Part shown: positions 1 to 64,000 of the stretch, one piece after another
Layout: each line of letters opens with the position of its first letter
Position numbering within the stretch: the first letter of the stretch is position 1
From: Amycolatopsis sp. EV170708-02-1
GTDB lineage: Bacteria > Actinomycetota > Actinomycetes > Mycobacteriales > Pseudonocardiaceae
NCBI RefSeq assembly: GCF_022479115.1
Contig: NZ_CP092497.1
Coordinates: forward strand, 1,550,001-1,614,000
DNA length: 64,000 bases
Direction: 5' to 3'
Position numbers and translations under genes: made by a program
The notes under the pieces: generated by a model
What the model was told of the DNA's origin: nothing
The model's input: the letters and a program-made list of their open reading frames with translations, nothing else
Databases searched by the model: none

Positions 1-242
1 GGCTTCCGTTCGACGACGACCGGGGCACGATCCCGAACACCGCCGGTCGCGTCGACGGGCTCAGCGGCGCCTACGTGGTCGGCTGGATCAAACGCGGTCC
101 CTCGGGCGGGATCGGCGCGAACCGCACTTGTGCGCGGGAGACCGTGGCGACCTTGCTGGAGGACATCACTTCCGGCGCGCTTCCGGTACGGGGCAGGCGG
201 TCGCCGGTCGGCGCGCTGGCGGCGCGGTTCCGCGGCCGCTGA
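1..242 (+). CDS. Ferredoxin-NADP reductase, C-terminal fragment
   Basis: Only the last 79 residues lie in the window; the 5' part is off the left edge. The reading frame from base 3 contains GTIPNTAGRVDG and then YVVGWIKRGPSGGIGANR, the conserved C-terminal NADP-binding signature of FprA-type (adrenodoxin-reductase-like) FAD enzymes. Such enzymes pass electrons from NADPH to ferredoxin and often serve bacterial cytochromes P450. A P450 gene converges on it 86 bp away, which makes a functional link possible but unproven. It ends at a TGA just before a palindromic terminator. Confidence 0.8.
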   Translation, partial: LPFDDDRGTIPNTAGRVDGLSGAYVVGWIKRGPSGGIGANRTCARETVATLLEDITSGALPVRGRRSPVGALAARFRGR

Positions 243-256
243 CCGCCGCGACTGTC

Positions 257-313
257 GTGTCGCGAAAGCCACTTTCGCGACGTCTGATGTCCTGAAAGTG
301 GCTTTCGCGACAC
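257..313. terminator. Bidirectional terminator-like palindrome, GAAAGTGGCTTTC family, copy 1
   Basis: Perfect 20-bp arms (257-276 and 294-313) built on GAAAGTGGCTTTCGCGACAC surround a 17-bp loop, and the left arm can also form a nested hairpin (GCGAAAG-CCA-CTTTCGC). It lies between two convergent genes. Related structures occur at 35300-35356 and 39789-39833. Confidence 0.6.
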
Positions 314-327
314 GGGTATCGGAGGTG

Positions 328-1548
328 CTACCCGGCTTCTGGTCCCTTCAGCAGCACCGGCAGCACACGGTGCCCGTTCGAGATGAACGAGTCCAGATGC
401 CGCAGCTCCTCCGGTGCGGTCGCGAGGGTCATGTCCGGGAAACGCTCGAACAGCGCCGGTAGAGCGATCGCCGCCTCGAGCCGGGCCAGCGGCGCGCCGA
501 TGCAGAAGTGCGCTCCGAAGCCGAAGGCGATATGCGCCTTGTCCGTGCGCGTGACGTCGAACGCGTCGGCGTCGTGCCCGTGCAGTGCGGGGTCTCGCCC
601 GGCGGCGGCGTAGCCCGCCAGAATCGCGTCGCCCTGCCGGATGACCACGCCGGCGACGGCGATGTCCTCGACGGCGTAGCGCAACGGCAGGTTCGCCACG
701 GGTGCCTGCCACCGCAAGGTCTCCTCGATCGCGTCGGTCCAGGAGGCCTGTCCGGCGCGGAGCAGGGCGAGCTGGTCCGGATGGGCCAGTAGCGCGGTGA
801 TGGCCTGGTCGAGGAGGTTCACGGTGGTTTCATGGCCGGCGGAGATGAACAGGATGAGGGTGTCGATCAGTTCCGTTTCGTCGAGCCGGGCGCCGTCGGC
901 CTGCGCGGCGATGAGCGCGGTGGTGAGATCCTCGCCGGGGTTCTCCCGCTTGGCGGCGACGAGTTCGGTGAAGATCGAGTGGATGTCCTGGTACGCGGCC
1001 AGCATCGCCTCTTGGCTCGCCGACGTCCGGAAGAAGACGTCGACCGAGTGCCGAAGCCTGCCGCGCGCCGAGTCCGGTACGCCGAACAGATGGCAGATCA
1101 CTTCGATGGGGACCGGATAGGCGAAGTTCTCCCGCAGATCGACGGGTTCGTCCGCGGGCCGGGCCGCGAGCCCGTCCAGCAGATCGGTGACGATCCGGGT
1201 GATCCATGGCTCCAGCGTGGCGATCCTGCGTGCCGTGAAGGCCTGCGTCACGAGCGAGCGGAGCCGTTTGTGGTCGGCACCGTAGGCGGTGAACATGTTC
1301 CGCACGGAGACCCACACCAGCAACGGCCAGTCCGCGCTGACGTCGGCCAGCGCCGGCCAGTGCTGCCGGGCGTCCTTGGAAACCCGCGGGTCGCTGAGCA
1401 GATCGCGCAGGAGTTCGTATCCCGTCACCGACCAGGCCACGACACCGCCCGGCAATTCGACCCGGGTGATCGGGCCGTGTTCGCGTAGTCGTTCGTTCTC
1501 GGCGTGGATGTCTTGGCCGTTCGGATCCAGAACCAGGGGACGCGTCAC
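328..1548 (-). CDS. Cytochrome P450
   Basis: This 406-residue soluble P450 has the usual bacterial length. The I-helix oxygen-binding motif AGHETT, the K-helix ETLRW (ExxR) and the heme loop [10 protein letters not shown] with axial Cys349 are all present. Its N-terminus, [21 protein letters not shown], resembles CYP105/CYP107-type actinobacterial enzymes. It needs an external ferredoxin and reductase. It is the last gene of the leftward iac-like operon, 86 bp after the iacF homologue, and no P450 belongs to the proteobacterial iac pathway as I know it. It may oxidise an indole or oxindole intermediate, or may simply be a neighbour. The start is the ATG giving the full conserved N-terminus. 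Confidence 0.9.
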
Positions 1549-1634
1549 CGGGGATCACCCTTTCTCGGCGGAGCGGACCGGGTCCAGCGTGCCAGCGGTG
1601 CCCGTCGCCCGGCTATTCGCCAAACGGTGGTCGC

Positions 1635-2588
1635 TCAGTACAGCTCGATGACGAGCCGGTCGGTGAGCGCACGTGAGACACAAAGTGCCATTTGGCCTTC
1701 GCGGTCGGCCGCGGTCAGGCAGTTGTCCCGATGGTCCGGCGTGCCTTCGAGCACGCCGGACACACACGAGCCGCAAATCCCTTCCTCACAGGACTTGAAC
1801 ACCTCGATGCCGTTGTCCTCCAGCACCGCCAGGATCGATTTCCCCGCCGGTACCTCGAATTCCTCGCCGGTGTCGAGTTCGACGGTCAGGGGACGGTCGC
1901 CGGAGGTGTCCACTTCCGCGGCTTCGAAATGCTCGACGTGCACGTGGTCCGCGCCGACGACCGGGCCGAGCACGTCGCCGACCTGGCGCATGAAACCGTC
2001 GGGGCCACAGGTGTAGACGTGGGCCGACGGCGTCAGGACCTCGGCGATCGTCCGCAGAACGGCGGGATGTTCGCCGCGCGGGACGCCGAAATGCGGCCGG
2101 ACGCGGTCGGCGAACTCGACCCGTTCCTCCAGAAGTCCCACGAACGCCGCGGTTTCCCTCGAACGCGCGAAGTAGTGCAGCTCGAATTCGCTGCCCCAGG
2201 TGTAGAGCTCGTAGGCCATCGAAAGCAGCGGCGTGATGCCGATGCCACCGGCGACGAGGACGTGCCGGTCCGCGTCTTCGGCGACCGTCAGGAGATTGCG
2301 CGGCTCGCTGATCTTGAGGTGATCGCCGACCGAGACCTGGTGCATCGCCACGGATCCACCGCGCGAGTCCGGCTCCCGTTTGACCGCGATCAGGATCGAC
2401 CGCGGATCGTCGGGGGCGCCGCACAGCGAATACTGCCGCAGCACCCCCGTCGGGCCGACCACATCGACATGCGCCCCCGCCCGGTAACGGACGCGCAGCG
2501 GTTCGTCGTCCTCCCGGACCAGCCGCAGGGTACGGATTTCCGGTGTCTCCTCGGTGATTTCGACGACGCGGAACAGGACGTTCGTCAT
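1635..2588 (-). CDS. iacF: IacF-like ferredoxin/reductase of the Rieske oxygenase
   Basis: This 317-residue protein has the phthalate-dioxygenase-reductase layout: an FMN-binding barrel (RQYSLCG), an NAD-binding domain (VAGGIGITPLLSM, then CGPDGFM) and a C-terminal plant-type [2Fe-2S] domain with Cys267, Cys272, Cys275 (CEEGICGSC) and Cys303. It should carry electrons from NADH to the IacC/IacD oxygenase in the cytoplasm. It lies 15 bp after the SDR gene in the same operon, matching the iacE-iacF order described in Pseudomonas putida 1290. Function is inferred from family plus gene order. VanB-type reductases of other oxygenases look the same alone. Confidence 0.85.
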   Translation of the reverse strand: MTNVLFRVVEITEETPEIRTLRLVREDDEPLRVRYRAGAHVDVVGPTGVLRQYSLCGAPDDPRSILIAVKREPDSRGGSVAMHQVSVGDHLKISEPRNLLTVAEDADRHVLVAGGIGITPLLSMAYELYTWGSEFELHYFARSRETAAFVGLLEERVEFADRVRPHFGVPRGEHPAVLRTIAEVLTPSAHVYTCGPDGFMRQVGDVLGPVVGADHVHVEHFEAAEVDTSGDRPLTVELDTGEEFEVPAGKSILAVLEDNGIEVFKSCEEGICGSCVSGVLEGTPDHRDNCLTAADREGQMALCVSRALTDRLVIELY

Positions 2589-2603
2589 CCAGGTGCCTCC
2601 AGG

Positions 2604-3353
2604 TCAGCGCATGAACAGGCCGCCGTTCGCGTCCCAGCAGGCGCCGGTGACGGAGGCGGCTTCGGGGGAGGCGAGCAACGCCACCATCTCGGCGATGAAC
2701 GTCATGCTGCCCAGCCGTCCGACCGGGATTCCGGTCGTCAGCCGGTCGAGGTTCTCCTCACCGACGATCCGGTGGACCATGGGGCTGTCCTGCGGTCCGG
2801 GGGAGACCGCGTTCACGGTGACGCCGCTGGCGGCGAGCTCGCGGGCGAACACCTTGGTCGCCGTCAGGACCGCGCCTTTGGACGACGCGTAATGCCCGCC
2901 GGTCGTGGTTCCGCCGTTCTGGCCCGCCAGGGAGGCCATGTTGACGATCCGGCCGTACCCCGCCTCGGCCATATGCGCGCCGAACAGCTGACAGGCGTGG
3001 AAGGTGCCGTTGAAGTTCACCGCCATCACCTCGTCGAGCTCCTGCGGCGTGATCTCCAGCAACGGCCGCGCCTGGGTGCGCGCGGCGTTGTTGACCAGCA
3101 CCTGGACCCCGCCGAAGTCACCGAGCACCGACGCGAGCAGCTGGTCGATGTCGGGACGGCTGGCGACGTCGACGCGGTAGCTCTGGGCGTGTGCCCCGCT
3201 CCGGTCGAGTTCGGTTGCGAGGCGTTTCGCGGCGGCCTCGTCGAGGTCGGCGATCGCCACCCGGTGGCCACCGCTGTGCAGGCGCCGGGCGATCCGCTCG
3301 CCGAGCCCGGTCGCCCCGCCGGTGATCACGGCGACCGGCGCGGTGCCGCTCAC
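2604..3353 (-). CDS. iacE: IacE-like short-chain dehydrogenase
   Basis: A classical SDR of 249 residues with the nucleotide motif TGGATGLGE (residues 11-19), NNA at 88-90 and catalytic Ser141, Tyr155 and Lys159 (YASSK). In described iac clusters IacE acts on an early oxindole-acetate intermediate. The exact reaction cannot be read from this sequence. The start is GTG at 3353, overlapping the stop of the upstream beta-subunit gene by 4 bp, which indicates translational coupling. SDRs are diverse, so the assignment rests mainly on operon position. Confidence 0.85.
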   Translation of the reverse strand: MSGTAPVAVITGGATGLGERIARRLHSGGHRVAIADLDEAAAKRLATELDRSGAHAQSYRVDVASRPDIDQLLASVLGDFGGVQVLVNNAARTQARPLLEITPQELDEVMAVNFNGTFHACQLFGAHMAEAGYGRIVNMASLAGQNGGTTTGGHYASSKGAVLTATKVFARELAASGVTVNAVSPGPQDSPMVHRIVGEENLDRLTTGIPVGRLGSMTFIAEMVALLASPEAASVTGACWDANGGLFMR

Positions 3354-3844
3354 AGCAGGAATCCCGCGGCGGGAACGGCTTCGTCGGCGTTGACCAGACG
3401 GACGACCTTGCGGGCGAAGCGGTCTTCGTCGCCACTAGCGCCGAGGCGGACGACGTAGTCGACGTCCGCGGCCCAGAGGTCGTGACGGCCGCGTTTGTAC
3501 GCCACGATGATCTGTGCGGCCTTGAGCGTGACCGACCGGTCGCCGACGTCGGTGGGGATGAAACGCGAGACGGTCCGCACGGTGATCGCCGAGTCCACCG
3601 CGGCGATCGCGTAGCCCTCGGTCATCCGCCGCACGCGCAGCCCGCGCATCCGGGCGTCGTCGTGGACCATGTTGAGGACGTCGTCGAAGTCCTCGGCGTC
3701 GCGTTCGATCGGGATGATGTACATCGCGTCGTCGGCGTAAAGTCCTTGCCAGGCCTCGTAGTCCTTGGCGTCCAGCAGCGCGGCCTCGCGCCAGGCCAGC
3801 TCGATCGCGCGGACCACCCGCGGATCGGTGAGGGTCTCAGTCAT
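3350..3844 (-). CDS. iacD: IacD-like Rieske oxygenase small (beta) subunit
   Basis: This 164-residue protein belongs to the aromatic-ring-hydroxylating dioxygenase beta-subunit family (SnoaL/cystatin-like fold). Typical features are WQGLYADDAMYIIPIERD near the N-terminus and MRGLRVRRMTEGYA in the middle. The beta subunit has no metal site and packs with the Rieske alpha subunit. Its ATG overlaps the end of the alpha gene by 8 bp and its stop overlaps the SDR start by 4 bp, so the three genes are tightly coupled. Confidence 0.9.
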   Translation of the reverse strand: MTETLTDPRVVRAIELAWREAALLDAKDYEAWQGLYADDAMYIIPIERDAEDFDDVLNMVHDDARMRGLRVRRMTEGYAIAAVDSAITVRTVSRFIPTDVGDRSVTLKAAQIIVAYKRGRHDLWAADVDYVVRLGASGDEDRFARKVVRLVNADEAVPAAGFLL

Positions 3845-5132
3845 CGCTCATCATCCGCTTCCATTGGGCGTACGCCGCCCGCATTCCGGTCTCGTCGGTG
3901 ACGTGGCTGGTCGGCCAGCCCTCGGCCGAGGGCTTCTCGCGCCCCAGACCGCGGTTGACCATGATCGGCAGCTCGGGCGCGCCCTGGGCGCCGCGCTGCA
4001 CCCGGTCCCAGCCTTCGGAGTCGTCCGGAGTGCCGAACCCGAACGGACCCTGGAAATGCTCGTGGGCGCGCAGCCGCTCCCGGTTGACCGGCCCGACGAT
4101 CTCGGCCGGGCCGTCGCTGCCGAGGGCGACGTGCTCGATGACGGTCTCGTCGACGCTGATCGGCCGCAACACCCGGAAGAACGAGATCGACATCGACACG
4201 TTCGGGAACAGATTGAGGTTGAACCCGGTGCCGTGCACGGCACGGACGAGCCTGCGGATCTCGGCTTCGTTCGCCCCGGCGGCTTCGAGCCGGGCGACCA
4301 GGCCGTCGAACCGCGGCTGGAGCGGCTCGCTGCCGTCGTCCGCCTCCAGATCGGAGTGTTCGGGGACCATCTGCATCACCGAGTGGCCGTTCCCCAGATC
4401 GTGGGTGACCGCCGTCGGATCGGTCATGAACGACATCATCTCGGCGGTTTCCGCGTCGACCGAGGCCATCCAGGAGCGGTGCACGATGGGGAAGTGGTAC
4501 CCGTCGGTGGTGTTCTCCAGCTGGATCTTCCAGTTGCCGCGGTAAGTGAACCGATGGGTGCCGAGCACCTTCACCGGGTAGCCGCCACCCTGCGCCATGA
4601 AGCGATCGATCCACAGTTTGACGTCGCCGAGGAAATCGGCCAGCGGCTCGGCCTCGGCGTTCAGGGTCGCGAAGATCATCCCGCCGTAGGACTCGGTGCG
4701 CAGGGTCTTCAGCCCGAGATCGGCCTTGTCCATGACACCCTCGTACCCGTCGGGGTACGGGATGCCACGCAGTTTGCCGTCGAGGCCGTAGGACCAGGCG
4801 TGGTACGGGCAGGTGAACCCGTTGGCGTGGCCCGTTTTCTTCTCGCAGAGCGACGCGCCCCGGTGGCGGCAGCGGTTCACGAGCGTGCGGATCTCACCCT
4901 TGCGGTCCTTGGTGACGATGACCGGATGCCGTCCGACGTGGGTCGATTTGAAGCTGCCCGCCTTGGGCAGTTCCGATTCGTGGGCGACCCAGATCCACGA
5001 CTTCTCGAAGATCTTCGTCATCTCCTGGTCGAAGATCGCGGGGTCGGTGTACATCCGGCCGGCGACCCGGTCGCCGAGGACGAGGTCCGCGGGCGGCAGG
5101 TCGTACACGGTGGCGGCGGTGAATTCGGTCAT
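3837..5132 (-). CDS. iacC: IacC-like Rieske oxygenase large (alpha) subunit
   Basis: A 431-residue alpha subunit. The N-terminal Rieske [2Fe-2S] domain shows CRHRGASLC and CPYHAWSYGLDG with ligands Cys88, His90, Cys108 and His111. The catalytic domain shows DGYHFPIVHRSW with two Fe(II)-ligand histidines at 213 and 218. The frame runs further upstream without a stop, but MTEFTAATVYD at 5132 starts the family homology and follows the upstream gene by 5 bp. In the iac pathway this oxygenase is thought to act on an oxidised indole-acetate intermediate on the way to catechol. Homologues act on salicylate or anthranilate, so substrate is inferred from context. Confidence 0.9.
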   Translation of the reverse strand: MTEFTAATVYDLPPADLVLGDRVAGRMYTDPAIFDQEMTKIFEKSWIWVAHESELPKAGSFKSTHVGRHPVIVTKDRKGEIRTLVNRCRHRGASLCEKKTGHANGFTCPYHAWSYGLDGKLRGIPYPDGYEGVMDKADLGLKTLRTESYGGMIFATLNAEAEPLADFLGDVKLWIDRFMAQGGGYPVKVLGTHRFTYRGNWKIQLENTTDGYHFPIVHRSWMASVDAETAEMMSFMTDPTAVTHDLGNGHSVMQMVPEHSDLEADDGSEPLQPRFDGLVARLEAAGANEAEIRRLVRAVHGTGFNLNLFPNVSMSISFFRVLRPISVDETVIEHVALGSDGPAEIVGPVNRERLRAHEHFQGPFGFGTPDDSEGWDRVQRGAQGAPELPIMVNRGLGREKPSAEGWPTSHVTDETGMRAAYAQWKRMMSDD

Positions 5133-5137
5133 CGCGA

Positions 5138-5509
5138 TCAGCCCCGGTATTCGCGCGGTGTGAGGGCGCGGCCGATCCGCGCTTCGATCTTGGCGTACTT
5201 CCACAGCTTCCACGGGCTTTCGCCGACCGGAGTGGTGCGCAGGAAGTCGCACGCCTGCTTGACGGTTTCCTGCGTGTCGACGTCGCAGAGCAGGTAACAG
5301 GTCCACGGCCAGCCGTCGGACGGGCCGACCATATGCGAGTCGTCGTCGATGTCGCCGATGAAATCCACACCGGGCAGGCCCTTGATGCCGTCCATCAGCG
5401 CGACGAAGGCGGTCCAGACGTCGCCGGCGGCGACGCCGCCTTCCGGCAGGTCGAAGAAGTTCTGGTTGATACCGATGCAGAACAGCACGCGCAGCGGGGT
5501 GTCGCTCAT
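5138..5509 (-). CDS. iacB: IacB-like protein of the IAA-catabolic cluster
   Basis: This 123-residue protein starts MSDTPLRVLFCIGINQNFFD and contains GVDFIGDIDDDSHMVGPS. It has no signal peptide, membrane segment or metal motif. Its size and place between the iacA- and iacC-like genes match IacB, the uncharacterised small protein of iac clusters. A dimeric alpha/beta-barrel fold is possible but not demonstrable here. The chosen ATG at 5509 excludes an arginine-rich in-frame extension that is a shadow of the iacA gene. The biochemical role is unknown. Confidence 0.75.
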   Translation of the reverse strand: MSDTPLRVLFCIGINQNFFDLPEGGVAAGDVWTAFVALMDGIKGLPGVDFIGDIDDDSHMVGPSDGWPWTCYLLCDVDTQETVKQACDFLRTTPVGESPWKLWKYAKIEARIGRALTPREYRG

Positions 5510-5544
5510 GGTGGTGGTCCAACTCCTCGTCGGTCGGTGGTGGG

Positions 5545-6684
5545 TCACTGGAAGCCGGGAACGGTGGGCGGATGGCCCATCAGCACGGCACCCGCGGCGT
5601 CGTACATGGCCGGCCCCAGGAAGGCGTGCTGCTGCGGGACGAGGGCGTCGCCGAGCAGCCACTGCAGCGGATGGCTCGTGGCGATGGCGCCCGTCCCGGA
5701 CAGGCCGATGACCCGGTTGACGGTGTCGGCGGCGGTCTTCGCGAGATGGGTCGAGGCCAGCCGGAGATGGGCGTTCTGGTGCGGCGCCACGGGATCGCCG
5801 TCCAGCACGGTCTGCCACGCCTCGTCGGTGACCTCGTAGAAGTACGCCCTCGCCGAGCGCATCGTCGCTTCGGCTTCGGCGAGTCCCGTCCGGTAGTAGG
5901 CGCGGTCGGCGAGTTTCGGCGCGCCTGTGACACCCGAACGGCCGCTGCCGACCTCCGTCGCGAAGTCGAGCGCCGCGCGCGCGACCCCCGCGCCGACGAT
6001 CGCCAGGACCTGGGAGGCGTAGGCGAGGGTGGGGTAGCGGTACAGCGGCTCGTCGATCGTGGGCTCACCGCCGCGGATGAACGTCCATTCGCGCGGGACC
6101 TCGACCTTGTCGACGACCAGGTCGAAGGAACCGGTGCCCTTCATCCCGACGACGTCCCACTCCTGGATGATCTCGACCTGCTCGGGCCGCAGCAGGGCGG
6201 TGCGCGGCTTTCCGGCGGTCGTGTCGTCGCCGGGGATACCGACGCCCAGGACGTCCGCGCCCATGCAACCGCTCGCGAATTTCCAGCGCCCGTCGACCAG
6301 GAAGCCGGAGACGGTGGGCTCGGCTCGTTGGACGGGGAAGAGGCCACCGGCGAAGCACACGTCAGGACCGTCGGCGTAGAGCTCGGCCTGCGTCTCGACG
6401 GGCAGCGCCGCGAGGTAGACCAGCGCGGAGCCGAAGCTGGCCACCCAGCCGGTGGATCCGTCGACGACGGAGATCCGCTCCACCATCCGCAGGAACTCGG
6501 CCGGGGGCAGTGGCCTGCCGCCGAACCGTTCGGGGGTCGCGGAGCGGTAGACGCCCGCCGCCTTGAGCCGGTCGACGAAGTCGCGGGAGACGTACCTCTG
6601 GTCGCGGAACTCCTGACGGCGCTCGAGGAGTTCGGCCAGGACATCGTCGAGTGTCACGGCCGGGCTCTCCTGGATCTGGGCCAT
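5545..6684 (-). CDS. iacA: IacA-like flavin-dependent indole-3-acetate monooxygenase
   Basis: A 379-residue protein of the acyl-CoA-dehydrogenase-fold, two-component flavin monooxygenase family (HpaB/naphthocyclinone-hydroxylase type). Visible landmarks are RYVSRDFVDRLKAAGVYRS and PERFGGRPLPPAEFLRMVERIS near the N-terminus, and STGWVASFGSALVYLAALP around residue 75. These enzymes use reduced flavin from a partner reductase, here presumably the IacG homologue at 8402. IacA carries out the first oxidation of the indole ring in characterised clusters. It is the first gene of the leftward operon, with GAGGAG 7 bp before its ATG and a TAGCGT -10-like box near 6720. Confidence 0.88.
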   Translation of the reverse strand: MAQIQESPAVTLDDVLAELLERRQEFRDQRYVSRDFVDRLKAAGVYRSATPERFGGRPLPPAEFLRMVERISVVDGSTGWVASFGSALVYLAALPVETQAELYADGPDVCFAGGLFPVQRAEPTVSGFLVDGRWKFASGCMGADVLGVGIPGDDTTAGKPRTALLRPEQVEIIQEWDVVGMKGTGSFDLVVDKVEVPREWTFIRGGEPTIDEPLYRYPTLAYASQVLAIVGAGVARAALDFATEVGSGRSGVTGAPKLADRAYYRTGLAEAEATMRSARAYFYEVTDEAWQTVLDGDPVAPHQNAHLRLASTHLAKTAADTVNRVIGLSGTGAIATSHPLQWLLGDALVPQQHAFLGPAMYDAAGAVLMGHPPTVPGFQ

Positions 6685-6790
6685 CGGGCGCTCCTCGCGT
6701 CGTAGGGAAGATGTCTCCGACGCTAGGGATCACCGCCGCGCGTGGCCATTGGTCATTGCCTGCCGTCGGCCGGGGATTCCCACGCAGAGG

Positions 6791-6809
6791 GGTAGGGGAA
6801 ATCCTTACC
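6791..6809. promoter_or_regulatory. Candidate response-regulator box in the divergent iac promoter
   Basis: GGTAGGGGAAATCCTTACC is an imperfect palindrome centred about 44 bp upstream of the kinase start. Similar sequences occur before iacG (8328-8344) and between the symporter and second amidase (14530-14596). The cluster encodes a FixJ/NarL-type response regulator that could bind it. The assignment is an inference. Confidence 0.5.
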
Positions 6810-6831
6810 GGAGTGCCCGGCGGCGAACTCC

Positions 6832-6837
6832 TATGCT
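6832..6837 (+). promoter_or_regulatory. -10 box of a leaderless promoter for the sensor kinase
   Basis: TATGCT ends 6 bp before the GTG start at 6844, the spacing expected if transcription begins at the start codon. No Shine-Dalgarno sequence is present. TAGCGT at 8390-8395 has the same spacing to the iacG ATG, so both transcripts may be leaderless. Confidence 0.45.
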
Positions 6838-6843
6838 GAGGCC

Positions 6844-8331
6844 GTGGAGGTCGACCCGATCGCGCCTGAGCTGGCCACCGGCGACTTCGTGGCGATGATG
6901 AACGCCTCGAAGGCGTGCGTGCTGGTCCACGACGCGGCGACCAAGAACATCCTGTGGGCAAATCCCGCCGCGTGCGAGATGCTCGAATTCAGTGTCTCGG
7001 AGCTGCGCCCGCTCAAGGCCAACCACATGAGCAGCTCCGCCCAGCAGTACGACCGGGTGATCGGCCGGGCGTGGCTCCAGGCGGCGGTGGAACACGGTTC
7101 GAGCCGGATCGTGTGGCACTACCGGAGCAAATCCGGCCGCGTGATCCCCACCGACGCGGTCGCCATCCGGGTCGAGCTGGAGCGCGGGCCCGCGGTGATG
7201 GTCCAGTTCCGCGACATCCAGCGCGCGGAGGAGATCGAACGAGAGCTGAAGCTGACGACGTCGTACGTCGACGCGCTGGCACGGCACACCTCGACCGTGG
7301 CGTTCATGCTCGACGCCGCGGGCGCGGTGCGGTTCGCGACGGACAGCGCCCTGACCTTCCTCGGCCTGACCGGCGACGACGATCGGCTCGCGGGGGAGCC
7401 GCTGACCGCGTACGCGCGGCTGTACCTGGGCGGCAGGCCTGTGCGCTGGGCCGAGGTGGTCGCGGGTGCCGATCCGGTGGGGCCGGTGCAGCTGGAGCTG
7501 CCGGGGGAGAGCGCGACCTGGCTGGAAGGGAGCCTGGAGCGGCTTTCCGAGTCCGAGGTCGACGCGTATCTGATGATCCTGCACGACGTGTCCGAGCGCG
7601 TCCGCGGCGAAGCACGACGAGAGCTGGAGCTGCGGCACGAGAACTATCTGGCGCGCTACAACGCCATGGGGGACATGGCGATGGCGATCGCGCACGAACT
7701 CGGCCAGCCGCTGGCCGCCGCGGCCAACTTCATCGCCGGCATCCGGGCACGGGCCGCCATGATGGCGGACGGCGGTGACGTCCGTGAGCAGATGGGCTAC
7801 GGCCTGGACAGCGTCGCCCGCCAGATCGACCGGGCCAAGGACATCGTCGGTTCGCTGCGGTCCTTCGTCGGTCATCTGGAGCAGGTCGAGCAGGTGGTCG
7901 ACCTGAACGAGATCGTCCGCGAATGCCTGTACTTCATCGAGCTGAGCGCCGCGCCGAACTCCGTCGGCGTCGAGGTCCGGCTCGATCCGGCGCCGGTGCT
8001 GGTGCGGTGCGAACGCGTCCTCACCGGGCAGGTGGTGATGAACCTGTGCCTCAACGCCATCGACGAGACCACCGAATGCGATCCCGTGCGGCGGCGGATC
8101 ACGGTGGGCACCCGGGCCAAGGAAGGGGTCGGCGTCCTGACCGTCGACGATCACGGCCGCGGCGTCGCCAGGGATCCCTTCGCCGAGTCGTTCACCAGCA
8201 AACCCGGTGGCAGCGGGATCGGGCTGGCGCTGAGCCATCGCATCATCACCCGGCAGCACGGCAGCATCTGGGCCGAGCGGCGGGAAGGCGGTGGCTCGCG
8301 GTTCGGGTTCGCCCTGCCGCTGGCCACGTAA
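6844..8331 (+). CDS. Cytoplasmic PAS-domain sensor histidine kinase of the iac cluster
   Basis: This 495-residue kinase lacks membrane segments. A PAS domain covers roughly residues 15-130 (KACVLVHDAATKNILWANPA), a second PAS-like segment follows to about 260, and the H-box AIAHELGQPLAAAANF places the phosphorylated histidine at 284. A catalytic domain with MNLCLNAIDE, VDDHGRG and SGIGLALSHRI ends the protein. This FixL/TodS-like design suits sensing of a cytoplasmic aromatic ligand, plausibly indole-3-acetate. It is divergent from iacA and starts the rightward genes; its partner is the response regulator at 10396. The substrate sensed is an inference. Confidence 0.88.
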   Translation: MEVDPIAPELATGDFVAMMNASKACVLVHDAATKNILWANPAACEMLEFSVSELRPLKANHMSSSAQQYDRVIGRAWLQAAVEHGSSRIVWHYRSKSGRVIPTDAVAIRVELERGPAVMVQFRDIQRAEEIERELKLTTSYVDALARHTSTVAFMLDAAGAVRFATDSALTFLGLTGDDDRLAGEPLTAYARLYLGGRPVRWAEVVAGADPVGPVQLELPGESATWLEGSLERLSESEVDAYLMILHDVSERVRGEARRELELRHENYLARYNAMGDMAMAIAHELGQPLAAAANFIAGIRARAAMMADGGDVREQMGYGLDSVARQIDRAKDIVGSLRSFVGHLEQVEQVVDLNEIVRECLYFIELSAAPNSVGVEVRLDPAPVLVRCERVLTGQVVMNLCLNAIDETTECDPVRRRITVGTRAKEGVGVLTVDDHGRGVARDPFAESFTSKPGGSGIGLALSHRIITRQHGSIWAERREGGGSRFGFALPLAT

Positions 8332-8344
8332 GGGAAATCCTCAG
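8328..8344. promoter_or_regulatory. Second iac box upstream of iacG
   Basis: GTAAGGGAAATCCTCAG overlaps the kinase stop codon and matches the box at 6791-6809 over its GGGAAATCCT core. A -10-like TAGCGT at 8390-8395 precedes the iacG start by 6 bp. This suggests a separate, possibly leaderless, promoter for iacG onward. Confidence 0.45.
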
Positions 8345-8401
8345 GCGGCGCGGTGGAACTCGGGATATCGCCGGTTTCGGCCCCGGCTCTAGCGTCGAGG
8401 T

Positions 8402-8902
8402 ATGCCCGATGAGCTGACCACGACCCAGCGACGGTTTCGCGCGGCGATGGCGAACCTTTCGACGGCTGTCAACATCGTCACCACCGACGGCGTCAGCGGC
8501 CGCGCCGGCATCACGGTGAGCGCGGTCTGCTCGGTCACCGACTCGCCGCCGACCCTGCTGGTCTGCGTCAACCAGTCGAGCTACACGCACGACATCTTCC
8601 GCACCAACGGGCGGATGGCCATCAACGTCCTGGCGCCCCAGCACAAGGAACTCGCGCTGCAGTTCGCCGGTGCGACGGACGTGCCGATGCTCGACCGGTT
8701 CCGGTTCGAGGTCTGGGATCACGACAGGTTCCGCATCCCCGTCGTCCGCGACGCGGCCGCCGTCCTCATCGGCGGAGTCGGCGCCGAATTCACCCAGGGC
8801 ACGCACACGGTGCTCTTCGTCGAGGTCGAGGACGTCTTCGTCGACGAGGCCGCCGGGGGCCTCGCCTACTTCCGCCGCGAATTCCACCGGATCGCGCCAT
8901 GA
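8402..8902 (+). CDS. iacG: IacG-like flavin reductase
   Basis: A 166-residue protein of the HpaC/flavin-reductase-like family. Its landmarks are FRAAMANLSTAVNIVTTDG at residues 10-28, a VCVNQSS strand and INVLAPQHKELALQFAG. Such enzymes reduce free FMN or FAD with NAD(P)H and supply it to a partner monooxygenase, here presumably IacA. In proteobacterial clusters iacG follows iacF; here it lies on the opposite strand behind the sensor kinase. The ATG at 8402 gives the full family length; there is no ribosome-binding site, in keeping with a leaderless transcript. Confidence 0.87.
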   Translation: MPDELTTTQRRFRAAMANLSTAVNIVTTDGVSGRAGITVSAVCSVTDSPPTLLVCVNQSSYTHDIFRTNGRMAINVLAPQHKELALQFAGATDVPMLDRFRFEVWDHDRFRIPVVRDAAAVLIGGVGAEFTQGTHTVLFVEVEDVFVDEAAGGLAYFRREFHRIAP

Positions 8903-9159
8903 GCGAGCGCACCACGTTGATGTGTTACAACGACAACCACGGGTACGGCTGGCGCCATGTGGATCTGTTCGTCCACGACTCCGAGGGCCGTGAGCTGAAC
9001 TGGGTCCACTGGCAGGCCCCGGCCGACGGTCCCGACGCCGCCGACGAAGTGACGGCGCGCGTCGAACCCCGGCTGAGGCGTACGTCGGAATGGCGGCACG
9101 CGGTCAGCGCCGGCGGCGTGGACTATTGGGAAGCGGATGCCGCTTGGGAGGACGAGTGA
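8899..9159 (+). CDS. Unknown 86-residue protein between iacG and iacH
   Basis: I do not recognise this small acidic protein (MSERTTLMCYNDNHGYGWRH...). It is rich in Trp, Asp and Glu, has one Cys and no signal or membrane segment. Its ATG overlaps the iacG stop (ATGA) and its own stop overlaps the iacH start, so it is translationally coupled on both sides and is probably a real gene with a role in the pathway. It has no counterpart that I know of in proteobacterial iac clusters. Confidence 0.75.
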   Translation: MSERTTLMCYNDNHGYGWRHVDLFVHDSEGRELNWVHWQAPADGPDAADEVTARVEPRLRRTSEWRHAVSAGGVDYWEADAAWEDE

Positions 9160-10385
9160 ACCTCACGCGCCCGTGGTCGCTGCGGGAACTCGTCCGGGAC
9201 CTTCGGGAGGGGCGGACCACACCGGAGGACGCTCACCAGCGCGCGCTGGCGAGGATCGCCGAGACGGACGCGGAGCTGCACGCCTGGGTCGGACAGGCGG
9301 ACTTCCTTCCGGGCGCGGGTGTGCCACTCGGGGTCAAGGACATCATCGATCTGGCGGGTGTGCCCACCCGGTGCGGCTCCGCCCTGCGCGCGGAGGCCGC
9401 TCCGGCGACCTCGGACGCGGCGATCGTGACCGCGTGGCGCGCGGCCGGGGCGATGCCGATCGGGAAGACGGTCACCACCGAGTTCGCGTTCTTCGCCCCG
9501 GGCCCGACCCGGAATCCCGCCGCCCCCGGCCATACGCCGGGCGGCTCGTCGAGCGGGTCGGCCGCCGCCGTCGCGTCCGGGCAGGTTCCGCTCGCGCTCG
9601 GTTCGCAGACCGCCGGATCGGTCACCAGGCCGGCGTCCTACTGCGGGGTCGCGTCGCTCGTCATGAGTCACGGCCGGTACCCGGTCACCGGGGTGACGGG
9701 ATTGAGCCCCAGCCTGGACAGCCACGGCGTCTTCGCGGCCACGGTGGCCGACCTCACGATCGCGTGGCAGGCGCTGGCCGGCGAGACCGGTCCCGCGCGG
9801 GAACCGCGGATCCTGGTGTGGGCCGCCGACGCGCTCGACGTCGTCGAAGCACCGATGCGGAACGCCCTGGCGCAAGCGGCGAAGCGTCTGCAGGAAGCCG
9901 GGGCGACCGTCGAGCCGTTCCGCGACGAAGGGCTGATGGCCGAGCTCACGGCCGCGCATCCCGTGGTGATGGCCTACGAGGCAGCGCGGGAAAGGGCCGC
10001 CGAGCTCGCCGTGGCCGAGCGGTTGAGCGCTCCCTTGGCACAGCTGCTCCGGACCGGTGCCGCGACCTCGGCCGCCGAGTACGAAACCGCCCGCGCCACC
10101 ATCGACGGCGGCTCCGTCCGGTTGGCCGAGGTGTTCGACGCCTACGACGTCGTGCTCGGCCCGGCCGCGCCCGGCGCGGCGCCACGCGGGCTGGAGGCGA
10201 CCGGGAACCCGGTGCTGAGCCGGGGCTGGCAGGCGCTCGGGCTGCCCGTGGTCGCCCTGCCCGGGTTCACCGACGCGGAGGGGCTGCCGCTCGGTCTGCA
10301 ACTCGTCGGCCGTCACCGCGGGGAAACCGCACTGCTCGGGCACGCCCGCTGGGCGGAGCGGGTGCTCGCCGGGGTTTCATGGTAA
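9156..10385 (+). CDS. iacH: IacH-like amidase-signature hydrolase
   Basis: This 409-residue protein belongs to the amidase signature family with the Ser-cisSer-Lys triad. The lysine lies in VPLGVKDIIDLAG (about residue 57), and GGSSSGSAAAVASG and GSQTAGSVTRPASYCG hold the serines near residues 130-155. IacH homologues are part of iac clusters, but their substrate is uncertain; hydrolysis of amide conjugates of indole-3-acetate is a reasonable guess. The GTG at 9156 overlaps the previous stop and is preceded by GGGAGG. An in-frame upstream extension is arginine-rich shadow sequence and was rejected. Confidence 0.87.
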   Translation: MNLTRPWSLRELVRDLREGRTTPEDAHQRALARIAETDAELHAWVGQADFLPGAGVPLGVKDIIDLAGVPTRCGSALRAEAAPATSDAAIVTAWRAAGAMPIGKTVTTEFAFFAPGPTRNPAAPGHTPGGSSSGSAAAVASGQVPLALGSQTAGSVTRPASYCGVASLVMSHGRYPVTGVTGLSPSLDSHGVFAATVADLTIAWQALAGETGPAREPRILVWAADALDVVEAPMRNALAQAAKRLQEAGATVEPFRDEGLMAELTAAHPVVMAYEAARERAAELAVAERLSAPLAQLLRTGAATSAAEYETARATIDGGSVRLAEVFDAYDVVLGPAAPGAAPRGLEATGNPVLSRGWQALGLPVVALPGFTDAEGLPLGLQLVGRHRGETALLGHARWAERVLAGVSW

Positions 10386-10395
10386 GGAGCTCTCC

Positions 10396-11037
10396 ATGGT
10401 CACCACCGATTCCGCGTCCGGCGGCGAGACGTCGCCGGTGGTCTACATCGTCGACGACGACGAGGCCATCCGCCAATCCCTGGTGTTCCTGCTGGAGAGC
10501 GTCGGCATCCAGGCGCTCGTCTACCCGGACGGGCCGACGTTCCTGGAGGAGTTCGACCCCGACGAACCGAGCGTGCTGATCATCGACGTCCGGATGCCGG
10601 GGCTCAGCGGCTTGCAGCTGCAGGAGAAGCTGGTCGCCCGCGAGTTCCCGGCGCCGGTGATCTTCTGTTCCGCGCACGGCGACATCCCGATGTCGGTGCG
10701 GGCGCTCCGGCTGGGCGCCGTGGACTTCCTCGAAAAGCCGTACGAGCCGCAGCGGATGCTTGAGGTCGTCCAGGCGCAGCTGGTGGTCGCGGCGGAACGG
10801 TTCGCGGAGGCCGCGTGCCGCAAAGCGGTCACCGAGCGGATCGCGACACTGACCCCGCGCGAGCGGGAGGTGCTCCGGCTGGTGATCGACGGTCTGCCCA
10901 GCCAGCTGATCGCGCGGCGGTTGGGGACGAGCGTGAAGACCGTCGACGTGCACCGGGCCCGGATCAAGGCCAAGACCGAGTCGGACAGCCTCGGCACCCT
11001 GGTGCGCGATGTCCTCCAGCACCAGGTCACCGTCTAG
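10396..11037 (+). CDS. FixJ/NarL-type response regulator of the iac cluster
   Basis: A 213-residue regulator with a receiver domain (VYIVDDDEAIRQSL at residues 16-29, phospho-acceptor Asp64 in LIIDVRMPG, Lys in LEKPYEP) and a C-terminal LuxR-type helix-turn-helix (TPREREVLRLVIDG, then LGTSVKTVDVHRARI). AAGGAG precedes the ATG, 10 bp after iacH. It is the obvious partner of the kinase at 6844. Characterised P. putida iac clusters use a MarR-type repressor, so two-component control is a notable difference. It probably binds the GGGAAATCCT boxes near 6800, 8336 and 14588. Confidence 0.88.
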   Translation: MVTTDSASGGETSPVVYIVDDDEAIRQSLVFLLESVGIQALVYPDGPTFLEEFDPDEPSVLIIDVRMPGLSGLQLQEKLVAREFPAPVIFCSAHGDIPMSVRALRLGAVDFLEKPYEPQRMLEVVQAQLVVAAERFAEAACRKAVTERIATLTPREREVLRLVIDGLPSQLIARRLGTSVKTVDVHRARIKAKTESDSLGTLVRDVLQHQVTV

Positions 11038-11042
11038 CCGCC

Positions 11043-11088
11043 CTCGTGAGTGGTAAGGACGGTTCTAACCGTCCTTACCACTCACGAG
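11043..11088. terminator. 46-bp palindrome, GGACGGTT family, copy 1
   Basis: Two perfect 22-bp arms (GTGAGTGGTAAGGACGGTT is the inner part) are separated by CT. It lies 5 bp after the response-regulator stop. Near-identical copies are at 34445-34490 and 52351-52396. It probably ends transcription from both directions; no T-run follows. Confidence 0.6.
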
Positions 11089-11105
11089 CCTGCCTGGCGA
11101 TGTCC

Positions 11106-11151
11106 TGTGACTGACTGGACGACACGGGTGATCCGGCGGACGACACGCGTG
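11106..11151. repeat. 21-bp repeat array A, left part (split by IS element)
   Basis: Two complete 21-bp units (11106-11126, 11127-11147) of the form CGTGAYYGG plus GGACGACACG are followed by the first 4 bases (CGTG) of a third. The third unit continues after the insertion at 12419. With the IS and one CGTG copy removed, the array is seven blocks of exactly 21 bp: three forward units, one 21-bp spacer, three inverted units. Confidence 0.8.
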
Positions 11152-11184
11152 TGGAGTTGTCCCCGGATGGCGGACACGGGGTTT

Positions 11185-12066
11185 TCACGCGGTTTGGTGG
11201 TGGCTGTAGCTGGTTCGGGTTTCGTGGGGTGTTCGGTGGCCGACTGTCGAATGTAGACGGTCGTGGTTGTAGTAGTGGAGGTAGCGGTATAGGTCGTGTC
11301 GTGCCTGGTCACGGGTGCGCCAGATGGTGGTGCCGATCTCGGTTTTGAGGGTGGCGAAGAACGACTCGGCGACGGCGTTGTCGTAGCAGGATCCGGCCCG
11401 TCCGATCGAGGACCGGATCCTGTGCTCGGTGAGCGCGGCGCGGAATCGGCCGGAGGTGTACTGGACGCCGCGGTCGGAGTGGAACACCGCGTCGGGGCGG
11501 ATCAAGCCGCGTGCGGTGGCCAGGGCGATCGCGTCGCAGACCAGGTCTGTGCGCAGGTGATCGCCCATCGCGTGCCCGACGACCTCACGGTTGTGCAGAT
11601 CGATCACCGTGGCCAGGTAAAGCCAGCCCTGGAACGTGGGCAGATAGGTGATGTCCCCGACGAACCGCTGACCAGGGCGCTCGGCAGTGAAATCACGGCG
11701 GATCAGATCCTGGACCACCGCGACCGGCGACGGATCGGCCTTGGTGAGCGACCGGCGTTTGCGGCGGGTGCTCCCGACCAGGCCCTGCTCACGCATCAAC
11801 CGCTCCACCCGCTTGTGGTTCACCACCCGCCCGCGCCGGCGCAGCTCCGCGGTGATCCGGGGCCGCCCATAGGCACCCCGGTGCTGCGCGTGGATCGACG
11901 CGATCACCACCACCAGCTCCCGCTCCTGTTCCGCCGCGGCCTCACGGGCCGCCCCGGCCGCGGCCCACTCGTGGAAACCCTGCCGGCGCAGACCCAGGAC
12001 CTGACACAACCGCTTCACACCGAACTCGGCGCGATGCTCGGAGATGAACCGGTAGCGGTAGATCAT
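11185..12066 (-). CDS. IS3-family transposase OrfB (DDE integrase)
   Basis: This 293-residue frame holds an HTH_21-like N-terminus (HRGAYGRPRITAELRR) and an rve integrase core. The catalytic acidic residues appear in FVGDITYLPT (D), FHSDRGVQYTS (D) and YDNAVAESFFATLKTE (E). Its ATG overlaps the OrfA stop by 4 bp. In this family the active transposase is usually an OrfAB fusion made by -1 frameshifting; no A-rich slippery run is obvious in the short overlap, so ATGA coupling is the simpler reading. Confidence 0.92.
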   Translation of the reverse strand: MIYRYRFISEHRAEFGVKRLCQVLGLRRQGFHEWAAAGAAREAAAEQERELVVVIASIHAQHRGAYGRPRITAELRRRGRVVNHKRVERLMREQGLVGSTRRKRRSLTKADPSPVAVVQDLIRRDFTAERPGQRFVGDITYLPTFQGWLYLATVIDLHNREVVGHAMGDHLRTDLVCDAIALATARGLIRPDAVFHSDRGVQYTSGRFRAALTEHRIRSSIGRAGSCYDNAVAESFFATLKTEIGTTIWRTRDQARHDLYRYLHYYNHDRLHSTVGHRTPHETRTSYSHHQTA

Positions 12067-12350
12067 CGATCCATCTCTTTGGCAAAATAAGCGGCCGCTC
12101 GACGCAGGATCTCCTTCTCTTTCTGCAGCTCAGCGACCTGCTTCCGCAACCGCTGCACCTCATCGACGACCGCGCGATCCTCCACCGGCCCGACTTCCAC
12201 GGCCTGTTTGGCGGCATTCACCCACGACCGCAAGGTCTCGTGATTGACACCCAGCTCACGAGCGATCTGACGCAACGGGCGACCACTCGTGTTCACCAGC
12301 TCGATCGCGTCACGACGGAACTGCTCCGGATACTTCGACCTGCGAGACAC
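12063..12350 (-). CDS. IS3-family transposase OrfA (helix-turn-helix)
   Basis: A 95-residue protein with an N-terminal HTH_Tnp_1 domain (RRSKYPEQFRRDAIELV, then ARELGVNHETLRSWV) and a C-terminal leucine-zipper-like helix (VQRLRKQVAELQKEKEILRRA). It recognises the element's ends. The frame is open from start to stop, and its stop overlaps the OrfB start. Confidence 0.92.
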   Translation of the reverse strand: MSRRSKYPEQFRRDAIELVNTSGRPLRQIARELGVNHETLRSWVNAAKQAVEVGPVEDRAVVDEVQRLRKQVAELQKEKEILRRAAAYFAKEMDR

Positions 12351-12414
12351 CAGGACATCCTCCCTCCAGACCTGTGTCTGGAATCAAGGTGTCCGCTCCC
12401 AGGGGGCAACTCCA

Positions 12415-12519
12415 CGTGACTGGATGGACGACACGTCCGTGCCCGGGGCTCCGCCGCGCGTCGTCCTTCCCATCACGCGTGTCGTCCATCCCGACACGTG
12501 TGTCGTCCATCCAGTCACG
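12415..12519. repeat. 21-bp repeat array A, right part
   Basis: After the IS duplication the third forward unit is completed (12415-12435), a 21-bp G+C-rich spacer follows (12436-12456), then three inverted units at 12457-12477, 12478-12498 and 12499-12519 (CGTGTCGTCC at the start, TCACG or CACG at the end). Paired with the left part this would form a three-unit-long stem. Bases 12520-12575 hold nothing recognisable. Confidence 0.8.
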
Positions 12520-12575
12520 CCCGCCTGCTGCGATTGCTGGCGCCTATGGGGCGAACGTGACGATCGTCGAGGCCT

Positions 12576-13145
12576 TCACGGACCGGGCACGGGGTCCGGC
12601 GCCATCAGCACCGACGCCGCCGGGAAGTCCGACGCGAAACCCCCGGGCAAGGGGGCGATGAAGACGTTCTCGGTCCGCGTGCGGGTGATGAGCCAACGGC
12701 CGTCCTGGCGCCGGAAGGCGTTGTTGAGCCTGCTCGATCGCAGCAGACCGGTGCCGTCGGCGTACAGCCACGGCTGGACGTGGATCCATTGCCCGTCGGC
12801 CCGGTCGCCGTCGACGTGGATCTGCTCCGACGTCAGGTAGTGGGCGTTGAGGACCAGCGCCGGATCCCGCTTCTCACCCCAGAACCGTTCGAAATGCGCC
12901 CGGATCCCGTCCTTGCCGACCGCGCGGCCGAACTGCCCGTCGTAGTACTCGCCGACGCCCTCCCAGACGGCGTCCTCCGTGTACAGGTCGAGGATCAGCT
13001 CGATGCGGTGGTCGTCGCCGGTGACGCCGAACTCCGGGCACGGCGTGTCGCAGAGGAACATGTACCGGGCCTGGATCCGGCGGATCTCGGCCTCGGCCTC
13101 CAGCACCTCGACGCGGTGACGCAGTTCGGCGAGTTCGTCCTTCAT
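12576..13145 (-). CDS. iacI: IacI-like SnoaL-fold protein
   Basis: This 189-residue protein starts MKDELAELRHRVEVLEAEAE, a short coiled segment, then IRRIQARYMFLCD, typical of the SnoaL-like/NTF2-like family (polyketide cyclase or dehydratase fold). IacI of known iac clusters has this fold and no firmly settled reaction. The ATG overlaps the stop of the symporter gene (ATGA), so the two were co-transcribed. It lies beyond the IS element, 1.5 kb from the response regulator. The frame is intact; a longer upstream reading frame is shadow of the transporter gene. Confidence 0.8.
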   Translation of the reverse strand: MKDELAELRHRVEVLEAEAEIRRIQARYMFLCDTPCPEFGVTGDDHRIELILDLYTEDAVWEGVGEYYDGQFGRAVGKDGIRAHFERFWGEKRDPALVLNAHYLTSEQIHVDGDRADGQWIHVQPWLYADGTGLLRSSRLNNAFRRQDGRWLITRTRTENVFIAPLPGGFASDFPAASVLMAPDPVPGP

Positions 13146-14463
13146 CGGCGGCTCCTCACTGGTGCGGTTTCGGGAAGGGCGAGCAGGCAGACGACGGTCA
13201 GCGCCATCCCGCCCGCGAGGTAGTAGCCGACCGACGTCGAGGAGCCGGTCCATTCGATGAGCCGGTTCGCCATCGACGGCGCGAGGCCGCCGCCGAGCAC
13301 CGCGCCGAGCTGGTAGGCCAGGCCGGCGCCCGACTGCCGTTGTTCGGGCGTGAACAGCTCCGTCAGGTAGGTGATCAGCGGGCCGAACAGGAACCCGGTG
13401 AGGGCGAAACCGCCTGCGACGGCGAGCGCCCACGCGGTCAGCGTGCCGATCTCCGCGATCGGGAACAGCAGGAACATGTAGGCCAGTACCGCGACGGCCG
13501 CCGCGAGCATCACGGGTTTGCGGCCCAGCCGGTCGGAGAGCCGGGCGCCGAGCACGACCGTCACGGCGTGCAGCGCGAGGCCGGGCAAGGTACCCCACAG
13601 CACGTCCTGGATGTCCAGGCCGAGGCCCTTCGGCGCCGGACCGGCGGCGTAGGAGAGCATGAACCCGGCCAGGACGAACATGACGCCGTTGAGCCCGGTG
13701 TTGGCCCCCGCGGCGAGCAGCAGCCTGCCCCAGTTGTCGCGGATGACGTTCCAGATCGGCAGCTTGACGATCTTCTCGTCCAGTTTGCTGGCCGCGAGCT
13801 CGTGGAACACGGGCGATTCCTCGAGCGCCCGCCGCGCCCAGACACCGATGGCCAGGACGACCGCGCCGGCGATGAACGGGATCCGCCAGCCCCAGCTGGT
13901 GATCACCCCTTGCGGCAAGTAGAAGATCAGCACGAAGGCCAGGTTCGCCAGCAGCGCCCCCACCGGCGACCCCAAGGCGACGAACGCGCCGAACGCCGCC
14001 CGCCGCGACGGTGGCGCGTGCTCCACGGCGAGCACCGACGCGCCGCCCAGTTCCCCGCCCGGGAGAACCCGTGCACCAGGCGCAACAGGACGAGCAGCAA
14101 CGGCGCGGCCACACCCATCGTGGCGTAGCCGGGCAGTAGTCCCATCAGGACGGTGGCGGCGCCCATGAGATAGAAGGTGATGAGCATGGCGCGGCGGCGG
14201 CCGTAGCGGTCGCCCACCCAGCCCATCACGATCGCACCGAGCGGCGCGACGACGTAGCCGATCGTGTAGGTCGCCAGGCTCATGAACGAGGCGAACCAGG
14301 GATCGGTGTCGCCGGAGAAGAACACCTTGGGGAAGACCAGTGCGGAGGCGACCGTGTAGATCGAGAAGTCGAAGAACTCCAGCGACGTCCCGGCGCCCGC
14401 GCCGATCGCGAGCCTGCGGGTCTGGGTGGACGTGATCCTGGATGGAGCGGTGGATGCTGTCAT
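13142..14463 (-). pseudogene. Metabolite:H+ symporter (MHS/MFS) with a one-base frameshift
   Basis: Two frames together make one MHS-family transporter of about 440 residues (ShiA/ProP-like). The N-terminal half (14463 to about 14062) shows GAGTSLEFFDFSIYTVASAL and VGDRYGRRRAML, ending LLRLVHGFSR. The C-terminal half (about 14060 to 13142) continues ELGGASVLAVEHAPPSRRA with the remaining membrane segments. Restoring one G in the CGGGCGGGG run near 14058-14063 rejoins them. Either the gene is recently inactivated or the base is a sequencing error. The neighbours suggest it imported indole-3-acetate or a related acid. The ATG at 14463 is chosen; more upstream sequence is not conserved. Confidence 0.8.
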
Positions 14464-14529
14464 GCGCGCTCTTCCTTGAACGGTGACGGGCGGTCGACGT
14501 TGCACCCCTCCCGGCAACGTTCGTCCCAA

Positions 14530-14596
14530 GGTAGGAAGGTCCTGGTACCGCGCCTAGTGGAGGAACCCGTTCCCCGGCTGAAGGTTTTCCCTACCT
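14530..14596. promoter_or_regulatory. Divergent control region with two candidate iac boxes
   Basis: Between the symporter and the second amidase lie the palindrome GGTAGGAAGGTCCTGGTACC (14530-14549) and, read on the minus strand, CAGGTAGGGAAAACCTTC (14579-14596). Both resemble the GGTAGGGGAAATCCTTACC box at 6791. This suggests the same regulator controls these genes. Confidence 0.4.
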
Positions 14597-14622
14597 GTCC
14601 CCGACATCGAGGAGGTCCGCGC

Positions 14623-16041
14623 GTGAGCGCCGTCAACGATCTGTCCGCCACCACCCAGGCCGGGCTGCTGGCCTCCGGCGAGTTGTCGGCGCGGGAGCTG
14701 CTCGACGCCACCCTCGACCGGGTGGCGGAGCTGAACCCGGTGCTGAACGCCGTAGTCAGCATCGACGAGGAGAGCGCGCGGGCCGCCGCCGCGGCGGCCG
14801 ACGAAGCGCGGGCGGCCGGGCGGTCGCTCGGACCCCTGCACGGGCTTCCGCTCGCCGTGAAGGATCTCCACGCGACGGCCGGGATGCGCACCACGTTCGG
14901 CTCGCCCGCGTTCGCGGACAACGTGCCCGAGGTCGACGAGCTCGTCGTCGCCCGGATGCGGGCGGCGGGAGCGGTCGTCTTCGGCAAGACGAACGTTCCC
15001 GAGTTCGGCGCCGGCTCGCACACCTTCAACCCGGTCTTCGGCGTGACCCGCAACCCCTACGCGCCGGATCGGTCCGCGGGCGGTTCGAGCGGAGGCGCCG
15101 CCGCCGCGCTCGCGGCTGGGCTGACGTCGCTGGCCGACGGCAGCGACATGGGCGGATCGCTGCGGAATCCGGCCTCGTTCTGCAATGTCGTCGGCCACCG
15201 CCCGAGCCCCGGGCGAGTCCCGGCATGGCCGGCGAAAGACGCCTGGTTCACCCTCGGTGTCCAAGGCCCGATGGGGCGCACGGTCGCCGACACGGCCCTG
15301 CTGCTGTCCGTCCAGGCGGGCCCGGACGAGCGCGCGCCGCTGTCGTTGCCCGAATCCGGTGCCGTGTTCGCCGCCGGATTGCCGACCCGGCTGGACGGCC
15401 TCCGGATCGCGGTCTCACCCGATCTGGAGGGCCGGGTGCCGGTCGACGCCGAGGTCGCGGCGATCGTGGAAGCCCAGGTGGACGTCCTGCGCGACCTCGG
15501 TGCCGAAGTCGTCTCGGGCTGTCCCGACCTGACCGGCGCCGAGGAGGTCTTCCAGACTTTCCGCGCCCTGAACTACGCGCAGGGGGTCGGCGACCTCGTC
15601 GACGGCGAACCGGACAAGGTGAAGCAGGCCATCCACTGGAACGTCGCGAAAGGACGTGCGCTCACCGGCGCGGACGTCGCCACGGCCATCCGGCTGCGCA
15701 CCGAGCTCTTCCACCGTGTCCGCGCCTATTTCACCACCGTGGACGCCGTCGTTCTTCCCGCCAGCCAGGCACTTCCGTTCGACGCCGAACTGGAGTACCC
15801 GAAGACGGTGGGCGGGTCCGAAGTGGACGACTACCTGCACTGGATGCGGGCGGCCTACCTGATCTCGGCCACGGAATGCCCGGCGACCGCGGTCCCGGCG
15901 GGCTTCACCGGCGAAGGACTGCCGGTCGGGGTCCAGGTGGTCACGGCCCGTCACGCCGACCTGCGCGCGCTCGGAATCGCGCACGCGCTGGAGAAGGCGA
16001 CCGGGCACACCGCTCGCAGGCCGCCGGTCTCGTCGACGTGA
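14623..16041 (+). CDS. Amidase-signature hydrolase, second of the region
   Basis: This 472-residue amidase has the triad motifs in LPLAVKDLHATAG (Lys, about residue 79), GGSSGGAAAALAAG (about 154) and GSDMGGSLRNPASFCNVVG (about 173). The family hydrolyses amides, including indole-acetamide. Conversion of an indole-3-acetyl amide to indole-3-acetate upstream of the iac pathway is an attractive but unproven role. GGAGGT at 14611-14616 places the start at the GTG at 14623; the in-frame extension to 14476 crosses the promoter region and was rejected. It is divergent from the symporter. Confidence 0.87.
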   Translation: MSAVNDLSATTQAGLLASGELSARELLDATLDRVAELNPVLNAVVSIDEESARAAAAAADEARAAGRSLGPLHGLPLAVKDLHATAGMRTTFGSPAFADNVPEVDELVVARMRAAGAVVFGKTNVPEFGAGSHTFNPVFGVTRNPYAPDRSAGGSSGGAAAALAAGLTSLADGSDMGGSLRNPASFCNVVGHRPSPGRVPAWPAKDAWFTLGVQGPMGRTVADTALLLSVQAGPDERAPLSLPESGAVFAAGLPTRLDGLRIAVSPDLEGRVPVDAEVAAIVEAQVDVLRDLGAEVVSGCPDLTGAEEVFQTFRALNYAQGVGDLVDGEPDKVKQAIHWNVAKGRALTGADVATAIRLRTELFHRVRAYFTTVDAVVLPASQALPFDAELEYPKTVGGSEVDDYLHWMRAAYLISATECPATAVPAGFTGEGLPVGVQVVTARHADLRALGIAHALEKATGHTARRPPVSST

Positions 16042-16152
16042 CCGGCGTCATGGTGGTGCCAGCGCTACCACGAGTCTTCCCTCACGCGGGATCGATCCGA
16101 GCCCTCCCCGGCCGTAGGTTTCTCGAGAGAGAGCACCACCGGTTAAGGGGAA

Positions 16153-16896
16153 ATGATGAATTCAGGGGGCACACGCGCCTTGACGCTGGAGTCCGTGAGC
16201 AAGGTCTACGGATCCGGCGACGGCGCGGTCACGGCCTTGAACGGGGTGACCGTCGAGGTGCGCAAGGGCTCGTTCACCGCGGTGATGGGACCGTCGGGAT
16301 CGGGCAAGAGCACCTTCCTGCACTGCGCGGCGGGGCTGGACAAGCCGAGTTCCGGCCGGGTGCTGCTGGGGGACACGGAACTGAACAGGCTGCGCGAGAA
16401 AGCGCTCACCGAGCTGCGGCGGACCCGGATCGGGTTCATCTTCCAGGCCTACAACCTGTTGCCGTCGTTGAACGTGCTGCAGAACATCACGCTGCCGATG
16501 CGGCTGGCCGGGAAGAAGCCGGATCCGCAGTGGCTGCGCGAGATCGTCGAGGGAGTCGGGATCGCGAAGCGGCTCGAACACCGCCCGTCGGAGCTCTCCG
16601 GCGGCCAGCAGCAGCGGGTCGCGATCGCCCGCGCGCTGATCACCCGGCCCGAGGTCGTCCTCGCCGACGAGCCGACCGGGGCGCTGGACACGCGCACCGC
16701 GCGCCAGGTCCTCGACCTGCTTCGCTCCATTGTGGACAGCATGGGCCAGACCGTGCTGATGGTCACCCACGATCCCGTCGCGGCCTCGGCCGCGCACGGC
16801 GTGCTGTTCCTCGCCGACGGCAAGCTGGCGGGCCACCTCCCGGAGCCGACTCCCGACCGGGTCGCCGAGCGCATGACCCACCTCGGGGAGTGGTGA
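16153..16896 (+). CDS. ABC transporter ATP-binding protein (MacB/LolD type)
   Basis: A 247-residue ATPase with Walker A MGPSGSGKST (about residues 46-55), Q-loop IFQAYNLLPSLN, signature LSGGQQQRVAIARAL and Walker B VVLADEPTGALD. It belongs to the group that pairs with FtsX-like permeases for export of peptides or lipoproteins, or for mechanosensing. AAGGGGA precedes the ATG. The permease gene follows after 4 bp. Bases 16042-16152 carry no recognisable motif. Confidence 0.93.
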   Translation: MMNSGGTRALTLESVSKVYGSGDGAVTALNGVTVEVRKGSFTAVMGPSGSGKSTFLHCAAGLDKPSSGRVLLGDTELNRLREKALTELRRTRIGFIFQAYNLLPSLNVLQNITLPMRLAGKKPDPQWLREIVEGVGIAKRLEHRPSELSGGQQQRVAIARALITRPEVVLADEPTGALDTRTARQVLDLLRSIVDSMGQTVLMVTHDPVAASAAHGVLFLADGKLAGHLPEPTPDRVAERMTHLGEW

Positions 16897-16900
16897 CGTC

Positions 16901-19471
16901 ATGTGGGATTTGGCATGGCAGACGACGAAGACCCGCTTGAGCGGTTTCGTCGGCGCGTTCGTCGCGATCCTCTGCGGGACGGCGCTGGTCGCCGGTTGCG
17001 GCATCCTGATGGAATCGGGTCTGCGCGCGGGTGTCCCGACGCAGCGGTACGTGGACGCGGCGGTCGTCGTCGGCGGTCAGCAGACGGTCGACCCGCCGGG
17101 CGCCGGGCCGCTCGAGACCCAGCAGGTCGCCGAGCAGGCTTCGGTACCGGTGAGCCTCGCCGGGCTGATCTCGGCGGTGCCGGGTGTCCGCGGCGTGGTC
17201 GCGGAGCAGAGCTTCCCGGCCACCGTGGTGACGGCCGACGGCCGGACGCTGAACGGCCCCGAAGGCGGCCAGTCGCTGGGGCACAACTGGGACGCCGCGG
17301 CGCTGGCGCCGTTCTCGCTGCGTGACGGCCGGGCGCCCGCGGCCGCCGACGAGGTCGTCCTGGACGCGGACCTGGCGTCGCGGAGCGGGGTGTCGGCAGG
17401 TCAGCGGGTGAAGATCGCCGTCCGCTCGACGCCGGTGGAGTTCCGGGTTTCCGGTATCGCCGCCCCGAAGTCGGGCGACGGCCTCACCCGGCAATCCGCG
17501 GTGTTCTTCTCTCCGGAGAAGGCCGCCGAACTCGCCGGGACACCCGGACAGGCGCACGCAATCGGTGTCCTGGCGGACCCGGGCGTCACGCCGGGGGACC
17601 TCGCCGACCGGGTCCGTGCCGCAGTCGGCACCGACAAGGTGACGGTGACGACCGGCGTCGAGCGCAGCACGGTCGAGTTCCTCGACGTCAGCCAGACGCG
17701 GATGCTGCTGATGGCGCTCGCGGGCTCCTTCGGCGGGTTCGCGCTGCTCATCGCGGTGTTCGTCGTGGCGAGCACGCTGGCGCTGGTCATCAACCAGCGG
17801 CGCCGGGAGTTCGCGTTGCTGCGGGCGATCGCGGCGACCCCCCAGCAGATCCGCAAGCTCATCGGCGCCGAGACGATGATCGTCGCGGTGGCCGCCGGGG
17901 TGCTGGGCAGCGGCCTCGGCGTGGCCGTGGGATACGGGCTGAGGAACGCGTTCGGGGCCATCGGCGTGATCCCGCCGGACTTCGAACTGGCGATCAGCCC
18001 GATCCCGCTCGTCGCCGCGCTGGCGCTCGGCCTCGGCACGGCGCGCCTGGCCGCCTGGTCGGCTTCGCGGCGCCCGTCGTCGATCCGCCCGGTGGAGGCG
18101 CTCGGCGAGGCCGCGGTGGAGCGTCGTGAACTCGGACGTGTGCGCGTCCTCATCGGCTGTGCGCTGGTGGTGGCCGGTCTCGGCGGATCGATGGTCCCGA
18201 TCTTCCTCAGCGGCGACGCGGGGCTCGCGGCTTCGGGGAGCTCGTCATTGATCATCGTCATCGGGCTGGCCGTGGTCAGCCCGAAGGTGGTCGCCGTGAT
18301 GACGCGGCTGATCGCGCCGGTGCTCAACCGGACGTCGCGGATCAGCGGCTACCTGGCCGCGGCGAACAACCAGGCCAACTCGCGCCGCCTCGCCGCTGCG
18401 GTGACACCGGTGATGCTGGCGGTCTCGTTCGCGCTGACGATGTTCTACAGCCAGACCTCCGCGGCCGCCGCGCGCCAGGAGGAGACCGTCGAGTCGACCA
18501 CCGCGGACCACGTGCTCGCCAGTGGCACGGGCGGGCTCTCGCCGGAGGTCGCCGAGGCGGCACGGCGGATCCCCGGCGTCGCCGCCGCGACCCCGGTCGT
18601 CCGCACCGAGGTGATCAACACGGTGCAGGAACAGGACAGCCTGCGCGTCGAGCGGTACGCGGCGCAGGGGCTGGACGGCGCGCAGATCCGCGGGAATCTC
18701 GAACTGGGTGTCGTGTCGGGCAAGATCACCGACCTGACCGGGAACACCGTCGCGATGAGCGAATCGGAAGCCGGCTGGTACGAGAAGAAGATCGGCGACG
18801 AGGTCGAGTTCTACTTCGGTGACGGCGCCCCGGCCAAACTGCGGCTGGTCGCCACCTACACCCGCGACCAGGCGTTCGGCCGCTATGTGCTGCCCGCGGA
18901 GCTCGCCAGGGCGCACACCGGCGACCGGATGGACGACGCGGTGCTGGTGCGGCAGCAGCCCGACGCGGACTCCGCCACGGTGACCGCCGCGCTGAACGAT
19001 CTCGCGACCCGCTATCCGGGACTGGCCGTGACACCGGGATCGGCGGTGGCCGCTCCCGCGGGCGGGCAGCAGCAGGCCCAGTTCTACGTGAACCTGGTCG
19101 CGGTCGGGGTGATCCTCGGCTACGTCGTCATCTCCGTGGCGAACACGCTGGTGATGAGCACGGCACAGCGTTCCCGCGAGTTCGCGCTGCTGCGCCTGAT
19201 CGGCACGTCGAAACGCCAGGTGGTGCGGATGATGCGCTTCGAAGCGCTGACGACGGTCGGCGTCGCGGCGCTGCTGGGGACCGTGGTGGCCGGGGTTCCG
19301 CTGGTACTGCTGAATCTCGGCCTGCGCGGCACGCCGCTGCCGTCCGGCACGATCACCGTCTTCGGCGGGGTCGTCGCCGGGGCGATCCTGCTCGGCGTCC
19401 TGTCGCTCGGTCTCGCCACCCGCGTGGCGCTGCGGTCGAAGCCGATCGAAGCGATCGGCCTCCGCGAGTAG
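16901..19471 (+). CDS. FtsX-like ABC transporter permease
   Basis: This 856-residue protein has a membrane segment near residues 17-37, a large extracytoplasmic domain, a first FtsX block of three segments (about 265-390), then further segments near 415-475, a second extracytoplasmic domain and a last FtsX block (about 735-850) with ANTLVMSTAQRSREFALLRLIGTSKRQV. The double layout is typical of actinobacterial permeases partnered with MacB-like ATPases. The substrate is not evident. It converges on the DUF2252 gene with an 18-bp gap and no obvious hairpin. Confidence 0.92.
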   Translation: MWDLAWQTTKTRLSGFVGAFVAILCGTALVAGCGILMESGLRAGVPTQRYVDAAVVVGGQQTVDPPGAGPLETQQVAEQASVPVSLAGLISAVPGVRGVVAEQSFPATVVTADGRTLNGPEGGQSLGHNWDAAALAPFSLRDGRAPAAADEVVLDADLASRSGVSAGQRVKIAVRSTPVEFRVSGIAAPKSGDGLTRQSAVFFSPEKAAELAGTPGQAHAIGVLADPGVTPGDLADRVRAAVGTDKVTVTTGVERSTVEFLDVSQTRMLLMALAGSFGGFALLIAVFVVASTLALVINQRRREFALLRAIAATPQQIRKLIGAETMIVAVAAGVLGSGLGVAVGYGLRNAFGAIGVIPPDFELAISPIPLVAALALGLGTARLAAWSASRRPSSIRPVEALGEAAVERRELGRVRVLIGCALVVAGLGGSMVPIFLSGDAGLAASGSSSLIIVIGLAVVSPKVVAVMTRLIAPVLNRTSRISGYLAAANNQANSRRLAAAVTPVMLAVSFALTMFYSQTSAAAARQEETVESTTADHVLASGTGGLSPEVAEAARRIPGVAAATPVVRTEVINTVQEQDSLRVERYAAQGLDGAQIRGNLELGVVSGKITDLTGNTVAMSESEAGWYEKKIGDEVEFYFGDGAPAKLRLVATYTRDQAFGRYVLPAELARAHTGDRMDDAVLVRQQPDADSATVTAALNDLATRYPGLAVTPGSAVAAPAGGQQQAQFYVNLVAVGVILGYVVISVANTLVMSTAQRSREFALLRLIGTSKRQVVRMMRFEALTTVGVAALLGTVVAGVPLVLLNLGLRGTPLPSGTITVFGGVVAGAILLGVLSLGLATRVALRSKPIEAIGLRE

Positions 19472-19489
19472 TACGTTCCCGTCGTCCGG

Positions 19490-20842
19490 TCAGCCCTCGG
19501 CGGCCGGCCGGACGGCGGGGATCTTCCCGCCGCGGAAGGCGTCCACGAACAACCGGTGGTCTTCCCGTGACTGTTCGGCGTAGGCCATGCCGAACTCGGT
19601 CAGCGTGCGGACGAACTCGTCCTCGCGGTCGCCGATCACCCCGGCGATGGCCTCTTCGCTCTGGAAGTCGACGAGGGTCTGCTCCGAGTCCGAATCGGAC
19701 ACACAGTGCATCTTCGCGGTGGCCCGGCCAAGGTAGTCGAGGACCGGCCCCATTTCCGACGGCTCGGTCAGATCCGACCAGTCCAGATCGTCGACGTAGG
19801 GCGACAGCTCCGAGACCACGAACCCGGTCCCGTCGATCTCCGTGTGACCCAGCCAGGGATCCGCGTGCGCCTGCAACGCGCGCTGGGAGACGGCCGTGCG
19901 GTGCCCCTCGTCGGTGAAGTAGCCCCGGATGCGCTCGTCGGACACGATCCGGCTCGGCGCCGCGACGTTCCCTTGCTTCATCGACAGGACGACGTCGTTC
20001 TCCAGTGCCTGGGTGCGGCCTTCGACGAGGATGTTGTACGCGGGCAGCCCGGCCGAGCCGATGCCGAACCCGGTCCGGCCGACGATGTCCTTGACCCGGT
20101 AGGTGATGCTGCCGAACCGCTTGTTCTCCGGAATGGTGTCCAAATAGGACTCGAACGCCCTGGTCGCGATCTCGTGCTCGGCCTTGCCGAGGACCCGGAC
20201 CCCGGGCCCGTGCCGGAACCTGCGGTCGTAATCCTCCACAGTGGTCAGTTCGTCGAGCAGATCGATCCGGGTCTTGAGCCGGGCCCTCAGCAGGACGTCG
20301 TGCAGGACGCCTTCGGTGCTGTCCAGCTGAAGCCGGACGAGTTCGTCGCCGGGCCGCTCGGCGTACTCGCGGACCTGCTTGACGTAGGCGCGCAGATAGG
20401 TGCCGATCAGCTTCTCGATGTCGTCGTCCGAGATCGCCTTGCTCCACGCCAGCAGCGCGACGCTCGCGGCCAGCCGTTTCAGGTCCCAGGTGAAGCAGCC
20501 GAGGTAGGCCTCGTCGAAGTCGTTGACGTCGAACACCAGCGTCCCGGACGAATCCATGTAGCTGCCGAAGTTCTCGGCGTGCAGGTCGCCCTGGATCCAC
20601 ACTCGGCTGGTCTCGGCGTTCGCCCACGGGTCGTCCTCGTGCACCATGTCCGCGTAGAACAGGCACGCCGAGCCCCGGTAGAAGGCGAACGGAGCGGCGG
20701 CCATCTTGCGGAACTTGCGGCGGAACGCGTCGGCGTCCGCGCGCATGAGGTCCTCGAAGGCCTCCACCAGCACCTCGACGATCCGCGTTCGGCGATCGTC
20801 CTCGCCCCGCTCGCGGATCCGCCCGACCACACCTGTCATCAC
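19490..20842 (-). CDS. DUF2252 family protein
   Basis: This 450-residue protein has the length and conserved blocks of DUF2252: FRKMAAAPFAFYRGSACLFY, VWIQGDLHAENFGSYMDSSG and VFDVNDFDEAYLGCF in the first third, and FGIGSAGLPAYNILVEG in the middle. The GDxHxxNFG and DFDE blocks recall kinase-like phosphotransferases of the aminoglycoside-kinase fold, but no function is established. The protein is cytoplasmic. It is probably a single-gene unit starting at ATG 20842. Confidence 0.88.
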   Translation of the reverse strand: MMTGVVGRIRERGEDDRRTRIVEVLVEAFEDLMRADADAFRRKFRKMAAAPFAFYRGSACLFYADMVHEDDPWANAETSRVWIQGDLHAENFGSYMDSSGTLVFDVNDFDEAYLGCFTWDLKRLAASVALLAWSKAISDDDIEKLIGTYLRAYVKQVREYAERPGDELVRLQLDSTEGVLHDVLLRARLKTRIDLLDELTTVEDYDRRFRHGPGVRVLGKAEHEIATRAFESYLDTIPENKRFGSITYRVKDIVGRTGFGIGSAGLPAYNILVEGRTQALENDVVLSMKQGNVAAPSRIVSDERIRGYFTDEGHRTAVSQRALQAHADPWLGHTEIDGTGFVVSELSPYVDDLDWSDLTEPSEMGPVLDYLGRATAKMHCVSDSDSEQTLVDFQSEEAIAGVIGDREDEFVRTLTEFGMAYAEQSREDHRLFVDAFRGGKIPAVRPAAEG

Positions 20843-20889
20843 GACCTCCAGACGTCGTTACGGTGCCACAGGTCGGTTCGCCGGGCAGA

Positions 20890-21657
20890 TCAGATCTTGC
20901 GGAAACGGGCGTCCAGCAGCGCGAAGGCGCCGAACACGGCGATCCCCGCCGCGAGCGTGAGGAGCATCGGGACGCCGTAGGGCTGAGCAGCGAGCGTCTT
21001 CATGGCCACGTCCAGCCCGCTCGCTTTGGCGGGGTCGAAGGTGACCGCGGCGACCACCGTCAGCACCCCGACGGTGCCGTATGCGGCGGAGAGCGCGATC
21101 CAGCCGATCTGCCCGAGCCGGATCGTCGCGGCGCGGGTCGGCCCGGACGCGCCGCCGAAGTCGAGCTCCCGCACGAAGGTCTTCCGGAACCCGCGCTGGG
21201 CGAGGAACACCGCCACCGCGACGACGGCGATCCCGGTGGTCGCGACCAGTGCCTGGCCGTAGGACTCCGCCAGCAGCCCGGCGACGAGCGAGGCTTGCCC
21301 GTCGTCGGCACCCGCGACGGCGATCTTCACCGCGCTGTAGGACACAAGGCCGTACAGCACGACCTCGATGGCGCTGACGATCCGGCGCACGGTCCGCCGC
21401 CGCGCCTTGACGTGCCGGTGCCCGGTGATCGCTTCGCTCAGCTGCCACAACGCCAGGACGGCGAGACCGGCCGCGATCAGCCAGAGCAGCCACGCGCCGC
21501 CCTCGGAGACCACCGCCTGCAGTGCGCCCGCCTTGTCCGCCTTCGCCTTGTCGCCGAGGGCCACCTGCGCCGCGAGCCAGGCGACGAGGAGGTGCACGAC
21601 CGCGTAACAGACGAGCCCGCCGCGGGCGATCAGGCCGAACGTCTTGCTGTCGCGCAT
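20890..21657 (-). CDS. DUF1206 integral membrane protein
   Basis: This 255-residue protein is made of three repeated units, each with two membrane segments, the DUF1206 layout. Each unit begins with a GYVVVGLVHL-like element (here GGLVCYAVVHLLVAW, VVLYGLVSYSAVKI and GWIALSAAYGTVGVLTV). The ATG at 21657 is preceded by GAGGAT; a longer in-frame start lacks a ribosome-binding site. Its function is unknown. The divergent gap 21658-21864 to the next gene should hold both promoters; no clear operator was seen. Confidence 0.85.
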   Translation of the reverse strand: MRDSKTFGLIARGGLVCYAVVHLLVAWLAAQVALGDKAKADKAGALQAVVSEGGAWLLWLIAAGLAVLALWQLSEAITGHRHVKARRRTVRRIVSAIEVVLYGLVSYSAVKIAVAGADDGQASLVAGLLAESYGQALVATTGIAVVAVAVFLAQRGFRKTFVRELDFGGASGPTRAATIRLGQIGWIALSAAYGTVGVLTVVAAVTFDPAKASGLDVAMKTLAAQPYGVPMLLTLAAGIAVFGAFALLDARFRKI

Positions 21658-21864
21658 CGGGCGATCCTCGTCGAGTGGCCGCCCGTTCACCAGGGCCGGT
21701 GGGAGCAATGTGCCCGATCCGTCGGCTTTGCCGGAGCTCTGACCCGGCCCGATCTGACCAACGGATCCAGCTGGCGATCGTCGCCCACGAGGCAGGCCGG
21801 ACTTGATCTCCAGTTAGGTGGAGGGTGAAGCCTGGTGTTCACCGAATTGCTTCAAGGAGTGAAC

Positions 21865-22224
21865 ATGGGCGAGGACAAGGGTTTCTACTCGATCATCGAG
21901 TACGCGGTCGACGGACCGGAGACTCAGGCGGCGTTGGTGGAGGCCTTCGCGGAGATCCAGGACCGCTGGGTCCGGTTCTACCCGGGCTACGTTTCGGCCC
22001 GCTTCCACGCGAGCGTGGACGGGACGAGGGTCGTCAACGTCGTCAGCTGGGCGAGCGAAGCGGACTACCGGCATTTCGAAGAGACGTCGGATACCGCGGG
22101 ACGGCTCGCGGCCATCCAAACCGCGCTCGACGGGCTGCCTGGCGAGGTCGAGTCACTGGTCAGTGCGAATCCCCGCTATCGCGTCGTACGGGAGACGGGG
22201 CCCGGCCCGCGAATCGCCGGCTGA
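21865..22224 (+). CDS. ABM-like small monooxygenase-fold protein
   Basis: A 119-residue protein resembling antibiotic-biosynthesis-monooxygenase (dimeric alpha/beta-barrel) proteins: FYSIIEYAVDGPETQAALVE, then VNVVSWASEADYRHFEE. Family members range from cofactor-free oxygenases to stress proteins. The start is the ATG at 21865 with AAGGAG 5 bp upstream; a GTG 30 bp earlier has none. Its last 65 bp overlap the end of the convergent gene at 22160. Confidence 0.75.
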   Translation: MGEDKGFYSIIEYAVDGPETQAALVEAFAEIQDRWVRFYPGYVSARFHASVDGTRVVNVVSWASEADYRHFEETSDTAGRLAAIQTALDGLPGEVESLVSANPRYRVVRETGPGPRIAG

Positions 22225-23527
22225 CGGCGCGGATGCCGAAGGCCACGAGCAGGCCGAGGACGGCCAGCCCGAACGGCCGGAGCGCGACCGTCCACGGCCA
22301 CGCTTCGCCGTCGAGCGCGAGGTGGGCGGGCTGGTATTCCAGCGTCCTCGCCGTCCACCGCGTGGTCGCGGCGTCCGTCGTGCGGGCCAGGTCTTCGAGG
22401 ACGGCGTCGAACGGGAACCCCGGTTCGGCGTGCAGGTACACCGGTGAGAGCCCCGAGTAGCGCTCGGCGGCGCGACTCGCGGCCGCGTCGGTGCCGGGCA
22501 CGATCAGCCGGTCGGGGCCGGCGGCCGGGGTGCCGCGCGGCGCGAAGGTCAGGCCGTGCCGGGACCGGATCGGCGCGCCGTCGAGGCCGACCGCCCGCGT
22601 TTCGACCGCGAGGGACTGGCCGTAGGTGTCGAACACCGCGGCCAGTTCCAGTTCCCGGATCCCGGTCGTCAGCAGGACGTCCAGCCGGGGCTTGTCCCAC
22701 CGGAAGGCGGTGTTGAACCCGACCACGGTGTCCGCCGCTTCGAAGCTGTTCTGCTCCATCGGCGGGCTTGAGCCGGGGGAGTAGTGGGTCCAGCCGACGG
22801 CTTCCGCCGCCTTCCGCGCGGCCTCTGTGCCGGCGAAGCGCTCGGTGACATGGAGCGCCCCGTCGATCCCGGAGAGGATCCCGCCCGTGGTCACGATGTT
22901 CCCGTCGTCGACGTAACGTGTGCCGCGAATCCAGTCCACGGCGGGGAATTCGTCGTCGAAGCCACCGATGCGGATCCAGTGCGCGGTGGCCTTCCGCCCG
23001 TCGAGGAGCCCGGCCGTCGCGAGTACGCCCGAACCGTTGCAGACGCTCATGAGCAGCGAGCCCCGCGCCGACTGCCGCTTCAGCCACTCGGTCACCGGCC
23101 GTGTGGTCGGCTCGCCGAGATCCGGCAACGCGGGCACCACCACGACGTCCGGCGCGGCGGACGAAAGCATCCTGTCGAGATCGGCGAAACCGAGGTCCGG
23201 GATCAGGTCGAGGCCGCCGGTCAGCGTGACCGGCCGGGCCTCCGGCGCGACGGTGTAGGCGTTGAACGCACCGGACGCCGCCAGGACCTCGTAGGGCGCG
23301 AGCGCGTCGGAGACGACGGCGCCCTCGTTGCCCACGACGACCACCGCGGTGGGTTTCGCGGGATCGTGCGGCCGGTGGACAGGGCGCGCCGCGCTCCCGT
23401 CTGTCCGCTGCGCGTAGCGGTTTTCGAAGCTGGCGCTGAGCGTGACGGCGCCGAGCGTGACCGGCAGGGCCAGCGCGGCGACGGTGAACGCCAGCACGGT
23501 CAGCGTGACACGGACGAAGGATCGCAT
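22160..23527 (-). CDS. Membrane-anchored DJ-1/PfpI (GATase1-like) protein
   Basis: This 455-residue protein has an N-terminal membrane segment (VTLTVLAFTVAALALPVTL), an extracytoplasmic DJ-1/PfpI domain and a C-terminal segment (FGLAVLGLLVAFGIRAV). The nucleophile elbow is MSVCNGSGVLATAGLLDG, with Cys where the family has it and GGILSGIDGALH further on. A second block resembling the same family begins FNTAFRWDKPRLDVLLTTG. Most relatives are cytoplasmic or AraC-fused, so two anchors are unusual. The start is the ATG at 23527. The small membrane-protein gene lies 2 bp upstream, implying one operon. Confidence 0.78.
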   Translation of the reverse strand: MRSFVRVTLTVLAFTVAALALPVTLGAVTLSASFENRYAQRTDGSAARPVHRPHDPAKPTAVVVVGNEGAVVSDALAPYEVLAASGAFNAYTVAPEARPVTLTGGLDLIPDLGFADLDRMLSSAAPDVVVVPALPDLGEPTTRPVTEWLKRQSARGSLLMSVCNGSGVLATAGLLDGRKATAHWIRIGGFDDEFPAVDWIRGTRYVDDGNIVTTGGILSGIDGALHVTERFAGTEAARKAAEAVGWTHYSPGSSPPMEQNSFEAADTVVGFNTAFRWDKPRLDVLLTTGIRELELAAVFDTYGQSLAVETRAVGLDGAPIRSRHGLTFAPRGTPAAGPDRLIVPGTDAAASRAAERYSGLSPVYLHAEPGFPFDAVLEDLARTTDAATTRWTARTLEYQPAHLALDGEAWPWTVALRPFGLAVLGLLVAFGIRAVSRRFAGRAPSPVRRDSGDSH

Positions 23528-23529
23528 GG

Positions 23530-23928
23530 TCAGGCTCCGTACTCGGCGCGGCGGCGGAGCATGGCGGCGAGCATCGCGGGCACCATCAGCACGTGCCCGG
23601 CCGTCATCAGGGTCGATCCCGAGATCAGGCCGGTCCAGAAGAACGGCAGGAACAGCAGGTAGGGCACGTACATCGCGGCCGACATCTCCGCGATCGAAGC
23701 CCAGCCGTGGCGCCGGATCCGCATCCACAGCGCCATGCCGAGCGACATGTTCGTCGCCATCACCAGCGCGTTCGCGGTCACGTTCCCGGCGAGGCCCGGC
23801 CACAGGAACGACCAGACCGGTTCCAGGACGACCATCCCGGCCACCATCGAGATCAGCATCTCCACGGCGTGGCGGGTGAAGTGCAGGACGGCCTGCTTGC
23901 GGGTCTTCTGTTCTGTCGTGTGGTTCAT
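23530..23928 (-). CDS. Small integral membrane protein
   Basis: This 132-residue protein has four likely membrane segments (AVEMLISMVAGMVVLEPVW; NALVMATNMSLGMALWM; AAMYVPYLLFLPFFWTG; TLMTAGHVLMVPAMLAAM) and polar ends. The family is unnamed to me and its function is unknown. The ATG at 23928 follows a GGAG-like site (AGGGAGCCGGAA). It is the first gene of a pair with the DJ-1/PfpI protein, 2 bp apart. Confidence 0.75.
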   Translation of the reverse strand: MNHTTEQKTRKQAVLHFTRHAVEMLISMVAGMVVLEPVWSFLWPGLAGNVTANALVMATNMSLGMALWMRIRRHGWASIAEMSAAMYVPYLLFLPFFWTGLISGSTLMTAGHVLMVPAMLAAMLRRRAEYGA

Positions 23929-24019
23929 TTCCGGCTCCCTCGGTCGATGCGACGGGAGCAATGTTCGGCCGTGGCGGGGCACGAGGGCAGGTGCCGGAAG
24001 TCATGGGCGAGGTCATGTG

Positions 24020-24082
24020 ACCGGTGTCCCTCCGGTCACGCGTGTCGTCCATCGGATCACACGTGCCGTCCGGCCAGTCACG
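24020..24082. repeat. 21-bp repeat array B (half array)
   Basis: Three 21-bp blocks in the inverted orientation (24020-24040, 24041-24061, 24062-24082) match the CGTGTCGTCC...TCACG units of arrays A and C. The first block can pair with GTGACCGG just upstream (24017-24024). No forward arm of full length is present. It lies in the 259-bp gap 23929-24187, which holds nothing else recognisable. Confidence 0.7.
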
Positions 24083-24187
24083 CGAAGCCGCCGGATCGGT
24101 CCGGCGGGGGCGTTCGGGTATTTGGCAACTAACCGGGCTTGGCTTCGTCCTGCTGTCACGGTGGAGCCTGGAACCCTGACACGCTGC

Positions 24188-24829
24188 TCAGAACAGGCCG
24201 AGTTCCTTCGCGCGCAGGGCGGCCTGGGTGCGGTCCCGTACCTGGAGCTTGGACAGGACACTCGTCACGAGGTTCTTCACGGTGCCCTCGGCGAGGAACA
24301 GCGTCTTGGCGATCTCGCGGTTGCTGCGGCCGTCCGCGAGGAGCCGGACGACCTCCAGTTCCCGTTCCGACAACGGTGTCACCAACGGCCGGGGTGTCTC
24401 GGCGGGCAGCCGGGCCACTCGCGCGACGAGTTTCGCCGCGACGGAAGGCTGCAGCACCGATTCGCCCCGTTCGGCCGCCACCAGCGCTTCGACCAGCCGC
24501 GTCGACGAGACGTCCTTGAGCAGATAGCCGACGGCGCCCGCGCGCAACGCGGCGAACACGTCTTCGTCGTCGTCGAAGGTCGTCAGCGCCAGGACACGCA
24601 CGTCGGGCTGCTCGGCGCGAAGCCTCGCGGTGGCGGCGATCCCGTCCAGTACCGGCATCCGCAGATCCATCAGCGCGACGTCGGGACGGAGTTCGGCGCA
24701 GAGGCGCACGGCCTCCTCGCCGTTCGCGGCCTCACCGACGACGTCGATCTCCGGCTGGACTTCCAGCAGGGTCGCCAGCGCTTCGCGGAACAACGCCTGG
24801 TCGTCGACGATCAGCACGCGGACGGTCAT
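24188..24829 (-). CDS. NarL/LiaR-family response regulator
   Basis: A 213-residue regulator with receiver motifs VLIVDDQALFREAL, phospho-acceptor Asp in DVALMDLRMPVLDG (about residue 52) and a conserved Lys in GYLLKDVSS. The LuxR-type DNA-binding domain is SERELEVVRLLADGRSNREIA, then AEGTVKNLVTSVLSKL. Its ATG overlaps the stop of the upstream kinase gene by 4 bp, a standard two-component pair. Its targets are unknown. Confidence 0.93.
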   Translation of the reverse strand: MTVRVLIVDDQALFREALATLLEVQPEIDVVGEAANGEEAVRLCAELRPDVALMDLRMPVLDGIAATARLRAEQPDVRVLALTTFDDDEDVFAALRAGAVGYLLKDVSSTRLVEALVAAERGESVLQPSVAAKLVARVARLPAETPRPLVTPLSERELEVVRLLADGRSNREIAKTLFLAEGTVKNLVTSVLSKLQVRDRTQAALRAKELGLF

Positions 24830-25935
24830 CCCGGCACCTCCACGGTGAGTGTCAGGCCCTGTCCTTCGGCGGACTCGACCGAGACCCGGCCACCGAGCCC
24901 GGCGACCCGCTCGCGGAGTCCGATGAGGCCGAAACCCTTGTCCGGCAGGGAATCCGCGGCGATCCCGAGGCCGTCGTCGCGGACCTCGAGGCGCACGAGA
25001 TCGGTGACGCCGTAGTCGAGCACCACGGTCGCGGCCTTGGCCCGCGCGTGCTTGCGCACGTTGGTCAGTCCCTCCTGGGCCGCCCGGAACAGCGACTCCT
25101 CCACGTCTGCGCGGGTGTCCCGCGCGGTGCCCTTGACCTCGAACCCGGTCGGCACTCCTGCCGCGGAAGCCTCGTCCGCCAGCGTCCGCAACGCGTCCGT
25201 GAGCGGCTCGGAGCGCGGTTCCCGCAACGCCGACACCGACCGGCGGACCTCCGCCAGCGCCTCGCGCGACTGGTCCTGTGCCTTGGCGAGCATCCCGTCG
25301 GCCCGCTCGGTGTCACCGGTGCCGATCACCGCGCGGGCTGCCTGCAACATCATCTGGACGACCGTGAGGTGGTGGCCGAGCCCGTCGTGGATGTCGCGCG
25401 CGAGCCGGTTGCGTTCCTGGATGGTCGCGAGCTGTTCGGCCTGGGCGGCCTGGTCGCGAAGACGTTCGTGGGCCTCGGCCAGCTCTTCGCGCGCCCGCTT
25501 CTCCCGGACGACCAGCTCGGTCACCACGGCGGCGAAGACCATGACCGCCAGCGTCCCGAGCCCTTCGCGGAGCCCGTCCATCGGCGCCATCGGCAGGTGG
25601 ATGAGCGGGATCAGCACCGCGACCCCGAATGCCACCGGCAACGGCAGCAGCAACACGGTGTGGCAGACCAGGACCACGAGAAGCAGGACCGCCCCGACGG
25701 CGGCGCCCGAAAGCGAGAACAGGGTGAAGCCGAGCGGTAACTGAACGCAGACGTACGCGATCGCCCACCCACGTCCGTGCTTCTGCACCCAAGGGAAACC
25801 GACGATCGCGATCGCCGCGTAGACCAGCCCGGCGAGGAGCGTCGGCAGCACGAGCGTCTCGTACTTGGCCGAGCCGAGCGGCAACGTCACGTACGCGACG
25901 AGGGTCAGCACCGCCAGAGCCCGATTCACGGACAC
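24826..25935 (-). CDS. DesK/LiaS-type sensor histidine kinase
   Basis: A 369-residue kinase with about five or six membrane segments in the first 150 residues, a coiled linker (REELAEAHERLRDQAAQAEQL), a HisKA_3 dimerisation domain with the phospho-histidine in RNRLARDIHDGLGHHLT, and an ATPase domain ending DDGLGIAADSLPDKGFGLIG. The small membrane domain without a large external loop suggests sensing within the membrane or envelope. The start is GTG at 25935; another GTG two codons later is possible. Confidence 0.9.
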   Translation of the reverse strand: MSVNRALAVLTLVAYVTLPLGSAKYETLVLPTLLAGLVYAAIAIVGFPWVQKHGRGWAIAYVCVQLPLGFTLFSLSGAAVGAVLLLVVLVCHTVLLLPLPVAFGVAVLIPLIHLPMAPMDGLREGLGTLAVMVFAAVVTELVVREKRAREELAEAHERLRDQAAQAEQLATIQERNRLARDIHDGLGHHLTVVQMMLQAARAVIGTGDTERADGMLAKAQDQSREALAEVRRSVSALREPRSEPLTDALRTLADEASAAGVPTGFEVKGTARDTRADVEESLFRAAQEGLTNVRKHARAKAATVVLDYGVTDLVRLEVRDDGLGIAADSLPDKGFGLIGLRERVAGLGGRVSVESAEGQGLTLTVEVPG

Positions 25936-25949
25936 ACAATGCCACGAGT

Positions 25950-26017
25950 CCCGCGTTTAGTCCTCTGAATGCGGTCCTTGCGCGCGCAACTACCGCATTC
26001 AGAGGACGAAACGCGGG
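25950..26017. terminator. 26-bp-arm palindrome after the LacI-type gene
   Basis: Arms 25950-25975 and 25992-26017 (core TCCTCTGAATGCGGT) match at 25 of 26 positions around a 16-bp loop. It starts 3 bp past the stop of the leftward LacI-type gene and precedes the kinase gene, so it should terminate the former. No second copy was noticed in the window. Confidence 0.6.
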
Positions 26018-26019
26018 GG

Positions 26020-27018
26020 TCAGGCGATGGTGCTGTTCCGGATCTCCAGCGAGAACGGCGTCTGGACGTCTTCCGGTTCGAGGTCGCTCCCGCCCGCGAT
26101 ACGCCGTCGCAGCAGATCGACGGCGGCCCGCGCGATCGCCGCCTTGTCCGGAGCGATCGTGGTCAGCGAAGGCAGGCTGTACGCGCTCTCCTCGTTGTTG
26201 TCGAAGCCGACGATCGCCATGTCCGACGGCACCTGGACCCCGCGTTCGGCCGCGGCGCGAAGGGCGCCGATGGCGAGAAGGTCGTTGAAGCAGAAGACCG
26301 CGTCCGGCGGCTCCGGCAGCGCGAGGAGATGCGCCATCGCTTCGGCGCCGTTGGCGCGGTGGTAGCGCAGGGCGGGCAGGACCAGTTCCGGGATGGGCGC
26401 GAGCCCCGCCTCTTCGAGCGCGGAGTGGTAGCCCTCCAGCCGTTGCGCGGCGGTGTGCCGCTGCGGATGCGCGCCGATCGCGGCGATCCGGCGGCGGCCG
26501 AGCGAGATGAGGTGCCGCACCGCGATCCGCGCGGCCTGGACGTTGTCGATGCCGACGTGGTCTATCGGCACGTCGACGACGTGCTCGCCGAGCATCACCA
26601 GCGGCACACCCGGCGCGAGATCCTCGAAGTCGTTGGTGTGCAGCGCTTCCGGGCTGATGATCGCGCCGTCGATCAGATGCGGACCCAGCGCGGACAGGGC
26701 GTTGCGCTCACGTTCCCTGGTGCCGAGGGTCTGTTCGATGAGGACGTTCCACTCGTGCTCCTGTGCCGCCTGCAGCACCAGGCCGGCCAGCTCGCCGAAG
26801 TACGGGATGCTCAGTTCGGGCAGCATCAGCCCGAGGAACCCGGTGCGCCCGCGGCGGAGGTTGCGGGCACCGAGATTGGGCCGGTATCCGGTGGAGGCCA
26901 GTGCCTCCTCGACGCGTTTGCGGTTCTCCGGCTTGACGAAGTCGTAGCCGTTGACCACGTTCGACACGGTCTTGACCGAGACGCCCGCAAGCTTGGCGAC
27001 GTCCTTGAGCGTGGCCAC
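26020..27018 (-). CDS. LacI-family transcriptional regulator
   Basis: This 332-residue repressor begins MATLKDVAKLAGVSVKTVSN, the LacI helix-turn-helix, with the hinge helix RVEEALASTGYRPN. A periplasmic-binding-protein-like sensor domain follows. The start is the GTG at 27018 with GGAGGGGAG upstream; an in-frame extension to 27141 runs through the operator and is not real. It is divergent from the sugar importer, and a LacI-type operator lies between them at 27081-27109, so it probably represses the importer and glycosidase genes until a furanose sugar binds. Confidence 0.92.
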   Translation of the reverse strand: MATLKDVAKLAGVSVKTVSNVVNGYDFVKPENRKRVEEALASTGYRPNLGARNLRRGRTGFLGLMLPELSIPYFGELAGLVLQAAQEHEWNVLIEQTLGTRERERNALSALGPHLIDGAIISPEALHTNDFEDLAPGVPLVMLGEHVVDVPIDHVGIDNVQAARIAVRHLISLGRRRIAAIGAHPQRHTAAQRLEGYHSALEEAGLAPIPELVLPALRYHRANGAEAMAHLLALPEPPDAVFCFNDLLAIGALRAAAERGVQVPSDMAIVGFDNNEESAYSLPSLTTIAPDKAAIARAAVDLLRRRIAGGSDLEPEDVQTPFSLEIRNSTIA

Positions 27019-27080
27019 CCTCGCTCCCCTCCGCAGTGCTCCGGTACAGATCCGGGACAGCCTAGCCGCGCGAACGGCGG

Positions 27081-27109
27081 ATTTACAACGTTGTACCAAC
27101 GATGTAAAT
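27081..27109. promoter_or_regulatory. LacI-type operator
   Basis: A 29-bp palindrome with arms ATTTACAACGTTG and CAACGATGTAAAT separated by TAC. One mismatch breaks the symmetry, and a perfect 12-bp palindrome TACAACGTTGTA with a central CG lies inside it. It sits between the divergent regulator and importer genes and is conspicuously A+T-rich for this genome. Confidence 0.75.
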
Positions 27110-27179
27110 CTGGCATCGTCCCTATGAGTGACATGGGTCACCGCAGACCCGTGTGCTCGACTTCCCCGAGGAGCGATCG

Positions 27180-28247
27180 ATGTCCCTGCCCATCCGCCGC
27201 ACCCTGCTCCTGGTGACCGGCCTCGCGCTCGCGCTGACGGCCTGCACCAGCCGCGAGACCCAGCAATCCGCCCCGTCGGGGGCGGGGCCCGCCGCTTCGG
27301 CGGCGCCGAACCAGGCCGCGGGGCCCGGATGCGCCCGCGAGAAGACCGGCTACCCGCAGGTGGACGTGAAGAACGCGGTCATCGGCTTCTCCCAGTCGGA
27401 GAAGGAGGCGAACCCGTTCCGGATCGCCGAGACACAGTCCATCAAGGACGAAGCGAAGAAACTCGGTGTCCCGGACGGCAAACTCCTGGTCACCAACGCG
27501 CAGAGCGATCTCAACAAGCAGGTCAGCGACATCAAGTCGCTGCTGGACCGGGGCGCGCAACTGCTCATCGTGGCCCCGCTGAACTCCGACGGCCTCCAGC
27601 CCGCCCTCGACGCGGCAAAGGCCAAGAAGGTCCCGGTCATCACGATCGACCGCAAGGTGACCTCGCAGCCGTGCACCGACTACCTGACCTTCATCGGCTC
27701 GAACTTCGTCGAGCAGGGCAAGCGCGCGGCGCAGGAGATGGTGAAGGCCACCGGCGGCACCGGCAAGGTCGCGATCCTGCTCGGCGCGTCCGGCAACAAC
27801 GTGACCACCGACCGCACCAAGGGTTTCAAGGACGAGATCGCCGCGACCACGGGTATCCAGGTCGTCGCCGAGCAGACCGGTGAGTTCGACCGGTCCAAGG
27901 GCCAGGCGGTCATGGAGCAGCTCATCCAGAGCAACCCCGAGATCACCGCGGTCTACGCCGAGAACGACGAGATGGGCATCGGCGCGGTCACCGCGCTCAA
28001 GGCCGCGGGCAAGACGCCGGGCAAGGACGTCAAGATCGTCTCGATCGACGGCACCCGCAACGCCGTGCAGCTCATCGCCGACGGCAGCTACAACGCGGTG
28101 ATCGAGTCCAACCCGCGCTTCGGCCCGCTCGCCTTCTCGACTCTGCAGGACTTCGCCGCCGGCAAGGAGATCCCGCCGACCGTGGTCATCTCCGACGACC
28201 AGTACGACTCGGCGAACGCCGCGCAGAAGCTCGGGAACGCGTACTGA
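27180..28247 (+). CDS. Sugar ABC transporter substrate-binding lipoprotein (YtfQ-like)
   Basis: A 355-residue binding protein. The signal sequence ends in the lipobox LTAC (about residues 18-21), giving a lipid-anchored extracellular receptor. The mature part opens VIGFSQSEKEANPFRIAETQSI and continues with LLIVAPLNSDGLQPALDAAK and VITIDRKV, close to E. coli YtfQ, the galactofuranose receptor. The start is the ATG at 27180 with GAGGAG upstream rather than the GTG at 27153. It is the first gene of a four-gene importer operon. Substrate assignment is by resemblance and by the linked glycosidase. Confidence 0.9.
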   Translation: MSLPIRRTLLLVTGLALALTACTSRETQQSAPSGAGPAASAAPNQAAGPGCAREKTGYPQVDVKNAVIGFSQSEKEANPFRIAETQSIKDEAKKLGVPDGKLLVTNAQSDLNKQVSDIKSLLDRGAQLLIVAPLNSDGLQPALDAAKAKKVPVITIDRKVTSQPCTDYLTFIGSNFVEQGKRAAQEMVKATGGTGKVAILLGASGNNVTTDRTKGFKDEIAATTGIQVVAEQTGEFDRSKGQAVMEQLIQSNPEITAVYAENDEMGIGAVTALKAAGKTPGKDVKIVSIDGTRNAVQLIADGSYNAVIESNPRFGPLAFSTLQDFAAGKEIPPTVVISDDQYDSANAAQKLGNAY

Positions 28248-28249
28248 CG

Positions 28250-29722
28250 ATGGAACCGGTTCTCGAGGTCGAAGGCGTGACGAAGACGTTCGCCGGGGTG
28301 CGCGCGCTCGACGACGTGTCGTTCGCGCTGCGGCCGGGCGAGGTGCACGCGCTGGTGGGCGAGAACGGCGCCGGGAAGTCGACGCTGATCAAGGTGCTCA
28401 CCGGCGTGCACAAGCCGGATTCCGGCACGATCCACGCGCGGGGCGCGATCTCCACGATCTACCAGGAGGTCAACCTCATCCCGCTGATGAGCGTGGCGAG
28501 CAACGTGTATCTCGGCCGCGAGCCGAGGAAACGGTTCGGGCTGGTCGACTGGGCGCGGATGAACGCCGACGCGGCGGCCCTGCTGGCGGACTACGGCATC
28601 GACACCGACGTGCGGCGTCCACTCGGGACACTGAGTGTCGGCGCGCAGCAGATGGTCGCGCTCGCCCGCGCGGTGTCGGTCGACGCCGACGTCGTGATCA
28701 TGGACGAGCCGACGTCTTCGTTGGAGCCGCGCGAGGTCGAGACGCTGTTCGAGGTCATCGGCAGGCTGCACGAACGCGGGATCGCGATCGTGTATGTCAG
28801 CCACCGGATGGACGAGCTGTACCGGATCTGTGAACGGGTCACGGTGCTGCGGGACGGCAAGCGGGTCCACACCGGACCGCTCGCCGACCTGCCGCGGCTG
28901 GAACTGGTGTCGATGATGCTCGGCCGCAGCGTCGGCGACATCCGCTCGCACGGGGCGACGGCCTTCGAGGGCGACCACGAGACAGGCCGGGAACCGGTGC
29001 TGCGCGCGGAGAACCTCACCAGCGGCAACCGGCTGGGCGGTGTCTCGGTGGAGATCAAACCCGGCGAGATCGTCGGCCTCGCGGGGCTGCTCGGCTCCGG
29101 CCGCACGGAGACGGCGCGGGCGATCGTCGGCGACCTGCCGCTCTCCGGCGGCACGGTGCTCGTCGGTGGAAAGGAAGTCCCGCAAGGGAATGTGGCGGCC
29201 GCGATGCGCGCGGGCGTCAGCATGCTCGCCGAGGACCGCAAGACCGAGGGCATCATCCCGCATCTGTCCGTGCGGGAGAACATCGTGCTCGCCGCGTTGC
29301 CGAAGCTGTCCCGTTTCGGCCTGGTCAGCCGGGCCCGCCAGGACAGGATCGTCGACACGTTCGTGAAACGCCTGCGGATCAAGGTGTCGAGCCCGGACCA
29401 GAAGGTCGCCGAACTCTCCGGCGGCAATCAGCAGAAGGTGCTGCTGGCCCGCTGGCTCTGCACCGAGCCGAAGGTGCTGCTGCTCGACGAGCCGACCCGG
29501 GGTATCGACGTCGGCGCGAAGGCGGAGGTGCAGGCGCTCATCGACGAACTCGCGAAGGAAGGGCTCGCCGTCCTGCTGATCTCGTCGGAGATGGAGGAGC
29601 TCCTCGACGGGGCCGATCGGCTGATCGTGCTCAAGGACGGCGCGGTGGTCGGGGAACTCGCGGGCGAGCAGCTGACCCAGGACCACGTGCTGGCCGCGAT
29701 CGCTTCGGGTGGCGCGGAATGA
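28250..29722 (+). CDS. Sugar ABC transporter ATPase (YtfR/RbsA-like, two domains)
   Basis: This 490-residue protein carries two ATP-binding halves. The first has Walker A VGENGAGKST, signature LSVGAQQMVALARAV and Walker B VVIMDEPTS. The second has a degenerate Walker A (GLLGSGRTE), signature ELSGGNQQKVLLARWL and Walker B VLLLDEPTRGIDVGAK, as usual in RbsA/YtfR proteins. It powers import through the two permeases downstream. It starts 3 bp after the receptor gene and overlaps the next gene by 4 bp. Confidence 0.94.
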   Translation: MEPVLEVEGVTKTFAGVRALDDVSFALRPGEVHALVGENGAGKSTLIKVLTGVHKPDSGTIHARGAISTIYQEVNLIPLMSVASNVYLGREPRKRFGLVDWARMNADAAALLADYGIDTDVRRPLGTLSVGAQQMVALARAVSVDADVVIMDEPTSSLEPREVETLFEVIGRLHERGIAIVYVSHRMDELYRICERVTVLRDGKRVHTGPLADLPRLELVSMMLGRSVGDIRSHGATAFEGDHETGREPVLRAENLTSGNRLGGVSVEIKPGEIVGLAGLLGSGRTETARAIVGDLPLSGGTVLVGGKEVPQGNVAAAMRAGVSMLAEDRKTEGIIPHLSVRENIVLAALPKLSRFGLVSRARQDRIVDTFVKRLRIKVSSPDQKVAELSGGNQQKVLLARWLCTEPKVLLLDEPTRGIDVGAKAEVQALIDELAKEGLAVLLISSEMEELLDGADRLIVLKDGAVVGELAGEQLTQDHVLAAIASGGAE

Positions 29723-30717
29723 CCAGCACCCAGCGCAGAACGGAGGAACCGGGGCCCGCCATGACGGATACGGCGAAAACGGTGGACCGGACCCGGGTGG
29801 CGCGGTGGCTGCAGGAGTACGGCGTGTACGTCGCCGTGGTCGCGCTCGTGCTGTTCAACATCGCGTTCACGGCGAACTTCCTGACCGTCGGCAACTTCCG
29901 CACCCAGCTCATCCAGGCCGCGCCGGTTCTGGTGGTCGCGCTCGGGATGGCGCTGGTGATCGGCACCGAAGGCGTCGATCTGTCGGTCGGCGCGGTGATG
30001 GCGCTCTCGGCCGCGCTCGTCCCGCTGTACCTCGGCGCCGGAACCCTGCCGGCGGTGGCGGTCGCGCTGGCGGCGGGGCTGGCCGCGGGAACACTGAACG
30101 GGGTGCTCGTCGCGAAAGTCGGGATCCAGCCGATCGTGGCGACACTCGCCTTGCTCGTCGGCGGCCGAGGGCTCGCGCTCGTCCTCGCCGACGGCCAGCT
30201 GATCCAGCTGCACGATCCGGATTTCCTCGCGCTCGGCAACGGCGAGGTGCTCGGGATCCCGGTGAGCGTGCTCATCGCGGCCGTACTGGCCGTGCTGGTG
30301 GCGGCGCTGGTCGGGAAGACGGCGTTCGGCAGGCGGCTGGTCGCGATCGGCGGCAACCGCCGGGCCAGTGTGCTCGCCGGGCTTCCGGTCAACCGCGTCC
30401 TCATCGGCGTCTACGCGATCTGCGGGCTGCTGGCGGCACTCGCCGGGGTGCTCTCCACGGCCAGGCTCGGCGCCGGCGACCCCGCGGACGCCGGCTTGCT
30501 GATGGAACTGTCCGCGATCACCGCGGTCGTGGTCGGCGGCACCCCGCTGACGGGTGGCCGCGTCCGCATCCTCGGCACGGTGATGGGTGTCCTGCTCATG
30601 CAGCTCGTCCGCGCCACGCTCATCAAGCACAACCTGCCGGATTCGACCGCGCAGATGATCCAGGCCGCGATCATCGTCGGCGCGGTGTACGTCGCACGGG
30701 AACGGAGCAGCCGATGA
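29719..30717 (+). CDS. Sugar ABC transporter permease 1 (YtfT-like)
   Basis: A 332-residue BPD_transp_2-family permease with about nine or ten membrane segments. The family motifs are ALGMALVIGTEGVDLSVGAVMALSA-like (around residue 75) and VVGGTPLTGGRVRILGT near the C-terminus. The ATG overlaps the ATPase stop (ATGA). A second ATG at 29761 is also possible. It forms the channel with permease 2, as in the ytfQ-ytfR-ytfT-yjfF gene order. Confidence 0.92.
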   Translation: MTSTQRRTEEPGPAMTDTAKTVDRTRVARWLQEYGVYVAVVALVLFNIAFTANFLTVGNFRTQLIQAAPVLVVALGMALVIGTEGVDLSVGAVMALSAALVPLYLGAGTLPAVAVALAAGLAAGTLNGVLVAKVGIQPIVATLALLVGGRGLALVLADGQLIQLHDPDFLALGNGEVLGIPVSVLIAAVLAVLVAALVGKTAFGRRLVAIGGNRRASVLAGLPVNRVLIGVYAICGLLAALAGVLSTARLGAGDPADAGLLMELSAITAVVVGGTPLTGGRVRILGTVMGVLLMQLVRATLIKHNLPDSTAQMIQAAIIVGAVYVARERSSR

Positions 30718-31706
30718 CCGCGGCGCCCACGATGGCCGCCCAGGACTCCACCCGGCGCGAGCTCATGACCGGGGTCCTGCAGAAACAGGGCGCGGCGATC
30801 GCGCTGGTGCTCATGGTCGCCGTCGCGTGGCTGCTGTTCCCGCGCTTCGGCAGCCTGGACAACCTGCGCGACATCGCGTTGCAGAGCTCGTTCCTCGCGA
30901 TCATCGCGCTCGGGATGACGTTCGTGATCATCACCGGCGGGATCGACCTGTCCGTGGGGTCCGTCTACGCGCTCGGCGGGGTCCTCGCCGCCTACGGATC
31001 GCAATGGGGCTTCCTCGTCGCGCTGCTGTTGCCCCTGGCGGTGTGCGGGCTGATCGGCTTGATCAACGGCTTGCTCGTCGCGAAGACGGGGATGGCGCCG
31101 TTCATCGTCACGCTCGCGTCGCTGCTGTTCGCTCGCGGGCTGCTGCTCGCGATCACCACCGAGGGCGCGACGACGTACAAGATCCCGGAGGGCGAGGCGT
31201 TCGTCGAACTCGGGCGCGGCACGCTGTTCGGGTTCGGCTATCCGGTGTTCATCGCGGCGGCGCTGTGCCTGATCGGCGGGCTCCTGCTGCGGCGGACACG
31301 GTTCGGGCAAGCGGTGTTCGCGACCGGCGGCTCGGAGCAGTCCGCGAAGCTGATGGGACTGCCGGTGGCGCGCACCAAGGTCACCGTCTACGTGATGAGC
31401 GGTGTGCTTTCCGGGCTCGCGGGCGCGCTCACCGCGGCGTATCTGCAATCCGGGGTCACGGTGATCGGGGTCGGCCTCGAACTGGACGCCATCTCCGTCG
31501 TCGTCATCGGGGGCACCCTGCTGACCGGCGGAATGGGCACGATTCTCGGAACGGTCATCGGCGTGGGCATCCGAACGGTCATCCAGAACGTCATCAACCA
31601 GATAGGAACTCTCGACAGCAACTACCAATCGGTGGTCAGTGGCGCGTTCCTGCTGGTGGTCGTTGTTCTGCAGCGGTCACTGGCCCGCACGACCGCCCGG
31701 AGATAG
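30714..31706 (+). CDS. Sugar ABC transporter permease 2 (YjfF-like)
   Basis: A 330-residue permease of the same family, with FVIITGGIDLSVGSVYALGG and VVIGGTLLTGGMGTILGTV motifs and about nine membrane segments. Its ATG at 30714 overlaps the previous stop by 4 bp. Two different permeases after one receptor and one fused ATPase is the signature of YtfQRT/YjfF-type furanose importers. The glycosidase gene follows after 9 bp. Confidence 0.92.
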   Translation: MTAAPTMAAQDSTRRELMTGVLQKQGAAIALVLMVAVAWLLFPRFGSLDNLRDIALQSSFLAIIALGMTFVIITGGIDLSVGSVYALGGVLAAYGSQWGFLVALLLPLAVCGLIGLINGLLVAKTGMAPFIVTLASLLFARGLLLAITTEGATTYKIPEGEAFVELGRGTLFGFGYPVFIAAALCLIGGLLLRRTRFGQAVFATGGSEQSAKLMGLPVARTKVTVYVMSGVLSGLAGALTAAYLQSGVTVIGVGLELDAISVVVIGGTLLTGGMGTILGTVIGVGIRTVIQNVINQIGTLDSNYQSVVSGAFLLVVVVLQRSLARTTARR

Positions 31707-31715
31707 GGAGATCGC

Positions 31716-34439
31716 ATGCACCGAAGAACCGCGCGCGCCCTGAGCGTCGTGGCCGGTCTGCTGGCCGCCGCGACGACACTCGTCCCCGTCGCCCAAGCCG
31801 CTCCCGTGCCACTCCCGACCCCGTGGACGGACCAGGTCTCGCCGTCGAACGCGCTGCCCGAGTACCCGCGTCCGCAGCTGGTGCGGTCGGAATGGCTCAA
31901 CCTCAACGGAACCTGGGGGTTCACCGGCGCGCCGAACCTGAATTCGCCGCCGATCGGCAGGCCGTTGAGCGAAAACGTACTCGTGCCCTACCCGATCGAA
32001 TCGATGCTTTCGGGGATCAAACGGCATGAGGACAACATGTTCTACCGCCGGACGTTCACCGTTCCGTCCACTTGGGACGGACGGCGGGTGAAGCTCAACT
32101 TCGGCGCCGTCACCTGGGAGACCAGGGTCTGGGTCAACGGGACGTCGATCGGAAGCCACACCGGTGGTTTCGACGCGTTCTCGTTCGACATCACGCCGGC
32201 TTTGAAGGCGGGGGAGAACGAGATCGTCGTCGGCGTCGCCTCGCCGGTCGACGGCAGCCGGTACCCGGTGGGGAAGCAGCGCAAGGCGCCCAGCGGCATC
32301 TTCTACACGGCCGCCTCGGGGATCTGGCAGACCGTCTGGCTGGAACCGGTCCGGGCCGAGCACATCACGCGGCTCGACACCACGCCCGACGTCCCGGGTG
32401 GCGCGCTCGACCTCGTCGTCCAGGGCACACCCGGGCAGCAAGCGACCGCCGAAGTGCTTTCGGGCGGCCAAGTGGTCGGCACCGCCACCGGTGCCGTCGG
32501 GTCCCGTCTGCGGGTCCCGGTGCCGAACGCGCGGCTGTGGTCGCCCGACGACCCGTTCCTCTACGACCTGCGCGTGCGGCTGCCGGGAGGCGACGTCGTC
32601 ACCGGGTACTTCGGCATGCGGTCGCTGGGCAAGGCGATGGTCGGCGGGGTGATGCGGCCGCTGCTCAACGGCAAGTTCGTCTTCCAGCTGGGCACGCTGG
32701 ATCAGGGATATTGGCCGGACGGCATCTACACCGCGCCGACGGACGAGGCCTTGCGGTTCGACCTCGAACGCCAGAAGGCGCTGGGCTTCAACATGGTCCG
32801 CAAGCACATCAAGGTCGAGCCGGCGCGGTGGTTCTATCACGCCGACAAGCTCGGCTTGATGGTCTGGCAGGACATGCCGTCGCTCGACTCGATCGACGAG
32901 GTCCCGAACGGGCACGCGAACTTCGAGTCCGAACTGCGGCGGATGATCGAGCAGCACAAGGGCATCACCTCGATCGTGCAGTGGGTGCCGTTCAACGAGG
33001 GCTGGGGCGAGTACGAGGCCGGGCGCATCGTGGATCTGGTGCGCTCGCTCGACGGCACCCGGCTGATCAACCACAACTCGGGGTCGAACTGCTGTGTGTC
33101 CGATCCGGATCCGGGCAACGGTGACGTGATCGACGACCACGCGTACCAGGTCTCCACCGGCACCAGGCAACCCGACGCGCGAAGGATCGCGGTGCTGGGG
33201 GAGTACGGCGGCCTCGGGCGACGCGTCACCGGGCACGAATGGGAACCGGGCAAGGGCTTCGCGTACGGCGCGCTGTACCCGGACGAGACGTCGCTGACGA
33301 ACCGGTACGTCGAGATCACCAAGCAGGTCGGGCGGTTCGTGCACGGCCGAGGGCTTTCCGCGTCGGTCTACACCGAGCCGTACGACGTCGAGAACGAGGT
33401 CAACGGCTTCTACACCTACGACCGGCGCGTGCTGAAGATGACCGAAGCACGGGTGCGCGAGATCAACCAGAAGGTGCTCGCCATCGCCAAGGGCACCGAG
33501 GTCGGCCGAGGCGAACTCGTGTCGCTCCGGGTCACGACGGCCGGGTACACGGATCGCTACTTGAGGCATCAGGACGACTTCGTCCGCACCGACGTCCTCG
33601 GTGAAGGCAGCGCGGATCTCGGCAAGAAGGACGCGACGTTCTGGGCGCGGCAGGGACTGGCCGACGCGTCGTGCCTGTCGTTCGAGTCGCGGAACTACCC
33701 CGGGCATTTCCTGCGGCACGCGTCGTCGCGGATCCGCAAGGACGCGAACGACGGTTCGGCGCTGTTCGCCGGGGACGCGACCTTCTGCGCGCGGGAAGGC
33801 GCCGGTGGGACCGCGCTGGAGTCGTTCAACCAGCGTGGGGCCTTCATCCGCCACTACGCCGAGACCGTCTATCTCGCGCGCAGCGGCGGGGCGAACCCGT
33901 GGGACACGCCGTCGAGCTTCGCGGCGGACACGACGTGGGCGGCGTCGGTCCCGCTCTGGCGCAGCGGCGCCGATCTGCCGCTGGACCAGGCGCGCTCGTT
34001 CAAGGTGACCACGCCCGGCTTCACGGACCGCTTCCTGCGGCACCGTGACGGCCTCGCGCGGACGGATGTCGTGAACGCGGGAAGCGCGGCGTTGCTGAAG
34101 GCGGACGCGACGTTCGTCGTGCGGCGCGGGCTCGCGGATCCGTCGTGCTACTCGCTGGAGGCGCGCAACTATCCCGGACAGTTCCTGCGGCACGCGGACT
34201 TCCGGGTGCGGCTGGGCGGGAACGACAACACCGAGCTGTTCCGGAAGGACGCGACGTTCTGCGCTCAGCCCGGTGCCGGTGGCGTGCGGTTGGCGTCGGT
34301 CAACGAACTGGGCACGAACATGCGGCATTACGCCGAGGAGGTCTACGTCGCCACCAGCGGCGGTGGCCACCCGTTCGACAACCCGGTCTCGTACGACCAG
34401 GACGTCACTTGGGCGGTCTCGGCGGCCTGGGCTCCGTAG
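31716..34439 (+). CDS. Secreted GH2-family glycosidase with two AbfB modules
   Basis: This 907-residue protein has a signal peptide (residues 1-29, ending AQA), a GH2 sugar-binding and immunoglobulin-like region (WLNLNGTWGF, FYRRTFTVP), and a TIM barrel with NEGWG placing the acid/base at Glu428 and GEYGG placing the nucleophile at Glu496. Two AbfB (CBM42-type, arabinofuranose-binding) repeats follow at about 595-745 and 760-905 (YTDRYLRHQDDFVRTDV; FTDRFLRHRDGLARTDV). It should cut arabinose- or galactose-containing polymers outside the cell, feeding the importer upstream. Exact specificity (galactosidase, arabinosidase or glucuronidase) cannot be read. AGGGAG precedes the ATG, and the gene ends at a palindromic terminator. 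Confidence 0.9.
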   Translation: MHRRTARALSVVAGLLAAATTLVPVAQAAPVPLPTPWTDQVSPSNALPEYPRPQLVRSEWLNLNGTWGFTGAPNLNSPPIGRPLSENVLVPYPIESMLSGIKRHEDNMFYRRTFTVPSTWDGRRVKLNFGAVTWETRVWVNGTSIGSHTGGFDAFSFDITPALKAGENEIVVGVASPVDGSRYPVGKQRKAPSGIFYTAASGIWQTVWLEPVRAEHITRLDTTPDVPGGALDLVVQGTPGQQATAEVLSGGQVVGTATGAVGSRLRVPVPNARLWSPDDPFLYDLRVRLPGGDVVTGYFGMRSLGKAMVGGVMRPLLNGKFVFQLGTLDQGYWPDGIYTAPTDEALRFDLERQKALGFNMVRKHIKVEPARWFYHADKLGLMVWQDMPSLDSIDEVPNGHANFESELRRMIEQHKGITSIVQWVPFNEGWGEYEAGRIVDLVRSLDGTRLINHNSGSNCCVSDPDPGNGDVIDDHAYQVSTGTRQPDARRIAVLGEYGGLGRRVTGHEWEPGKGFAYGALYPDETSLTNRYVEITKQVGRFVHGRGLSASVYTEPYDVENEVNGFYTYDRRVLKMTEARVREINQKVLAIAKGTEVGRGELVSLRVTTAGYTDRYLRHQDDFVRTDVLGEGSADLGKKDATFWARQGLADASCLSFESRNYPGHFLRHASSRIRKDANDGSALFAGDATFCAREGAGGTALESFNQRGAFIRHYAETVYLARSGGANPWDTPSSFAADTTWAASVPLWRSGADLPLDQARSFKVTTPGFTDRFLRHRDGLARTDVVNAGSAALLKADATFVVRRGLADPSCYSLEARNYPGQFLRHADFRVRLGGNDNTELFRKDATFCAQPGAGGVRLASVNELGTNMRHYAEEVYVATSGGGHPFDNPVSYDQDVTWAVSAAWAP

Positions 34440-34444
34440 TGGGT

Positions 34445-34490
34445 CTCGTGAGTGGCAAGGACGGTTAGAACCGTCCTTGCCACTCACGAG
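34445..34490. terminator. 46-bp palindrome, GGACGGTT family, copy 2
   Basis: Perfect 22-bp arms around AG, differing from copy 1 by a compensated base pair (GGCAAGG / CCTTGCC in place of GGTAAGG / CCTTACC). This preserves the stem and supports a role for the structure. It follows the glycosidase gene. Confidence 0.65.
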
Positions 34491-34521
34491 GGCGATGACC
34501 ACTCCCGGTAACCTTGCCTCC

Positions 34522-35274
34522 ATGACCGGCCCGGACACCCCCGCCTCCTTCAAGCTCGCGTACGTCCCCGGCGTGACGCCCTCGAAGTGGGTCCGGATCT
34601 GGGACGAGCGGTCGCCCGACGTTCCGCTCGAACTCGTCCAGACGACGGCCGCCGAGGCGGTCGGGCTGGTCCGGGAGCGTGCGGTGGACGCCGTCCTGCT
34701 GCGGCTCCCGATCGATCGCGAGGGCCTCCACGCGATCCCGCTCTACACCGAGACGACGGTCGTGGTCGTCCCGAAGGAGCATCTGGTCGCCGCCGCGGAC
34801 GAGGTCTCCGTCGACGACATCGCCGACGAGGTCGTGCTGCACCCGCTCGACGACACACTGGATTGGGAAGCGCCGCCGGGCAAACCCGCGCTGGAGCGGC
34901 CCGCCACCACCGCGGACGCCATCGAGCTGGTCGCCGCCGGGGTCGGGGTCCTGATCGTCCCGCAGTCGCTCGCGCGGCTGCACCACCGGCGTGACCTGAC
35001 CTACCGTCCGATCTCCGGGACTCCGGAGTCGGGGGTCGCGCTGTCCTGGCCGGACGACGAGACCACCGACCTGATGGAGCAGTTCATCGGGATCGTCCGA
35101 GGCCGGACGGTCAACAGCACCCGCGGGCGGCAGCAGTCCCAGGAGAAGTCGGCGCCGGTGAAGAAGGCCCCCGCGAAGGGCAACCGCCCGCAGGCCGGCG
35201 GCCGGAAGCCGCAATCGGGGAACCGCCGCGCTCCCCAAGGCGGGAAACGCGGCAAGCCCCGTCGTCGCGGCTAG
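34522..35274 (+). CDS. LysR substrate-binding-domain protein without HTH
   Basis: A 250-residue protein. Residues 8 to about 200 look like the effector-binding domain of LysR regulators (FKLAYVPGVTPSKWVRIW, VDAVLLRLPIDREGLHAIPL, AIELVAAGVGVLIVPQSLARL), but the DNA-binding helix-turn-helix is absent. The last 45 residues are a Lys/Arg/Gly/Pro-rich basic tail (KKAPAKGNRPQAGGRKPQ) that could bind nucleic acid. It converges on the DUF5997 gene, a partnership I have seen in other actinobacteria. The ATG at 34522 is the only reasonable start. Its function is unknown. Confidence 0.82.
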   Translation: MTGPDTPASFKLAYVPGVTPSKWVRIWDERSPDVPLELVQTTAAEAVGLVRERAVDAVLLRLPIDREGLHAIPLYTETTVVVVPKEHLVAAADEVSVDDIADEVVLHPLDDTLDWEAPPGKPALERPATTADAIELVAAGVGVLIVPQSLARLHHRRDLTYRPISGTPESGVALSWPDDETTDLMEQFIGIVRGRTVNSTRGRQQSQEKSAPVKKAPAKGNRPQAGGRKPQSGNRRAPQGGKRGKPRRRG

Positions 35275-35299
35275 CTCTGCGCCCCGTCGGCTCACGAGA

Positions 35300-35356
35300 G
35301 GCGTCGCGAAAGCCACTTTCGCGACGCCTGATGTCCCGAAAGTGGCTTTCGGGACA
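35300..35356. terminator. Twin palindromes, GAAAGTGGCTTTC family, copy 2
   Basis: Two adjacent perfect hairpins: 35300-35328 (GGCGTCGCGAAAG-CCA-CTTTCGCGACGCC split) and 35332-35356 (TGTCCCGAAAG, CTTTCGGGACA arms). Each half is symmetric here, whereas copy 1 pairs across its whole length. It lies between two convergent genes and should act in both directions. Confidence 0.6.
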
Positions 35357-35387
35357 TGCTCGGGCCGGGTAAGCCCGCGTGTCGCGG

Positions 35388-35765
35388 TCAGCTCTCGCTG
35401 CGCGCGGCCTTGAGCCGAGCCTCTTCCTTGCGCACCTCGGCCTGCGTCTCGCGCTCCCGCTGCAGCCAGCCGGGGTTTTCGGACTTGACCGCGTCGATCT
35501 CCTCGGTGGTGAGGGCGCCGGTGATACCGCCACGCGCCAGCCCGCTGATGGAGACGCCCAGCTTCGCCGCGATGACCGGACGCGGATGCGGTCCGTTGCG
35601 GCGCAGCTCCCGCAGCCACTCCGGCGGCTCGGCCTGCAGCGCGTTCAGCTCGTCGCGGGAGACGACACCCTCCTGGAACTCCGCCGGGGTCGCCTCCAGG
35701 TACACACCCAGCTTCTTCGCCGCTGTCGCGGGCTTCATCGTTTGAGGGGTTTTCTGCGACGTCAT
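35388..35765 (-). CDS. DUF5997 family protein
   Basis: A 125-residue protein rich in charged residues with MKPATAAKKLGVYLEATPAE, then VSRDELNALQAEPPEWLREL and AAKLGVSISGLARGGITGAL. It is an actinobacterial family of unknown role, probably cytoplasmic. The two similar Pro-Glu-Trp-Leu segments suggest an internal duplication. The start is the ATG at 35765; a GTG or ATG further upstream lacks family homology. Confidence 0.82.
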   Translation of the reverse strand: MTSQKTPQTMKPATAAKKLGVYLEATPAEFQEGVVSRDELNALQAEPPEWLRELRRNGPHPRPVIAAKLGVSISGLARGGITGALTTEEIDAVKSENPGWLQRERETQAEVRKEEARLKAARSES

Positions 35766-35813
35766 TGCCTCAGGGTAACGAGCGGCCCCGGCACCGCCGA
35801 TCACACCCGGTGA

Positions 35814-36083
35814 TCAGCCCTCGGCCTGGTCTTCGAGAAGGTTCGGCAGCGGACGCCGCGGCTCGCGGACACCGGAGGGGTCTCCACCGCCCGTGATCCA
35901 GACGGTCACCACGCTCCACCGCGGCAGATGTGTTCCGGCGGCGGGTACTTGCGCGATGACGAGGCCGTTCAGGAGGGGGTGCGGGCTGTCCGGATCGGGG
36001 CCCTGCAGTGACAAGCCCGCTTCGTACCCGGACAACCAGGCGTCGAGCGCCTGCTTTCCCACGAAGTCCGGCACCACGGCCAC
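35814..36083 (-). CDS. Stand-alone PASTA-domain protein
   Basis: This 89-residue protein starts VVPDFVGKQALDAWLSGYEAGL and contains IAQVPAAGTHLPRWSVVTVWI, a single PASTA domain. PASTA domains normally sit outside the membrane on Ser/Thr kinases or penicillin-binding proteins and bind peptidoglycan or muropeptides. Here there is no signal peptide or membrane segment. The start is GTG at 36083. Its role is unknown. Confidence 0.75.
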   Translation of the reverse strand: MAVVPDFVGKQALDAWLSGYEAGLSLQGPDPDSPHPLLNGLVIAQVPAAGTHLPRWSVVTVWITGGGDPSGVREPRRPLPNLLEDQAEG

Positions 36084-36110
36084 GGTTCCTCACCCAGGGC
36101 CAGGGTACCG

Positions 36111-37127
36111 TCAGGCGCCCTTCGCCGGGAGGGCCACGACACCGAATCCGGTGAGCACCCCCGCCACGGCGACCGCCGCGAGGATCACCCAGGTGACCGG
36201 ATGCCCGAGATTGAGCGTCCAGTAGGTCCCGACCCGCCGGTGCACCAGCAGCGCCGGATCGTTCCGGTTCAGGTACACCATCCCGGCCGCGTACCAGTGC
36301 CGGTCGTCGTCACGCTGTTCGTAGCGGGTCTCCGGTTCGTCGCCGCCGCGCGGCAACCGGTGCCCGGCGTCGCCCGCCCGGACGGTGAAACCGAGCCACG
36401 CGATGAACGCGGCGGCGAGGGGAAGGTACGCCACGATCGTCACCGGCACCGTCGTTTCGACGACACCCCACAGTTGAAGCGAGAGGACGAGCAGTGTCGC
36501 GTTGACGCAGCCCGCGGAGATCAGCACCAGAGCGAGCACGCCGTGCAAATACTCCCGATAACGCGAAGCCGACGTCGACGGTCGCGCGGCGTCGATCTCC
36601 GGCCTGGCCCGTGAGATCGCGACGGCCATGAGCGAGACCAGCACGGTGACCAGGGCCTGAGCGAAGACCGTCGAGAAGCCCGCCGCACCCGTGAACCACC
36701 CGGTGGCCGCCGTGGCGAGCGCGAGGGCCACGGCGGGCGTCAGAAGAATCCACTGTGGACGAACGGGATCCGCGCGCAGCGAGGTGTCGGCGGTGACCGT
36801 CTGCCGCGTGCCGGAAAACCAGCCTTCCTCGCGTTTCGCGGCGGCGATCGAGCGGTGGGCCAGACCGCCGAGCAGCGAATAGGCGGCGGTGAGGGCGAGT
36901 AGGACGACTTCGGGCGCGAGCCATCCGGAGAGGACCACGACGCAGGCGGCGATCGCGCCGACGCCGATACCCCGGTTGTAGCGGCGGCGAGCGAGGAGGA
37001 TGACGGCCTCACCGGAACGCCGGGCCGGGACCCGGACGCCGAAGGGGAGTGTCGGCCGGGCAAGCGCGGGCGCGGAGCCGAACGCGGCCGCGGTGAACGC
37101 GATCAGGGCCAGGTGCAGCCAGATCAT
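36111..37127 (-). CDS. Integral membrane protein, DUF1648/DUF5808-like
   Basis: A 338-residue protein with about eight membrane segments and a cytoplasmic stretch DRHWYAAGMVYLNRNDPALLV near residue 290, which resembles the DUF5808 motif of YtrA-linked membrane proteins. The ATG at 37127 overlaps the stop of the GntR-type regulator (ATGA). The frame stays open further upstream, but that part is a shadow of the regulator gene. It is probably co-regulated by, and partnered with, the regulator. Transport or signalling functions are possible. Confidence 0.82.
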   Translation of the reverse strand: MIWLHLALIAFTAAAFGSAPALARPTLPFGVRVPARRSGEAVILLARRRYNRGIGVGAIAACVVVLSGWLAPEVVLLALTAAYSLLGGLAHRSIAAAKREEGWFSGTRQTVTADTSLRADPVRPQWILLTPAVALALATAATGWFTGAAGFSTVFAQALVTVLVSLMAVAISRARPEIDAARPSTSASRYREYLHGVLALVLISAGCVNATLLVLSLQLWGVVETTVPVTIVAYLPLAAAFIAWLGFTVRAGDAGHRLPRGGDEPETRYEQRDDDRHWYAAGMVYLNRNDPALLVHRRVGTYWTLNLGHPVTWVILAAVAVAGVLTGFGVVALPAKGA

Positions 37128-37519
37128 CGCCGCGCGCTCATCGCGAAGGAGTCCAACACCGCTTCGCATCGGCTCGTCACCTCGCGCGGGCCCACACCGA
37201 GAGCGACCGCCTCGGCGAGCAGGGTGCGCAGGCGCTCCTGCCACTCGTCCGCGTAACCGTCCTCCGCCGGTCCGGAGGTGGCGTCCCGCCGGACGACCGC
37301 GCCGGTCTTGCGGTTGATGCGGATGAACCCCTGGGTCCGCAGCAGGTCGTAGGCCTTGTTCACGGTGTGGAAATTGATCGCCAGGTCGGCGCCGAGTTGC
37401 CGGGTGGAGGGCAAGGCGCTGCCCTCGGTGAGCACGCCATCGGCGACGGCTTCGACGATCCGGTCGCGGATCTGCTGGTAGATCGGAACCTCGCTGTCGA
37501 GGTCGAGAGTCAGCAACAC
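37124..37519 (-). CDS. GntR-family regulator, YtrA subfamily
   Basis: This 131-residue regulator has the GntR winged helix (PIYQQIRDRIVEAVADGVL, LPSTRQLGADLAINFHTVNKAYDLLRTQGFI) and only a short C-terminal dimerisation helix, as in YtrA. Start is GTG at 37519. YtrA regulators usually control an adjacent membrane-protein or ABC operon in response to cell-wall stress, which fits the coupled gene downstream. A direct TGCTATA repeat upstream may be its operator. Confidence 0.9.
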   Translation of the reverse strand: MLLTLDLDSEVPIYQQIRDRIVEAVADGVLTEGSALPSTRQLGADLAINFHTVNKAYDLLRTQGFIRINRKTGAVVRRDATSGPAEDGYADEWQERLRTLLAEAVALGVGPREVTSRCEAVLDSFAMSARR

Positions 37520-37533
37520 CGGTCAAGGATATC

Positions 37534-37551
37534 TGCTATACACTTGCTATA
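37534..37551. promoter_or_regulatory. Candidate YtrA operator/promoter region
   Basis: TGCTATA occurs at 37534-37540 and 37545-37551, an 11-bp (one helical turn) repeat in an A+T-rich patch directly upstream of the regulator's GTG. Read on the minus strand it gives TATAGCA boxes that could serve as -10 elements. This is autoregulation by inference. Confidence 0.35.
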
Positions 37552-37590
37552 ACAGCTACATCAGCTGACTGAGTGGGGAAGGTGGTCGTG

Positions 37591-37941
37591 ATGGCGACGA
37601 TCGACATCGTCGATGGCGGGGTGCGGGTGAGGTTCTCGTCCTGGGAGCGGCTGGCCGTGTGGCGTGACGAAGTGGTCGTGCCGCACTCGGCGATCAAGGC
37701 CGTCGAGCTCGTCGAAAAACCCGTGCGACGGACGCGCGGGGGACGGGTCGGGATGTTGATCAGCGGAGTGCTGAAGGTGGGTTATTGGGGGCTGGGGACG
37801 GGGATGCGCCAGCTGGTGTCGGTTCGCCGGGGTGTGCCGGGGCTGCGGATCGAGATCGATCGCGGGATCGCCGGGCTCCCCGTCGACGAGGTGCTCGTCA
37901 GCGTGCCGAACGCGGCGGATCTCGTCGGGGTGCTCGTCTAG
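37591..37941 (+). CDS. Conserved hypothetical protein
   Basis: A 116-residue protein (MATIDIVDGGVRVRFSSWER...) with a hydrophobic central stretch (MLISGVLKVGYWGLG) and a C-terminal VPNAADLVGVL. The pattern resembles small PH-like (bPH_2) domain proteins, but I cannot assign it firmly. The ATG at 37591 is chosen because GGGGAAGG lies 8 bp upstream; a GTG at 37573 is possible. Its stop overlaps the convergent next gene by 4 bp. Confidence 0.65.
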   Translation: MATIDIVDGGVRVRFSSWERLAVWRDEVVVPHSAIKAVELVEKPVRRTRGGRVGMLISGVLKVGYWGLGTGMRQLVSVRRGVPGLRIEIDRGIAGLPVDEVLVSVPNAADLVGVLV

Positions 37942-38432
37942 AGGTAGTCGAAGAACCGGTCCCACCAGGAAGGTGGCCGATCCGGCGGATACAGCGCGTC
38001 GAATCCGCTGATCCCGGTGTACTTGGTCCACAGCGGGTGTTCGGAGACGGGCAGGTAGCCGAGCGCTTCCAGCTCGTCTTCGACCCGTCTTCGCGCCGGC
38101 GCCGGGAAGAACTCGCGTTCCTCGTCTTCGTCGTAGCTGCCCGGGTTTCCCAGTGTCACCGCGACGAGGCCGCCGAAATTGCTGACCGTCACGGTCACCT
38201 GGTCCAGTGCGGCGGTCGCGCTCGCCGGGATGACGATCCTGCCGAGATGGCTGGCGTCTTGGACGTCGCGGTCCACTTCGCAGGTGCAGCCGAATCGGCG
38301 GGAGAGCCGTTCGGCCAATCGCTCGAATCGGGCTCGTTCGGCCGGTCCGTCGAAGTCGTGCGGCACCTCCCAGTGGCCGGGTTGGTCCAGCTCGCGCAGC
38401 AGTGCCCAGGTCTGCTGTTCGTCGAGGGGCAT
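37938..38432 (-). CDS. Conserved hypothetical protein
   Basis: This 164-residue protein (MPLDEQQTWALLRELDQPGH...) has no signal peptide or membrane helix. It is acidic, Trp-rich at the C-terminus (PPSWWDRFFDYL), and has a central beta-rich part VTVTVSNFGGLVAVTLG. I do not recognise the family. Its last 4 bp overlap the convergent gene before it. The 210 bp upstream hold the promoter of the next rightward gene. Confidence 0.7.
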   Translation of the reverse strand: MPLDEQQTWALLRELDQPGHWEVPHDFDGPAERARFERLAERLSRRFGCTCEVDRDVQDASHLGRIVIPASATAALDQVTVTVSNFGGLVAVTLGNPGSYDEDEEREFFPAPARRRVEDELEALGYLPVSEHPLWTKYTGISGFDALYPPDRPPSWWDRFFDYL

Positions 38433-38643
38433 CGTCGCCTCCCGGCCTCGGGTGGTCTAGTCCACTTACCGGACTGACCTTAGCCAGCCGCGTCCCGCCC
38501 GGACAATGGTGGGACGAATTCCGGTCGAAATTTTTCGCAGGGTAGCGCCAGCACCACCCGGGATCCGGGAGCCTGCACTCCTGATCTTCGCGTCCGGTTC
38601 GGCCAGTGTTGTCGGTGTCGATCTCGTCGGAGAAGGAGTGCGA

Positions 38644-39780
38644 ATGACGGTACGCAAGGGTGTGGTCGTCCTGACGGTGGCGGGCCTGATGGGCGCCGCG
38701 TGGACGACGGCGGCGGACGCGGCCCCGGCCAAGGGAACGGAGCTGCGGAAGAGCCTCGACTCGTTGGTGAGCCAGGAGAAATTCCCCGCCGTGCTGGCCT
38801 CCGTGAGCGACGGCAGGCGGACGACGTCGCTGGTCGCGGGCTCGTCGCGGATCGACCGCCAGGTCCCGGTCCCGCGTGACGGCAGGGTGCGGGCGGGCAG
38901 CAACACCAAGACGTTCACGGCGGTCGCGGTCCTGCAGCTGGTGGCCGAGGGCAAGGTGGAACTGGACGCGCCGATCGAGAAGTACCTGCCCGGTATCGTG
39001 CGCGGGGAGGGCATCGACGCCGGCAAGATCACCATCCGGCACCTTCTCCAGCACACCAGCGGGCTGCCGAACTACACCGAGTACCTGGGCCTTCAGGACT
39101 TCGAACAGGTGCAGCACCGGTATTTCCCCACCCACGAACTGCTCGCTGCGGCACTGAGCCACCCGGCGAAGTTCGCGCCCGGCACCAAATGGGAGTACAG
39201 CAACACCGGCTACCTGCTGGCGGGCATGGTGATCGAGAAGGTGACCGGGCGCCCGATCCAGGAGCAGATCACCGAACGCGTGATCAAGAAGGCGGGGTTG
39301 AAGAACACCTACTGGCCGCAGGTCGGCGACCAGACCATTCAGGGACGGCACCCGCAGGGCTACGCGGTCGGCAACGCCGCCACCGGCAAGGTGATCGACG
39401 CGACCGAACTGGATCCGTCCTGGGGCGGTGCCGCCGGCCAGCTGATCTCGACGCCCGGTGACCTCGGCGAATTCTTCCGGGTACTGCTCGAAGGCAGGCT
39501 GCTGCCGGCCGCGCAGCTGGCCGAAATGCGGAAGACGGTCGACGCGCCGTTGTACCCGGGGACGAAGTACGGACTCGGCCTGATGAGCAACCCGCTCAGC
39601 TGCGGCGGCGTGTACTGGGGCCACGGCGGGGACATCCACGGGTTCGAAACCCGCGGCGGGGCCACGGAAGACGGCCGCACCGTCGGGCTCGCGGTGACCG
39701 CCATGCCGGGGACGTTCGGCGACTTCGAAAAGGGCTCCAAGGCCGTGATGGCCACTGTGGACACGGCCTTCTGCAAGTGA
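38644..39780 (+). CDS. Secreted serine beta-lactamase/DD-carboxypeptidase family protein
   Basis: A 378-residue class C beta-lactamase-fold protein with a signal peptide ending at about residue 28 (TTAADAAP). Motif 1 is SNTK (nucleophile Ser and Lys, about residues 84-87), motif 2 YSNTGY (about 184) and motif 3 GHGGD (about 328). Such proteins include DD-peptidases, esterases and beta-lactamases; the HGG third motif is closer to the Streptomyces R61-type DD-peptidase. GGAGAAGGAG precedes the ATG. It ends at a palindromic terminator shared with the convergent gene. Confidence 0.88.
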   Translation: MTVRKGVVVLTVAGLMGAAWTTAADAAPAKGTELRKSLDSLVSQEKFPAVLASVSDGRRTTSLVAGSSRIDRQVPVPRDGRVRAGSNTKTFTAVAVLQLVAEGKVELDAPIEKYLPGIVRGEGIDAGKITIRHLLQHTSGLPNYTEYLGLQDFEQVQHRYFPTHELLAAALSHPAKFAPGTKWEYSNTGYLLAGMVIEKVTGRPIQEQITERVIKKAGLKNTYWPQVGDQTIQGRHPQGYAVGNAATGKVIDATELDPSWGGAAGQLISTPGDLGEFFRVLLEGRLLPAAQLAEMRKTVDAPLYPGTKYGLGLMSNPLSCGGVYWGHGGDIHGFETRGGATEDGRTVGLAVTAMPGTFGDFEKGSKAVMATVDTAFCK

Positions 39781-39788
39781 CCACGGAC

Positions 39789-39833
39789 GTCGTGAAAGCC
39801 ACTTCCGCAGGTCGCGGAAGTGGCTTTCACGAC
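39789..39833. terminator. Palindrome, GAAAGTGGCTTTC family, copy 3
   Basis: Perfect 20-bp arms 39789-39808 and 39814-39833 (GCGGAAGTGGCTTTCACGAC) around AGGTC. It fills nearly the whole gap between two convergent genes and should terminate both. Confidence 0.65.
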
Positions 39834-39836
39834 CGA

Positions 39837-40586
39837 TCACCCGTCGAGCTCGCCGATGGCGGCACGGAATCCCTCCAGTGCCGCGCGATAGAAGCGCGGA
39901 CCGTAGGACACCCGCGCCACACCGAGTTCGCGGAGCGCGGCCAGCTCCAGTTCCTCCCCGACGTTCCCGTTCACCGGGCACGCGAGTTCGGTGACCAGCG
40001 TGGCGAGATCGTCCCGGCGCCGCACTCCGATCGGGTACACGCAGTCGGCGCCGGCCTCCCGGTAGAGCCTGCCCCGCCGGACGGCCTCGGCGAGCCTGCC
40101 GGGCTCCGGGATCCCGCGGTCGCCCAGGAACGTGTCGATCCGGGCGTTGACGACGATCGGGACCCCGGCGTCCTTCGCGGCCGCTCGGATCTCCGCGATC
40201 CGCGCGGCGTGCGCGTCCGCGTCGGCCAGTCCGCCGGACCGGTGATCGGTGTCCTCCAGGTTGCAGCCCACGGCTCCGGTCTCCAGCAGCCGTTCCACGA
40301 ATTCCTTCGGCGCCAGGCCGTAGCCCGCCTCCGCGTCGACGGTGACCGGCACCGGGACCACGCGGGCGATCCGCGCCGCCGCCGCGAACATCTCCCGCCA
40401 CGGCGCGCCTTCGCCGTCGGGGTATCCGAGCATCGCCGAGACGGCGGCGCTGGCCGTGGCGATCGCCGGGAAACCCGCCTCCGCCACGATTTCGGCGCTC
40501 GCCGCGTCCCAGACGTTCGGCAGCACGAGCATTTCGCCGCTGTGCAGGCTTCGCAGTGTTTCGGCTCGCGTCTTCGGATCGGTCAT
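39837..40586 (-). CDS. Isocitrate lyase/PEP mutase superfamily protein
   Basis: A 249-residue protein of the ICL/PEPM barrel family: LVLPNVWDAASAEIVAEAGF, VTVDAEAGYG and CNLEDTDHRSGGLAD. The EDTD segment replaces the ED-Q/N element of true phosphonomutases, and the KxCGH loop of isocitrate lyase is absent. It is probably a C-C or P-C bond lyase of unknown substrate, perhaps an oxaloacetate- or 2-methylisocitrate-lyase-like enzyme. Its ATG overlaps the stop of the DHA2 transporter gene upstream, so the two are co-transcribed. Confidence 0.87.
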   Translation of the reverse strand: MTDPKTRAETLRSLHSGEMLVLPNVWDAASAEIVAEAGFPAIATASAAVSAMLGYPDGEGAPWREMFAAAARIARVVPVPVTVDAEAGYGLAPKEFVERLLETGAVGCNLEDTDHRSGGLADADAHAARIAEIRAAAKDAGVPIVVNARIDTFLGDRGIPEPGRLAEAVRRGRLYREAGADCVYPIGVRRRDDLATLVTELACPVNGNVGEELELAALRELGVARVSYGPRFYRAALEGFRAAIGELDG

Positions 40587-41968
40587 CGATTTCCTCCTTG
40601 GTCGGTAGTGGACAGTGCGGCCGGCATGCCCAGGGCGACGAGCAAGCCGATGAAGGCGAACGCGACGACAGCGGCCATCGCCGCGGTGAACCCGCTGCCG
40701 AATTCCTCGGGGGACAGATGGCTTCCGGCACCGGCGAAGACGGCGACCACCACCGCCACCCCGAAGACCCCGCCGAAGATCCGCAGCGTCATGAACGCGC
40801 CGGACGCCTGGCCGATCTCGCCGGGCCGGACCGCTCCGACGGCCGAACGTTGTGCGGCGGGCATGGCCGACGTGATGCCGACGCCGCTGACGATCAGCCC
40901 CGGCAGCAGGATCGCGTAGCCCGCACCGGGTCGGGCGACCAGCACGATCCAGCTCATGCCGATCGTCTGGAGCAGCAAGCCGATGGCGACGAAGGTGCGC
41001 GCGCTGTACTTGTCCGCCAGCTTTCCGGCGAGGGGCGCGCAGATCATCAGGGTCGCGGTCCACGGCATCATCCGCAGCCCGGCTTCGAACGGCCCGAGAC
41101 CTTGCGCGGTCTGGAAGTACTGGGGCAGGAAGAACAACGTGCCGTACAGCGAGGCGAAGACACAGAAATTCGCCGCGTTGGCCGTCGAGAACGCCCTCAG
41201 CCGGAAGAACCGCATCGGCAGCATCGGCGCTTCGCTGCGGTGCTCCCACCACACGAAGGCGGCCACCAGCGCGACGCCGACGGACAGCGTGCTCAGGACC
41301 TCGGCACTGTCCCAGCCCGCGGGGTTCCCCCGGACCAAGCCCCAGACGATGCCCAGCGAACCCAGCGTCACCAGGACGACGCCGCCCTGGTCGAACCGGT
41401 TTCCCGGACCGGTGCTCTCGTCGACGCGCCGGAGGGTCAGCAGGACCGCGACCACACCGACCGGCAGGTTGAGCCAGAAGATCCACTGCCACGCCAGCCC
41501 TTCGGCGATGACCCCGCCGATGAACGGTCCGCTGAACGTCGCCAGCCCGGTGAGCCCCAGATAGAGCCCCATCGCCTTTCCCCGCCGATCGGGCGGGAAG
41601 ATCGCGCTGATCAGGGTGAGCGACAGCGGCAGCACCATCGCGGCACCGGCGCCCTGCACCGCCCGCGCGGCGATCAGCGTGCCGATGTCCGCGGACACCG
41701 CGCAGCCCGCCGAGGCGACGGTGAACACGGTGAGACCGGTGACGAACATCCGGCGGCGGCCGAACCGGTCACCGAGCGCCGCCCCGGTGAGCAGCAGCAC
41801 GGCGAAGCTGAGGTTGTAGGCGTTGACGATCCATTCGAGCTGTTCGATCGACGCGGACAGATCCGCGCGGACCGTGCCCAGCGCCGTCGTCACGACCTGG
41901 CTGTCCAGCGCCATCATGAACGACGCCAGTGAGGCGAGCCCCAGGACCCACGCCTGCTTGGGGGTCAA
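40583..41968 (-). CDS. DHA2-family MFS drug/metabolite exporter
   Basis: A 461-residue major-facilitator protein with 14 likely membrane segments. The motif-A loop is GDRFGRRRMFV (about residue 70), and motif C is GPFIGGVIAEGLAWQWIFWLNLP, the mark of 14-helix EmrB/QacA-type exporters. The chosen start is the TTG at 41968, because AGGAG lies 5 bp upstream and homology begins there (TPKQAWVLGLASLASFM); an ATG at 42010 would add 14 unconserved residues. No regulator is adjacent on this strand. Confidence 0.88.
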   Translation of the reverse strand: MTPKQAWVLGLASLASFMMALDSQVVTTALGTVRADLSASIEQLEWIVNAYNLSFAVLLLTGAALGDRFGRRRMFVTGLTVFTVASAGCAVSADIGTLIAARAVQGAGAAMVLPLSLTLISAIFPPDRRGKAMGLYLGLTGLATFSGPFIGGVIAEGLAWQWIFWLNLPVGVVAVLLTLRRVDESTGPGNRFDQGGVVLVTLGSLGIVWGLVRGNPAGWDSAEVLSTLSVGVALVAAFVWWEHRSEAPMLPMRFFRLRAFSTANAANFCVFASLYGTLFFLPQYFQTAQGLGPFEAGLRMMPWTATLMICAPLAGKLADKYSARTFVAIGLLLQTIGMSWIVLVARPGAGYAILLPGLIVSGVGITSAMPAAQRSAVGAVRPGEIGQASGAFMTLRIFGGVFGVAVVVAVFAGAGSHLSPEEFGSGFTAAMAAVVAFAFIGLLVALGMPAALSTTDQGGNR

Positions 41969-42045
41969 GTTTTCTCCTAGGTGGAAGTGATTCCGGGCAT
42001 GACAGGGCACACGCCCGACGGGGCGTGGCCAAGGAAGTCCTGCGA

Positions 42046-43065
42046 TCAGCCGCGCAGGGTGCGGGGCAGCCCGAAGGCCGCGAGCAGCGAGTTGTCGAGG
42101 AACCGGGTCACCGCGGTGACCCGGTCGCCCGCGAGTTCCAGCACGAGCACACCGTGCGCGTGGCCGATGGGCGTCCTCGGGTCGCGGAGATAGCAGCCGA
42201 AGGCGGGCTGTCCGTTGGCGCGGGTCGGGATCAGCGAGTACCGGCGGCCGTCGCGGAGTGCGACGGTCGCCAGGAAGTGCCCGACGGCTTCCGGGCCTTG
42301 GTATTCCAAAGGAAGCGGGGGCATGGTCAGCCAGGCGTCGTCGGTCAGCAGCGCCACGATGGCGTCGACGTCGCCGTTCTCGAAGGCACGGGTGAACTCG
42401 TCGACGATCCGGCGTTCCCGCGGGGAATCGGGCAGGGGAGCGGTTTCCCGTTCACCGGCGGGCATCTCCTTGGCCAGCGCCGAACGCGCCCGGTTCAGCG
42501 CGCTGGTCACGGCGTTCTCGGTGGTGTCGAGGATCCCGGCCACCTCGGCGGCCCGGAACCCGAGGACGTCCCGCAGGACCAGCACGGCCCGCTGGCGGGG
42601 TGGAAGCAGCTGGAGTGCCGCCAGGAACGCGAGCGAGATCGACTCCCTGGCCTCGTAGCGGGCCTCCGGGCCAGGCACCCGATCGGCGATCTCGGCGAGC
42701 AGCAGGTCCGGGTACGGCTCCAGCCAGCCGGCTTCCGGGCGGCGGCGCGTCGGCTCGGGCAAGGGGACCTCCGGTCGGTGAGCGGAGTGGTCGTGCGGGC
42801 GGCGCCCGCCCGCACGCAACGCGTTGAGACAGCGGTTGGTCGCGATCCGGTACAGCCAGGTCCGGATGGACGCGCGTTCCTCGTACGCGTCGATCCCGCG
42901 CCACGCGGCCAGCAATGTCTCCTGCAGCAGATCCTCGGCGTCCTGCACCGAGCCCAGGATGCGGTAGCAGTGCACCTGCAGTTCACGGCGGTACGGCGCG
43001 ACGAGGTCACGGAACGCCTCGCCGTCACCGGTCTTCGCCAGGGCCAGCAGTTCGTCCACCCGCAT
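42046..43065 (-). CDS. ECF sigma factor of the SigG type with SnoaL-like C-terminus
   Basis: A 339-residue sigma factor with region 2 (FRDLVAPYRRELQVHCYRILGS, DAEDLLQETLLAAWRG), region 4 (LPPRQRAVLVLRDVLGFRAAEVAGIL) and about 130 C-terminal residues of SnoaL/NTF2-like sequence (EFTRAFENGDVDAIVALLTDDAWLTMPP). This is the build of M. tuberculosis SigG/SigJ-like ECF factors, whose C-terminal domain is thought to replace a separate anti-sigma factor. None is adjacent. The start is ATG 43065. Confidence 0.9.
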   Translation of the reverse strand: MRVDELLALAKTGDGEAFRDLVAPYRRELQVHCYRILGSVQDAEDLLQETLLAAWRGIDAYEERASIRTWLYRIATNRCLNALRAGGRRPHDHSAHRPEVPLPEPTRRRPEAGWLEPYPDLLLAEIADRVPGPEARYEARESISLAFLAALQLLPPRQRAVLVLRDVLGFRAAEVAGILDTTENAVTSALNRARSALAKEMPAGERETAPLPDSPRERRIVDEFTRAFENGDVDAIVALLTDDAWLTMPPLPLEYQGPEAVGHFLATVALRDGRRYSLIPTRANGQPAFGCYLRDPRTPIGHAHGVLVLELAGDRVTAVTRFLDNSLLAAFGLPRTLRG

Positions 43066-43120
43066 ACCGGGTTCCCTCCTCTTGTGGTGTCTCTCGAAGG
43101 GATGGACACCGCCGTCGCCG

Positions 43121-43147
43121 GAAACTGGTCGGTCGCGGACCAGTTTC
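43121..43147. promoter_or_regulatory. Perfect inverted repeat between sigma factor and uORF/EF-G-like gene
   Basis: GAAACTGGTC and GACCAGTTTC, separated by GGTCGCG, form a perfect 10-bp-arm palindrome, an operator-like site about 23 bp upstream of a predicted -35 box. It could bind a dimeric regulator or act as a sigma-factor-linked control site. Confidence 0.4.
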
Positions 43148-43169
43148 CCCCGAATTCGCGGAAAACCGG

Positions 43170-43198
43170 TTCGCGGTCCACATCGGAGTGGCTACACT
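43170..43198 (+). promoter_or_regulatory. Predicted promoter of the uORF/EF-G-like transcript
   Basis: TTCGCG (43170-43175) and TACACT (43193-43198) are spaced 17 bp, a reasonable sigma-70-type promoter. Transcription would begin near 43205, leaving about 29 bp of leader before the uORF GTG at 43234. Confidence 0.45.
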
Positions 43199-43233
43199 CG
43201 CCACGAAATCACCCCGCGAGGAAGGACAGGACC

Positions 43234-43338
43234 GTGCGTCATCACCACGCCGTCGTCGTCCCCTCGGCTCGCTACGAGGTGATCCTGGTGTCTCCGCGCA
43301 CCCGGTGCCAGCCGCGCGGCTCGCACCGGCCCTGCTGA
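43234..43338 (+). CDS. Putative 34-residue leader peptide (uORF)
   Basis: GTG at 43234 with GAGGAAGGA about 8-16 bp upstream opens a short frame reading VRHHHAVVVPSARYEVILV, then a Pro/Arg/Cys-rich end (PRTRCQPRG), stopping at 43336-43338. It lies on the transcript of the EF-G-like gene, 120 bp before its start. Its position, three consecutive His codons and proline/arginine clusters are what one expects of a regulatory leader peptide sensing ribosome stalling. Ribosomal-protection genes such as tet(M) have such leaders. A weak 7-bp stem (43389-43395 with 43416-43422) lies between the two. Confidence 0.5.
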   Translation: MRHHHAVVVPSARYEVILVSPRTRCQPRGSHRPC

Positions 43339-43458
43339 CGAACGCACTTCCTTTCTCACGCCTGCTTCCCGTTGCCCCGCGACGGTGAGCGGCGCTTGCC
43401 CGCGTTCGCCGAATCGCGCCGCCGGAGTTTCCGCCAGTTCAGCTCGAAAGGCCGCGCC

Positions 43459-45498
43459 ATGCGCACCGTCCCCTTGTCCGCCGTCCGGAATCTGGGCATC
43501 CTCGCCCACGTCGACGCCGGCAAGACCACCCTCACCGAACGGATCCTGTACGTCACCGGCACCACCCACAAACGGGGTGAGGTCCACGACGGCACGACCG
43601 TGACCGACTTCGATTCCCAGGAGCGAGACCGTGGCATCACCATCTTCGCCGCGGCCGTCAGCTGTTCGTGGGACGGCCATCTCGTCAACCTGATCGACAC
43701 CCCCGGCCACGTCGACTTCTCCGACGAGGTCGAACGGTCGCTGCGGGTCCTCGACGGCGCGATCGCGGTGTTCGACGGCGTCGCCGGGGTCGAGCCGCAG
43801 AGCGAATCTGTGTGGCGCCAGGCCGATCGGCACGGCGTGCCGCGGATCGCGTTCGTCAACAAACTCGACCGTGCGGGTGCGGACCTGGACGCCGCCGTGG
43901 CGTCCATCCGGGAGCGGCTGCATCCGCGTCCGCTGGTGGTTCAGCTGCCGATCGGGAGGGAAGACGGCTTCGTCGGCGTCGTCGACCTGCTGCGGATGCG
44001 GGCACTCGTCTGGGCCGATGGCGCCGAAACCGCCGAGGAAGGCCCGCTTCCGGAGTCCCTTGTGGACGAAGCGAGCCGGCGCCGCCGTCTGCTCGACGAG
44101 GCGGTGGCGGAAGCCCATCCGGGTGCGCTGGAGGAGTTCTGCGCGTCGTCGGCGGTGTCGACGGAGACGCTGGTTCCGGCGCTGCGCGAGCTCACCCGGA
44201 CCGGCGACGGCGTCGTGGTCCTGTGCGGTTCGGCCTACCGCAACCGCGGGGTGGAGCCGTTGCTGGAAGCCGTGGTGGCGTACTTGCCCGCGCCGTCGGA
44301 CGTTCCGCCGGTCCGGGGCGAGTACGAAGGCACGGCTCGGGAACGTCCCGCCGATCCGTCGGCGCCGTTCGCGGCATTGGCGTTCAAGGTGACCTCGACC
44401 GCCACCGGGCGGTTGACGTTCCTGCGGGTGTATTCGGGCACGATCCGGACTTCGGAGGCGGTGATGGACGTGGGCAGCGGCCGTATCGAGCGCGCCGGCC
44501 GCATCCTGCGGGTCCAGGCGGATCGGCACACCAGGGTGGACAGCGCCGTCGCCGGCGACATCGTCGCGGTGGTCGGGCTCAAGTCGGTCCGTCCGGGCGC
44601 GACGCTGTGCACGCCGTCGGAGCCGCTCCTGCTCGAGCCGCCCGTCGCGGCCGATCCGGTCGTGTCGGTGGCCGTCGAGGCGCGGAAGGGTATCGACACG
44701 GAACGCGTGACGTCGGCGCTGGCACGGCTGGTCGAGGAGGATCCGTCGCTGGTCGTCCGGACCGATCGTGAGACCGGCCAGACCCTGCTGTCGGGGATGG
44801 GCGAGCTGCACCTGGAGGTGGCGGTGGAGAAGATCCGGCGCGACCACGGGCTGGACGTCGGCGTCGGGCGGCCTCGGGTCGCCTACCGCGAGACGGTCGC
44901 GCGCGGCGTGACCGGTTTCGTCTATCGGCATGTCAAACAGGACGGCGGCGCCGGGCAGTTCGCCCACGTCGTCATCGACACGGAACCGCTGGAGGAAGGG
45001 GAGTTCGAGTTCGAGTCCACTGTGGTCGGTGGTCGCGTGCCGCGGGAGTACCTCCGTGCCGTCGAAGCGGGTTGCCGTGACGCGCTGGCGGAAGGTCCGC
45101 TCGGCGGGCATCCGGTGACCGGTGTCCGGGTGACGCTGACGGACGGGGCGACCCATCCGAAGGATTCCTCGGAGCTGGCGTTCCGGACGGCCGGGCGGTT
45201 CGCGCTCCGGGCGGCTTTGGCCGCCGGCGCGATGACACTGCTGGAGCCGATCGCCGAAGTGACCGTCACGGTGCCCGAAAGCGCCGTCGGCGTGGTGCTC
45301 GGCGACCTCGCCGCCCGGCGTGGCCGGGTGCAGGGGTCGGCCGTTCGCGCCGGAACGACCGTGGTCACCGCGACCGTGCCGCTGGCCGAACTCTTCGGCT
45401 ACGCGACCCGGCTGCGCAGCCGGACCCAGGGCCGGGGCACGTTCACCGCCCGGCCGATCGGCCACGCACCGGCGCCGGAGGGCAGGCCGGTCCGGTAG
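43459..45498 (+). CDS. EF-G-like translational GTPase (paralogue or ribosome-protection-like factor)
   Basis: A 679-residue GTPase with G1 AHVDAGKTT (about residues 15-23), G2 [10 protein letters not shown]3 DTPGHVDF, G4 NKLD and domains II-V of EF-G ([11 protein letters not shown] in domain [16 protein letters not shown] and the domain V part [18 protein letters not shown]). The [11 protein letters not shown] element is nearer to EF-G than to Tet(M)/OtrA, and the length is slightly below EF-G (about 700). It is likely a second EF-G used under stress or antibiotic exposure. GAAAGG precedes ATG 43459; an upstream in-frame start lacks conservation. Confidence 0.85.
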
Positions 45499-45531
45499 TT
45501 CGCGCCGTCCGTTTCCGGTCTCGGAGTAGAT

Positions 45532-45574
45532 GAAGGGGGCTTTATCCGCATACGACGCGGGTAAAGCCCCCTTC
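45532..45574. terminator. Terminator hairpin after the EF-G-like gene
   Basis: GAAGGGGGCTTTATCCGC (45532-45549) pairs with GCGGGTAAAGCCCCCTTC (45557-45574), one mismatch in 18, around a 7-bp loop. It is 34 bp after the EF-G-like stop and is likely its terminator. Confidence 0.7.
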
Positions 45575-45671
45575 GCCGCGTGAGATCAGGGGATCGGGCC
45601 GGGAGTGGCGTTTCGGATCAGAGCCGGCCCTGTCTTGGGTACCCGCTGCCGAGGCGCGGGTGGCAGAGTCG

Positions 45672-45816
45672 CGTGACTGGACGGCCGACACACGTGATCC
45701 GCCGGACGACACGCGTGTCCAGGCGGACGGCTCGGGGAGGCCTCGACTACGCCTGTGTCGTCCGTCCGATCACGCGTGTCGTCCACGTGATCACCCGCGC
45801 CGTCCGCTCGAAACAC
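45672..45816. repeat. 21-bp repeat array C
   Basis: Three forward 21-bp units (45672-45692, 45693-45713, 45714-45734; CGTGAYYGG... GACGACACG), a 19-bp spacer, then three inverted units (45754-45774, 45775-45795 and a degenerate 45796-45816; CGTGTCGTCC...). The layout is the same as reconstructed array A. The units are diverged but keep length and orientation. Confidence 0.75.
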
Positions 45817-45877
45817 GCATGACCGCGGAACCGGTCGCGAATCGGACATGCATCCCTCAAGCAGGCAGTAGTTCTAC

Positions 45878-45911
45878 GATGGCCCGCCCACGACACTGTG
45901 GGCGGGCCATC
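45878..45911. repeat. Perfect hairpin, 14-bp stem
   Basis: GATGGCCCGCCCAC and GTGGGCGGGCCATC flank GACACT. It is a strong stem-loop in the repeat-rich gap; it may act as a rightward backup terminator or be another small intergenic palindrome. Confidence 0.5.
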
Positions 45912-45920
45912 GCCCGAACC

Positions 45921-45954
45921 GCTGTCACCCGGCTATCGGGCGCCGGGTGACAGC
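45921..45954. terminator. Hairpin at the end of the PE-PPE-type gene
   Basis: GCTGTCACCCGG and CCGGGTGACAGC pair around CTATCGGGCG, 14 bp beyond the stop of the leftward secreted-protein gene. Likely terminator of that gene. Confidence 0.6.
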
Positions 45955-45967
45955 CGTCTTCATCCGG

Positions 45968-46741
45968 TCACACCGAAGGCCACGGAGGACGGCAGTTCTG
46001 CCGCGGCAGCGCGTGCGATCCGTTGGTGTACACGCCGTCCGCGATCGTGTCCTCCATGATCGAGCGGTGATCGGTGGGACGGGCCCACTGGTAGCAGAGG
46101 TGCTGCGCGAAATACCCGCCAGGCGCCTCGATGGTGTCGAAATGGCAGACACCGTCGGTTTCGATGCAGTAGCGGATGAACGGGATCCCGCCGAAGTCGG
46201 TGCGGCCGGGCCCGAACGACACGTAGCCGCCGAACGGCGACGGCGCCCCGGTACCGGCCGGGAGCACCGCGCTGATCCCGCGTCCAGGCGGGCCGACGGG
46301 CTGCATCGGGTCGGCGAAGATCTTCGCCCGGAACCGCGACTTGTCCACGGCCAGTTTCCCGTCGGCGATGTCGTTCAGCACCAGGTTCGCGACCAGCGCG
46401 CCCTGCGAGTAGCCGACGACGGTGAATTCCGCCCCGGGGTTCTCGTCGAAGGAGCTCTGGACGACCCGGCGGGCCTCTTCGTGCCCGCGCGCGACGCTCT
46501 GGTCCATGGGCGTCTGGTCGCAGTTGGGCGCCCCCGCGGCCCCGGCCGGGTAGTGGACCACCTTCTTGATCCCGCCCCGCAACCAGGCGTCGTTGTAGAC
46601 GGTCGCGGCCCCGTCGCAGGTGCCGCCGACGAGGATGTAGTAGCGCGCCTGGTCGGCCTGGGCCGTGGGCGCCATGACACTGATCAAGCCGGTGGCCAAT
46701 GCGGCCGCCGCCAGGACCCCCCTGAGTTTCTTCACATTCAT
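45968..46741 (-). CDS. Secreted PE-PPE-type serine hydrolase
   Basis: A 257-residue secreted protein with a signal peptide (residues 1-29, ending AQA), then YYILVGGTCDGAATVYND and the nucleophile elbow VVGYSQGALVANLVLND (GxSxG, Ser at about residue 112). It ends DPMQPVGPPGRG and HLCYQWA. This matches the PE-PPE alpha/beta-hydrolase domain (cutinase-like) known from mycobacteria, here without PE or PPE parts. Four cysteines suggest disulphides. It is probably an extracellular esterase or lipase. It starts at ATG 46741 with AAAGGACG upstream. Confidence 0.85.
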   Translation of the reverse strand: MNVKKLRGVLAAAALATGLISVMAPTAQADQARYYILVGGTCDGAATVYNDAWLRGGIKKVVHYPAGAAGAPNCDQTPMDQSVARGHEEARRVVQSSFDENPGAEFTVVGYSQGALVANLVLNDIADGKLAVDKSRFRAKIFADPMQPVGPPGRGISAVLPAGTGAPSPFGGYVSFGPGRTDFGGIPFIRYCIETDGVCHFDTIEAPGGYFAQHLCYQWARPTDHRSIMEDTIADGVYTNGSHALPRQNCRPPWPSV

Positions 46742-46819
46742 CGTCCTTTCGTTCGACTACGGTGCGTGGTCGAACGCTAGGGACGAGTCATGAAATTTTG
46801 ATGAAACCCTCTTGGGACT

Positions 46820-47170
46820 TCAGCGGTGGGACAGCACGTTGACCACGTGCCCGCTCGGATCGCGGACGAAGAACCGCCGGACACCCCACGGCTCGTCGGT
46901 CAGTTCGTGCACGATCTCCGCGCCGGAGGCCTTGGCCGCCGCGTAACGCGCGTCGACGTCGTCGACCTCGATCGAAGCGATCGGCACGACGGGCGCCGTC
47001 TCGTCATGGGTCATGAGGCTCAGCTGGACCTCCGGCCGCTCCGGATCGGCCAGGGTCACGATCCAGCCGAGGTCCATCACCACCTCGAAGCCGAGAACCT
47101 GTACGTAGAAGGCCTTCGCCTCCGCCAGCGTCCGGGTTTCGAGGTCGGTGACCACTCTCTTGATCGACAT
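46820..47170 (-). CDS. VOC (glyoxalase/bleomycin-resistance) family protein
   Basis: A 116-residue single-unit VOC protein: two beta-alpha-beta-beta-beta motifs (MSIKRVVTDLETRTLAEAKAF-like start, YVQVLGFEVVMDLGW, then IEVDDVDARYAAAKASGAEI and FFVRDPSGHVVNVLSH). It is a dimeric metal-binding or ligand-binding fold; the substrate is unknown. Its 5' end overlaps the 3' end of the transporter frame at 47004-48404 by 167 bp on the same strand, which is odd. Confidence 0.85.
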   Translation of the reverse strand: MSIKRVVTDLETRTLAEAKAFYVQVLGFEVVMDLGWIVTLADPERPEVQLSLMTHDETAPVVPIASIEVDDVDARYAAAKASGAEIVHELTDEPWGVRRFFVRDPSGHVVNVLSHR

Positions 47171-48404
47171 GCTCGGATACTGGCACAGGGGTCCGACGGT
47201 TTCGGGGGAGCAGGAGCGGCGTCGCCAGCATGAGTGCTCCCGCGATGCCGACCGCCGCGCGGGGTCCGGTGAAGGCGGCGAGCACGCCCCACAGCGCGGT
47301 CAGGGTGGCGGTGGTGAGCTTCCCGGCGATGGACCAGGCCGACAGCGTGCGCGCCGCGCGGTCGACGGGAACCTGTTCGAGCCTGGTGGTGGCGAGCACC
47401 GGGTTGTACACGCCGATGCAGGTGATCAGGCAGAGTTCGACGACGATGACCAGGATCAGCCCGGGCACGCCGGGCTGGATGAAGACCAGCCCGACCGGCC
47501 AGCAGACCCTGAGCCAACCGGAGACGAAGAGGACCTTGTCCCGGCCGTACCGGGCGACCAAGGGCCGGGAGATCCGCGCACCGATCAACCCGCCGAGGCA
47601 GGGGACGGCGAAGGCGACCGCGTACTCCCAGGGCGCGAAGCCGAGCTGGCCGAGCATCAGCACGGCGAACAGCGGCGCGGTCGCCATGATCAGGCCGTTG
47701 ACCACGATCGTGTTGACGAACAGGGGGCGCAGCAGCGGATGGGTGAGGATGAACCGCCAGCCTTCGCGCAGGTCGCGACCGGTCAGCCGGGGACCGTCCG
47801 GCTTCGCGGGTGGCGGCTCCGAACCGCCGACGGCACGGATCCCGGCGGCCGAAAGCAGGTAGCTGACCGCGTCGGCGGCGATCGTGACCACCGGCCCGAA
47901 CAGGCCGACGGCGAACCCGCCCAGCGGCGGGCCGAGGACGGTCGCCGTCCAGGTCGTCGACTCGAACCGGGCGTTCGCGACCAGCAAGTCCTCCCGGGGC
48001 AGCAGGGTTTTGAGGAAAGCCCCGCTGGCCGCCAGGAACGTGATGTCAGCCGCGGCGACGACGACGGACACCGCGAGAAGCTGGCCGAATCCGAGCAGCC
48101 CGAACGCGTACGCCACCGGGACGGTCAGCAGCGCCACGAACCGGACGAGGTCCATCGCGATCATCACCGGCCGTTTGCGGCGGAACTCGACCCAGGGGCC
48201 GAGCGGTAGCGCGACCACCGCGCCGACGACGAGGCCGGCGGCCGCCAGCAGCGAGACCTCGGCGGTACCCGCGCCGAGCACCACGATGGCGATCAGGCTG
48301 AACGCGTCGAACGCGAACCTGGTCCCGAACGCGCTCGCCGCGTAGGCCGCCCACAGCCAGCCGAACCGTCGCCCCAGCGATCTCCCACCCACCCGCGAGA
48401 TCAA
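47004..48404 (-). CDS. MFS transporter, C-terminus uncertain
   Basis: A 466-residue frame with about 11-12 membrane segments and an MFS_3/enterobactin-exporter-like pattern (GLLGFGQLLAVSVVVAAADITF, LFVNTIVVNGLIMATAPLFA). After LMLATPLLLPRNRRTPV the frame becomes charged and repetitive (GHRPRNPDAGGGEGLL) and runs 167 bp into the VOC gene. The true C-terminus may lie near 47170, with a frameshift or a lost stop. The start is TTG 48404 or a nearby GTG. It is likely an exporter of a small molecule. Confidence 0.75.
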   Translation of the reverse strand: MISRVGGRSLGRRFGWLWAAYAASAFGTRFAFDAFSLIAIVVLGAGTAEVSLLAAAGLVVGAVVALPLGPWVEFRRKRPVMIAMDLVRFVALLTVPVAYAFGLLGFGQLLAVSVVVAAADITFLAASGAFLKTLLPREDLLVANARFESTTWTATVLGPPLGGFAVGLFGPVVTIAADAVSYLLSAAGIRAVGGSEPPPAKPDGPRLTGRDLREGWRFILTHPLLRPLFVNTIVVNGLIMATAPLFAVLMLGQLGFAPWEYAVAFAVPCLGGLIGARISRPLVARYGRDKVLFVSGWLRVCWPVGLVFIQPGVPGLILVIVVELCLITCIGVYNPVLATTRLEQVPVDRAARTLSAWSIAGKLTTATLTALWGVLAAFTGPRAAVGIAGALMLATPLLLPRNRRTPVPVSEHVDQESGHRPRNPDAGGGEGLLRTGSRLRGGDGPRLDRDPGRSGAAGGPAEPHDP

Positions 48405-48473
48405 AGCAAGCCGGGGTCCCGAAGTCGAACAACGCGTCGTTGGCAGGTCACAACCGTGAGTTGTGCGACCCGC

Positions 48474-49667
48474 TCAGAGCTCCCCGAGCGCGGTGACCGG
48501 CGATTCGACGCAGTCGGCGACGAACCGCAGGAACCCGCCCGCGGTCCCGCCATCGCACACCCGGTGGTCGAACGCCAGCGTCAGCTCGCAGATCTTCCTC
48601 GCCACCAGCTCGCCGTCGACCACCCAGGCGCGGTCGATGATCCGGCCGATACCGAGGATCGCCGCCTCCGGGTGATTGATGATCGCGGCCGAGCCGTCCA
48701 CCCCGAACACCCCGTAGTTGTTGACCGTGAAGGTCCCGCCGGTGAGGCCCGCCGGGCCGAGTTTCCCTTCCCTGGCCTGTGCGGTCCGGTCGCCGATCGC
48801 CGCCGAAAGCTCCCTTGTGGACAGTGCGCCCGCGTCGCGGACCACCGGCACGACGAGACCGCGGTCGGTCTGCGCGGCGAAACCGAGGTTGATGTCGCGG
48901 AGCTGGACGATCTCGTCGCCTTCGACGCGCGAGTTCAGCTCGGGGAACTTCCGCAGGCCCGCGACGGCGAACCGGGCGACGAGCCCGAGGAGACTGACCG
49001 GCCGATCCGGTGCCGAGGCGTTGAGCGACTTCCGCGCGGCGACGAGTCCGGTCGCGTCGACGTCGACCCAGACCGTCGCCTCGGGGATCTGCCGCCGCGA
49101 GGTCGTCAGCTTGTCGGCGACCGCCTTGCGGACCCCGGTCAGCGGGATCCGTGTTTCGCCGTCGCGTTGCTCGGGGACAGCGAGGGCCGCTTCGACGTCG
49201 GCGCGCCGGATGATGCCGCCCGGCCCGCTGCCGGTCAGCTTCGTCAGGTCGATCTGGTTGTCCGCGGCCATCTTGCGGACGAACGGCGAGATCACGCCCG
49301 GCGCCTTCGACGGCTTCTCCGGGGTGGCGACGACAGTGCGCGTCCGGCGGCGCCTGGTCGTGGTCGTGGTGCCGTAGCCGATGAGGACGTTGCCGCTGCC
49401 TTCGCTCGCGGTCGTCACGCCGGGCTCGGTGAACCCGGGGCCGATGGTGAGCAGGGGAGCGCCGACCGGCAGCGACTGGCCGGGTTCACCGTGGAGGCGG
49501 GTGACGACACCGGCGAACGGCACCGGCACTTCGACGGCGGCTTTCGCGGTCTCGACCTCGACGACGGGCTGGTCGACGCCGACGGTGTCGCCCTCCGCGA
49601 CGAGCCAGGTGACGATGGTGCCTTCGGTCAGGCCCTCGCCGAGGTCGGGGAGCAGGAAATCAGGCAC
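48474..49667 (-). CDS. bkdC: Branched-chain 2-oxoacid dehydrogenase E2 (dihydrolipoyl acyltransferase)
   Basis: This 397-residue E2 has one lipoyl domain (VVEVETAKAAVEVPVPF, lipoyl-Lys at about 43), a peripheral subunit-binding domain (SPFVRKMAADNQIDLTKLTG) and a catalytic domain ending with FDHRVCDGGTAGGFL (HxxxDG active site). It moves the acyl group from E1 to CoA. Starts at GTG 49667, overlapping the E1-beta stop by 8 bp. With E1-alpha and E1-beta it forms a bkd operon supplying branched starter acyl-CoAs. Confidence 0.92.
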   Translation of the reverse strand: MPDFLLPDLGEGLTEGTIVTWLVAEGDTVGVDQPVVEVETAKAAVEVPVPFAGVVTRLHGEPGQSLPVGAPLLTIGPGFTEPGVTTASEGSGNVLIGYGTTTTTRRRRTRTVVATPEKPSKAPGVISPFVRKMAADNQIDLTKLTGSGPGGIIRRADVEAALAVPEQRDGETRIPLTGVRKAVADKLTTSRRQIPEATVWVDVDATGLVAARKSLNASAPDRPVSLLGLVARFAVAGLRKFPELNSRVEGDEIVQLRDINLGFAAQTDRGLVVPVVRDAGALSTRELSAAIGDRTAQAREGKLGPAGLTGGTFTVNNYGVFGVDGSAAIINHPEAAILGIGRIIDRAWVVDGELVARKICELTLAFDHRVCDGGTAGGFLRFVADCVESPVTALGEL

Positions 49668-50658
49668 CGGCCACCACCGGTTCGTCGTTCCACTGCAGCC
49701 GGGCGACCGTGTCCAGGATCCGGTCGACGTCCGGAAGCTGATGACGCTCCAGTTTCGGCGGCGGGTAAGGGATGTCGAGCCCGGTGACGCGCAGGACGGG
49801 CGCGTGCAGCTGATGGAAGCACTGCTCGGTGATCCGGGCGACCACCTCCGCGCCGTAGCCGCCGAACCCGGCGGCTTCGTGGACGACGACCGCGCGCCCG
49901 GTGCGGCGCACCGACGCGACGACGGTCTCGTCGTCGAACGGGCTCAGCGACCGGAGATCGACCACTTCGACGTCCCAGCCTTCGGCGGTCGCGGCCTCCG
50001 CGGTCTCCAGCGCGGTGGCGACCATCGGGCCGTACGCGATCAGCGTGACGTCCTTGCCTTCACGGCGTACCACCGCGCGGTCCATGGCCGCGCCGTCCCG
50101 GGTGAAGGAGACGGGTTCCTTCGACCAGTAGCGGCATTTGGGTTCGAGGAAGATCACCGGATCCGGCGAGTCGATCGCGTCGCGCAGGAGGTCGTAGGCG
50201 TCCTGGGGCGTGCCGGGTGTGACGACGCGCAGGCCGGGCGTGTGGGTGTAATAGGCCTCGCTCGAATCGCAGTGGTGCTCCACACCGCCGATCCCGCCCG
50301 CGTAGGGGATCCGGATGACCATCGGCAGCGACAAGGCGCCGCGGGTGCGGTTCCGCAACTTCGCGACGTGCGAGGTGATCTGCTCGAAGGCGGGGTAGGC
50401 GAAGGCGTCGAACTGCATTTCCACCACCGGGCGGAACCCGCCCATCGCCATCCCGACCGCGAAACCGACGATGCCGGACTCGGCCAGTGGTGTGTCGAAG
50501 CAGCGTTCCTCGCCGAAATCGGCGGTGATGCCGTCGGTCACCCGGAACACGCCGCCGAGCGGGCCGACGTCCTCGCCGAAGATCAGCACGCGGTCGTCGT
50601 CCTTGACCGCGTCACGAAGGGCGGCGTTGAGCGCTTGTGCCATCGAGATCTCGGACAT
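49660..50658 (-). CDS. bkdB: Branched-chain 2-oxoacid dehydrogenase E1 beta subunit
   Basis: A 332-residue transketolase-like subunit: MAQALNAALRDAVKDDDRVL, FGEDVGPLGGVFRVTDG, and DTPLAESGIVGFAVGMAMGG with the conserved thiamin-activating Glu, then VVEMQFDAF. It pairs with E1 alpha in an alpha2beta2 enzyme. The ATG at 50658 shares one base with the alpha-subunit stop (TGATG). An in-frame longer version is shadow sequence. Confidence 0.92.
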   Translation of the reverse strand: MSEISMAQALNAALRDAVKDDDRVLIFGEDVGPLGGVFRVTDGITADFGEERCFDTPLAESGIVGFAVGMAMGGFRPVVEMQFDAFAYPAFEQITSHVAKLRNRTRGALSLPMVIRIPYAGGIGGVEHHCDSSEAYYTHTPGLRVVTPGTPQDAYDLLRDAIDSPDPVIFLEPKCRYWSKEPVSFTRDGAAMDRAVVRREGKDVTLIAYGPMVATALETAEAATAEGWDVEVVDLRSLSPFDDETVVASVRRTGRAVVVHEAAGFGGYGAEVVARITEQCFHQLHAPVLRVTGLDIPYPPPKLERHQLPDVDRILDTVARLQWNDEPVVAGA

Positions 50659-51746
50659 CAGGCCTCCAGTTCGGCCGCGACCAGCGCCCGCTGGGCGGCC
50701 AGCTGACGGGTCGGGACGGCGTACACGTGCTCGAACAGCGACAACGGATCCGGCTCCACGTCGGCGTTGAGGGTGTCGCGCACCCCGGCGGCGAACGCCT
50801 CCGCCTCGGCCCGGAATCGCTCGATATCGTTGTCGGACAACAGGTTCTCGGTGGTCAGGTAGGTCTGGAGGCGACGAACCGGGTCGGCCGCGCGCCACTT
50901 CTCGACCTCGGCCTGGTCGCGGTAACGGGTGGCGTCGTCGGCGTTGGTGTGCGCGTCGATCCGGTAGGTGTGCGCCTCCACCAGAACCGGCCCTCGGCCG
51001 GAACGCGCGTGCGCGACGGCGTCGTCCAGCACGGAAAGGACGGCGAGGGCGTCGTTGCCGTCGACCTGTTCGGAGCGGACGCCGTAGCCGACACCCTTGT
51101 AGGCCAGCGCGGGGGCGGCGCTCTGCTTCTCGAACGGCACGGAGATCGCGAACCCGTTGTTCTGCACGAAGAACACCACCGGCGCCTTGAACACGGCGGC
51201 GAAGTTGAGCGCCTCGTGGAAGTCGCCCTCACTGGTGGCGCCGTCGCCGATGAGCGCGAACGCGACGGCGTCCTCGCCACGGCGTTGCATCGCGTGGGCG
51301 AGCCCGGCGGCGTGGAGGGTCTGGGTCGCCAGCGGGGTGCACTGCGGTGCGACACGGGTCGCGGCGGGGTCGTAGCCGCAGTGCGCGTCGCCGCGGAGCA
51401 GCGTCAGGATCTCGCCCGGTTCGAGGCCGCGAGCGACCAGCGCGACCGAGTCGCGGTAGGTGGGGAAGAGCCAGTCGGCGTCGGTGAGGGCGAGCGCGCT
51501 CGCGACCTGACAGGCCTCTTGGCCGGCGCTGGACGGGTACACGGCGAGGCGGCCTTGTTTGGTCAGCGCGGTCGCCTGCGCGTCGAACCGGCGGCCGAGC
51601 ACCATCAGCCGATAGGCCTCCACGAGCCGTTCGGACGGCGGCACGGGATAGCCGCCGTGCTCGTCGACGCGTGTGCCGTCCTCGGCGAGGAACCGCACCG
51701 GCATCCCGGACGGCAGCAACGCGGCGGCAGAGGTCTCCCGCGACAT
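50658..51746 (-). CDS. bkdA: Branched-chain 2-oxoacid dehydrogenase E1 alpha subunit
   Basis: A 362-residue thiamin-diphosphate enzyme with RFDAQATALTKQGRLAVYPS, the TPP motif GDGATSEGDFHEALNFAAVF and VVFFVQNNGFAISVPFEKQ, and EAHTYRIDAHTNADD. Together these identify the E1-alpha of the branched-chain (Bkd) rather than pyruvate complex. It is the first gene of the operon, opposite an Lrp-type gene. The ATG at 51746 is preceded by AAAGGTGGT. Confidence 0.93.
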   Translation of the reverse strand: MSRETSAAALLPSGMPVRFLAEDGTRVDEHGGYPVPPSERLVEAYRLMVLGRRFDAQATALTKQGRLAVYPSSAGQEACQVASALALTDADWLFPTYRDSVALVARGLEPGEILTLLRGDAHCGYDPAATRVAPQCTPLATQTLHAAGLAHAMQRRGEDAVAFALIGDGATSEGDFHEALNFAAVFKAPVVFFVQNNGFAISVPFEKQSAAPALAYKGVGYGVRSEQVDGNDALAVLSVLDDAVAHARSGRGPVLVEAHTYRIDAHTNADDATRYRDQAEVEKWRAADPVRRLQTYLTTENLLSDNDIERFRAEAEAFAAGVRDTLNADVEPDPLSLFEHVYAVPTRQLAAQRALVAAELEA

Positions 51747-51824
51747 GGCGCAGCACCACCTTTCACAGACATATGATGCTGAGATCGTGGTTTCCGGAGT
51801 CCCAGTGTTCAAGAGGTGCGCGAA

Positions 51825-52364
51825 ATGAGCGACAAACTGTCGGCAGAATCGGTTCAGCCGGGCCGACCGTCCGGTAGTGGCGTGGCTCACGGGCCGGATC
51901 CGGGACGAACGGCCCTTGCCCTCGACGACATCGATCGCGCCCTCCTCGCCGAGCTGACCGCCGACGGCAGGCTCGCCGTCCGGGCACTGGCGGAACGCCT
52001 GCACATCTCGCGCACCAACGCCTACGCGAGGCTGGACAGGCTGATGTCCGAAGGCGTCATCACCGGCTTCGGTGCCCGGATCGACCCTCGGCGGGCCGGA
52101 CTCGGAACGAGCGCGTACATCCTGATCACCGTCGAGCAGACGTCGTGGCGCACGATGTCGGCCGAACTCCGGGAGATCCCGTTCGTCGAGCACGTCTCGC
52201 TCGTCGGCGGCGATTTCGACATCCTGCTGCTGGTGCGGACGCCGGACAACGCCTCACTGCGGGATGTCGTGCTGGAACGGCTGCAGGCGCTGGACGGCGT
52301 GCGCTCGACGCGGACGTGGCTGATCTTCGAGGAGCAGGCGGGCGTCGCCCCTCGTGAGTGGTAA
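51825..52364 (+). CDS. Lrp/AsnC-family regulator divergent from bkd
   Basis: This 179-residue regulator has an Lrp helix-turn-helix (LDDIDRALLAELTADGRLAV, LHISRTNAYARLDRL) and an AsnC effector domain (ILITVEQTSWRTMSAELREI, VEHVSLVGGDFDILLLVRTP). It lies opposite the bkd operon, the usual place for BkdR, which senses branched-chain amino or oxo acids. The start is ATG 51825; GTG 51816 is possible. Its stop codon TAA falls inside the palindrome at 52351-52396. Confidence 0.9.
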   Translation: MSDKLSAESVQPGRPSGSGVAHGPDPGRTALALDDIDRALLAELTADGRLAVRALAERLHISRTNAYARLDRLMSEGVITGFGARIDPRRAGLGTSAYILITVEQTSWRTMSAELREIPFVEHVSLVGGDFDILLLVRTPDNASLRDVVLERLQALDGVRSTRTWLIFEEQAGVAPREW

Positions 52365-52396
52365 GGACGGTTCTAACCGTCCTTGGCGCTCACGAG
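52351..52396. terminator. 46-bp palindrome, GGACGGTT family, copy 3, overlapping two stop codons
   Basis: Arms CTCGTGAGTGG... and ...CACGAG frame GGACGGTTCTAACCGTCC. Two outer positions differ from copy 1. The left arm encodes the end of the rightward Lrp gene (PREW, then TAA at 52362-52364); the right arm carries the TCA that is the stop of the leftward Lrp gene (52390-52392). One element thus ends both convergent genes. Confidence 0.7.
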
Positions 52397-52851
52397 TCCG
52401 TGGTGGGCAGGGGACGGTCGTTGACGACCTGCTTCATCACGAGCGTCGAGTTCAGCCGCTGCACTCCGGGCAACGCGGACAGCACGTCGTCCTCGAGCCG
52501 CTGATACGCGGCGAGGTCGGCGGTGACGATGCGGAGCAGATAGTCGGGGTCGCCGAAAAGACGTTGTGCCAGCAGGACGTTCGGGATCCGGGTGACGGCG
52601 TCTTCGAAGCCCAGCAGCGTCTCACGGTCCTCTTGCCGCATGGTGACGAACACGAGCGCCTCGAAGTTCAGTCCCAGTGCGGCCGGATCGACCACCGCCC
52701 GGTACGCGCTGATCGTGCCGTCCCGTTCGAGGGCGCGCAGCCGGCGGTGACAGGGCGACGCGCTCAGCTGGACCCGTTCGGCCAGTTCGGTGAGCGTCAG
52801 CCGCCCCTCTTCCTGCAGGATGGCAAGAATCTTCCGGTCGACAGCGTCCAT
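52390..52851 (-). CDS. Lrp/AsnC-family regulator divergent from LysE exporter
   Basis: A 153-residue Lrp protein: MDAVDRKILAILQEEGRLTL, RVQLSASPCHRRLRALERDG and an AsnC-type C-terminus (LGFEDAVTRIPNVLLAQRLFGD). Start ATG 52851; the frame stays open upstream but without homology. It is divergent from the LysE-type exporter 82 bp away, a common pairing in which the regulator turns on amino-acid export. Confidence 0.9.
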   Translation of the reverse strand: MDAVDRKILAILQEEGRLTLTELAERVQLSASPCHRRLRALERDGTISAYRAVVDPAALGLNFEALVFVTMRQEDRETLLGFEDAVTRIPNVLLAQRLFGDPDYLLRIVTADLAAYQRLEDDVLSALPGVQRLNSTLVMKQVVNDRPLPTTDS

Positions 52852-52933
52852 GGGGAAGATTCTTCCACGAGACCGGCCCTCCAGGGCAGAAGTTGAAAGC
52901 ACCTTTGGCCGGATCGCGAATAGCTTTTCGGAC

Positions 52934-53545
52934 ATGCCTCTCGGATCCGTTCTCGCCTTCTGGGGCGTCGCCGCCCTGCTCATCGCGGTGCCCGGCGCCG
53001 ACTGGGCCTTCGCGATCAGCGCCGGATTGCGTCGCCAGGTCCTGCCGGCCGCCGGTGGCATCGTTCTCGGCTACCTGGTCATGACGCTGGTGGTCGCCGC
53101 TGGGCTGGGTGTCCTCGTCGCGTCGACGCCGAGCGCGTTGCTCGCACTCACCGTGGCCGGCGGGCTCTATCTGATCTGGCTCGGATTCAAGACGGTGCGT
53201 TCGCCAGCGAAGCCGGCCAGCGCACCCGGCGAGGTCGGGAGCCGGGGTGGCACGCTGCTGGAAGGGATGGCGGTCAGCGGGCTGAACCCCAAGGGACTGC
53301 TGGTCTTCGTCGCGATGTTGCCGCAGTTCACCGACCCGGCCGCGAGGTGGCCGATGCCGGTCCAATTGGCCGTTCTAGGCCTCACCTTCGTCGGCACCTG
53401 CGCGATGGTCTACCCGTGCGTCGGCGTGGGGGCACAAGCCCTGCTGCGCGCCCGTCCCGCGGTGTCGAGGACCGTCTCGCGACTTTCCGGCGCCTCGATG
53501 ATCGTGGTGGGAACGCTGCTGGTCGCCGAGCGACTGGTGGCGTGA
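52934..53545 (+). CDS. LysE/RhtB-family amino-acid exporter
   Basis: A 203-residue protein with six likely membrane segments and the family motif AVPGADWAFAISAGLRR at residues 18-34, then GLYLIWLGFKTVR and MAVSGLNPKGLLVFVAMLPQF. Members export basic or branched amino acids. The start is ATG 52934; the gene is probably controlled by the divergent Lrp regulator. No structure of note lies in the 99 bp before the next gene. Confidence 0.9.
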   Translation: MPLGSVLAFWGVAALLIAVPGADWAFAISAGLRRQVLPAAGGIVLGYLVMTLVVAAGLGVLVASTPSALLALTVAGGLYLIWLGFKTVRSPAKPASAPGEVGSRGGTLLEGMAVSGLNPKGLLVFVAMLPQFTDPAARWPMPVQLAVLGLTFVGTCAMVYPCVGVGAQALLRARPAVSRTVSRLSGASMIVVGTLLVAERLVA

Positions 53546-53644
53546 GCCGAATGGTCCATTCCACCGGACAGGTCGCCGAACAAACCTGGCCGCACCGTTG
53601 GAAAATCTCATACCCTCCGGAACAGGCCGAAGGGAGCTGACCTG

Positions 53645-54562
53645 ATGCGGTGGACCTGGGTGCGTACGGCGATGGCCTTGGTGGTCGCCGCGTCGATCGT
53701 CCAAACGAGTCAACCGGGCACGGCCGAAGCGCAGGTGAGCCCCGCTGCGGCCGGCCGATCCGCGATCTACGGCGGGGGACCGTTCTATCAGGACGGACAG
53801 GGCGTCATGGACGTCCTGCGGTCGTCGGGTTTCACCACGGTCATCCTCTGGAGCATCCACGTCCACGACAACGGGGACCTGTACTACAACGACCACCTCG
53901 TGGTCAGAGACGGAGAGTACGTCGGCGACGCGGGGTGGCCGGCGCGGCTGCGGACGCTGAAGCAGGCACCGACGTCGGTCGATCGCATCGAGGTCTCGGT
54001 CGGCGCCTGGGGCACACCGGACTGGCAAGCCATCGACAACCTGATCACGCGTGACGGCACCGGCAGCGGGACCGTGCTGTACCGCAACTTCCTGGCGCTG
54101 AAGAACGCCACCGGCGCGGACGCGATCAACAACGACGACGAAGCCCACTACGACGTCGACTCCACCGTCACCTTCGCCAGGATGGCGAACGCCATGGGCT
54201 ACCGGAACTTCACGCTCGCTCCCTACACCGCGGTGTCGTACTGGCAAGGGGTGAAGAACGGGCTCGGCGGCCTGGTCGATCGCGTGTACCTGCAGGCCTA
54301 CGCGGGTGGCAGCGGCAACGACCCGGCGACGTGGACGAGGTCGCTCGGGATGCCGGTGGATCCAGGACTCTGGAGCAAGAACGGCTCCGGCTGCACGTCG
54401 GGGGATTCGCCCGCTCAGGTGGAGAGCAGGATGAGGGCCTGGAAGCAGTCCGCGGGGATTCCGGGCGGCTTCATGTGGCTCTACGACGACATCAAGAAGT
54501 GCTCGGCGCAAGGCACGGCCGCCGACTACGCACGGGCGATCAACACCGCCACCACGAGCTGA
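53645..54562 (+). CDS. Secreted GH18-like/TIM-barrel protein
   Basis: A 305-residue secreted protein: signal peptide to about residue 30 (AEAQ), then a barrel-like domain with FTTVILWSIHVHDNGDLYYND, VDRIEVSVGAWGTPDWQAIDNL and the acidic run DAINNDDEAHYDVDS in the place of a catalytic DxxDxD-like loop. The pattern recalls chitinase-like (GH18) proteins often annotated as coagulation-factor 5/8-type in actinobacteria. Two cysteines near the end may form a disulphide. Substrate is unknown. Confidence 0.72.
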   Translation: MRWTWVRTAMALVVAASIVQTSQPGTAEAQVSPAAAGRSAIYGGGPFYQDGQGVMDVLRSSGFTTVILWSIHVHDNGDLYYNDHLVVRDGEYVGDAGWPARLRTLKQAPTSVDRIEVSVGAWGTPDWQAIDNLITRDGTGSGTVLYRNFLALKNATGADAINNDDEAHYDVDSTVTFARMANAMGYRNFTLAPYTAVSYWQGVKNGLGGLVDRVYLQAYAGGSGNDPATWTRSLGMPVDPGLWSKNGSGCTSGDSPAQVESRMRAWKQSAGIPGGFMWLYDDIKKCSAQGTAADYARAINTATTS

Positions 54563-54629
54563 CCCGGGGGACGCTGTAACGCTCACTGCGCTTCCGCCGA
54601 GTACAAACGGGTTCGGAGGCGGAGGAATC

Positions 54630-55034
54630 GTGGTGCGTGTCCTGGTCGTGGTGGCGGTCGCCGCGGTGTTGTTCGCGGCGCCTGCATGCGCGCGGTATGA
54701 ACCGGCATCTCGTCCCACCACGACGGTCACCACGAGTGTCGAACGAACTACGACCGTCCCGCCGAGCACAGAGGTGACCACTTCGGTCGCCGCCGCCCCG
54801 ACCACGAGCGTAGTGCCCGCCAAACCGAAGGCGGACCAGCGCGAAGCGGCCTGCCGCAAGGACGAGGATCAGTGCTACGAGCCGGGGGCCGGCGCCAAAT
54901 GCCAGACCGGCGGGTGCGTCAACGCCGGACGAGGGATGACGCAACGCGACGTCGAGAAGCAACGCGACAGGTGGCTCCGCGAGCATCCAGGCTGGTGCCC
55001 CGCGGGCGAGACCGGGGCGGTGGCACGCTGTTGA
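54630..55034 (+). CDS. Secreted Thr/Ser-rich hypothetical lipoprotein
   Basis: A 134-residue secreted protein with a signal sequence (VVVAVAAVLFAAPACA; the LFAAPAC end could be a lipobox), a Thr/Ser/Val-rich linker (about residues 28-64) and a small Cys-rich domain with six cysteines (ACRKDEDQCYEPGAGAKC, GGCVNAG, GWCPAGETGAVARC). The linker resembles a cell-wall spacer. GGAGG precedes GTG 54630. The family is not recognised. Confidence 0.65.
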   Translation: MVRVLVVVAVAAVLFAAPACARYEPASRPTTTVTTSVERTTTVPPSTEVTTSVAAAPTTSVVPAKPKADQREAACRKDEDQCYEPGAGAKCQTGGCVNAGRGMTQRDVEKQRDRWLREHPGWCPAGETGAVARC

Positions 55035-55137
55035 ACGACACACGCCATTCGGGTGATAACGGTTCGGCATTCGATGTATCTGACGTTCACCCCATTGACA
55101 CCTTCCTGCGATCACGGCGACTGGGCGGAGGAATGCG

Positions 55138-55599
55138 GTGACGGTGGAGGACGCGGGTCGGGACTACCTGACACGGCAGATCGGGGCGTTGCTCGCGGCG
55201 ATTCGCGAGGAAGGTCCGGTCGGCGAGGGCAGACGCAGTTTCCGGATCGCGGGGCATCTCGCCGCGGAGGGCGGGTTCCACCTCGGCGACATCCTCGCCG
55301 CGACCGCGCAACTGCTGGCGGTCCACGCTTGGAACAATGGCTACCTCGCCGCGGCCGAGCTGCTGACGCGCCGCATGCGGGAGTTCGGAGCCGAGTCGGC
55401 CGAGCTGGTGCGGTACCTCGTGCGGCTGGAGACCGGCTGTGAACAGGGCTGGCTCCCGCACGCGGATCGCGACGAACTGATCGCCTACGCCCGGCGCGTC
55501 CAGCGTGCGGACATCGAGGCGCGTGCGCAGTCGATCGAGGCGTCGTTGCCCGGGGTCACCGATCCCGAGCGTCCGGATCGGATGGCGAGTGAGTCGTGA
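55138..55599 (+). CDS. Conserved hypothetical helical protein
   Basis: A 153-residue protein predicted largely alpha-helical (YLTRQIGALLAAIREEGPVG, LLAVHAWNNGYLAAAELLTRRM) with no signal or membrane segment. I do not recognise it. GGAGG precedes the GTG at 55138. Its last 44 bp overlap the end of the convergent ROK gene. The 104 bp upstream contain its promoter; nothing specific was identified. Confidence 0.6.
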   Translation: MTVEDAGRDYLTRQIGALLAAIREEGPVGEGRRSFRIAGHLAAEGGFHLGDILAATAQLLAVHAWNNGYLAAAELLTRRMREFGAESAELVRYLVRLETGCEQGWLPHADRDELIAYARRVQRADIEARAQSIEASLPGVTDPERPDRMASES

Positions 55600-56731
55600 G
55601 ATGGTGCTCGGGATCCGCGAGAATGCCGCGGATCACCGAGCCGGCGGCGCCGCGTACGGCGGCTCCCGTGCCGAGCGCCGAGCGGACGACCCGCACCGGC
55701 GACCACGCCGTGCTGGGCACGCGGCGTTCCAGCTCGGCGAGGAGTGGCTCACGCAGCCACGGCTCCAGCCGCGCGTAGGTTCCGCCTAGCACCACCGCCG
55801 GAACGTCCATCAGGTTGACCACAGTGGACAGTCCGACGCCGAGGTGTCCCGCCGCGGCGGTCACCGCGGAAAGCGCGGCGGCGTCGCCGGACTCCAGCGC
55901 GGAAACCAGTCCGTCCACCGTTTCCGCGCCCGCTAGTCGCAGAATCTCCTCTTGGCCCGCCATTCGTTCCAGGCAGCCGTTCGCGCCGCAGGAACACGGC
56001 GGGCCCTCGGGCGCCACGGGCAGGTGGCCGATCTCGCCGCCCGCGCCGCGGACGCCTTCGAACAGGGCACGGTCCAGGACGATCCCCGCGCCGATCCCGA
56101 TCTCGCCCGACACGTGGACGAAATCCGGCAACGCCGAGCCGTGCCACAGCTCGGCGAGTGCCGCGAAGTTCGCCTCGTTGGCGACGGTGAACGTCCCGCC
56201 GAGCCGGTCGGCGAGGTCGACGTCGCGCCAGCCCAGGTTCGGGGCGAGCCGGACGAGTCCGGATTCGACCAGGCCCGGAACCGCGACCCCGACTCCGCCG
56301 ACGGGGACGCCAAGCGCGTCCGCCTGTTTCCGGGCCTTGCGCAGGAACGCCGACACGCGCTGGAAGACGCGCGGGGTGCGGTTGTCCGCGTATCGGACCT
56401 CCTGCGCCCGGACGGCGCCGGTCAGATCGACGAGACAGGACGCGAGGTAGTCGACGCCGATCTCGATGCCGAGCCCGTGCGGGCCGGTGGGGGAGAGCGA
56501 CACGACGGTGCCGCGCCGCCCGGGGCCGAAGCGTTGCTCCGGTTCGCCTTCGGCCACGAGATCCGCCGCGATCAACCGGTCGACCACGCTCGACACGGTC
56601 GCCTTCGTGAGTCCGGTGGCGGCGGCGAGGCCCGCTCGGGACGTGCCGGGACCGTCCGCGATCGCCCCGAGGACGAGGGCGGCGTTGTGCTGCCGCACGG
56701 TGTGCTGTCCCGCCGGGCGCGTGCCGATCAT
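55556..56731 (-). CDS. ROK-family transcriptional regulator (XylR-like)
   Basis: A 391-residue regulator with an N-terminal winged helix-turn-helix ([23 protein letters not shown], [20 protein letters not shown]) and a ROK sugar-binding domain ([40 protein letters not shown] with the zinc-site cysteines CxCGxxGCLE). Adjacent and divergent to xylose isomerase, so it probably represses xylose genes until xylose binds. Two matching operators lie in the shared gap. Start ATG 56731. Confidence 0.9.
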
Positions 56732-56743
56732 CGCGCGATTGTA

Positions 56744-56764
56744 TTCGTTCGATGCCTGAACGAA
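56744..56764. promoter_or_regulatory. Operator 1 of the xyl divergent promoter
   Basis: TTCGTTC and GAACGAA flank GATGCCT, a perfect 7-bp-arm palindrome with the core GTTYGATGCCTGAAC shared with operator 2. It lies 12 bp upstream of the ROK start codon and likely mediates autoregulation. Confidence 0.65.
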
Positions 56765-56792
56765 AGCCTTGACCCGCCGGGCCGGGCATCGA

Positions 56793-56813
56793 TAAGTTCA
56801 GGCATCAAACTAA
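56793..56813 (-). promoter_or_regulatory. Operator 2 of the xyl divergent promoter
   Basis: On the minus strand the site contains GTTTGATGCCTGAAC, matching operator 1 over 15 bases apart from one Y position. It overlaps a predicted xylA promoter (TTGACC at 56769-56774, GATAAG at 56791-56796, spacer 16) and its likely start site, so bound protein would block RNA polymerase. Confidence 0.65.
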
Positions 56814-56824
56814 TTGGAGGCGAG

Positions 56825-57994
56825 ATGGCTCAGGCACCGTCGCGTGAGGACAAGTTCAGCTTCGGGCTGTGGACCGTGGGCTGGCAGGCGAACGACATGT
56901 TCGGCCCGGCGAGCCGACCTCCGCTCGACCCGGTCGAGGCCGTGCACCGCCTCTCGGACCTGGGCGCCTGGGGGATCACCTTCCACGACGACGACCTCGT
57001 CCCGTTCGGTTCGGCCGACGCGGAACGCGCGCGGCACCTCAAGCGCTTCCAGGGCGCGCTCGCCGAGACCGGTCTCGTGGTCCCGATGGTGACCACGAAC
57101 CTGTTCAGCCACCCTGTCTTCAAGGACGGCGGCCTGACCAGCAACGACCGTGACGTCCGCCGCTACGCGCTGCGGAAGGTGATGCGGAACCTCGACCTCG
57201 CCGCCGAACTCGGCGCGTCGACGTTCGTGCTCTGGGGAGGCCGCGAAGGCAGCGAGACGGACGCCGCGAAGGACGTCCGCGCAGCGATGGACCGCTACCG
57301 CGAGGGCATCGACTTCCTCGCCCAGTACGTCCTCGACCAGGGCTACGGCCTGCGGCTCGCGCTCGAACCGAAGCCGAACGAGCCTCGCGGCGACATCCTG
57401 TTGCCGACCATCGGCCACGCGCTCGCGTTCATCTCCACGCTCGACAACCACGAGATCGTCGGCGTGAACCCGGAGGTCGGCCACGAGCAGATGGCCGGGC
57501 TCAACATCGTCCACGGCATCGGGCAGGCCCTCTGGCAGGGCAAGCTGTTCCACATCGACCTCAACGGCCAGCGCGGCCCGAGGTTCGACCAGGACCTCGT
57601 GTTCGGCCACGGCGACGTCCTGTCGTCGTTCTTCCTGGTCGACCTGCTGGAGCACGGCGGCTACGACGGGCCGCGCCACTTCGACTACAAGCCGCTGCGC
57701 ACGGAGAACATGGACGGCGTCTGGGCCAGCGCCGAGGCCAACATGGCGAGCTACCTCCTGTTCGCCGAACGCGCCCGCGCTTTCCGTGCCGATCCCGAGG
57801 TGCGGGCGGCGCTGGACGCCGCCCTGGTCCCCGAGCTGGCGGCGCCGACCCTGAACGAGGGCGAGACGGCGGCGGATCTGCTGGCGGACCGGTCGGCGTT
57901 CGAGGACTTCGACCCGGACAAGGCGGCGGAACGCGGTTACGGTTTCATCCGCCTGTCCCAGCTGGCCCTCGAACACCTCACCGGGGCCCGTTAG
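56825..57994 (+). CDS. xylA: Xylose isomerase
   Basis: A 389-residue class I (actinobacterial, short) xylose isomerase. Catalytic His54 and Asp57 are in [11 protein letters not shown], the metal-binding Glu and Lys in [14 protein letters not shown] (about residue 181), and the second-metal residues in GHEQMAGLN and [17 protein letters not shown]. The enzyme converts D-xylose to D-xylulose in the cytoplasm. GGAGG precedes ATG 56825. No xylulokinase gene is in the window. Its stop overlaps the convergent hydrolase gene by 4 bp. Confidence 0.95.
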
Positions 57995-59007
57995 AACCGG
58001 TCGACGTCGAGGACGGCCTTGGCGTACTCCTCCGGCGCCTCCTGCGGCACGTTGTGGCCGATCCCGTTCAGGACGCGGTGCTCGTACTTGCCGGAGAACT
58101 TCGACCGATACGCCTTGCCATCGGTGTTCGGGCCGTCGAAATCGCTGCCGATCGTGATGGTGGGCACCGAAACCGCCGGTCCTTGCGCGAGTTTCTGTTC
58201 CAGCGCGTCGAGTTTCGGGTCGCCCTCGGCGAGGCTCAGCCGCCACCGGTAGTTGTGGATCACGATGGCCACGTGGTCCGGGTTGTCGAAGCAAGCCGCG
58301 GAACGGTCGTAGGTCGCGTCGTCGAAGGACCACTTCGGCGACGCGATCTTCCAGATCAGCTTGTTGAAGTCGTGCCGGTTCTTCGTGTAGCCGAGGATTC
58401 CGCGCTCGGTGGCGAAGTAGTACTGATACCACCAGCCCAATTCGGCGGTGGGGGAGAGCGGCTGCTTGTTCGTCTCCCGGTTGGTCACCAGGTAGCCGCT
58501 CACCGACACGAGCGCCTTGCACCGCTCGGGCCAGAGCGCGGCGATGATCACGGCAGTGCGGGCGCCCCAGTCGAAGCCGCCGAACACGGCCTTGTCGATC
58601 TTGAGTGCGTCCATCAGCGCGACGATGTCGGCGGCGATCGCGGACTGCTGGCCGTTGCGGAACGTGTCCTTCGACAGGAATCGCGTCGGCCCGTAGCCGC
58701 GCAGGAACGGCACGATCACCCGGTACCCGGCCGCGACCAGGCGCGGCGTGACGTCGACGTAGCTGTGGATGTCGTAAGGCCAGCCGTGCAGGAGGATCAC
58801 CACCGGGCCGCCGGAGGGGCCGGCTTCGGCGTAACCGATGCTCAGTTCCCCGGCGTCGATCTGCTTGAGCGGGCCGAACGAGGTGTTCCCGCCGGTCGTG
58901 GCTGGCGCCGCCACCGGTGCCGCCGCGGGCTGGGCCGAGCAGCCCGCCACGGTGGCACCCGCTGTCGCGGCGACGACGGCCTGCGCGAACCTTCTCCTGC
59001 TGAGCAT
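57991..59007 (-). CDS. Exported alpha/beta-hydrolase (epoxide-hydrolase/haloalkane-dehalogenase-like)
   Basis: A 338-residue alpha/beta hydrolase. It starts [14 protein letters not shown], a Tat-like twin-arginine leader, with a lipobox VAGC at about residue 22, so it is probably a lipid-anchored exported enzyme. The oxyanion strand HGWPYDIHS and the nucleophile elbow [16 protein letters not shown] (Asp nucleophile, GxDxG) match epoxide hydrolases; [16 protein letters not shown] holds the catalytic His. The substrate is unknown. No obvious terminator separates it from xylA. Confidence 0.88.
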
Positions 59008-59103
59008 CCTGATTCCTCCCGCGAAACGCCTGGTACGGGACGAAATTAAGCGGACGGCTCCGAGCGCGGCGACCGTCGGACGACGTCACCGGTGTAAGTC
59101 GCC

Positions 59104-59859
59104 CTAGGCCACTTCCGGCTCGGCGGTCATGAAGGCGGCTTCCAGCCGGTGGATCCGCGCCCAGAACGCGTCCTCCCGGCCGGATTCGAGAACACCCAGG
59201 TAGCCGCCGGGGACGACGCGGCCCACGAACGGACCGGACGTCCACACCCGCCAGCCGCCCGTGGCGTCGTCGCCCGAAGCGGACGCGGGATCGTCGGAGC
59301 CGCGGATCGCCGCGATCGGGCAGGAGAGCTGGGTCCTGACCGGTCCGCGGTAGGCGTTCAGCAGCTGGAGATCGCCGAGCAGCAGGTCCAGGGCGTACTC
59401 CCAGCTTTCGGGTGAATCGCGGTAGCCCGCGACGGGGGTGAGCCCCGTACGGCCGAACACGCGTCCCATCGCCGAGGCGCCCGCTTTGGCGTTCTTGTCG
59501 GGCGAACGCCGTTGCGGGGCGCACGCGTCGACGACGATCAGCGCGCGCGGGGAGACGCCCAGTCGTTGGGCCGTTTCCAAGGCGACGAAGGCGCCCATGC
59601 CGAAGCCGATCGTCACGGAACGGGAGAACCAGGCCGTCGGTATCGCGGCCGCCGAGTGCGCGGCGAGTTCTTCGACGGCGGACGCCGGTGGCTCGGCGAG
59701 CCTTTCGCCGTGCCCGGGGTATTCGACGCCGCAGACCTCCGCGCCGGCCGCGGCGGCGAGTGATCCGAATGCCCGGAGCGTGCCGCCCGCGGGCGGAAAC
59801 AGCAGGTAGCCGCGGCCGCGACTGTCTGATGTGGACAGTAAAACGAGTGCGGCCGTCAT
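59104..59859 (-). CDS. Type II thioesterase-like protein lacking the catalytic serine
   Basis: A 251-residue alpha/beta hydrolase of the thioesterase II family (YLLFPPAGGTLRAFGSLAAA, GVEYPGHGERLAEPP). The nucleophile elbow is GFGMGA where the family has GHSMGA: the serine is a glycine and the preceding His a Phe. The rest, including CPIAAIRGSDDPAS, is intact. It is likely catalytically dead or uses another residue. The ATG at 59859 follows a TATCTT -10-like box by 7 bp; an upstream ATG (59880) adds seven residues and is possible. No polyketide or peptide synthetase is in the window. Confidence 0.78.
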   Translation of the reverse strand: MTAALVLLSTSDSRGRGYLLFPPAGGTLRAFGSLAAAAGAEVCGVEYPGHGERLAEPPASAVEELAAHSAAAIPTAWFSRSVTIGFGMGAFVALETAQRLGVSPRALIVVDACAPQRRSPDKNAKAGASAMGRVFGRTGLTPVAGYRDSPESWEYALDLLLGDLQLLNAYRGPVRTQLSCPIAAIRGSDDPASASGDDATGGWRVWTSGPFVGRVVPGGYLGVLESGREDAFWARIHRLEAAFMTAEPEVA

Positions 59860-60020
59860 GATCCGAAAGATACGCGCCATTAACCCGAATGGGGTAACGG
59901 TTCGGATTCGACCAAGATCAATTCACCCGCGAGGGGGAGCTCTTCGGGAAAAGATGCCCGGCCGTGTCGTATCTGGCACTTCCCGTTCGACGTCCTGATA
60001 AGAGCCGGAAGGAGAAAGCG

Positions 60021-60398
60021 ATGAACACCACGACACTGGCCTCGACCACGCGGCTGAACCCGGTGAGCCGCACCCTGCCGGTTCTGCTGGCGATGGAGGA
60101 CGACGCGGAGGACGTCGGCCGCCTGGCCCCGGACGACCGCCTGACCTGCCACGTGCACGGCCGCTGGATTCACCAATGCGTGGCTTCGCCGCTGCACGTC
60201 AACCCGATCACGCGGCACCGCTGGTGCCGATCGTGCGCGACCGCGTTGACCGTCTCCATCGACGAACTGTCCGGCGACGTCACGATGTACTGCCCTCGGT
60301 GCGGCCACGGCGAAAGCGCGGCCTCCGCCCGGCTGATCGCCGCGTGCCGGGCCAGCTTGGCGGCCGCACGCCGCCGCTTCGGTGCGCGCGCCGCCTAA
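60021..60398 (+). CDS. Small zinc-ribbon-like protein
   Basis: A 125-residue protein with two CxxC pairs (WCRSC around residue 70 and YCPRCG around 94), plus CHVHGRW and HQC, suggesting a zinc-binding fold. I do not recognise the family. AAGGAGA precedes ATG 60021; a longer reading frame lacks a ribosome-binding site. The stop overlaps the convergent gene by 4 bp. Confidence 0.65.
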   Translation: MNTTTLASTTRLNPVSRTLPVLLAMEDDAEDVGRLAPDDRLTCHVHGRWIHQCVASPLHVNPITRHRWCRSCATALTVSIDELSGDVTMYCPRCGHGESAASARLIAACRASLAAARRRFGARAA

Positions 60399-61258
60399 CC
60401 GGCCCACCCGAGGACACGCTCGATGATCAGGTCGCGATCCTGGGGGCGGAGATGGAGATAGTGACCGGCGTCCGGCAGGATCCCGACGTCGGCATGGGGG
60501 AGCAGGCTTTCGAGCCGGGTGGCGGCGGCGACCGGATCGTGCACGACGCTGCGCCCGCCGAACAGGGCGAGCGTGGGCACTTCGATGGACCGGAGCGCGT
60601 CCTCGCTCGGGCGGACCTGGAACGGCACCCGGACGCGATAGCACCGGATCCCGGCGAGAATGAGCCGCGCGGCGGGCTGGTCTAGGACGTCCTCGCCGGC
60701 GGTCCACGCCACGAACCGGCGCCACAGGCGGTCGTTGTCGAGTACCGCCACGGGCAAGCCATACCAGAACGCGCGCCGGGAGAACGGCGCCGAAACGGTG
60801 GTGGCGTCCAGCAACCCGATGGACGCGAGCCTTCCGGGCGCGTGGATCGCCTGGTTGACCGCGTGCCAGCCGCCGGTCGATCCGCCCACGAGACGCACCT
60901 CGGTCAGCCCCAGGTTCTCGAAGACGGCGTCGAGAGCGTTCGCCCGGTCACGGAGGTCTTCGAAAGGGACCTTGTGCACGCTTCGGCCGGCCTCGCCGAG
61001 GGTGTCGATCGCGTAGACCGCGTGCCGCTCCGCCAACGCGGGGATCAACGCCGCGAAACAGGCTGACGTGGCCATGAGCCCCGGCAGGAGGGCGATCGGA
61101 GTGCCGCCGTCGCCGTAGCGGTAGACCCGCGTGGTGCCGTGGTGTGTTTCGACGTCGAAGACCGCGTCCGGTTTCGGACACTCGGCCATGGCACGGTCAT
61201 AGGCGGCGAAGTAGCGCTTCTCGGCCGCAGGATTCCTGAAACCCCCGATTTTCCGCAT
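60395..61258 (-). CDS. Alpha/beta-hydrolase
   Basis: A 287-residue hydrolase: IALLPGLMATSACFAAL with the oxyanion loop, nucleophile elbow RLVGGSTGGWHAVNQAI (GxSxG, Ser at about residue 128), acidic residue near VVHDPVAAA and the final DAGHYLHLRPQD with the catalytic His. It starts at ATG 61258, divergent from an AraC-type regulator 57 bp away that likely controls it. The frame remains open upstream but without homology. Confidence 0.87.
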   Translation of the reverse strand: MRKIGGFRNPAAEKRYFAAYDRAMAECPKPDAVFDVETHHGTTRVYRYGDGGTPIALLPGLMATSACFAALIPALAERHAVYAIDTLGEAGRSVHKVPFEDLRDRANALDAVFENLGLTEVRLVGGSTGGWHAVNQAIHAPGRLASIGLLDATTVSAPFSRRAFWYGLPVAVLDNDRLWRRFVAWTAGEDVLDQPAARLILAGIRCYRVRVPFQVRPSEDALRSIEVPTLALFGGRSVVHDPVAAATRLESLLPHADVGILPDAGHYLHLRPQDRDLIIERVLGWAG

Positions 61259-61315
61259 GAGCGGAACGCTAGGCGGAACCCCGGCTCCGGTCTTGAACGA
61301 AAGTAAGGTGGACTC

Positions 61316-62149
61316 ATGGGCGGATGGGGGCTCGTGGTGCCGCGGCGGGACATCGTCCGAGCACCCGGCGAACGGGTTCTCGGGTGGCCCCGTCCCGCGC
61401 TGACCGCCCATGTGTCGAGCTACATCGCGCACGACCTTCCCGACGCGGGCGCGAACTCCTGGCGGATCACGCCGTTGTCCGTGCTCACCTGGGTGATCGA
61501 CTTCGACGCACCGGACCGCGGTGCCGACGTTCCCGATTCGCCCGTGCTGGGCCTGCGGGACCGGCCGTTGCGCGTCGAACAGGCCGGGGCATCGCGCGGG
61601 GTCGTCGTCACCCTGACTCCGCTCGGTTCTTACGCGTTGTTCGGGATTCCGTTGCGGGAGCTGACGAATTCGGTGGTCGCGGCGTCCGATCTGCTGTCGG
61701 TCGGGCCGTTGACCGGACGGCTTGCCGAGGCGGCGGACTGGCCGGAGCGGTTCCGGCTGTTGGACGAATATCTGGCGGCGAGGCTTGCCCGCGGTCCCGC
61801 GCTGGCCGCCCCGGTCCGACACGCGTGGGATCGGCTCTCGGCGGGCCCGGTCCGTGTCGCCGCCTTGGCGGACGAGATCGGCTGGAGCAGGCAGCATCTC
61901 AACGCCCGGTTTCGCGAACAGATCGGGCTGAGCCCGCGCACGGCCGGACGGATCGCCCGGCTCAATCGAGTGCTGGCGCTGGTGGACCGGGCGACGTCCC
62001 GCTCGTGGGCCGAGGTCGCGTACCTGGGCGGCTACAGCGACCAGGCACATCTCGTCCGGGAGTTCCGGGCGTTGACCGGATACAGCCCCACCGAGGCCGG
62101 GAAACCGGCGGGGCTGGTTGTTCCGCCCTGTGCGTCGGCGCTTTCGTAA
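61316..62149 (+). CDS. AraC-family transcriptional regulator
   Basis: A 277-residue regulator with two helix-turn-helix motifs at the C-terminus (ALADEIGWSRQHLNARFREQIG; WAEVAYLGGYSDQAHLVREF, then TGYSPTEAG). The N-terminal part is a ligand domain without a recognisable enzyme motif. Divergent from the hydrolase gene it likely controls. Start ATG 61316, preceded by AGTAAGGTGG. Confidence 0.9.
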   Translation: MGGWGLVVPRRDIVRAPGERVLGWPRPALTAHVSSYIAHDLPDAGANSWRITPLSVLTWVIDFDAPDRGADVPDSPVLGLRDRPLRVEQAGASRGVVVTLTPLGSYALFGIPLRELTNSVVAASDLLSVGPLTGRLAEAADWPERFRLLDEYLAARLARGPALAAPVRHAWDRLSAGPVRVAALADEIGWSRQHLNARFREQIGLSPRTAGRIARLNRVLALVDRATSRSWAEVAYLGGYSDQAHLVREFRALTGYSPTEAGKPAGLVVPPCASALS

Positions 62150-62178
62150 GCCTGCGACGGCGGCGGTAGGTTGCGGGC

Positions 62179-63027
62179 ATGACCCAGATTCCGTCGCCTG
62201 CTGAGGCTGCCACGAGGATCACCGGACGCTCTGTCTCCGGGCAGAGAAGCCTCTCGGGCGGGGTGACCGAAGTGGTGCTGGACAGCGGTGACACCGTGGT
62301 CGTCAAACGGGGCCACGCCCGGAACGCGACACCCGCGGAGGCCGCGGGCCTGCGATGGCTGGGCGAGGCCGGTGCCGTGCGGGTGCCCGAAGTTCGTGGC
62401 CACGACGACGAGTGGCTGGTCACGGACCTCGTCGGCGGAGGACGGCCGACGCATCACGCGGCGGAGCGGCTGGGACGGGGGCTCGCGGCGCTGCACGCGG
62501 CGGGCGCGCCCGCGTTCGGCGCGGCGCCGCCGGAGGGGCCTGCCGACGCGTGGATCGGCCTGGCTCCGATGAAGAACACGCCGGGCGATGACTGGCCGAG
62601 GTGGTACGCCGAGTACCGGGTCCTGCCCTATGTCCGCCGCGCGGTCGACGAGGGCACGTTGACCACCGACGAGTCCGCCGTCATCGAGCGGGCCTGTGCG
62701 CGGCTCCCGGAGGTGGCCGAACCTCCGGCGCGCCTGCACGGCGACCTGTGGAACGGCAATGTGCTGTGGGGACCCGTCGAAGCCTCGCTCATCGATCCGG
62801 CGGCGCACGGCGGCCACCGTGAAACCGATCTCGCCATGCTGCAGTTGTTCGGCTGTCCGTTGCTCGACCGGGTGCTCGCCGCGTACCAGGAGGTCGCCCC
62901 GCTCGCCGACGGCTGGACCGACCGGATCGGCGCACACCAGCTGTTCCCGCTCCTGGTCCACACCGTCCTTTTCGGACGGTCCTACGCCGCGCAGGCGGTC
63001 GCGGCGGCGAAGGCCGTCGGCCGGTAG
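62179..63027 (+). CDS. Fructosamine-3-kinase-family protein
   Basis: A 282-residue member of the fructosamine kinase family (protein-kinase-like fold): the lysine of VVVKRGHARNATPAEAAG, the catalytic loop RLHGDLWNGNVLWG (HGDxxxxN) and IDPAAHGGHRETDLAML (D with H/Y). Members phosphorylate sugar-amine adducts on proteins, helping to reverse glycation; some act on other small molecules. 29 bp follow the AraC gene. Start ATG 62179. Confidence 0.9.
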   Translation: MTQIPSPAEAATRITGRSVSGQRSLSGGVTEVVLDSGDTVVVKRGHARNATPAEAAGLRWLGEAGAVRVPEVRGHDDEWLVTDLVGGGRPTHHAAERLGRGLAALHAAGAPAFGAAPPEGPADAWIGLAPMKNTPGDDWPRWYAEYRVLPYVRRAVDEGTLTTDESAVIERACARLPEVAEPPARLHGDLWNGNVLWGPVEASLIDPAAHGGHRETDLAMLQLFGCPLLDRVLAAYQEVAPLADGWTDRIGAHQLFPLLVHTVLFGRSYAAQAVAAAKAVGR

Positions 63028-63028
63028 G

Positions 63029-63703
63029 TCACCGCGCGAGGCGGTCGAGCCATTCGGCGAGCATCGCGTGCTCGGCCGGGGTCAGCACGTCCCCGGGTTC
63101 CTTCTCCAGCGCGGCTTTGAGCGCGATCGCGCGGCTGGGGATGTCCGACGTCGTGTCCGCGCTGTCGGTGGTGATGGCCGCGATGACGTGCTCGCGCGCG
63201 GCGACGATCAGGTCCGGGTCGCGGTGCTCGGGCGGGCTGGCGAGGAACGAGAGGATCACGCCCATCCCGGTCGCGTGCACCAGCTGGGCGGCCTGTTCGA
63301 CCGGGACGCGCAGCCTGCCGGCCTCGGCGATGCGTCCGACGATCCGGCGGAGGATCTCGTCCGCCTCCCGGCGCGCTTCGCGGACGCGGGGCTCGCCGTA
63401 CATGAGCATGTAGAACGCGGGCTGTCGCAGCCCGAACTCGACATGCAGGTCCCAGCCTCGCCGCAGGTCGCCCACCGGGTCGTCGGTCTCGCCGAGGGCG
63501 TGCTTTCCCTCCAGATAGCTCTTGAAGCCGTACGTGGCGACGGCGTCGAGCAGGCCGTCCTTGTCGCCGAAGGTCCGGTAGAGCGTCGGCGCCTGTACTC
63601 CGGCGGCGGCGCTGACCGCACGCGTCGACAACGCCTCGCGCCCGCCCTCCCGCAGCAGCTCCGCGGCCGCGCGGATCAACCGGTCTTTCGTCGTCAACGT
63701 CAT
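63029..63703 (-). CDS. TetR-family transcriptional regulator
   Basis: A 224-residue regulator with the TetR helix-turn-helix (LIRAAAELLREGGREALSTRAV, AAAGVQAPTLYRTFGDKDGLLDAV) and a variable C-terminal ligand domain. Divergent from an SDR gene 92 bp away. Start ATG 63703. Confidence 0.9.
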   Translation of the reverse strand: MTLTTKDRLIRAAAELLREGGREALSTRAVSAAAGVQAPTLYRTFGDKDGLLDAVATYGFKSYLEGKHALGETDDPVGDLRRGWDLHVEFGLRQPAFYMLMYGEPRVREARREADEILRRIVGRIAEAGRLRVPVEQAAQLVHATGMGVILSFLASPPEHRDPDLIVAAREHVIAAITTDSADTTSDIPSRAIALKAALEKEPGDVLTPAEHAMLAEWLDRLAR

Positions 63704-63742
63704 GTATCAACGATAACACTCAGCGGGTAGCAGTGGTTCGAT

Positions 63743-63771
63743 ATCGGTGATACGGTGATCTCGTTACCGAT
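63743..63771. promoter_or_regulatory. Candidate TetR operator upstream of the SDR gene
   Basis: ATCGGTGATAC and GTTACCGAT form an imperfect dyad in the TetR/SDR gap, with GTTATCGTTGATAC (minus strand, near 63704-63717) as a related second element. Low confidence. Confidence 0.3.
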
Positions 63772-63795
63772 GGAAACACCTGATGGGAGCTCTTC

Positions 63796-64000
63796 ATGGC
63801 ACGCGTAGCGATCGTCACCGGCGGGTCCCGGGGCATCGGCAGGGAGTCCGCCGAGCGGCTGGCGTCCGACGGGTTCGCGGTCGTCGTCGTATACGGCGGC
63901 AACAAGGACGAGGCGCAGGCCGCGGTCGACGCGATCACGGCCGCCGGAGGCCAGGCGATCGCGGCCCAGGCCGACGTCGCCGACGAGCAGGCCGTCGCGG
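63796..64000 (+). CDS. Short-chain dehydrogenase, N-terminal part
   Basis: The first 68 residues of an SDR; the gene runs off the right edge. It shows the cofactor motif VTGGSRGIGRESAERL (residues 6-21), VVVVYGGNKDEAQA and AAQADVADEQA. The VYG..K pattern suggests NADP(H) preference. It is divergent from the TetR gene and likely controlled by it. GGGAGC precedes ATG 63796. Confidence 0.88.
   Translation, partial: MARVAIVTGGSRGIGRESAERLASDGFAVVVVYGGNKDEAQAAVDAITAAGGQAIAAQADVADEQAVA

Follow-up and report, generated by a model that had tools for sequence, protein, structure and literature searches.

The 64,000-nucleotide stretch of the Amycolatopsis sp. EV170708-02-1 chromosome analysed here (the window) carries a full iacABCDEFGHI set, accompanied by genes for a two-component regulatory pair, a transporter and a second amidase. 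Homologues of iacA-B-C-D-E-F are all read leftward (6684 to 1635) and are tightly packed, iacE and iacD overlapping by 4 bp and iacD and iacC by 8 bp, with gaps of 5, 15 and 35 bp between the remaining neighbours. The iacG and iacH homologues are read rightward, and iacI lies beyond an IS3-family element relative to them. An initial annotation had described this arrangement correctly. It had also taken everything from 328 to 16041 as cluster, which includes a flanking P450 gene that is not a member and, whilst right for the iac genes, overlooked the membership of the two-component pair, the transporter and the second amidase. The features are as follows.

328..1548, minus: P450, flanking gene
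1635..2588, minus: iacF-like ferredoxin/flavin reductase, likely the reductase of the IacCD dioxygenase; Fer2 domain; 40–52 % identical to IacF of Acinetobacter, Rhodococcus and Streptomyces clusters
2604..3353, minus: iacE-like short-chain dehydrogenase; motifs TGGATGLG, NMAS and YASSK
3350..3844, minus: iacD-like ring-hydroxylating dioxygenase beta subunit; PF00866; 31–65 % to IacD
3837..5132, minus: iacC-like Rieske dioxygenase alpha subunit; iron motifs CxH..CxxH (Rieske) and DxxHxxxxH
5138..5509, minus: iacB-like protein; 55–62 % to IacB; predicted ferredoxin-like alpha+beta fold (AF2 pLDDT 83.7)
5545..6684, minus: iacA-like flavin-dependent indole-3-acetate monooxygenase, acyl-CoA dehydrogenase fold
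6792..6808: iac box 1, in the divergent promoter region between iacA and the kinase gene, some 108 bp upstream of iacA
6844..8331, plus: PAS-type, FixL-like sensor histidine kinase; PAS and HATPase_c domains; start codon uncertain
8328..8344: iac box 2, overlapping the kinase stop codon, about 58 bp upstream of iacG
8402..8902, plus: iacG-like flavin reductase; PF01613; 54 % to Streptomyces iacG
9159..10385, plus: iacH-like amidase-signature protein; PF01425; 31–50 % to IacH
10396..11037, plus: FixJ-type response regulator, receiver and LuxR-type helix-turn-helix; PF00072, PF00196
11151..12419, minus: IS3-family insertion; orfA 12063–12350, orfB 11185–12066; TGGAGTTG ends; 4-bp CGTG duplication
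12576..13145, minus: iacI-like SnoaL-fold protein; PF13577; 77 % to Rhodococcus and 36 % to Acinetobacter IacI
~13142..14463, minus: MFS transporter, frame broken near 14050–14060
14578..14594: iac box 3, between the transporter start (about 115 bp) and the second amidase start (about 28 bp)
14623..16041, plus: second amidase, island member; PF01425

All nine iac frames and both regulator frames are open. Two further ORFs were rejected: that at 3837–5522 is over-extended at full length, with the alpha subunit starting near 5132 and iacB lying in another frame, and the antisense ORF at 6805–8259 is not regarded as a real gene.

Identity of the Iac proteins and related loci

The comparison with Iac proteins of characterised type suggested by the initial annotation matched all nine proteins, A to I, to the complete iac cluster on a plasmid of A. 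baumannii DS002, and the reading of the locus as an iac-type cluster in an actinomycete holds. Best blastp identities to the DS002 proteins were 45 % (A), 62 % (B), 55 % (C), 31 % (D), 51 % (E), 40 % (F), 31 % (H) and 36 % (I). IacG matches its DS002 counterpart at 30 % over an 80-residue fragment only and its assignment rests on the Streptomyces protein. With identities of 30–31 %, IacD, IacG and IacH have diverged far from their Acinetobacter counterparts.

Placement of the alpha subunit, by which the initial annotation's reading could have been refuted, left that reading standing: it gave a position inside the Iac clade with support of 99/99, apart from the BenA, AndAc and aniline dioxygenase rows, in a tree of 33 rows (27 of them the Iac clade) that has long outgroup branches and holds no proven Iad row. 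The same subunit scores 145 bits against the Rieske chain 7yls_B, which we take to be a Variovorax enzyme. The IacC and IacD products are 55 and 31 % identical to those of Acinetobacter and 80 and 65 % to those of Rhodococcus YL-1. A tblastn search of plasmid records with IacA shows a step between rows 42 and 43, where identity falls from 41.5 to 33 %, in a list of the best 60 of 157 matching records. Among the 120 IacA relatives listed, nine bear the JGI name indole-3-acetate monooxygenase and AidB-like acyl-CoA dehydrogenase is the more frequent name. None of the NCBIfam models named for iac scored on the window proteins, PDB sequence searches with IacA, IacE and the second amidase returned general relatives only, and a fold search with IacB, considered as a possible dimeric alpha+beta barrel protein, returned no specific relative.

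The iacC and iacD homologues are adjacent, the criterion used to recognise a locus in PMC9613470. Gene content and clade membership, as read from sequence, confirm a complete iac-type cluster of known kind. The cluster itself is no discovery: PMC9613470 names proteobacterial loci as the characterised ones but counts Actinobacteria among the phyla with auxin-degrading loci, and PMC12462448 predicts iac clusters in Nocardiaceae.

The MarR-type clusters of Pseudomonas putida 1290, Acinetobacter and Enterobacter soli share the nine genes and the expected IAA-to-catechol chemistry, but the Acinetobacter plasmid example has a single gene run with a gene at the IacR position, whereas the window has divergent operons and two-component control. 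The iad clusters of Variovorax and Bradyrhizobium likewise degrade IAA with a Rieske dioxygenase; the Variovorax locus lacks iacA and yields anthranilate (PMC9613470), whereas the window has an iacA homologue.

The initial annotation called the gene set rearranged and divergently split. It is rearranged relative to the proteobacterial MarR type, but not as a peculiarity of this genome, since Nonomuraea sp. SYSU D8015 and Nocardioides albidus share the window's gene order; the split is real but not unusual, 24 of 45 mapped actinobacterial loci being divergent. All five near relatives keep the order of iacA–I, kinase and regulator, and a tree rejects a single Amycolatopsis origin of the cluster. 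Actinobacterial loci of this kind (Nonomuraea, Nocardioides, Nocardia, Saccharopolyspora) also have the box described below; compared with Nonomuraea D8015 and Nocardioides albidus, the window differs in its second amidase (none was seen in their compared stretch), IS3 element, frameshift and unlinked catBAC.

The two-component pair and the 17-bp box

The kinase part of the sensor matches FixL chimeras in the PDB, whilst a PDB search with its sensor part found no match and hence gave no hint of a ligand. The protein has no strongly hydrophobic 19-residue stretch and is probably soluble. The response regulator, whose best PDB matches are FixJ 5xso and 1yio, has the features of a FixJ/NarL (LuxR-type) protein, its receiver carrying DVRMPG with the phospho-acceptor Asp. 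No match to the regulator of the Acinetobacter cluster was found at window positions 1–22000. The kinase and response regulator apparently act as the cluster's own sensory switch. MarR-type IacR is found in most but not all described loci; two-component exceptions have been described for Paraburkholderia phytofirmans PsJN and some Pseudomonas, four strains of which are given in PMC11630574, with a LuxR-type regulator and IacS in the operon. The window is likewise two-component. Compared with whichever of the window's and the Rhodococcus YL-1 proteins is closer, Burkholderiales kinases are 34–39 % and regulators 50–54 % identical, and the gene order in those loci is different.

The element that is new here is a 17-bp near-palindrome with consensus CTGAAGRWWTCCCCTAC, present at the same three places in all five near relatives. 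A matrix was trained on 23 of 34 relatives and not on the window; its three top scores in the window (23.3, 20.2 and 13.8) all lie within the cluster, the next being 3.2; the best score in five mononucleotide shuffles was 10.0. Across 31 complete actinobacterial loci, upstream regions totalling 57,862 bp gave 50 peaks, of which 21 were sites that had built the matrix and 29 were others, versus eight in 578,618 bp elsewhere. Written as a pattern, after the window's sites had been seen, the box has three exact matches in the 9.66 Mb genome, all in the cluster; the backward control had two matches at up to one mismatch. A matrix scan of 15 kb around this genome's catBAC did not find the box. In three other loci (L012, L014 and L016) it also stands in front of catB. 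A search of freely readable literature found no operator for two-component iac loci.

We propose the box as the candidate operator of the cluster's response regulator. That a different regulator uses it instead, or that it is simply a promoter element under conservation, seems unlikely, although the kinase stands beside iacA with no box between them in four of 34 actinobacterial loci and in all 26 Burkholderiales loci, where the regulators are homologous. Against this, the box is a near-palindrome, as expected for a dimer, and it recurs before several operons of one cluster, the catB examples included; moreover, the two-component pair is found in 65 of 80 mapped loci, on a map that sought named genes only and that another shared regulator could escape.

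The insertion, the transporter and the island edges

The IS3 element sits between the regulator gene and iacI, whose 3′ ends converge; the insertion is intergenic and gene disruption was rejected. It has no match in any of the five near relatives, and a second copy lies at 590410–591674, identical over 1,265 of 1,269 bp. The transporter is read as two parts in two frames (83 and 81 % identical to the Nonomuraea D8015 transporter) and is one base shorter than in all five relatives, in one of which (L136) the frame is seemingly broken elsewhere. In one further genome (G015) the island is absent; its site was rejected as never occupied, deletion being likelier because some 65 bp kept there are similar to the second amidase's end.

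The frameshift, the arrival of an IS3 copy, the near-identical second copy and the G015 remnant might be taken as signs of a cluster in decay that has lost its function in this strain. We consider this improbable: the iac and regulator frames are open, the IS lies between two gene ends, and the single-base gap falls in a GC-rich run where it may be a sequencing error. In addition IAA, a weak acid, may enter cells without a transporter.

The P450 gene lies 86 bp downstream of iacF on the same strand, and beside iacF in all five near relatives, an arrangement that could suggest a further pathway member co-transcribed with iacF. This is hardly credible, and membership was rejected: of 13 genomes in which a P450 reaches 83 % identity or more, only seven have iacA, G015 has the gene at the same place without the island, and in another genome (G007) it is on a different contig from iac. 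Orthologues of the second amidase (at least 89 %) occur only in six of 80 genomes, those bearing the island, and we regard it as a candidate auxin-amide hydrolase.

Proposed degradation of indole-3-acetate

It is highly probable, judging from the sequence, that the cluster takes IAA to catechol, that chromosomal catBAC carries it onward and that control is two-component, via the box; IAA-to-catechol degradation taken by itself is the likely function. The substrate, the reaction order and the binding of regulator to box are what we infer here, as is the initial annotation's suggestion that the organism degrades auxin. By reference to characterised homologues, IacA with reduced flavin supplied by IacG would convert IAA to 2-oxindole-3-acetate and IacE would convert this to dioxindole-3-acetate, whilst IacCD with its reductase IacF, plus IacB, IacH and IacI, would lead onward to catechol, which catBAC would feed into the ortho pathway. 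The PAS kinase and FixJ-type regulator would control expression, a regulator dimer binding the box at three places: before iacA/kinase, before iacG-H-regulator, and in the interval that separates the second amidase from the transporter-iacI pair.

Many indole derivatives serve as substrates for IacA and IacE of C. glathei (PMC7225977), and sequence does not reveal the substrate; the window IacA is 45 % identical to the Acinetobacter protein. It is nonetheless very unlikely that the cluster degrades another indole or aromatic acid (indole-3-propionate or indole, for example) with IAA incidental: the whole set A–I is kept together, beyond IacA alone, and the alpha subunit groups with its Iac counterparts.

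More broadly, and with a little less than even confidence, we suggest that actinobacteria break down IAA by means of an island-borne regulon that has a private PAS kinase/FixJ-like switch acting on one box, its exact form found at three promoters of the locus and nowhere else in the genome, with catBAC captured in other genera and an auxin-amide amidase in the Amycolatopsis japonica-like clade. If so, the amidase would free IAA from auxin amides and stored or conjugated auxin would be consumed too. Auxin breakdown by root bacteria alters root growth. The candidate operator and two-component pair open auxin sensing in actinomycetes to direct experimental testing and might be put to use as an auxin reporter. 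They also offer a sequence signature for recognising the regulon in genomes and for deciding on its member amidases, transporters and catechol genes. The genome's own catBAC operon lies about 240 kb from the cluster and is open over nearly its full length. On a Streptomyces plasmid iacABCDEFGH is followed directly by catBAC, and catBAC is found near iac in Nonomuraea D8015, Embleya and two Saccharopolyspora, among others.

Gene content and identity of the cluster

The genome of Amycolatopsis sp. EV170708-02-1 is a single contig of 9.66 Mb, of which the window covers bases 1,550,001-1,614,000. The predicted genes for indole-3-acetic acid (IAA) catabolism lie in the order that the initial annotation had described, with iacA to iacF leftward, iacG and iacH rightward and iacI past an insertion sequence:

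from 6684, leftward: iacA, iacB, iacC, iacD, iacE, iacF
from 6844, rightward: sensor kinase, iacG, iacH (the first amidase-signature gene), response regulator
past the IS3 element, leftward: iacI and an MFS transporter (13142-14463)
past IS3, after iacI and the transporter, rightward: second amidase (14623-16041)

Pfam backs the protein type of each cluster gene except IacB, for which the Pfam search returned no match. Both the Rieske ligands and the DxxHxxxxH iron site are present in IacC, as are the YxxxK motif in IacE, the phospho-acceptor aspartate in the response regulator and the H-box in the kinase. A protein named for Amycolatopsis japonica shares 98 % identity with the window IacA.

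Each of the nine window proteins has a counterpart in a plasmid-borne Acinetobacter cluster, at identities of 45 (A), 62 (B), 55 (C), 31 (D), 51 (E), 40 (F), 30 (G, a fragment), 31 (H) and 36 % (I); D, G and H, weak in this comparison, match Streptomyces or Rhodococcus clusters more strongly. The Acinetobacter genes follow the single order H-A-B-I-C-D-E-F-G-R (letters that we assume from order and homology, the record itself being without them), whereas in the window iacA-F run leftward and kinase-iacG-iacH-regulator rightward. In a 33-row tree of alpha subunits the window protein falls not in a non-Iac clade but inside a 27-row Iac clade (support 99/99), outside which lie benzoate, anthranilate and aniline dioxygenases and two other rows; aniline is represented by two identical rows, the outgroup branches are very long and the tree is without a proven sequence of Iad, the other IAA-degradation type. 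Identity to IacA steps from 41.5 % to 33 % between consecutive plasmid records (best 60 of 157 listed). Judged from sequence, the nine matches, the alpha-subunit clade and this identity step put the predicted Iac assignment far beyond chance, as first proposed.

The cluster is of an already known type, since iac- and iad-like loci have been described in five phyla, Actinobacteria among them (PMC9613470), and two-component control in PsJN and four Pseudomonas strains (PMC11630574); iac genes have also been predicted in Nocardiaceae (PMC12462448). Its pathway steps would be those of characterised relatives: the IacA and IacE reactions are known from C. glathei, where dioxindole-3-acetate formation is reported not to need IacB (PMC7225977), and the end product is catechol (PMC9613470). 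An AF2 model of IacB (16 rows, pLDDT 83.7) predicts a ferredoxin-like fold, and a fold search with it gave general matches, from which no function was drawn.

On a Streptomyces plasmid catB, catA and catC come directly after iacABCDEFGH. Mapped stretches that likewise include catBAC are, among others, those of Embleya, two Saccharopolyspora and Nonomuraea D8015, where the distance to iacF is 3.5 kb. In the window's genome catBAC is unlinked to iac (1,803,637-1,805,916) and 64-71 % identical to the Streptomyces genes; the NCBIfam proteobacterial catechol dioxygenase model scores it at 145 bits, under the curated cut-off of 392.

Edges of the island, the transporter and IS3

Five near relatives (L133-L137) share the window's gene order, with no match to IS3 in any of them. 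Amycolatopsis genome G015 has no IacA match; its homology to the window ends at 1630 and restarts at 15977, so that the P450 gene (328-1548, leftward) is joined to an ABC transporter. The P450 is therefore flank and not part of the island. The initial annotation had extended the cluster from 328 to 16041; the end, with the second amidase, stands, but the start does not. G015 retains some 65 bp similar to the last part of the second amidase, which suggests that the island was lost there by deletion.

The P450 is found at 83 % identity or above in 13 of 80 Amycolatopsis genomes, seven of which have iacA. Orthologues of the second amidase (at least 89 %) occur only in the six of the 80 genomes with this island, always within it, and none was found in G007, whose iac genes are arranged differently; this places the second amidase inside the island. 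Distant relatives (54-60 %) are found elsewhere. Counting any match (E up to 1e-150), iacA is present in 17 of 19 such genomes against 9 of 61 others (Fisher p 4e-9, a value inflated by shared ancestry). Four Burkholderiales loci (L074, L085, L086, L088) carry an amidase of 47-48 % identity beyond iacG, and in the G020 orthologue the matching stretch contains one stop. Adjoining the P450, an AurF-family N-oxygenase gene and a ferredoxin reductase-like gene lie at 9828-12243 of contig stretch L100, which runs into window 1-243; in G007 (L138) these two genes are found next to the opposite end of its iac cluster.

Compared with all five relatives, the transporter gene is short of one base near 14050-14060, and its frame is broken; that of L136 (G026) is probably also interrupted, at another place. 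IS3 is 1,269 bp long, with TGGAGTTG ends and a CGTG duplication, and a second copy at 590,410-591,674, identical over 1,265 bp, suggests recent movement. Around IS3, intergenic stretches 11037-11150 and 12419-12576 contain repeated GGACGACACG-like units, and a further inverted repeat, AAAGTGGCTTTCGCGAC, lies at about 250-315 (both by eye).

A putative operator and proposed control

The divergent kinase/iacA intergenic regions of the relatives have in common a short sequence, a 17-bp near-palindrome (the box). Of 34 actinobacterial loci, 23 matched a regular expression for it and the 11 others were set aside; a weight matrix of the 23 sites, with the window left out and several near-identical Amycolatopsis and Nocardia loci included, scored the window as follows:

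14578: box, matrix score 23.3
8328: box, matrix score 20.2
6792: box, matrix score 13.8

The next-best score in the 64-kb window was 3.2 and the best among five mononucleotide shuffles 10.0. At a cut of 12 the box lies between kinase and iacA in 30 of the 34 loci, being absent there from L009, L051, L054 and L055. Across 31 complete actinobacterial loci there are 50 peaks in 57,862 bp of upstream regions (21 of them matrix-building sites, 29 others) and eight in 578,618 bp elsewhere, some of these before a transporter or kinase but past the 350-bp upstream limit; Markov resampling gave six per 1,909,440 bp. The pattern STRARGRWWWYCCYTAS, composed after the sites were seen, has three exact matches genome-wide, every one within the iac cluster; allowing one mismatch adds five rows, two being the opposite strand of cluster sites, and its backward control has two matches.

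All three boxes occupy the same places in all five near relatives; two are present in G007 and none in the G015 stretch. A box is also found upstream of catB in three loci (L012, L014, L016) and upstream of the transporter in two (L012, L013). Kinase-iacA intervals of Burkholderiales have a peak in none of 26 loci; ten have a weak peak elsewhere, some of these lying within the kinase coding region or beyond the cluster.

The best PDB matches of the response regulator are FixJ (E 4e-45) and 1yio, presumably StyR (E 3e-44). The kinase part of the sensor kinase matches FixL-derived chimeras, the protein carries PAS domains and a simple hydropathy scan found no clear membrane stretch. These features lead us to propose a cytosolic kinase that would sense IAA or dioxindole-3-acetate and would phosphorylate the response regulator, which would bind the box as a dimer; both ligand and binding we infer from sequence facts. 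No description of the putative operator or the captured amidase was found in the non-subscription literature searched.

Distribution among actinobacteria

An IacA alignment search of genome contigs gave at least 573 confirmed stretches, and the set of 80 mapped loci leans towards the window's kin because the best-scoring were chosen. Kinase and regulator matches are both present in 65 of the 80. An H-G-kinase run faces A-B-C-D-E-F in 24 of 45 loci (L012-L056, all actinobacterial), and the window's entire gene order recurs in Nonomuraea D8015 and Nocardioides albidus. The divergent split pointed out at the start is thus real but common, and the order is rearranged relative to Acinetobacter but not to these two.

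Within Amycolatopsis, IacA (E up to 1e-60) is found in 26 of 80 genomes. Among 27 loci of about 4 kb drawn from these, kinase and iacA-B-C are divergent neighbours in 20, five have iacA alone, one has A, B and E, and one A, B and C with a same-strand kinase. In a joined IacA-F tree the window groups with G007, then with Nonomuraea D8015, then with Nocardioides (100 % bootstrap each). Forcing the eight Amycolatopsis rows together, a grouping chosen after the IacC tree was seen, was rejected (AU p 0.006); the island has therefore probably passed between actinobacterial lineages.

Seven loci (L037, L039, L049, L058, L059, L066, L091) combine iacA with a kinase and a regulator gene, most of them also having iacB, E or G, and show no good iacC/D match in the available stretch (L058 being a short contig); a shortened pathway ending at dioxindole-3-acetate is possible. 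Others (L035, L038, L042, L043, L045-L048, L050, L052, L071, L089) carry IacA-like genes (61-72 %), and matches to iacB, C, D and F are absent from the available stretch, which in several is truncated by the end of the contig; these genes may act on another substrate or in biosynthesis. In L015 and L017 iac genes occur together with kinase and regulator. Rhodococcus relatives of IacA (73-77 %) include proteins named for R. fascians (P0039, P0045). R. fascians PBTS2 is reported to grow on IAA, yet with iac homologues not detected (PMC7002392), and the growth may be due to a divergent iac cluster of actinobacterial type. Clusters of iac type are also carried by a Klebsiella plasmid typed as conjugative (L093) and an Acinetobacter plasmid typed as mobilizable (L006).
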